NCBI GenBank assembly: GCA_002189035.1
Contig: NEEC01000051.1
Location: forward strand, 1-31,822
Direction: 5' to 3'
Origin: Utricularia gibba
Lineage: Eukaryota > Streptophyta > Magnoliopsida > Lamiales > Lentibulariaceae
Length of the DNA stretch: 31,822 bases
The notes below the pieces were generated by a model that saw nothing but the letters and a program-made list of their open reading frames with translations, was not told where the DNA came from and ran no database searches. Below are positions 1 to 31,822 of this stretch, piece after piece. A program made the position numbers and the translations under genes. Numbering within the stretch: the stretch's first letter is position 1; every line of letters starts with the position of its first letter.

Positions 1-1053
1 GAAAAGGGCTTCCCAACAGTGTGCTATGAAGAGCAAGGATCTGCATGTTATGCAAGAGGTGCTTCGCGGACCAGGATGTGCGACGTAGTCATTTCATTGC
101 GCATCATCATTCGGGGTGCATCCTAAAAATCACACGTGCACGGGATTCATTAAAAATAAATATTTACGCATATCCAGAGTGTATAACAGTGTTGGGATAA
201 GTGATGCCACGAAATTCATGATGTAGCATGTGACTTTTTTCCAACTTGATCGCATAGTAGATGAATTCTGACACCATATGTTGATGCATTTAGTTGCTAT
301 GATACTTCTGATTCTTGATGCACCATTCCCGTATACCATGTCTCTAGTGGCTATTTGATTCTTTTGCCTTGTATGTTGTTCGCATCAATTTCGAGAACAT
401 GAAGCACATTATTAAATGCAGTCACCACGGAATGCCACGTGAGACACCTTTCGTTGTGGCCCTTTTTAATATGTCCACAGTTATCGGACAAACGTAACTC
501 CAAATTATAATACTTGGAGCTCGAAAGGGGCTTCCCAACAGTGTGCTATGAAGAGCAAGGATCTGCATGTTATGCAAGAGGTGTTTCGCGACCAGGATGT
601 GCGACGTAGTCATTTCATTGCGCATCACCATTCGGGATGCAGCCGAAAAATCACACGTGCACCGGATTTTAAAAATAAATATTTACGCATATCCTGAGTA
701 TACAACAGTGTTGGGATAAGTGATGCCACGAAATTCATGATGTAACATGTGACTTTTTTCCATCTTGATCGCATATCCGATGAAGTTTGACACCATATGT
801 TTTGGCTGTTGATTGATTCAATTTTGCTATGATACTTCTGATTCTTGATGCACCATTCCCATACACCATGTCTCTAGTGGCTATTTGATTCTTTTGCCGT
901 GTATCCCATTTGCATCAATGTCGAGAACGAGAAGCACATTCTTAGACGCAGCCACCAAGAAAGGACACCTAAGACACTTTTCGTTGTGGCTTGTTTTTAA
1001 TATGTCCACAGTTATCGGACAAACGTAACTCCAAATTATAATACTTGGAGCTC
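1..1053. repeat. Dimer 1 (A 522 + B 531)
   Basis: A, 1-522, has one T fewer in the T tract. B, 523-1053, starts GAAAGGGGC instead of GAAAAGGGC, has CGCGACC for CGCGGACC, loses two bases in GGATTTTAAAAA exactly where A (CA) and B (TG) differ, and reads CAATTTTGC where others have CAATTAGTTGC. Confidence 0.9.
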
Positions 1054-1209
1054 GAAAAGGGCTTCCCAACAGTGTGCTATGAAGAGCAAGGATCTGCATG
1101 TTATGCAAGAGGTGCTTCGCGGACCAGGATGTGCGACGTAGTCATTTCATTGCGCATCATCATTCGGGGTGCATCCTAAAAATCACACGTGCACGGGATT
1201 CATTAAAAA

Positions 1210-1219
1210 TAAATATTTA
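1210..1219. other. AT palindrome TAAATATTTA (reference copy)
   Basis: A 10-bp perfect palindrome inside an A/T-only stretch, present in A and B alike; the copy near 31206-31214 has lost one T. A/T-rich self-complementary stretches are common in satellites and often lie in the minor groove contacted by AT-hook proteins or at nucleosome linkers; that role is only an inference here. Confidence 0.4.
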
Positions 1220-1237
1220 CGCATATCCAGAGTGTAT

Positions 1238-1278
1238 AACAGTGTTGGGATAAGTGATGCCACGAAATTCATGATGTA
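1238..1278. repeat. 41-bp block identical in A and B (reference copy)
   Basis: Runs from AACAGTGTTGGG to CATGATGTA with no A/B difference, between two divergent stretches. It ends at the diagnostic GTAGCATG (A) versus GTAACATG (B). Confidence 0.75.
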
Positions 1279-1342
1279 GCATGTGACTTTTTTCCAACTT
1301 GATCGCATAGTAGATGAATTCTGACACCATATGTTGATGCAT

Positions 1343-1383
1343 TTAGTTGCTATGATACTTCTGATTCTTGATGCACCATTCCC
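1343..1383. repeat. 41-bp block identical in A and B (reference copy)
   Basis: Runs from TTAGTTGCTATG to CACCATTCCC, directly after the A/B length difference. A 34-bp identical block (1388-1421, ACCATGTCTC to CTTTTGCC) follows after a 4-bp gap with the G/A and T/C diagnostic bases. Confidence 0.75.
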
Positions 1384-1525
1384 GTATACCATGTCTCTAG
1401 TGGCTATTTGATTCTTTTGCCTTGTATGTTGTTCGCATCAATTTCGAGAACATGAAGCACATTATTAAATGCAGTCACCACGGAATGCCACGTGAGACAC
1501 CTTTCGTTGTGGCCCTTTTTTAATA

Positions 1526-1544
1526 TGTCCACAGTTATCGGACA
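1526..1544. other. Dyad 1: TGTCC-N9-GGACA (reference copy)
   Basis: A perfect 5-bp inverted repeat flanks the nine-base centre ACAGTTATC. It recurs in every monomer with an intact 3' end. Only the copy at about 30497-30514 is damaged (one G lost from GGACA). It could be a dimeric-protein site or a small hairpin. A 5-bp stem alone is weak evidence; its invariance and its neighbour raise interest. Confidence 0.5.
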
Positions 1545-1551
1545 AACGTAA

Positions 1552-1573
1552 CTCCAAATTATAATACTTGGAG
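1552..1573. other. Dyad 2: CTCCAA-N10-TTGGAG (reference copy)
   Basis: A perfect 6-bp inverted repeat flanks ATTATAATAC, and the inner ATTATAAT is itself a perfect palindrome, so the element is nearly symmetric at two scales. It lies 7 bp after dyad 1 and directly abuts the palindromic GAGCTC. It is present in every intact monomer of both types. The centre is TATA-like on both strands, but there is no other promoter evidence. Confidence 0.55.
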
Positions 1574-1576
1574 CTC

Positions 1577-2112
1577 GAAAAGGGCTTCCCAACAGTGTGC
1601 TATGAAGAGCAAGGATCTGCATGTTATGCAAGAGGTGTTTCGCGGACCAGGATGTGCGACGTAGTCATTTCATTGCGCATCACCATTCGGGATGCAGCCG
1701 AAAAATCACACGTGCACCGGATTTGTTAAAAATAAATATTTACGCATATCCTGAGTATACAACAGTGTTGGGATAAGTGATGCCACGAAATTCATGATGT
1801 AACATGTGACTTTTTTCCATCTTGATCGCATATCCGATGAAGTTTGACACCATATGTTTTGGCTGTTGATTGATTCAATTAGTTGCTATGATACTTCTGA
1901 TTCTTGATGCACCATTCCCATACACCATGTCTCTAGTGGCTATTTGATTCTTTTGCCGTGTATCCCATTTGCATCAATGTCGAGAACGAGAAGCACATTC
2001 TTAGACGCAGCCACCAAGAAAGGACACCTAAGACACTTTTCGTTGTGGCTTGTTTTTAATATGTCCACAGTTATCGGACAAACGTAACTCCAAATTATAA
2101 TACTTGGAGCTC
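1577..2112. repeat. Reference B monomer (536 bp)
   Basis: This is the commonest form of the second monomer. Differences from A are sparse in columns 62-200, absent in several 34-41-bp blocks, and dense in columns 265-310 and 380-475 (roughly). The CATATG-to-TTAGTTGC interval is longer in B and contains GTTTTGGCTGTTGATTG. Exact copies of this form are at 4752-5287, 20040-20575, 22156-22691, 23215-23750 and 26392-26927; other B monomers differ mostly in their first 200 bp. Confidence 0.93.
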
Positions 2113-3167
2113 GAAAAGGGCTTCCCAACAGTGTGCTATGAAGAGCAAGGATCTGCATGTTATGCAAGAGGTGCTTCGCGGACCAGGATGTGCGACGTAG
2201 TCATTTCATTGCGCATCATCATTCGGGGTGCATCCTAAAAATCACACGTGCACGGGATTCATTAAAAATAAATATTTACGCATATCCAGAGTGTATAACA
2301 GTGTTGGGATAAGTGATGCCACGAAATTCATGATGTAGCATGTGACTTTTTCCAACTTGATCGCATAGTAGATGAATTCTGACACCATATGTTGATGCAT
2401 TTAGTTGCTATGATACTTCTGATTCTTGATGCACATTCCCGTATACCATGTCTCTAGTGGCTATTTGATTCTTTTGCCTTGTATGTTGTTCGCATCAATT
2501 TCGAGAACATGAAGCACATTATTAAATGCAGTCACCACGGAATGCCACGTGAGACACCTTTCGTTGTGGCCTTTTTTAATATGTCCACAGTTATCGGACA
2601 AACGTAACTCCAAATTATAATACTTGGAGCTCGAAAAGGGCTTCCCAACAGTGTGCTATGAAGAGCAAGGATCTGCATGTTATGCAAGAGGTGTTTCGCG
2701 ACCAGGATGTGCGACGTAGTCATTTCATTGCGCATCACCATTCGGGATGCAGCCGAAAAATCACACGTGCACCGGATTTGTTAAAAATAAATATTTACGC
2801 ATATCCTGAGTATACAACAGTGTTGGGATAAGTGATGCCACGAAATTCATGATGTAACATGTGACTTTTTTCCATCTTGATCGCATATCCGATGAAGTTT
2901 GACACCATATGTTTTGGCTGTTGATTGATTCAATTAGTTGCTATGATACTTCTGATTCTTGATGCACCATTCCCATACACCATGTCTCTAGTGGCTATTT
3001 GATTCTTTTGCCGTGTATCCCATTTGCATCAATGTCGAGAACGAGAAGCACATTCTTAGACGCAGCCACCAAGAAAGGACACCTAAGACACTTTTCGTTG
3101 TGGCTTGTTTTTAATATGTCCACAGTTATCGGACAAACGTAACTCCAAATTATAATACTTGGAGCTC
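2113..3167. repeat. Dimer 3 (A 520 + B 535)
   Basis: A, 2113-2632, lacks one T at GACTTTTTCC, one C at GCACATTCCC and one C at GTGGCCTTTT. B, 2633-3167, has CGCGACC with one G missing and is otherwise canonical. Confidence 0.92.
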
Positions 3168-4227
3168 GAAAAGGGCTTCCCAACAGTGTGCTATGAAGAG
3201 CAAGGATCTGCATGTTATGCAAGAGGTGCTTCGCGGACCAGGATGTGCGACGTAGTCATTTCATTGCGCATCATCATTCGGGGTGCATCCTAAAAATCAC
3301 ACGTGCACGGGATTCATTAAAAATAAATATTTACGCATATCCAGAGTGTATAACAGTGTTGGGATAAGTGATGCCACGAAATTCATGATGTAGCATGTGA
3401 CTTTTTTCCAACTTGATCGCATAGTAGATGAATTCTGACACCATATGTTGATGCATTTAGTTGCTATGATACTTCTGATTCTTGATGCACCATTCCCGTA
3501 TACCATGTCTCTAGTGGCTATTTGATTCTTTTGCCTTGTATGTTGTTCGCATCAATTTCGAGAACATGAAGCACATTATTAAATGCAGTCACCACGGAAT
3601 GCCACGTGAGACACCTTTCGTTGTGGCCCTTTTTTAATATGTCCACAGTTATCGGACAAACGTAACTCCAAATTATAATACTTGGAGCTCGAAAAGGGCT
3701 TCCCAACAGTGTGCTATGAAGAGCAAGGATCTGCATGTTATGCAAGAGGTGTTTTCGCGGACCAGGATGTGCGACGTAGTCATTTCATTGCGCATCACCA
3801 TTCGGGATGCAGCCGAAAAATCACACGTGCACCGGATTTGTTAAAAATAAATATTTACGCATATCCTGAGTATACAACAGTGTTGGGATAAGTGATGCCA
3901 CGAAATTCATGATGTAACATGTGACTTTTTTCCATCTTGATCGCATATCCGATGAAGTTTGACACCATATGTTTTGGCTGTTGATTGATTCAATTAGTTG
4001 CTATGATACTTCTGATTCTTGATGCACCATTCCCATACACCATGTCTCTAGTGGCTATTTGATTCTTTTGCCGTGTATCCCATTTGCATCAATGTCGAGA
4101 ACGAGAAGCACATTCTTAGACGCAGCCACCAAGAAAGGACACCTAAGACACTTTTCGTTGTGGCTTGTTTTAAATATGTCCACAGTTATCGGACAAACGT
4201 AACTCCAAATTATAATACTTGGAGCTC
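3168..4227. repeat. Dimer 4 (A 523 + B 537)
   Basis: A is canonical. B, 3691-4227, has an extra T in GTTTTCGCGG and a T-to-A change in GTTTTAAATATG near its 3' end. Confidence 0.93.
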
Positions 4228-5287
4228 GAAAAGGGCTTCCCAACAGTGTGCTATGAAGAGCAAGGATCTGCATGTTATGCAAGAGGTGCTTCGCGGACCA
4301 GGATGTGCGACGTAGTCATTTCATTGCGCATCATCATTCGGGGTGCATCCTAAAAATCACACGTGCACGGGATTCATTAAAAATAAATATTTACGCATAT
4401 CCAGAGTGTATAACAGTGTTGGGATAAGTGATGCCACGAAATTCATGATGTAGCATGTGACTTTTTTCCAACTTGATCGCATAGTAGATGAATTCTGACA
4501 CCATATGTTGATGCATTTAGTTGCTATGATACTTCTGATTCTTGATGCACCATTCCCGTATACCATGTCTCTAGTGGCTATTTGATTCTTTTGCCTTGTA
4601 TGTTGTTCGCATCAATTTCGAGAACATGAAGCACATTATTAAATGCAGTCACCACGGAATGCCACGTGAGACACCTTTCGTTGTGGCCCTTTTTTAATAT
4701 GTCCACAGTTATCGGACAAAACGTAACTCCAAATTATAATACTTGGAGCTCGAAAAGGGCTTCCCAACAGTGTGCTATGAAGAGCAAGGATCTGCATGTT
4801 ATGCAAGAGGTGTTTCGCGGACCAGGATGTGCGACGTAGTCATTTCATTGCGCATCACCATTCGGGATGCAGCCGAAAAATCACACGTGCACCGGATTTG
4901 TTAAAAATAAATATTTACGCATATCCTGAGTATACAACAGTGTTGGGATAAGTGATGCCACGAAATTCATGATGTAACATGTGACTTTTTTCCATCTTGA
5001 TCGCATATCCGATGAAGTTTGACACCATATGTTTTGGCTGTTGATTGATTCAATTAGTTGCTATGATACTTCTGATTCTTGATGCACCATTCCCATACAC
5101 CATGTCTCTAGTGGCTATTTGATTCTTTTGCCGTGTATCCCATTTGCATCAATGTCGAGAACGAGAAGCACATTCTTAGACGCAGCCACCAAGAAAGGAC
5201 ACCTAAGACACTTTTCGTTGTGGCTTGTTTTTAATATGTCCACAGTTATCGGACAAACGTAACTCCAAATTATAATACTTGGAGCTC
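4228..5287. repeat. Dimer 5 (A 524 + B 536)
   Basis: A, 4228-4751, has an extra A in GGACAAAACG. B, 4752-5287, is canonical. Confidence 0.93.
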
Positions 5288-6343
5288 GAAAAGGGCTTCC
5301 CAACAGTGTGCTATGAAGAGCAAGGATCTGCATGTTATGCAAGAGGTGCTTCGCGGACCAGGATGTGCGACGTAGTCATTTCATTGCGCATCATCATTCG
5401 GGGTGCATCCTAAAAATCACACGTGCACGGGATTCATTAAAAATAAATATTTACGCATATCCAGAGTGTATAACAGTGTTGGGATAAGTGATGCCACGAA
5501 ATTCATGATGTAGCATGTGACTTTTTTCCAACTTGATCGCATAGTAGATGAATTCTGACACCATATGTTGATGCATTTAGTTGCTATGATACTTCTGATT
5601 CTTGATGCACCATTCCCGTATACCATGTCTCTAGTGGCTATTTGATTCTTTTGCCTTGTATGTTGTTCGCATCAATTTCGAGAACATGAAGCACATTATT
5701 AAATGCAGTCACCACGGAATGCCACGTGAGACACCTTTCGTTGTGGCCCTTTTTTAATATGTCCACAGTTATCGGACAAACGTAACTCCAAATTATAATA
5801 CTTGGAGCTCGAAAAGGGCTTCCCAACAGTGTGCTATGAAGAGCAAGGATCTGCATGTTATGCAAGAGGTGTTTCGCGACCAGGATGTGCGACGTAGTCA
5901 TTTCATTGCGCATCACCATTCGGGATGCAGCCGAAAAATCACACGTGCACGGATTTGTTAAAAATAAATATTTACGCATATCCTGAGTATAAACAGTGTT
6001 GGGATAAGTGATGCCACGAAATTCATGATGTAACATGTGACTTTTTTCCATCTTGATCGCATATCCGATGAAGTTTGACACCATATGTTTTGGCTGTTGA
6101 TTGATTCAATTAGTTGCTATGATACTTCTGATTCTTGATGCACCATTCCCATACACCATGTCTCTAGTGGCTATTTGATTCTTTTGCCGTGTATCCCATT
6201 TGCATCAATGTCGAGAACGAGAAGCACATTCTTAGACGCAGCCACCAAGAAAGGACACCTAAGACACTTTTCGTTGTGGCTTGTTTTTAATATGTCCACA
6301 GTTATCGGACAAACGTAACTCCAAATTATAATACTTGGAGCTC
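5288..6343. repeat. Dimer 6 (A 523 + B 533)
   Basis: A is canonical. B, 5811-6343, has lost a G in CGCGACC, one base in GTGCACGGATTTG and one in GAGTATAAACAG. The last two losses sit at A/B-divergent columns. The resulting frame changes open a spurious 148-codon antisense frame at 5638-6084. Confidence 0.93.
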
Positions 6344-7401
6344 GAAAAGGGCTTCCCAACAGTGTGCTATGAAGAGCAAGGATCTGCATGTTATGCAAGA
6401 GGTGCTTCGCGGACCAGGATGTGCGACGTAGTCATTTCATTGCGCATCATCATTCGGGGTGCATCCTAAAAATCACACGTGCACGGGATTCATTAAAAAT
6501 AAATATTTACGCATATCCAGAGTGTATAACAGTGTTGGGATAAGTGATGCCACGAAATTCATGATGTAGCATGTGACTTTTTTCCAACTTGATCGCATAG
6601 TAGATGAATTCTGACACCATATGTTGATGCATTTAGTTGCTATGATACTTCTGATTCTTGATGCACCATTCCCGTATACCATGTCTCTAGTGGCTATTTG
6701 ATTCTTTTGCCTTGTATGTTGTTCGCATCAATTTCGAGAACATGAAGCACATTATTAAATGCAGTCACCACGGAATGCCACGTGAGACACCTTTCGTTGT
6801 GGCCCTTTTTTAATATGTCCACAGTTATCGGACAAACGTAACTCCAAATTATAATACTTGGAGCTCGAAAAGGGCTTCCCAACAGTGTGCTATGAAGAGC
6901 AAGGATCTGCATGTTATGCAAGAGGTGTTCGCGGACCAGGATGTGCGACGTAGTCATTTCATTGCGCATCACCATTCGGGATGCAGCCGAAAAATCACAC
7001 GTGCACCGGATTTGTTAAAAATAAATATTTACGCATATCCTGAGTATACAACAGTGTTGGGATAAGTGATGCCACGAAATTCATGATGTAACATGTGACT
7101 TTTTTCCATCTTGATCGCATATCCGATGAAGTTTGACACCATATGTTTTGGCTGTTGATTGATTCAATTAGTTGCTATGATACTTCTGATTCTTGATGCA
7201 CCATTCCCATACACCATGTCTCTAGTGGCTATTTGATTCTTTTGCCGTGTATCCCATTTGCATCAATGTCGAGAACGAGAAGCACATTCTTAGACGCAGC
7301 CACCAAGAAAGGACACCTAAGACACTTTTCGTTGTGGCTTGTTTTTAATATGTCCACAGTTATCGGACAAACGTAACTCCAAATTATAATACTTGGAGCT
7401 C
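6344..7401. repeat. Dimer 7 (A 523 + B 535)
   Basis: A is canonical. B, 6867-7401, reads GGTGTTCGCGG: the base that is C in A and T in B is missing. Confidence 0.93.
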
Positions 7402-8459
7402 GAAAAGGGCTTCCCAACAGTGTGCTATGAAGAGCAAGGATCTGCATGTTATGCAAGAGGTGCTTCGCGGACCAGGATGTGCGACGTAGTCATTTCATTG
7501 CGCATCATCATTCGGGGTGCATCCTAAAAATCACACGTGCACGGGATTCATTAAAAATAAATATTTACGCATATCCAGAGTGTATAACAGTGTTGGGATA
7601 AGTGATGCCACGAAATTCATGATGTAGCATGTGACTTTTTTCCAACTTGATCGCATAGTAGATGAATTCTGACACCATATGTTGATGCATTTAGTTGCTA
7701 TGATACTTCTGATTCTTGATGCACCATTCCCGTATACCATGTCTCTAGTGGCTATTTGATTCTTTTGCCTTGTATGTTGTTCGCATCAATTTCGAGAACA
7801 TGAAGCACATTATTAAATGCAGTCACCACGGAATGCCACGTGAGACACCTTTCGTTGTGGCCCTTTTTTAATATGTCCACAGTTATCGGACAAACGTAAC
7901 TCCAAATTATAATACTTGGAGCTCGAAAAGGGCTTCCCAACAGTGTGCTATGAAGAGCAAGGATCTGCATGTTATGCAAGAGGTGTTTCGCGGACCAGGA
8001 TGTGCGACGTAGTCATTTCATTGCGCATCACATTCGGGATGCAGCCGAAAAATCACACGTGCACCGGATTTGTTAAAAATAAATATTTACGCATATCCTG
8101 AGTATACAACAGTGTTGGGATAAGTGATGCCACGAAATTCATGATGTAACATGTGACTTTTTTCCATCTTGATCGCATATCCGATGAAGTTTGACACCAT
8201 ATGTTTTGGCTGTTGATTGATTCAATTAGTTGCTATGATACTTCTGATTCTTGATGCACCATTCCCATACACCATGTCTCTAGTGGCTATTTGATTCTTT
8301 TGCCGTGTATCCCATTTGCATCAATGTCGAGAACGAGAAGCACATTCTTAGACGCAGCCACCAAGAAAGGACACCTAAGACACTTTTCGTTGTGGCTTGT
8401 TTTTAATATGTCCACAGTTATCGGACAAACGTAACTCCAAATTATAATACTTGGAGCTC
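7402..8459. repeat. Dimer 8 (A 523 + B 535)
   Basis: A is canonical. B, 7925-8459, reads CATCACATTCGGG, lacking the base that is T in A and C in B. Confidence 0.93.
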
Positions 8460-9517
8460 GAAAAGGGCTTCCCAACAGTGTGCTATGAAGAGCAAGGATC
8501 TGCATGTTATGCAAGAGGTGCTTCGCGGACCAGGATGTGCGACGTAGTCATTTCATTGCGCATCATCATTCGGGGTGCATCCTAAAAATCACACGTGCAC
8601 GGGATTCATTAAAAATAAATATTTACGCATATCCAGAGTGTATAACAGTGTTGGGATAAGTGATGCCACGAAATTCATGATGTAGCATGTGACTTTTTTC
8701 CAACTTGATCGCATAGTAGATGAATTCTGACACCATATGTTGATGCATTTAGTTGCTATGATACTTCTGATTCTTGATGCACCATTCCCGTATACCATGT
8801 CTCTAGTGGCTATTTGATTCTTTTGCCTTGTATGTTGTTCGCATCAATTTCGAGAACATGAAGCACATTATTAAATGCAGTCACCACGGAATGCCACGTG
8901 AGACACCTTTCGTTGTGGCCCTTTTTTAATATGTCCACAGTTATCGGACAAACGTAACTCCAAATTATAATACTTGGAGCTCGAAAAGGGCTTCCCAACA
9001 GTGTGCTATGAAGAGCAAGGATCTGCATGTTATGCAAGAGGTGTTTCGCGGACCAGGATGTGCGACGTAGTCATTTCATTGCGCATCACCATTCGGGATG
9101 CAGCCGAAAAATCACACGTGCACCGGATTTGTTAAAAATAAATATTTACGCATATCCTGAGTATACAACAGTGTTGGGATAAGTGATGCCACGAAATTCA
9201 TGATGTAACATGTGACTTTTTTCCATCTTGATCGCATATCCGATGAAGTTTGACACCATATGTTTTGGCTGTTGATTGATTCAATTAGTTGCTATGATAC
9301 TTCTGATTCTTGATGCACCATTCCCATACACCATGTCTCTAGTGGCTATTTGATTCTTTTGCCGTGTATCCCATTTGCATCAATGTCGAGAACGAGAAGC
9401 ACATTCTTAGACGCAGCCACCAAGAAAGGACACCTAAGACACTTTCGTTGTGGCTTGTTTTTAATATGTCCACAGTTATCGGACAAACGTAACTCCAAAT
9501 TATAATACTTGGAGCTC
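8460..9517. repeat. Dimer 9 (A 523 + B 535)
   Basis: A is canonical. B, 8983-9517, reads GACACTTTCG, lacking the base that is C in A and T in B; the rest is canonical. Confidence 0.93.
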
Positions 9518-10040
9518 GAAAAGGGCTTCCCAACAGTGTGCTATGAAGAGCAAGGATCTGCATGTTATGCAAGAGGTGCTTCGCGGACCAGGATGTGCGA
9601 CGTAGTCATTTCATTGCGCATCATCATTCGGGGTGCATCCTAAAAATCACACGTGCACGGGATTCATTAAAAATAAATATTTACGCATATCCAGAGTGTA
9701 TAACAGTGTTGGGATAAGTGATGCCACGAAATTCATGATGTAGCATGTGACTTTTTTCCAACTTGATCGCATAGTAGATGAATTCTGACACCATATGTTG
9801 ATGCATTTAGTTGCTATGATACTTCTGATTCTTGATGCACCATTCCCGTATACCATGTCTCTAGTGGCTATTTGATTCTTTTGCCTTGTATGTTGTTCGC
9901 ATCAATTTCGAGAACATGAAGCACATTATTAAATGCAGTCACCACGGAATGCCACGTGAGACACCTTTCGTTGTGGCCCTTTTTTAATATGTCCACAGTT
10001 ATCGGACAAACGTAACTCCAAATTATAATACTTGGAGCTC
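9518..10040. repeat. Unpaired A monomer (523 bp)
   Basis: A canonical A monomer, but followed by another A-type unit instead of B, so the strict alternation breaks here. Confidence 0.92.
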
Positions 10041-10535
10041 GAAAAGGGCTTCCCAACAGTGTGCTATGAAGAGCAAGGATCTGCATGTTATGCAAGAGGT
10101 GCTTCGCGACCAGGATGTGCGACGTAGTCATTTCATTGCGCATCATCATTCGGGGTGCATCCTAAAAATCACACGTGCACGGGATTCATTAAAAATAAAT
10201 ATTTACGCATATCCAGAGTGTATAACAGTGTTGGGATAAGTGATGCCACGAAATTCATGATGTAGCATGTGACTTTTTTCCAACTTGATCGCATATAGAT
10301 GAATTTGACACCATATGTTGATGCATTTAGTTGCTATGATACTTCTGATTCTTGATGCACCATTCCCGTATACCATGTCTCTAGTGGCTATTTGATTCTT
10401 TTGCCTTGTATATCAATTTCGAGAACATGAAGCACATTATTAAATGCAGCACCATAGACACTTTCGTTGTGGCCCTTTTTAATATGTCCACAGTTATCGG
10501 ACAAACGTAACTCCAAATTATAATACTTGGAGCTC
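10041..10535. repeat. Shortened A-type monomer (495 bp)
   Basis: A-type markers are present (CATCATCATTCGGGG, GTAGCATG, CCCGTATACC, GCCTTGTAT), yet 28 bp are missing in several small gaps: CATATAGATG for CATAGTAGATG, GAATTTGAC for GAATTCTGAC (destroying the EcoRI site), TTGTATATCAAT for TTGTATGTTGTTCGCATCAAT, and GCAGCACCATAGACAC for a longer stretch. All gaps fall in A/B-divergent segments. Confidence 0.88.
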
Positions 10536-11051
10536 GAAAAGGGCTTCCCAACAGTGTGCTATGAAGAGCAAGGATCTGCATGTTATGCAAGAGGTGCTTC
10601 GCGGACCAGGATGTGCGACGTAGTCATTTCATTGCGCATCACCATTCGGGATGCATCACACGTGCACGGATTCATTAAAAATAAATATTTACGCATATCC
10701 ACAGTGTTGGGATAAGTGATGCCACGAAATTCATGATGTAACATGTGACTTTTTTCCATCTTGATCGCATATCCGATGAAGTTTGACACCATATGTTTTG
10801 GCTGTTGATTGATTCAATTAGTTGCTATGATACTTCTGATTCTTGATGCACCATTCCCATACACCATGTCTCTAGTGGCTATTTGATTCTTTTGCCGTGT
10901 ATCCCATTTGCATCAATGTCGAGAACGAGAAGCACATTCTTAGACGCAGCCACCAAGAAAGGACACCTAAGACACTTTTCGTTGTGGCTTGTTTTTAATA
11001 TGTCCACAGTTATCGGACAAACGTAACTCCAAATTATAATACTTGGAGCTC
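10536..11051. repeat. Shortened B-type monomer (516 bp)
   Basis: The 3' two thirds are canonical B. The 5' part is mosaic: GCTTCGCGG (A), CATCACCATTCGGGA (B), then GCATCACACG with about ten bases gone where A has CATCCTAAAAATC and B has CAGCCGAAAAATC. TATCCACAGTG has lost the whole divergent AGAGTGTATA/TGAGTATACA segment. Confidence 0.88.
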
Positions 11052-12111
11052 GAAAAGGGCTTCCCAACAGTGTGCTATGAAGAGCAAGGATCTGCATGTT
11101 ATGCAAGAGGTGCTTCGCGGACCAGGATGTGCGACGTAGTCATTTCATTGCGCATCATCATTCGGGGTGCATCCTAAAAATCACACGTGCACGGGATTCA
11201 TTAAAAATAAATATTTACGCATATCCAGAGTGTATAACAGTGTTGGGATAAGTGATGCCACGAAATTCATGATGTAGCATGTGACTTTTTTCCAACTTGA
11301 TCGCATAGTAGATGAATTCTGACACCATATGTTGATGCATTTAGTTGCTATGATACTTCTGATTCTTGATGCACCATTCCCGTATACCATGTCTCTAGTG
11401 GCTATTTGATTCTTTTGCCTTGTATGTTGTTCGCATCAATTTCGAGAACATGAAGCACATTATTAAATGCAGTCACCACGGAATGCCACGTGAGACACCT
11501 TTCGTTGTGGCCCTTTTTTAATATGTCCACAGTTATCGGACAAACGTAACTCCAAATTATAATACTTGGAGCTCGAAAAAGGGCTTCCCAACAGTGTGCT
11601 ATGAAGAGCAAGGATCTGCATGTTATGCAAGAGGTGTTTCGCGGACCAGGATGTGCGACGTAGTCATTTCATTGCGCATCACCATTCGGGATGCAGCCGA
11701 AAAATCACACGTGCACCGGATTTGTTAAAAATAAATATTTACGCATATCCTGAGTATACAACAGTGTTGGGATAAGTGATGCCACGAAATTCATGATGTA
11801 ACATGTGACTTTTTTCCATCTTGATCGCATATCCGATGAAGTTTGACACCATATGTTTTGGCTGTTGATTGATTCAATTAGTTGCTATGATACTTCTGAT
11901 TCTTGATGCACCATTCCCATACACCATGTCTCTAGTGGCTATTTGATTCTTTTGCCGTGTATCCCATTTGCATCAATGTCGAGAACGAGAAGCACATTCT
12001 TAGACGCAGCCACCAAGAAAGGACACCTAAGACACTTTTCGTTGTGGCTTGTTTTTAATATGTCCACAGTTATCGGACAAACGTAACTCCAAATTATAAT
12101 ACTTGGAGCTC
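11052..12111. repeat. Dimer (A 523 + B 537)
   Basis: A is canonical. B, 11575-12111, starts GAAAAAGGGC with one extra A and is otherwise canonical. Confidence 0.93.
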
Positions 12112-13168
12112 GAAAAGGGCTTCCCAACAGTGTGCTATGAAGAGCAAGGATCTGCATGTTATGCAAGAGGTGCTTCGCGGACCAGGATGTGCGACGTAGT
12201 CATTTCATTGCGCATCATCATTCGGGGTGCATCCTAAAAATCACACGTGCACGGGATTCATTAAAAATAAATATTTACGCATATCCAGAGTGTATAACAG
12301 TGTTGGGATAAGTGATGCCACGAAATTCATGATGTAGCATGTGACTTTTTTCCAACTTGATCGCATAGTAGATGAATTCTGACACCATATGTTGATGCAT
12401 TTAGTTGCTATGATACTTCTGATTCTTGATGCACCATTCCCGTATACCATGTCTCTAGTGGCTATTTGATTCTTTTGCCTTGTATGTTGTTCGCATCAAT
12501 TTCGAGAACATGAAGCACATTATTAAATGCAGTCACCACGGAATGCCACGTGAGACACCTTTCGTTGTGGCCCTTTTTTAATATGTCCACAGTTATCGGA
12601 CAAACGTAACTCCAAATTATAATACTTGGAGCTCGAAAAGGGCTTCCCAACAGTGTGCTATGAAGAGCAAGGATCTGCATGTTATGCAAGAGGTGTTCGC
12701 GGACCAGGATGTGCGACGTAGTCATTTCATTGCGCATCACCATTCGGGATGCAGCCGAAAAATCACACGTGCACGGATTTGTTAAAAATAAATATTTACG
12801 CATATCCTGAGTATACAACAGTGTTGGGATAAGTGATGCCACGAAATTCATGATGTAACATGTGACTTTTTTCCATCTTGATCGCATATCCGATGAAGTT
12901 TGACACCATATGTTTTGGCTGTTGATTGATTCAATTAGTTGCTATGATACTTCTGATTCTTGATGCACCATTCCCATACACCATGTCTCTAGTGGCTATT
13001 TGATTCTTTTGCCGTGTATCCCATTTGCATCAATGTCGAGAACGAGAAGCACATTCTTAGACGCAGCCACCAAGAAAGGACACCTAAGACACTTTTCGTT
13101 GTGGCTTGTTTTTAATATGTCCACAGTTATCGGACAAACGTAACTCCAAATTATAATACTTGGAGCTC
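12112..13168. repeat. Dimer (A 523 + B 534)
   Basis: A is canonical. B, 12635-13168, lacks the C/T base in GGTGTTCGCGG and one base in GTGCACGGATTTG (G in A, C in B). Confidence 0.93.
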
Positions 13169-14227
13169 GAAAAGGGCTTCCCAACAGTGTGCTATGAAGA
13201 GCAAGGATCTGCATGTTATGCAAGAGGTGCTTCGCGGACCAGGATGTGCGACGTAGTCATTTCATTGCGCATCATCATTCGGGGTGCATCCTAAAAATCA
13301 CACGTGCACGGGATTCATTAAAAATAAATATTTACGCATATCCAGAGTGTATAACAGTGTTGGGATAAGTGATGCCACGAAATTCATGATGTAGCATGTG
13401 ACTTTTTTCCAACTTGATCGCATAGTAGATGAATTCTGACACCATATGTTGATGCATTTAGTTGCTATGATACTTCTGATTCTTGATGCACCATTCCCGT
13501 ATACCATGTCTCTAGTGGCTATTTGATTCTTTTGCCTTGTATGTTGTTCGCATCAATTTCGAGAACATGAAGCACATTATTAAATGCAGTCACCACGGAA
13601 TGCCACGTGAGACACCTTTCGTTGTGGCCCTTTTTTAATATGTCCACAGTTATCGGACAAACGTAACTCCAAATTATAATACTTGGAGCTCGAAAAGGGC
13701 TTCCCAACAGTGTGCTATGAAGAGCAAGGATCTGCATGTTATGCAAGAGGTGCTTCGCGGACCAGGATGTGCGACGTAGTCATTTCATTGCGCATCACCA
13801 TTCGGGATGCAGCCGAAAAATCACACGTGCACCGGATTTGTTAAAAATAAATATTTACGCATATCCTGAGTATACAACAGTGTTGGGATAAGTGATGCCA
13901 CGAAATTCATGATGTAACATGTGACTTTTTTCCATCTTGATCGCATATCCGATGAAGTTTGACACCATATGTTTTGGCTGTTGATTGATTCAATTAGTTG
14001 CTATGATACTTCTGATTCTTGATGCACCATTCCCATACACCATGTCTCTAGTGGCTATTTGATTCTTTTGCCGTGTATCCCATTTGCATCAATGTCGAGA
14101 ACGAGAAGCACATTCTTAGACGCAGCCACCAAGAAAGGACACCTAAGACACTTTTCGTTGTGGCTTGTTTTTAATATGTCCACAGTTATCGGACAAACGT
14201 AACTCCAAATTATAATACTTGGAGCTC
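13169..14227. repeat. Dimer (A 523 + B 536)
   Basis: A is canonical. B, 13692-14227, is canonical except for the A-type base in GTGCTTCGCGG. Confidence 0.94.
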
Positions 14228-15287
14228 GAAAAGGGCTTCCCAACAGTGTGCTATGAAGAGCAAGGATCTGCATGTTATGCAAGAGGTGCTTCGCGGACCA
14301 GGATGTGCGACGTAGTCATTTCATTGCGCATCATCATTCGGGGTGCATCCTAAAAATCACACGTGCACGGGATTCATTAAAAATAAATATTTACGCATAT
14401 CCAGAGTGTATAACAGTGTTGGGATAAGTGATGCCACGAAATTCATGATGTAGCATGTGACTTTTTTCCAACTTGATCGCATAGTAGATGAATTCTGACA
14501 CCATATGTTGATGCATTTAGTTGCTATGATACTTCTGATTCTTGATGCACCATTCCCGTATACCATGTCTCTAGTGGCTATTTGATTCTTTTGCCTTGTA
14601 TGTTGTTCGCATCAATTTCGAGAACATGAAGCACATTATTAAATGCAGTCACCACGGAATGCCACGTGAGACACCTTTCGTTGTGGCCCTTTTTTAATAT
14701 GTCCACAGTTATCGGACAAACGTAACTCCAAATTATAATACTTGGAGCTCGAAAAGGGCTTCCCAACAGTGTGCTATGAAGAGCAAGGATCTGCATGTTA
14801 TGCAAGAGGTGCTTCGCGGACCAGGATGTGCGACGTAGTCATTTCATTGCGCATCATCATTCGGGATGCATCCTAAAAAATCACACGTGCACGGGATTCA
14901 TTAAAAATAAATATTTACGCATATCCTGAGTGTATAACAGTGTTGGGATAAGTGATGCCACGAAATTCATGATGTAACATGTGACTTTTTTCCATCTTGA
15001 TCGCATATCCGATGAAGTTTGACACCATATGTTTTGGCTGTTGATTGATTCAATTAGTTGCTATGATACTTCTGATTCTTGATGCACCATTCCCATACAC
15101 CATGTCTCTAGTGGCTATTTGATTCTTTTGCCGTGTATCCCATTTGCATCAATGTCGAGAACGAGAAGCACATTCTTAGACGCAGCCACCAAGAAAGGAC
15201 ACCTAAGACACTTTTCGTTGTGGCTTGTTTTTAATATGTCCACAGTTATCGGACAAACGTAACTCCAAATTATAATACTTGGAGCTC
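14228..15287. repeat. Dimer with A-like B start (A 523 + B 537)
   Basis: B, 14751-15287, carries GCTTCG, CATCATCATT (A), CGGGATGC (B), CATCCT (A) with one extra A, GGGATTCATT (A), TCCTGAG (B), TGTATAAC (A), then pure B from GTAACATG. A and B bases switch several times within 120 bp. Confidence 0.92.
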
Positions 15288-16345
15288 GAAAAGGGCTTCC
15301 CAACAGTGTGCTATGAAGAGCAAGGATCTGCATGTTATGCAAGAGGTGCTTCGCGGACCAGGATGTGCGACGTAGTCATTTCATTGCGCATCATCATTCG
15401 GGGTGCATCCTAAAAATCACACGTGCACGGGATTCATTAAAAATAAATATTTACGCATATCCAGAGTGTATAACAGTGTTGGGATAAGTGATGCCACGAA
15501 ATTCATGATGTAGCATGTGACTTTTTTCCAACTTGATCGCATAGTAGATGAATTCTGACACCATATGTTGATGCATTTAGTTGCTATGATACTTCTGATT
15601 CTTGATGCACCATTCCCGTATACCATGTCTCTAGTGGCTATTTGATTCTTTTGCCTTGTATGTTGTTCGCATCAATTTCGAGAACATGAAGCACATTATT
15701 AAATGCAGTCACCACGGAATGCCACGTGAGACACCTTTCGTTGTGGCCCTTTTTTAATATGTCCACAGTTATCGGACAAACGTAACTCCAAATTATAATA
15801 CTTGGAGCTCGAAAAGGGCTTCCCAACAGTGTGCTATGAAGAGCAAGGATCTGCATGTTATGCAAGAGGTGCTTCGCGGACCAGGATGTGCGACGTAGTC
15901 ATTTCATTGCGCATCACATTCGGGGTGCAGCCTAAAAATCACACGTGCACGGGATTCATTAAAAATAAATATTTACGCATATCCAGAGTATACAACAGTG
16001 TTGGGATAAGTGATGCCACGAAATTCATGATGTAACATGTGACTTTTTTCCATCTTGATCGCATATCCGATGAAGTTTGACACCATATGTTTTGGCTGTT
16101 GATTGATTCAATTAGTTGCTATGATACTTCTGATTCTTGATGCACCATTCCCATACACCATGTCTCTAGTGGCTATTTGATTCTTTTGCCGTGTATCCCA
16201 TTTGCATCAATGTCGAGAACGAGAAGCACATTCTTAGACGCAGCCACCAAGAAAGGACACCTAAGACACTTTTCGTTGTGGCTTGTTTTTAATATGTCCA
16301 CAGTTATCGGACAAACGTAACTCCAAATTATAATACTTGGAGCTC
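15288..16345. repeat. Dimer with A-like B start (A 523 + B 535)
   Basis: B, 15811-16345, reads GCTTCG, CATCACATTC (T/C column missing), GGGGTGC (A), CAGCCT (B then A), GGGATTCATT (A), CCAGAGTATACAAC (A then B), then pure B. Confidence 0.92.
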
Positions 16346-17400
16346 GAAAAGGGCTTCCCAACAGTGTGCTATGAAGAGCAAGGATCTGCATGTTATGCAA
16401 GAGGTGCTTCGCGGACCAGGATGTGCGACGTAGTCATTTCATTGCGCATCATCATTCGGGGTGCATCCTAAAAATCACACGTGCACGGGATTCATTAAAA
16501 ATAAATATTTACGCATATCCAGAGTGTATAACAGTGTTGGGATAAGTGATGCCACGAAATTCATGATGTAGCATGTGACTTTTTTCCAACTTGATCGCAT
16601 AGTAGATGAATTCTGACACCATATGTTGATGCATTTAGTTGCTATGATACTTCTGATTCTTGATGCACCATTCCCGTATACCATGTCTCTAGTGGCTATT
16701 TGATTCTTTTGCCTTGTATGTTGTTCGCATCAATTTCGAGAACATGAAGCACATTATTAAATGCAGTCACCACGGAATGCCACGTGAGACACCTTTCGTT
16801 GTGGCCCTTTTTTAATATGTCCACAGTTATCGGACAAACGTAACTCCAAATTATAATACTTGGAGCTCGAAAGGGCTTCCCAACAGTGTGCTATGAAGAG
16901 CAAGGATCTGCATGTTATGCAGAGGTGCTTCGCGGACCAGGATGTGCGACGTAGTCATTTCATTGCGCATCATCATTCGGGTGCATCCTAAAAATCACAC
17001 GTGCACGGATTCATTAAAAATAAATATTTACGCATATCCAGAGTGTATAACAGTGTTGGGATAAGTGATGCCACGAAATTCATGATGTAACATGTGACTT
17101 TTTTCCATCTTGATCGCATATCCGATGAAGTTTGACACCATATGTTTTGGCTGTTGATTGATTCAATTAGTTGCTATGATACTTCTGATTCTTGATGCAC
17201 CATTCCCATACACCATGTCTCTAGTGGCTATTTGATTCTTTTGCCGTGTATCCCATTTGCATCAATGTCGAGAACGAGAAGCACATTCTTAGACGCAGCC
17301 ACCAAGAAAGGACACCTAAGACACTTTTCGTTGTGGCTTGTTTTTAATATGTCCACAGTTATCGGACAAACGTAACTCCAAATTATAATACTTGGAGCTC
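16346..17400. repeat. Dimer with A-like B start (A 523 + B 532)
   Basis: B, 16869-17400, starts GAAAGGGC (one A lost), has TGCAGAGG (one A lost), and is A-like to GTGTATAAC, with the divergent bases missing in ATTCGGGTGC and GCACGGATTC. It is B from GTAACATG onward. Confidence 0.92.
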
Positions 17401-18457
17401 GAAAAGGGCTTCCCAACAGTGTGCTATGAAGAGCAAGGATCTGCATGTTATGCAAGAGGTGCTTCGCGGACCAGGATGTGCGACGTAGTCATTTCATTGC
17501 GCATCATCATTCGGGGTGCATCCTAAAAATCACACGTGCACGGGATTCATTAAAAATAAATATTTACGCATATCCAGAGTGTATAACAGTGTTGGGATAA
17601 GTGATGCCACGAAATTCATGATGTAGCATGTGACTTTTTTCCAACTTGATCGCATAGTAGATGAATTCTGACACCATATGTTGATGCATTTAGTTGCTAT
17701 GATACTTCTGATTCTTGATGCACCATTCCCGTATACCATGTCTCTAGTGGCTATTTGATTCTTTTGCCTTGTATGTTGTTCGCATCAATTTCGAGAACAT
17801 GAAGCACATTATTAAATGCAGTCACCACGGAATGCCACGTGAGACACCTTTCGTTGTGGCCCTTTTTTAATATGTCCACAGTTATCGGACAAACGTAACT
17901 CCAAATTATAATACTTGGAGCTCGAAAAGGGCTTCCCAACAGTGTGCTATGAAGAGCAAGGATCTGCATGTTATGCAAGAGGTGCTTCGCGGACCAGGAT
18001 GTGCGACGTAGTCATTTCATTGCGCATCATCATTCGGGTGCATCCTAAAAATCACACGTGCACGGATTCATTAAAAATAAATATTTACGCATATCCAGAG
18101 TGTATAACATTGTTGGGATAAGTGATGCCACGAAATTCATGATGTAACATGTGACTTTTTTCCATCTTGATCGCATATCCGATGAAGTTTGACACCATAT
18201 GTTTTGGCTGTTGATTGATTCAATTAGTTGCTATGATACTTCTGATTCTTGATGCACCATTCCCATACACCATGTCTCTAGTGGCTATTTGATTCTTTTG
18301 CCGTGTATCCCATTTGCATCAATGTCGAGAACGAGAAGCACATTCTTAGACGCAGCCACCAAGAAAGGACACCTAAGACACTTTTCGTTGTGGCTTGTTT
18401 TTAATATGTCCACAGTTATCGGACAAACGTAACTCCAAATTATAATACTTGGAGCTC
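17401..18457. repeat. Dimer with A-like B start (A 523 + B 534)
   Basis: B, 17924-18457, is A-like to the GTAACATG marker. It has the same two losses as its predecessor (ATTCGGGTGC, GCACGGATTC) plus a private G-to-T in TAACATTGTTGG. The shared losses suggest either a common origin or a common calling error. Confidence 0.92.
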
Positions 18458-19516
18458 GAAAAGGGCTTCCCAACAGTGTGCTATGAAGAGCAAGGATCTG
18501 CATGTTATGCAAGAGGTGCTTCGCGGACCAGGATGTGCGACGTAGTCATTTCATTGCGCATCATCATTCGGGGTGCATCCTAAAAATCACACGTGCACGG
18601 GATTCATTAAAAATAAATATTTACGCATATCCAGAGTGTATAACAGTGTTGGGATAAGTGATGCCACGAAATTCATGATGTAGCATGTGACTTTTTTCCA
18701 ACTTGATCGCATAGTAGATGAATTCTGACACCATATGTTGATGCATTTAGTTGCTATGATACTTCTGATTCTTGATGCACCATTCCCGTATACCATGTCT
18801 CTAGTGGCTATTTGATTCTTTTGCCTTGTATGTTGTTCGCATCAATTTCGAGAACATGAAGCACATTATTAAATGCAGTCACCACGGAATGCCACGTGAG
18901 ACACCTTTCGTTGTGGCCCTTTTTTAATATGTCCACAGTTATCGGACAAACGTAACTCCAAATTATAATACTTGGAGCTCGAAAAGGGCTTCCCAACAGT
19001 GTGCTATGAAGAGCAAGGATCTGCATGTTATGCAAGAGGTGCTTCGCGGACCAGGATGTGCGACGTAGTCATTTCATTGCGCATCATCATTCGGGGTGCA
19101 TCCTAAAAATCACACGTGCACGGGATTCATTAAAAATAAATATTTACGCATATCCTGAGTGTATAACAGTGTTGGGATAAGTGATGCCACGAAATTCATG
19201 ATGTAACATGTGACTTTTTTCCATCTTGATCGCATATCCGATGAAGTTTGACACCATATGTTTTGGCTGTTGATTGATTCAATTAGTTGCTATGATACTT
19301 CTGATTCTTGATGCACCATTCCCATACACCATGTCTCTAGTGGCTATTTGATTCTTTTGCCGTGTATCCCATTTGCATCAATGTCGAGAACGAGAAGCAC
19401 ATTCTTAGACGCAGCCACCAAGAAAGGACACCTAAGACACTTTTCGTTGTGGCTTGTTTTTAATATGTCCACAGTTATCGGACAAACGTAACTCCAAATT
19501 ATAATACTTGGAGCTC
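18458..19516. repeat. Dimer with A-like B start (A 523 + B 536)
   Basis: B, 18981-19516, is full length and A-like through GGGATTCATT, then TCCTGAG (B), TGTATAAC (A), then B. It is the last of five consecutive dimers with an A-like B start. Confidence 0.93.
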
Positions 19517-20575
19517 GAAAAGGGCTTCCCAACAGTGTGCTATGAAGAGCAAGGATCTGCATGTTATGCAAGAGGTGCTTCGCGGACCAGGATGTGCGAC
19601 GTAGTCATTTCATTGCGCATCATCATTCGGGGTGCATCCTAAAAATCACACGTGCACGGGATTCATTAAAAATAAATATTTACGCATATCCAGAGTGTAT
19701 AACAGTGTTGGGATAAGTGATGCCACGAAATTCATGATGTAGCATGTGACTTTTTTCCAACTTGATCGCATAGTAGATGAATTCTGACACCATATGTTGA
19801 TGCATTTAGTTGCTATGATACTTCTGATTCTTGATGCACCATTCCCGTATACCATGTCTCTAGTGGCTATTTGATTCTTTTGCCTTGTATGTTGTTCGCA
19901 TCAATTTCGAGAACATGAAGCACATTATTAAATGCAGTCACCACGGAATGCCACGTGAGACACCTTTCGTTGTGGCCCTTTTTTAATATGTCCACAGTTA
20001 TCGGACAAACGTAACTCCAAATTATAATACTTGGAGCTCGAAAAGGGCTTCCCAACAGTGTGCTATGAAGAGCAAGGATCTGCATGTTATGCAAGAGGTG
20101 TTTCGCGGACCAGGATGTGCGACGTAGTCATTTCATTGCGCATCACCATTCGGGATGCAGCCGAAAAATCACACGTGCACCGGATTTGTTAAAAATAAAT
20201 ATTTACGCATATCCTGAGTATACAACAGTGTTGGGATAAGTGATGCCACGAAATTCATGATGTAACATGTGACTTTTTTCCATCTTGATCGCATATCCGA
20301 TGAAGTTTGACACCATATGTTTTGGCTGTTGATTGATTCAATTAGTTGCTATGATACTTCTGATTCTTGATGCACCATTCCCATACACCATGTCTCTAGT
20401 GGCTATTTGATTCTTTTGCCGTGTATCCCATTTGCATCAATGTCGAGAACGAGAAGCACATTCTTAGACGCAGCCACCAAGAAAGGACACCTAAGACACT
20501 TTTCGTTGTGGCTTGTTTTTAATATGTCCACAGTTATCGGACAAACGTAACTCCAAATTATAATACTTGGAGCTC
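19517..20575. repeat. Canonical dimer (A 523 + B 536)
   Basis: Both monomers match the reference copies; start of a regular nine-dimer stretch. Confidence 0.95.
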
Positions 20576-21632
20576 GAAAAGGGCTTCCCAACAGTGTGCT
20601 ATGAAGAGCAAGGATCTGCATGTTATGCAAGAGGTGCTTCGCGGACCAGGATGTGCGACGTAGTCATTTCATTGCGCATCATCATTCGGGGTGCATCCTA
20701 AAAATCACACGTGCACGGGATTCATTAAAAATAAATATTTACGCATATCCAGAGTGTATAACAGTGTTGGGATAAGTGATGCCACGAAATTCATGATGTA
20801 GCATGTGACTTTTTTCCAACTTGATCGCATAGTAGATGAATTCTGACACCATATGTTGATGCATTTAGTTGCTATGATACTTCTGATTCTTGATGCACCA
20901 TTCCCGTATACCATGTCTCTAGTGGCTATTTGATTCTTTTGCCTTGTATGTTGTTCGCATCAATTTCGAGAACATGAAGCACATTATTAAATGCAGTCAC
21001 CACGGAATGCCACGTGAGACACCTTTCGTTGTGGCCCTTTTTTAATATGTCCACAGTTATCGGACAAACGTAACTCCAAATTATAATACTTGGAGCTCGA
21101 AAAGGGCTTCCCAACAGTGTGCTATGAAGAGCAAGGATCTGCATGTTATGCAAGAGGTGTTTCGCGGACCAGGATGTGCGACGTAGTCATTTCATTGCGC
21201 ATCACATTCGGGTGCAGCCGAAAAATCACACGTGCACCGGATTTGTTAAAAATAAATATTTACGCATATCCTGAGTGTATAACAGTGTTGGGATAAGTGA
21301 TGCCACGAAATTCATGATGTAACATGTGACTTTTTTCCATCTTGATCGCATATCCGATGAAGTTTGACACCATATGTTTTGGCTGTTGATTGATTCAATT
21401 AGTTGCTATGATACTTCTGATTCTTGATGCACCATTCCCATACACCATGTCTCTAGTGGCTATTTGATTCTTTTGCCGTGTATCCCATTTGCATCAATGT
21501 CGAGAACGAGAAGCACATTCTTAGACGCAGCCACCAAGAAAGGACACCTAAGACACTTTTCGTTGTGGCTTGTTTTTAATATGTCCACAGTTATCGGACA
21601 AACGTAACTCCAAATTATAATACTTGGAGCTC
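20576..21632. repeat. Dimer (A 523 + B 534)
   Basis: B, 21099-21632, lacks the divergent bases in CATCACATTC and CGGGTGCAGCC and has the A-like GTGTATAAC; otherwise canonical. Confidence 0.93.
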
Positions 21633-22691
21633 GAAAAGGGCTTCCCAACAGTGTGCTATGAAGAGCAAGGATCTGCATGTTATGCAAGAGGTGCTTCGCG
21701 GACCAGGATGTGCGACGTAGTCATTTCATTGCGCATCATCATTCGGGGTGCATCCTAAAAATCACACGTGCACGGGATTCATTAAAAATAAATATTTACG
21801 CATATCCAGAGTGTATAACAGTGTTGGGATAAGTGATGCCACGAAATTCATGATGTAGCATGTGACTTTTTTCCAACTTGATCGCATAGTAGATGAATTC
21901 TGACACCATATGTTGATGCATTTAGTTGCTATGATACTTCTGATTCTTGATGCACCATTCCCGTATACCATGTCTCTAGTGGCTATTTGATTCTTTTGCC
22001 TTGTATGTTGTTCGCATCAATTTCGAGAACATGAAGCACATTATTAAATGCAGTCACCACGGAATGCCACGTGAGACACCTTTCGTTGTGGCCCTTTTTT
22101 AATATGTCCACAGTTATCGGACAAACGTAACTCCAAATTATAATACTTGGAGCTCGAAAAGGGCTTCCCAACAGTGTGCTATGAAGAGCAAGGATCTGCA
22201 TGTTATGCAAGAGGTGTTTCGCGGACCAGGATGTGCGACGTAGTCATTTCATTGCGCATCACCATTCGGGATGCAGCCGAAAAATCACACGTGCACCGGA
22301 TTTGTTAAAAATAAATATTTACGCATATCCTGAGTATACAACAGTGTTGGGATAAGTGATGCCACGAAATTCATGATGTAACATGTGACTTTTTTCCATC
22401 TTGATCGCATATCCGATGAAGTTTGACACCATATGTTTTGGCTGTTGATTGATTCAATTAGTTGCTATGATACTTCTGATTCTTGATGCACCATTCCCAT
22501 ACACCATGTCTCTAGTGGCTATTTGATTCTTTTGCCGTGTATCCCATTTGCATCAATGTCGAGAACGAGAAGCACATTCTTAGACGCAGCCACCAAGAAA
22601 GGACACCTAAGACACTTTTCGTTGTGGCTTGTTTTTAATATGTCCACAGTTATCGGACAAACGTAACTCCAAATTATAATACTTGGAGCTC
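21633..22691. repeat. Canonical dimer (A 523 + B 536)
   Basis: No difference from the reference dimer seen. Confidence 0.95.
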
Positions 22692-23750
22692 GAAAAGGGC
22701 TTCCCAACAGTGTGCTATGAAGAGCAAGGATCTGCATGTTATGCAAGAGGTGCTTCGCGGACCAGGATGTGCGACGTAGTCATTTCATTGCGCATCATCA
22801 TTCGGGGTGCATCCTAAAAATCACACGTGCACGGGATTCATTAAAAATAAATATTTACGCATATCCAGAGTGTATAACAGTGTTGGGATAAGTGATGCCA
22901 CGAAATTCATGATGTAGCATGTGACTTTTTTCCAACTTGATCGCATAGTAGATGAATTCTGACACCATATGTTGATGCATTTAGTTGCTATGATACTTCT
23001 GATTCTTGATGCACCATTCCCGTATACCATGTCTCTAGTGGCTATTTGATTCTTTTGCCTTGTATGTTGTTCGCATCAATTTCGAGAACATGAAGCACAT
23101 TATTAAATGCAGTCACCACGGAATGCCACGTGAGACACCTTTCGTTGTGGCCCTTTTTTAATATGTCCACAGTTATCGGACAAACGTAACTCCAAATTAT
23201 AATACTTGGAGCTCGAAAAGGGCTTCCCAACAGTGTGCTATGAAGAGCAAGGATCTGCATGTTATGCAAGAGGTGTTTCGCGGACCAGGATGTGCGACGT
23301 AGTCATTTCATTGCGCATCACCATTCGGGATGCAGCCGAAAAATCACACGTGCACCGGATTTGTTAAAAATAAATATTTACGCATATCCTGAGTATACAA
23401 CAGTGTTGGGATAAGTGATGCCACGAAATTCATGATGTAACATGTGACTTTTTTCCATCTTGATCGCATATCCGATGAAGTTTGACACCATATGTTTTGG
23501 CTGTTGATTGATTCAATTAGTTGCTATGATACTTCTGATTCTTGATGCACCATTCCCATACACCATGTCTCTAGTGGCTATTTGATTCTTTTGCCGTGTA
23601 TCCCATTTGCATCAATGTCGAGAACGAGAAGCACATTCTTAGACGCAGCCACCAAGAAAGGACACCTAAGACACTTTTCGTTGTGGCTTGTTTTTAATAT
23701 GTCCACAGTTATCGGACAAACGTAACTCCAAATTATAATACTTGGAGCTC
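22692..23750. repeat. Canonical dimer (A 523 + B 536)
   Basis: No difference from the reference dimer seen; identical to the preceding dimer over 1059 bp as far as I can compare. Confidence 0.95.
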
Positions 23751-24809
23751 GAAAAGGGCTTCCCAACAGTGTGCTATGAAGAGCAAGGATCTGCATGTTA
23801 TGCAAGAGGTGCTTCGCGGACCAGGATGTGCGACGTAGTCATTTCATTGCGCATCATCATTCGGGGTGCATCCTAAAAATCACACGTGCACGGGATTCAT
23901 TAAAAATAAATATTTACGCATATCCAGAGTGTATAACAGTGTTGGGATAAGTGATGCCACGAAATTCATGATGTAGCATGTGACTTTTTTCCAACTTGAT
24001 CGCATAGTAGATGAATTCTGACACCATATGTTGATGCATTTAGTTGCTATGATACTTCTGATTCTTGATGCACCATTCCCGTATACCATGTCTCTAGTGG
24101 CTATTTGATTCTTTTGCCTTGTATGTTGTTCGCATCAATTTCGAGAACATGAAGCACATTATTAAATGCAGTCACCACGGAATGCCACGTGAGACACCTT
24201 TCGTTGTGGCCCTTTTTTAATATGTCCACAGTTATCGGACAAACGTAACTCCAAATTATAATACTTGGAGCTCGAAAAGGGCTTCCCAACAGTGTGCTAT
24301 GAAGAGCAAGGATCTGCATGTTATGCAAGAGGTGCTTCGCGGACCAGGATGTGCGACGTAGTCATTTCATTGCGCATCACCATTCGGGATGCAGCCGAAA
24401 AATCACACGTGCACCGGATTTGTTAAAAATAAATATTTACGCATATCCTGAGTATACAACAGTGTTGGGATAAGTGATGCCACGAAATTCATGATGTAAC
24501 ATGTGACTTTTTTCCATCTTGATCGCATATCCGATGAAGTTTGACACCATATGTTTTGGCTGTTGATTGATTCAATTAGTTGCTATGATACTTCTGATTC
24601 TTGATGCACCATTCCCATACACCATGTCTCTAGTGGCTATTTGATTCTTTTGCCGTGTATCCCATTTGCATCAATGTCGAGAACGAGAAGCACATTCTTA
24701 GACGCAGCCACCAAGAAAGGACACCTAAGACACTTTTCGTTGTGGCTTGTTTTTAATATGTCCACAGTTATCGGACAAACGTAACTCCAAATTATAATAC
24801 TTGGAGCTC
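23751..24809. repeat. Dimer (A 523 + B 536)
   Basis: B, 24274-24809, carries only the A-type GTGCTTCG base. Confidence 0.95.
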
Positions 24810-25868
24810 GAAAAGGGCTTCCCAACAGTGTGCTATGAAGAGCAAGGATCTGCATGTTATGCAAGAGGTGCTTCGCGGACCAGGATGTGCGACGTAGTCA
24901 TTTCATTGCGCATCATCATTCGGGGTGCATCCTAAAAATCACACGTGCACGGGATTCATTAAAAATAAATATTTACGCATATCCAGAGTGTATAACAGTG
25001 TTGGGATAAGTGATGCCACGAAATTCATGATGTAGCATGTGACTTTTTTCCAACTTGATCGCATAGTAGATGAATTCTGACACCATATGTTGATGCATTT
25101 AGTTGCTATGATACTTCTGATTCTTGATGCACCATTCCCGTATACCATGTCTCTAGTGGCTATTTGATTCTTTTGCCTTGTATGTTGTTCGCATCAATTT
25201 CGAGAACATGAAGCACATTATTAAATGCAGTCACCACGGAATGCCACGTGAGACACCTTTCGTTGTGGCCCTTTTTTAATATGTCCACAGTTATCGGACA
25301 AACGTAACTCCAAATTATAATACTTGGAGCTCGAAAAGGGCTTCCCAACAGTGTGCTATGAAGAGCAAGGATCTGCATGTTATGCAAGAGGTGCTTCGCG
25401 GACCAGGATGTGCGACGTAGTCATTTCATTGCGCATCACCATTCGGGATGCAGCCGAAAAATCACACGTGCACCGGATTTGTTAAAAATAAATATTTACG
25501 CATATCCTGAGTATACAACAGTGTTGGGATAAGTGATGCCACGAAATTCATGATGTAACATGTGACTTTTTTCCATCTTGATCGCATATCCGATGAAGTT
25601 TGACACCATATGTTTTGGCTGTTGATTGATTCAATTAGTTGCTATGATACTTCTGATTCTTGATGCACCATTCCCATACACCATGTCTCTAGTGGCTATT
25701 TGATTCTTTTGCCGTGTATCCCATTTGCATCAATGTCGAGAACGAGAAGCACATTCTTAGACGCAGCCACCAAGAAAGGACACCTAAGACACTTTTCGTT
25801 GTGGCTTGTTTTTAATATGTCCACAGTTATCGGACAAACGTAACTCCAAATTATAATACTTGGAGCTC
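24810..25868. repeat. Dimer (A 523 + B 536)
   Basis: B, 25333-25868, again carries only the A-type GTGCTTCG base, as in its left neighbour. Confidence 0.95.
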
Positions 25869-26927
25869 GAAAAGGGCTTCCCAACAGTGTGCTATGAAGA
25901 GCAAGGATCTGCATGTTATGCAAGAGGTGCTTCGCGGACCAGGATGTGCGACGTAGTCATTTCATTGCGCATCATCATTCGGGGTGCATCCTAAAAATCA
26001 CACGTGCACGGGATTCATTAAAAATAAATATTTACGCATATCCAGAGTGTATAACAGTGTTGGGATAAGTGATGCCACGAAATTCATGATGTAGCATGTG
26101 ACTTTTTTCCAACTTGATCGCATAGTAGATGAATTCTGACACCATATGTTGATGCATTTAGTTGCTATGATACTTCTGATTCTTGATGCACCATTCCCGT
26201 ATACCATGTCTCTAGTGGCTATTTGATTCTTTTGCCTTGTATGTTGTTCGCATCAATTTCGAGAACATGAAGCACATTATTAAATGCAGTCACCACGGAA
26301 TGCCACGTGAGACACCTTTCGTTGTGGCCCTTTTTTAATATGTCCACAGTTATCGGACAAACGTAACTCCAAATTATAATACTTGGAGCTCGAAAAGGGC
26401 TTCCCAACAGTGTGCTATGAAGAGCAAGGATCTGCATGTTATGCAAGAGGTGTTTCGCGGACCAGGATGTGCGACGTAGTCATTTCATTGCGCATCACCA
26501 TTCGGGATGCAGCCGAAAAATCACACGTGCACCGGATTTGTTAAAAATAAATATTTACGCATATCCTGAGTATACAACAGTGTTGGGATAAGTGATGCCA
26601 CGAAATTCATGATGTAACATGTGACTTTTTTCCATCTTGATCGCATATCCGATGAAGTTTGACACCATATGTTTTGGCTGTTGATTGATTCAATTAGTTG
26701 CTATGATACTTCTGATTCTTGATGCACCATTCCCATACACCATGTCTCTAGTGGCTATTTGATTCTTTTGCCGTGTATCCCATTTGCATCAATGTCGAGA
26801 ACGAGAAGCACATTCTTAGACGCAGCCACCAAGAAAGGACACCTAAGACACTTTTCGTTGTGGCTTGTTTTTAATATGTCCACAGTTATCGGACAAACGT
26901 AACTCCAAATTATAATACTTGGAGCTC
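25869..26927. repeat. Canonical dimer (A 523 + B 536)
   Basis: No difference from the reference dimer seen. Confidence 0.95.
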
Positions 26928-27982
26928 GAAAAGGGCTTCCCAACAGTGTGCTATGAAGAGCAAGGATCTGCATGTTATGCAAGAGGTGCTTCGCGGACCA
27001 GGATGTGCGACGTAGTCATTTCATTGCGCATCATCATTCGGGGTGCATCCTAAAAATCACACGTGCACGGGATTCATTAAAAATAAATATTTACGCATAT
27101 CCAGAGTGTATAACAGTGTTGGGATAAGTGATGCCACGAAATTCATGATGTAGCATGTGACTTTTTTCCAACTTGATCGCATAGTAGATGAATTCTGACA
27201 CCATATGTTGATGCATTTAGTTGCTATGATACTTCTGATTCTTGATGCACCATTCCCGTATACCATGTCTCTAGTGGCTATTTGATTCTTTTGCCTTGTA
27301 TGTTGTTCGCATCAATTTCGAGAACATGAAGCACATTATTAAATGCAGTCACCACGGAATGCCACGTGAGACACCTTTCGTTGTGGCCCTTTTTTAATAT
27401 GTCCACAGTTATCGGACAAACGTAACTCCAAATTATAATACTTGGAGCTCGAAAGGGCTTCCCAACAGTGTGCTATGAAGAGCAAGGATCTGCATGTTAT
27501 GCAAGAGGTGCTTCGCGGACCAGGATGTGCGACGTAGTCATTTCATTGCGCATCACATTCGGGATGCAGCCAAAAATCACACGTGCACGGGATTTGTTAA
27601 AAATAAATATTTACGCATATCCTGAGTATAAACAGTGTTGGGATAAGTGATGCCACGAAATTCATGATGTAACATGTGACTTTTTTCCATCTTGATCGCA
27701 TATCCGATGAAGTTTGACACCATATGTTTTGGCTGTTGATTGATTCAATTAGTTGCTATGATACTTCTGATTCTTGATGCACCATTCCCATACACCATGT
27801 CTCTAGTGGCTATTTGATTCTTTTGCCGTGTATCCCATTTGCATCAATGTCGAGAACGAGAAGCACATTCTTAGACGCAGCCACCAAGAAAGGACACCTA
27901 AGACACTTTTCGTTGTGGCTTGTTTTTAATATGTCCACAGTTATCGGACAAACGTAACTCCAAATTATAATACTTGGAGCTC
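26928..27982. repeat. Dimer (A 523 + B 532)
   Basis: B, 27451-27982, has four single-base losses: GAAAGGGC, CATCACATTC, GCAGCCAAAAATC (G/T column) and GAGTATAAACAG. It also has a C-to-G (A-type) change in CACGGGATTTG. Three of the four losses are at divergent columns. Confidence 0.93.
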
Positions 27983-29040
27983 GAAAAGGGCTTCCCAACA
28001 GTGTGCTATGAAGAGCAAGGATCTGCATGTTATGCAAGAGGTGCTTCGCGGACCAGGATGTGCGACGTAGTCATTTCATTGCGCATCATCATTCGGGGTG
28101 CATCCTAAAAATCACACGTGCACGGATTCATTAAAAATAAATATTTACGCATATCCAGAGTGTATAACAGTGTTGGGATAAGTGATGCCACGAAATTCAT
28201 GATGTAGCATGTGACTTTTTTCCAACTTGATCGCATAGTAGATGAATTCTGACACCATATGTTGATGCATTTAGTTGCTATGATACTTCTGATTCTTGAT
28301 GCACCATTCCCGTATACCATGTCTCTAGTGGCTATTTGATTCTTTTGCCTTGTATGTTGTTCGCATCAATTTCGAGAACATGAAGCACATTATTAAATGC
28401 AGTCACCACGGAATGCCACGTGAGACACCTTTCGTTGTGGCCCTTTTTTAATATGTCCACAGTTATCGGACAAACGTAACTCCAAATTATAATACTTGGA
28501 GCTCGAAAAGGGCTTCCCAACAGTGTGCTATGAAGAGCAAGGATCTGCATGTTATGCAAGAGGTGCTTCGCGGACCAGGATGTGCGACGTAGTCATTTCA
28601 TTGCGCATCACCATTCGGGATGCAGCCGAAAAATCACACGTGCACCGGATTTGTTAAAAATAAATATTTACGCATATCCTGAGTATACAACAGTGTTGGG
28701 ATAAGTGATGCCACGAAATTCATGATGTAACATGTGACTTTTTTCCATCTTGATCGCATATCCGATGAAGTTTGACACCATATGTTTTGGCTGTTGATTG
28801 ATTCAATTAGTTGCTATGATACTTCTGATTCTTGATGCACCATTCCCATACACCATGTCTCTAGTGGCTATTTGATTCTTTTGCCGTGTATCCCATTTGC
28901 ATCAATGTCGAGAACGAGAAGCACATTCTTAGACGCAGCCACCAAGAAAGGACACCTAAGACACTTTTCGTTGTGGCTTGTTTTTAATATGTCCACAGTT
29001 ATCGGACAAACGTAACTCCAAATTATAATACTTGGAGCTC
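27983..29040. repeat. Dimer (A 522 + B 536)
   Basis: A, 27983-28504, has GCACGGATTC with one base lost at a divergent column, one of few A copies so affected. B, 28505-29040, has the A-type GTGCTTCG and is otherwise canonical. Confidence 0.94.
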
Positions 29041-29535
29041 GAAAAGGGCTTCCCAACAGTGTGCTATGAAGAGCAAGGATCTGCATGTTATGCAAGAGGT
29101 GCTTCGCGGACCAGGATGTGCGACGTAGTCATTTCATTGCGCATCATCATTCGGGGTGCATCCTAAAAATCACACGTGCACGGGATTCATTAAAAATAAA
29201 TATTTACGCATATCCAGAGTGTATAACAGTGTTGGGATAAGTGATGCCACGAAATTCATGATGTAGCATGTGACTTTTTTCCACTTGATCGCATAGTAGA
29301 TGAATTTGACACCATATGTTGATATGTTGCTATGATACTTCTGATTCTTGATGCACCATTCCCGTATACCATGTCTCTAGTGGCTATTTGATTCTTTTGC
29401 CTGTATGTGCATCAATTTCGAGAACAGAAGCACATTATTAACGCAGCACCACTTGAGACACTTTCGTTGTGGCTTTTTTTAATATGTCCACAGTTATCGG
29501 ACAAACGTAACTCCAAATTATAATACTTGGAGCTC
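29041..29535. repeat. Shortened A-type monomer (495 bp)
   Basis: Canonical A to about 29280, then small gaps: TTCCACTTG, GAATTTGAC (EcoRI site lost), GTTGATATGTTGC, GCCTGTATGTGCATC, GAACAGAAGC, TTAACGCAGCACCACTTGAG, GACACTTTCG. Same length as the shortened A at 10041-10535, but with a different set of gaps. Confidence 0.88.
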
Positions 29536-30051
29536 GAAAAGGGCTTCCCAACAGTGTGCTATGAAGAGCAAGGATCTGCATGTTATGCAAGAGGTGTTCG
29601 CGGACCAGGATGTGCGACGTAGTCATTTCATTGCGCATCATCATTCGGGTGCATCCTAAAAATCACACGTGCACGGATTCATTAAAAATAAATATTTACG
29701 CATATCCAGAGTGTATAACAGTGTTGGGATAAGTGATGCCACGAAATTCATGATGTAGCATGTGACTTTTTTCCAACTTGATCGCATAGTAGATGAATTC
29801 TGACACCATATGTTGATGCATTTAGTTGCTATGATACTTCTGATTCTTGATGCACCATTCCCGTATACCATGTCTCTAGTGGCTATTTGATTCTTTTGCC
29901 TTGTATGTTGTTCGCATCAATTTCGAGAACATGAAGCACATTATTAAATGCAGCACCACGAATGCCACGTGAGACACTTTCGTTGTGGCTTTTTTTAATA
30001 TGTCCACAGTTATCGGACAAACGTAACTCCAAATTATAATACTTGGAGCTC
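29536..30051. repeat. Second consecutive A-type monomer (516 bp)
   Basis: A-type throughout (GTAGCATG, EcoRI site, CCCGTATACC, TATGTTGTTCGC). Divergent-column losses occur at GGTGTTCG, ATTCGGGTGC, GCACGGATTC, GCAGCACCACGAATG and GACACTTTCG. Two A-type units in a row break the A-B alternation for the second time. Confidence 0.9.
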
Positions 30052-30540
30052 GAAAAGGGCTTCCCAACAGTGTGCTATGAAGAGCAAGGATCTGCATGTT
30101 ATGCAAGAGGTGCTTCGCGGACCAGGATGTGCGACGTAGTCATTTCATTGCGCATCATCATTCGGGTGCATCCTAAAAATCACACGTGCACGGGATTTTT
30201 AAAAATAAATATTTACGCATATCCAGAGTATAACAGTGTTGGGATAAGTGATGCCACGAAATTCATGATGTAACATGTGACTTTTTTCCAACTTGATCGC
30301 ATAGTAGATGAATTTGACACATATGTTATGATTGATTTAGTTGCTATGATACTTCTGATTCTTGATGCACCATTCCCTATACCATGTCTCTAGTGGCTAT
30401 TTGATTCTTTTGCCTTGTATGTTTTCGCATCAATTTCGAGAACATGAAGCACATTTATGAGACACTTTTCGTTGTGGCCCTTTTTTAATATGTCCACAGT
30501 TATCGACAAACGTAACTCCAAATTATAATACTTGGAGCTC
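30052..30540. repeat. Mosaic A/B monomer, shortest in the array (489 bp)
   Basis: Markers alternate: GCTTCG and CATCATC (A), GTAACATG (B), CAACTTGATCGCATAGTAG (A), GAATTTGAC, then GTTATGATTGATTTAG, which matches neither type. CCCTATACC lacks the G/A base. About 26 bp are gone between GCACATT and TATGAGACAC. Dyad 1 is damaged (ATCGACAAA for ATCGGACAAA). Confidence 0.85.
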
Positions 30541-31051
30541 GAAAAGGGCTTCCCAACAGTGCTATGAAGAGCAAGGATCTGCATGTTATGCAAGAGGTGT
30601 TCGCGGACCAGGATGTGCGACGTAGTCATTTCATTGCGCATCACCATTCGGGATGCAGCCTAAAAATCACACGTGCACCGGATTTTAAAAATAAATATTT
30701 ACGCATATCCAGAGTATACAACAGTGTTGGGATAAGTGATGCCACGAAATTCATGATGTAACATGTGACTTTTTTCCATCTTGATCGCATATAGATGAAG
30801 TTTGACACCATATGTTGATTGCATTTAGTTGCTATGATACTTCTGATTCTTGATGCACCATTCCCGTATACCATGTCTCTAGTGGCTATTTGATTCTTTT
30901 GCCTTGTATGGTTTGCATCAATTTCGAGAACAGAAGCACATTCTTAGACGCAGCACCAAGAAAGGACACCTAAGACACTTTTCGTTGTGGCTTTTTAATA
31001 TGTCCACAGTTATCGGACAAACGTAACTCCAAATTATAATACTTGGAGCTC
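30541..31051. repeat. Mosaic B/A monomer (511 bp)
   Basis: Lacks two bases in CAACAGTGCTATG and the C/T base in GGTGTTCG. It has B-type CATCACCATTCGGGATGC, mixed CAGCCTAAAAATC, CCAGAGTATACAAC (A then B), GTAACATG (B), CATATAGATGAAG (mixed), GTTGATTGCATTTAG (intermediate), CCCGTATACC and GCCTTGTATG (A), then B-type TTCTTAGACGCAG followed by the loss of one C. Confidence 0.85.
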
Positions 31052-31573
31052 GAAAAGGGCTTCCCAACAGTGTGCTATGAAGAGCAAGGATCTGCATGTT
31101 ATGCAAGAGGTGCTTCGCGGACCAGGATGTGCGACGTAGTCATTTCATTGCGCATCATCATTCGGGGTGCATCCTAAAAATCACACGTGCACGGGATTCA
31201 TTAAAAATAAATATTACGCATATCCAGAGTGTATAACAGTGTTGGGATAAGTGATGCCACGAAATTCATGATGTAGCATGTGACTTTTTTCCAACTTGAT
31301 CGCATAGTAGATGAATTCTGACACCATATGTTGATGCATTTAGTTGCTATGATACTTCTGATTCTTGATGCACCATTCCCGTATACCATGTCTCTAGTGG
31401 CTATTTGATTCTTTTGCCTTGTATGTTGTTCGCATCAATTTCGAGAACATGAAGCACATTATTAAATGCAGTCACCACGGAATGCCACGTGAGACACCTT
31501 TCGTTGTGGCCCTTTTTTAATATGTCCACAGTTATCGGACAAACGTAACTCCAAATTATAATACTTGGAGCTC
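31052..31573. repeat. A monomer (522 bp)
   Basis: Canonical A apart from one T missing in AAATATTACGC. Confidence 0.93.
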
Positions 31574-31822
31574 GAAAAGGGCTTCCCAACAGTGTGCTAT
31601 GAAGAGCAAGGATCTGCATGTTATGCAAGAGGTGCTTTCGCGGACCAGGATGTGCGACGTAGTCATTTCATTGCGCATCACCATTCGGGATGCAGCCGAA
31701 AAATTCCCATACACCATGTCTCTAGTGGCTATTTGATTCTTTTTGCCGTGTATCCCATTTGCATCAATGTCGAGAACGAGAAGCACATTCTTAGACGCAG
31801 CCACCAAGAAAGGACACCTAAG
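31574..31822. repeat. B monomer with 209-bp deletion, cut by window end
   Basis: Starts as B with GTGCTTTCGCGG (A-type C plus an extra T). After GCCGAAAAAT it jumps directly to TCCCATACACC, skipping 209 bp present in canonical B. The junction at 31703-31705 shows only a 2-bp overlap (AT). A further extra T follows in GATTCTTTTTGCC. The window stops in the B segment ending GGACACCTAAG. Confidence 0.88.

Follow-up and report, generated by a model that had tools for sequence, protein, structure and literature searches.

Single-base losses at divergent columns of a dimeric satellite array in Utricularia gibba very probably stem from blending of repeat copies in the assembly consensus

Introduction

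The kind of artefact considered here is already in print for merged haplotypes, and the accessible part of that report describes how indels arise when a long-read assembler (early FALCON) merges haplotypes that differ (PMC5632298). Permissive long-read assembly is furthermore described as mixing similar repeat copies in the text available for HiCanu (PMC7545148). The Utricularia gibba assembly is reported, in the sections available, to derive from PacBio reads at 88x assembled with HGAP into 581 contigs (PMC5793159), and PBDAGCON is named as the error-correction module of HGAP (PMC13048229, in the excerpt available); the genome assembly considered here has 516 contigs, and its 149 WRKY matches, compared with none in 14 control genomes, point to a plant. 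Literature searches that covered the accessible portions of PMC7545148, PMC5411767, PMC13048229 and PMC6868369, among others, gave no description of dropouts at divergent columns in satellites, and searches for the satellite or the species, likewise covering the accessible portion of PMC10663240, gave no identification of the satellite.

Results

The array and its two monomers

The window, by which we mean the whole stretch of 31,822 bases that was analysed, is a complete contig (C323) made up entirely of a satellite array in which A-B dimers of about 1,059 bases each follow one another head-to-tail.

1..31822, + strand: satellite array with 61 anchor sites and 60 complete units
1058..1580, + strand: reference monomer A, 523 bases, identical to the commonest A
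1581..2116, + strand: reference monomer B, 536 bases, identical to the commonest B

Alignment of the two monomers over 536 columns gives 478 shared columns, 45 mismatched columns and one 13-base insert found in B only. A and B are separated by 57 edits, and the likeness from dimer to dimer far exceeds that of A to B. With diverged monomers alternating in nearly identical dimers, the array has the organization of a dimeric higher-order satellite. Seven array contigs of 20.8-32.3 kb were analysed in full, and in five of these exact A accounts for 67 and exact B for 41 of 248 units. Tandem Repeats Finder, run with a longest period of 500, returned no row for the window, and Rfam gave no match in it at the gathering score.

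Losses at divergent columns

So as to count only events beyond any A/B mosaic, complete units were aligned one by one to the A/B columns, and the path was free to switch parent at any point. Single placement of each gap was rejected and ambiguous gaps were instead bounded both ways, the same classifier being used for the null, which enumerates all the single-base deletions that A and B allow. By this measure 42 of the 53 isolated single-base deletions in the window are at, or indistinguishable from loss at, an A/B-divergent column (10 placeable only there and 32 equivalent to loss from a neighbouring homopolymer) and 11 are at shared columns only, against a null expectation at divergent columns of 10-11%, or 16-23% with run-length-cubed weights. 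In four sister contigs 123 of 177 isolated deletions fall at divergent columns and 54 at shared columns only, and the corresponding figures in a held-out pair, that is two contigs read later, are 52 and 29 of 81. When each non-scrambled unit contributes one event and the null is 23.1%, the median p is 3e-5 for the 19 units of the window, 3e-12 for 66 units of the other four contigs and 2e-6 for 32 units of the held-out pair. Both contig sets, the first five and the held-out pair, show losses that prefer columns where mixed templates would differ, which is the behaviour expected of a consensus artefact.

These losses had been pointed out in a sequence-only reading of the window, which placed most of them "exactly" where A and B differ, within positions 1577-31051. 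The overlap check that it proposed, listing indels against divergent columns, bears this out for the majority (42 of 53 against 10-23% by random deletion), but "exactly" is too strong, since the share is about four fifths in the window and about two thirds elsewhere; and the losses do lie in the range given but occur also before base 1577, in the units at 24 and 546. The eight motifs quoted in its support are all present in the window, two to five times each, and absent from A and B: GGTGTTCG (4 copies), CATCACATTC (4), ATTCGGGTGC (5), GCACGGATTC (5), GAGTATAAACAG (2), GACACTTTCG (4), GCAGCACCA (4) and GAACAGAAGC (2).

A probable hybrid monomer and the zoning of losses

Besides A and B there is probably a hybrid monomer, H, which equals A up to about column 180 and B thereafter, A and B being identical at columns 162-202. 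The features along the window are as follows.

5834..6366, + strand: B-phase unit in which isolated dropouts affect divergent columns 119 and 161 and a base is also lost at shared column 45
10064..11074, + strand: two scrambled units, 495 and 516 bases long, that have lost blocks around divergent columns
14774..19539, + strand: five H-like B-phase units in successive dimers, with A-phase units between them; dropouts at columns 84, 93 and 119
21122..21655, + strand: B-phase unit in which columns 84 and 93 have dropped out and 158 and 161 carry A alleles
27473..28005, + strand: B-phase unit in whose 5' columns A and B alleles are interleaved; dropouts at 84, 101 and 161
29064..31074, + strand: four-unit patch near the contig end, its units 495, 516, 487 and 513 bases long, in which divergent columns are heavily lost
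31597..31822, + strand: last unit, truncated, without about 210 internal bases near 31704

The stretch 10064..11074 is a phase break, its two units lying between clean A units at 9541 and 11075, and it is mainly here and in the patch 29064..31074 that the 112 additional, clustered deletions of the window are found (53 divergent and 59 shared). In the H-like units at 14774..19539 divergent columns 39-161 mostly have the A allele and those from 203 onward the B allele, and the last unit reads as if both column-39 bases had been retained (GGTGCTTTCG).

Foreign alleles and drops are concentrated in zones. Over the first 11 divergent columns of 104 B-phase units, foreign alleles occupy 180 of 1,144 cells, versus 8 of 3,536 over the other 34, and drops occupy 63 versus 9 of the same cells; in 115 A-phase units the zones are reversed. 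The held-out B-phase units agree, with drops in 23 of 407 versus 6 of 1,258 cells and 75 foreign alleles versus 1, and the held-out A-phase drops (4 of 396 versus 5 of 1,224) do not show the zoning. The 25 scrambled units, 5 of them in the window, were kept apart from the zone counts; their losses fall in either zone, in 43 of 275 cells of the one and 175 of 850 of the other. Losses in non-scrambled units are hence concentrated where the locally present templates differ, and the mixture in these units would mainly be one of H blended with B or A, mostly not of A with B; simple A-against-B mixing as their main picture is rejected on account of the zoned foreign alleles and drops. The mixture of A and B reads envisaged in the sequence-only reading must be amended accordingly, and would perhaps apply within the scrambled units. 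H itself is probably a real monomer. Units of H occur without any divergent-column loss (position 4319 of contig C322 and 15110 of C80), and several contigs have consecutive dimers in which B takes the A base at column 39, which together make real exchange between A and B likely.

Simulated mixing and the proposed explanation

Mixing was simulated by a toy graph consensus over noisy reads, a simplified pbdagcon-like scheme of our own with chosen error rates and non-reproducible seeds, in 480 unmixed units and 1,800 mixed simulations. Divergent columns dropped 9 times in the 480 unmixed units versus 533 times in 120 units of A and B mixed 50:50, the drops declining as the mix shifts to 30:70. 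The ranking of columns in simulation follows that observed with rho 0.87 for the 5' columns of B-phase units (B+H), 0.68 for the 3' columns of A-phase units (A+H) and 0.76 for the 3' columns of scrambled units (A+H). Without mismatch conversion divergent columns still drop and the 5' rank match is weak (rho 0.52, p 0.10), and in the held-out pair the mixing model ranks the 3' columns with rho 0.63 (p 6e-5) and the 5' columns weakly (rho 0.52, p 0.10).

Mixing in simulation also yields other patterns seen in the contigs. The three substitutions that mixing makes most often (277G, 271A and 423A), its most frequent insertion (274T) and its two most frequent losses at shared columns (157 and 322) are each found in the first five contigs and are absent from all 480 unmixed simulations. 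Within the patch 29064..31074 the unit at 30075 carries 271A together with 277G and the unit at 30562 carries 274T. Other common simulated changes, for example insertions 436C and 368T and losses 274, 277 and 454, are little or not seen in the contigs, and insertion 449C arises in unmixed simulation too. The 1,800 mixed simulations made 53 partial states of the 13-base insert. These include 7 of the 7 distinct states that the first five contigs contain and 4 of the 6 from the held-out pair; unmixed simulation gave a partial insert in one unit of 480 and a total of 13 column switches across the 480, so that column-scale alternation and partial inserts arise from mixing and almost never without it. 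Of 4,627 novel 24-mers, 2,635 occur in the 1,800 mixed simulations, 389 in the 480 unmixed ones and 1,732 in a random-deletion control (824, 169 and 601 of 1,321 in the window), a comparison that is not evidence, since most single deletions are already represented in the control and there are fewer unmixed than mixed simulations.

It is very probable that the dropouts are an artefact of an assembly consensus that blended reads from slightly different repeat copies. The genome would then contain a long, highly homogenised array of A-B dimers with hybrid monomers H and slips in monomer count, and noisy reads from different places in the array would have been stacked together in long-read consensus. 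In a stack of A+H or B+H (perhaps A+B in some scrambled units) neither divergent base would have the weight needed, the aligner would represent the difference as an insertion plus a deletion, and both would be left off the best path. Such skipping should be most frequent where the difference can be recast as a one-base change in adjoining runs, and in the B-phase 5' zone the 5 columns of this kind have 54 drops compared with 9 in the 6 others. Elsewhere the column vote may flip between A and B to give single-column alternation, fragments of the 13-base insert or retention of both bases. That the reads of this assembly really were mixed, by which technology and at which stage, is something we infer, but mixed-read consensus as originally suggested does explain the loss sites, broadly which columns drop, and several odd features that were not fitted. 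It is further favoured by the six phase breaks, all of which fall in mixed intervals, with none among 53 clean intervals.

As for the stage, it is rather unlikely that the blending occurred in later polishing with short or multi-mapped reads and not earlier, when long reads were corrected or the draft consensus was made. The stage cannot be read from the final sequence by itself, and the drops simulated without mismatch conversion would suit polishing as well, but whole-unit scrambling and phase breaks alongside the losses suggest out-of-register long templates and hence the draft level.

Homopolymer runs

Since A/B differences often adjoin runs, the link to divergent columns could be incidental to ordinary long-read under-calling of homopolymers, but this is a very unlikely account of the losses. 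When runs of equal length touching and not touching a divergent column are compared in pure-phase units, the odds ratio for loss from touching runs in the first five contigs is 6.0 at length 2, 6.8 at length 3 and 8.9 overall, and in the held-out pair it is 11.6 at length 3 and 11.0 overall, with no enrichment at length 2 (odds ratio 1.3, p 0.57); at length 4 or more neither contig set shows a significant enrichment, as under-calling would have it. Run length alone predicts the drops in the 11 5' columns with rho 0.74-0.78, near the 0.87 of the simulation, but it predicts the 3' drops poorly (0.34-0.35 versus 0.68). Under-calling is furthermore favoured by recurrent losses in shared runs of the first five contigs, 12 times at column 515 (an AAAA run) and 6 times at column 45 (CGCGG to CGCG); these two are among the commonest shared-column losses, and simulated mixing makes them rarely (6 in 1,800) or not at all. 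It would however not tie losses to the zones with foreign alleles, and the unmixed consensus, read errors included, gives next to none of the alternation and partial inserts described above. Homopolymer error as the main cause is thus largely refuted by the matched control and remains a minor contributor.

Sharing of losses between units

Were the losses real, the hybrids would have arisen by unequal crossover and patchy repair between the two monomers, with mismatched bases lost on the way, and this seems extremely unlikely even though the exchange indicated by H and by the column-39 variant speaks in its favour. Inheritance would also give the same dropout state in successive same-phase units, of which there are three cases (16891/17947 in the window, two H-like units with an identical pair of dropouts, 5933/6991 in C167 and 9725/10783 in C291). 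On the other hand 154 of 196 non-clean units have unique sequences, and a comparison of exact sequence within and between the seven contigs found only four exactly shared runs with two non-clean units, all holding a loss-free 536-base substitution variant. In addition, deletions per unit peak within 2.5 kb of contig ends (5.06 versus 0.94-2.08). That repair of A/H or B/H heteroduplexes drops both mismatched bases beside short runs, with the satellite shrinking at its divergent columns, is hardly credible, and we know of no repair process that deletes mismatched bases in such manner.

Discussion

If the losses stem from blending in the assembly they should not be read as evolution, and this caution, voiced already from the sequence alone, is upheld by the enrichment in the window, the sister contigs and the held-out pair and by the mixing simulation. 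Satellite turnover, indel rates and homogenisation measured on this array would largely be the behaviour of the consensus caller, and even the perfect identity of the clean units may be partly imposed by read pooling. The run-length-matched preference of losses for columns that diverge between copies is a test that needs no reads, and it could be used on other long-read assemblies to flag repeats that have been blended.

Plant satellite arrays of the dimeric higher-order type likewise consist of head-to-tail A-B dimers that are closer to each other than A is to B. The mixing of repeats is likewise similar to that in HiCanu's case (PMC7545148), whose accessible text does not describe base loss at divergent columns. 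Compared with merged haplotypes, for which the accessible account (PMC5632298) concerns two alleles, the templates that differ would here be copies within one tandem array, a hybrid monomer among them.

Array and monomers

Contig C323, one of 516 in the 100.09-Mb assembly and covered completely by the window, carries head-to-tail dimers of an A monomer (523 bases) and a B monomer (536 bases) that are 57 edits apart, their 536-column alignment consisting of 478 shared columns, 45 mismatched columns, here called divergent, and one 13-base insert in B. The array also runs throughout C322, C324, C167 and C80, which together with the window make up the first five contigs, and throughout the held-out pair, C291 and C292; in the first 2,000 bases of seven further contigs it was present in C293 and C79 and not found in the other five. 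Genome-wide, a 107-base probe of shared bases gave 522 first-look candidates, 40 of which were scored. With 149 WRKY matches, the assembly appears to be that of a plant. The first five contigs contain 248 units, 67 of them exact A and 41 exact B; one 810-base B unit (C324:12430-13239) has an internal tandem duplication of about 275 bases, the rest being intact, and this duplication may be genuine. One conserved small-subunit rRNA word did not lead to nuclear rDNA: its sole exact match (C409:392088-392105) falls within a fragment scored as bacterial-type SSU rRNA and perhaps organelle-derived.

Losses at divergent columns

The sequence-only reading held that most single-base losses fall where A and B differ, and this is borne out when units are aligned to the A/B columns and may change parent freely. 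The counts use 244 of the 248 units from the first five contigs, two being too long to align and two (C324:8216 and C80:24102) being excluded for costs above 60. The window has 42 of its 53 isolated single-base deletions at, or equivalent to, divergent columns, and its four sister contigs have 123 of 177, against a null share of 10-11% without weighting and no more than 23% when deletions are weighted by the cube of run length. The held-out pair, read only once the tests had been fixed and with 83 of 85 units used, gave 52 of 81, and the excess furthermore persists with one event per unit (median p 3e-5 in the window, 3e-12 in the other four contigs and 2e-6 in the held-out pair).

A probable hybrid template

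The losses are zoned. Across 104 B-phase units (monomers at B positions), the 5' zone (the first 11 divergent columns) has foreign A alleles in 180 of 1,144 cells and the 3' zone (the remaining 34) in 8 of 3,536, and drops number 63 versus 9, whereas in 115 A-phase units foreign alleles number 1 of 1,265 versus 22 of 3,910 and drops 7 versus 48. The B-phase zones are repeated in the held-out pair (drops 23 of 407 versus 6 of 1,258, foreign alleles 75 versus 1), where A-phase events are too few to tell (drops 4 of 396 versus 5 of 1,224, foreign alleles 0 versus 1). Both zones would be accounted for by a hybrid monomer, H, whose alleles are those of A through column 161 and those of B from column 203 onward, since H differs from B in the 5' part only and from A in the 3' part only. 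H-like units are the following.

H-like units (A 5' part and B 3' part)
Window 14774-19539
C322:4319
C80:15110
C292:6284

Those at C322:4319 and C80:15110 are H without divergent-column loss. The three units nearest pure H, all outside the window, switch inside the identical tract of 41 bases spanning columns 162-202, and some H-like units switch one or two columns before it; H is probably a real product of unequal crossover or conversion.

Left out of these zone counts were 25 scrambled units, which hold 194 A, 38 B and 43 lost positions in the 5' zone and 255, 419 and 175 in the 3' zone; for many of them the alleles fit mixing of A and H, and some are mixed in the 5' and 3' zones alike. Between one clean A unit and the next there are 94 intervals in total: 53 contain nothing but clean B in phase, 31 are in phase and mixed, 4 contain long or foreign units, and the 6 that are out of phase are all mixed. 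The unit middles at C324:8216-8732 and C167:22872-23529 are jumbled short satellite words, as from out-of-register reads, and the last window unit (31597-31822) apparently retains both column-39 bases and is missing roughly 210 bases internally, near 31704.

Consensus simulation

That consensus over mixed reads drops divergent columns, as had been proposed, was reproduced with our own simplified graph-consensus caller, modelled on the pbdagcon scheme and applied to noisy A, B and H reads: a 50:50 A/B mixture lost 533 divergent columns in 120 units versus 9 in 480 unmixed units. Simulated and observed column ranks correlate (rho 0.87 for 5' columns of B-phase units, 0.68 for 3' columns of A-phase units and 0.76 for 3' columns of scrambled units), run length alone giving 0.74-0.78 for 5' and 0.34-0.35 for 3' columns; switching off mismatch conversion lowers the 5' match to 0.52, and in the held-out contigs that match is weak (0.52, p 0.10) whereas the 3' match holds (0.63). 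The commonest substitutions (277G, 271A, 423A), insertion (274T) and shared-column losses (157 and 322) of the mixed simulations are likewise found in the assembly and absent from unmixed simulations. Mixing made 53 partial states of the 13-base insert; all 7 distinct states of the first five contigs recur among them, as do 4 of the 6 from the held-out pair. Unmixed simulations made one, in one of 480 units. Insertions 436C and 368T and losses at 274, 277 and 454 are common in simulation and hardly or not observed, and the simulation seldom or never makes the losses at columns 515 and 45, which are among the commonest shared-column losses seen in the assembly.

Alternative explanations

Homopolymer error contributes to the losses but is not their main cause, since a comparison matched for run length favours runs that touch a divergent column. 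Where units of the first five contigs carry no foreign allele, 34 of 6,926 such run-units lost a base versus 32 of 57,930 others, with odds ratios of 6.0 and 6.8 at lengths 2 and 3 and a non-significant 1.7 at lengths of at least 4. In the held-out pair the counts are 17 of 2,202 versus 13 of 18,374, with an odds ratio of 11.6 at length 3, no effect at length 2 alone (1.3, p 0.57) and no significance at 4 or more (2.2, p 0.26). Recurrent losses at column 515 (an AAAA run; units 16369 and 26951) and column 45 (CGCGG to CGCG; units 546, 2656, 5834 and 10064) are unexplained by A/B/H mixing and may stem from homopolymer error or from a fourth variant not yet seen.

Real inherited variation of the array is on balance less favoured. 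In three cases two successive same-phase units of one contig do share a dropout state, including window 16891 and 17947, but 154 of the 196 non-clean units among 333 have unique sequences, and the four exact-sequence shared runs with two non-clean units all hold a substitution variant of B that carries the base of A at column 39. This variant, a 536-base sequence seen 11 times, is likely a real sub-variant; it occurs without loss in consecutive dimers of several contigs (C80:16169, C291:11841, C292:12940 and window 24297). Furthermore, deletions are densest in the outermost 2.5 kb of contigs, where 48 units carry 243 of them (5.06 per unit, versus 0.94-2.08 further in). On balance the losses, judged from these sequences, look like the outcome of local read stacks rather than of an inherited array.

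Relation to known artefacts

Indels made by early FALCON when it merged differing haplotypes are already in print (PMC5632298), and a passage by the HiCanu authors states that permissive assembly blends similar repeat copies (PMC7545148). The dropouts described here appear to be an artefact of this already known kind, met in a satellite array.
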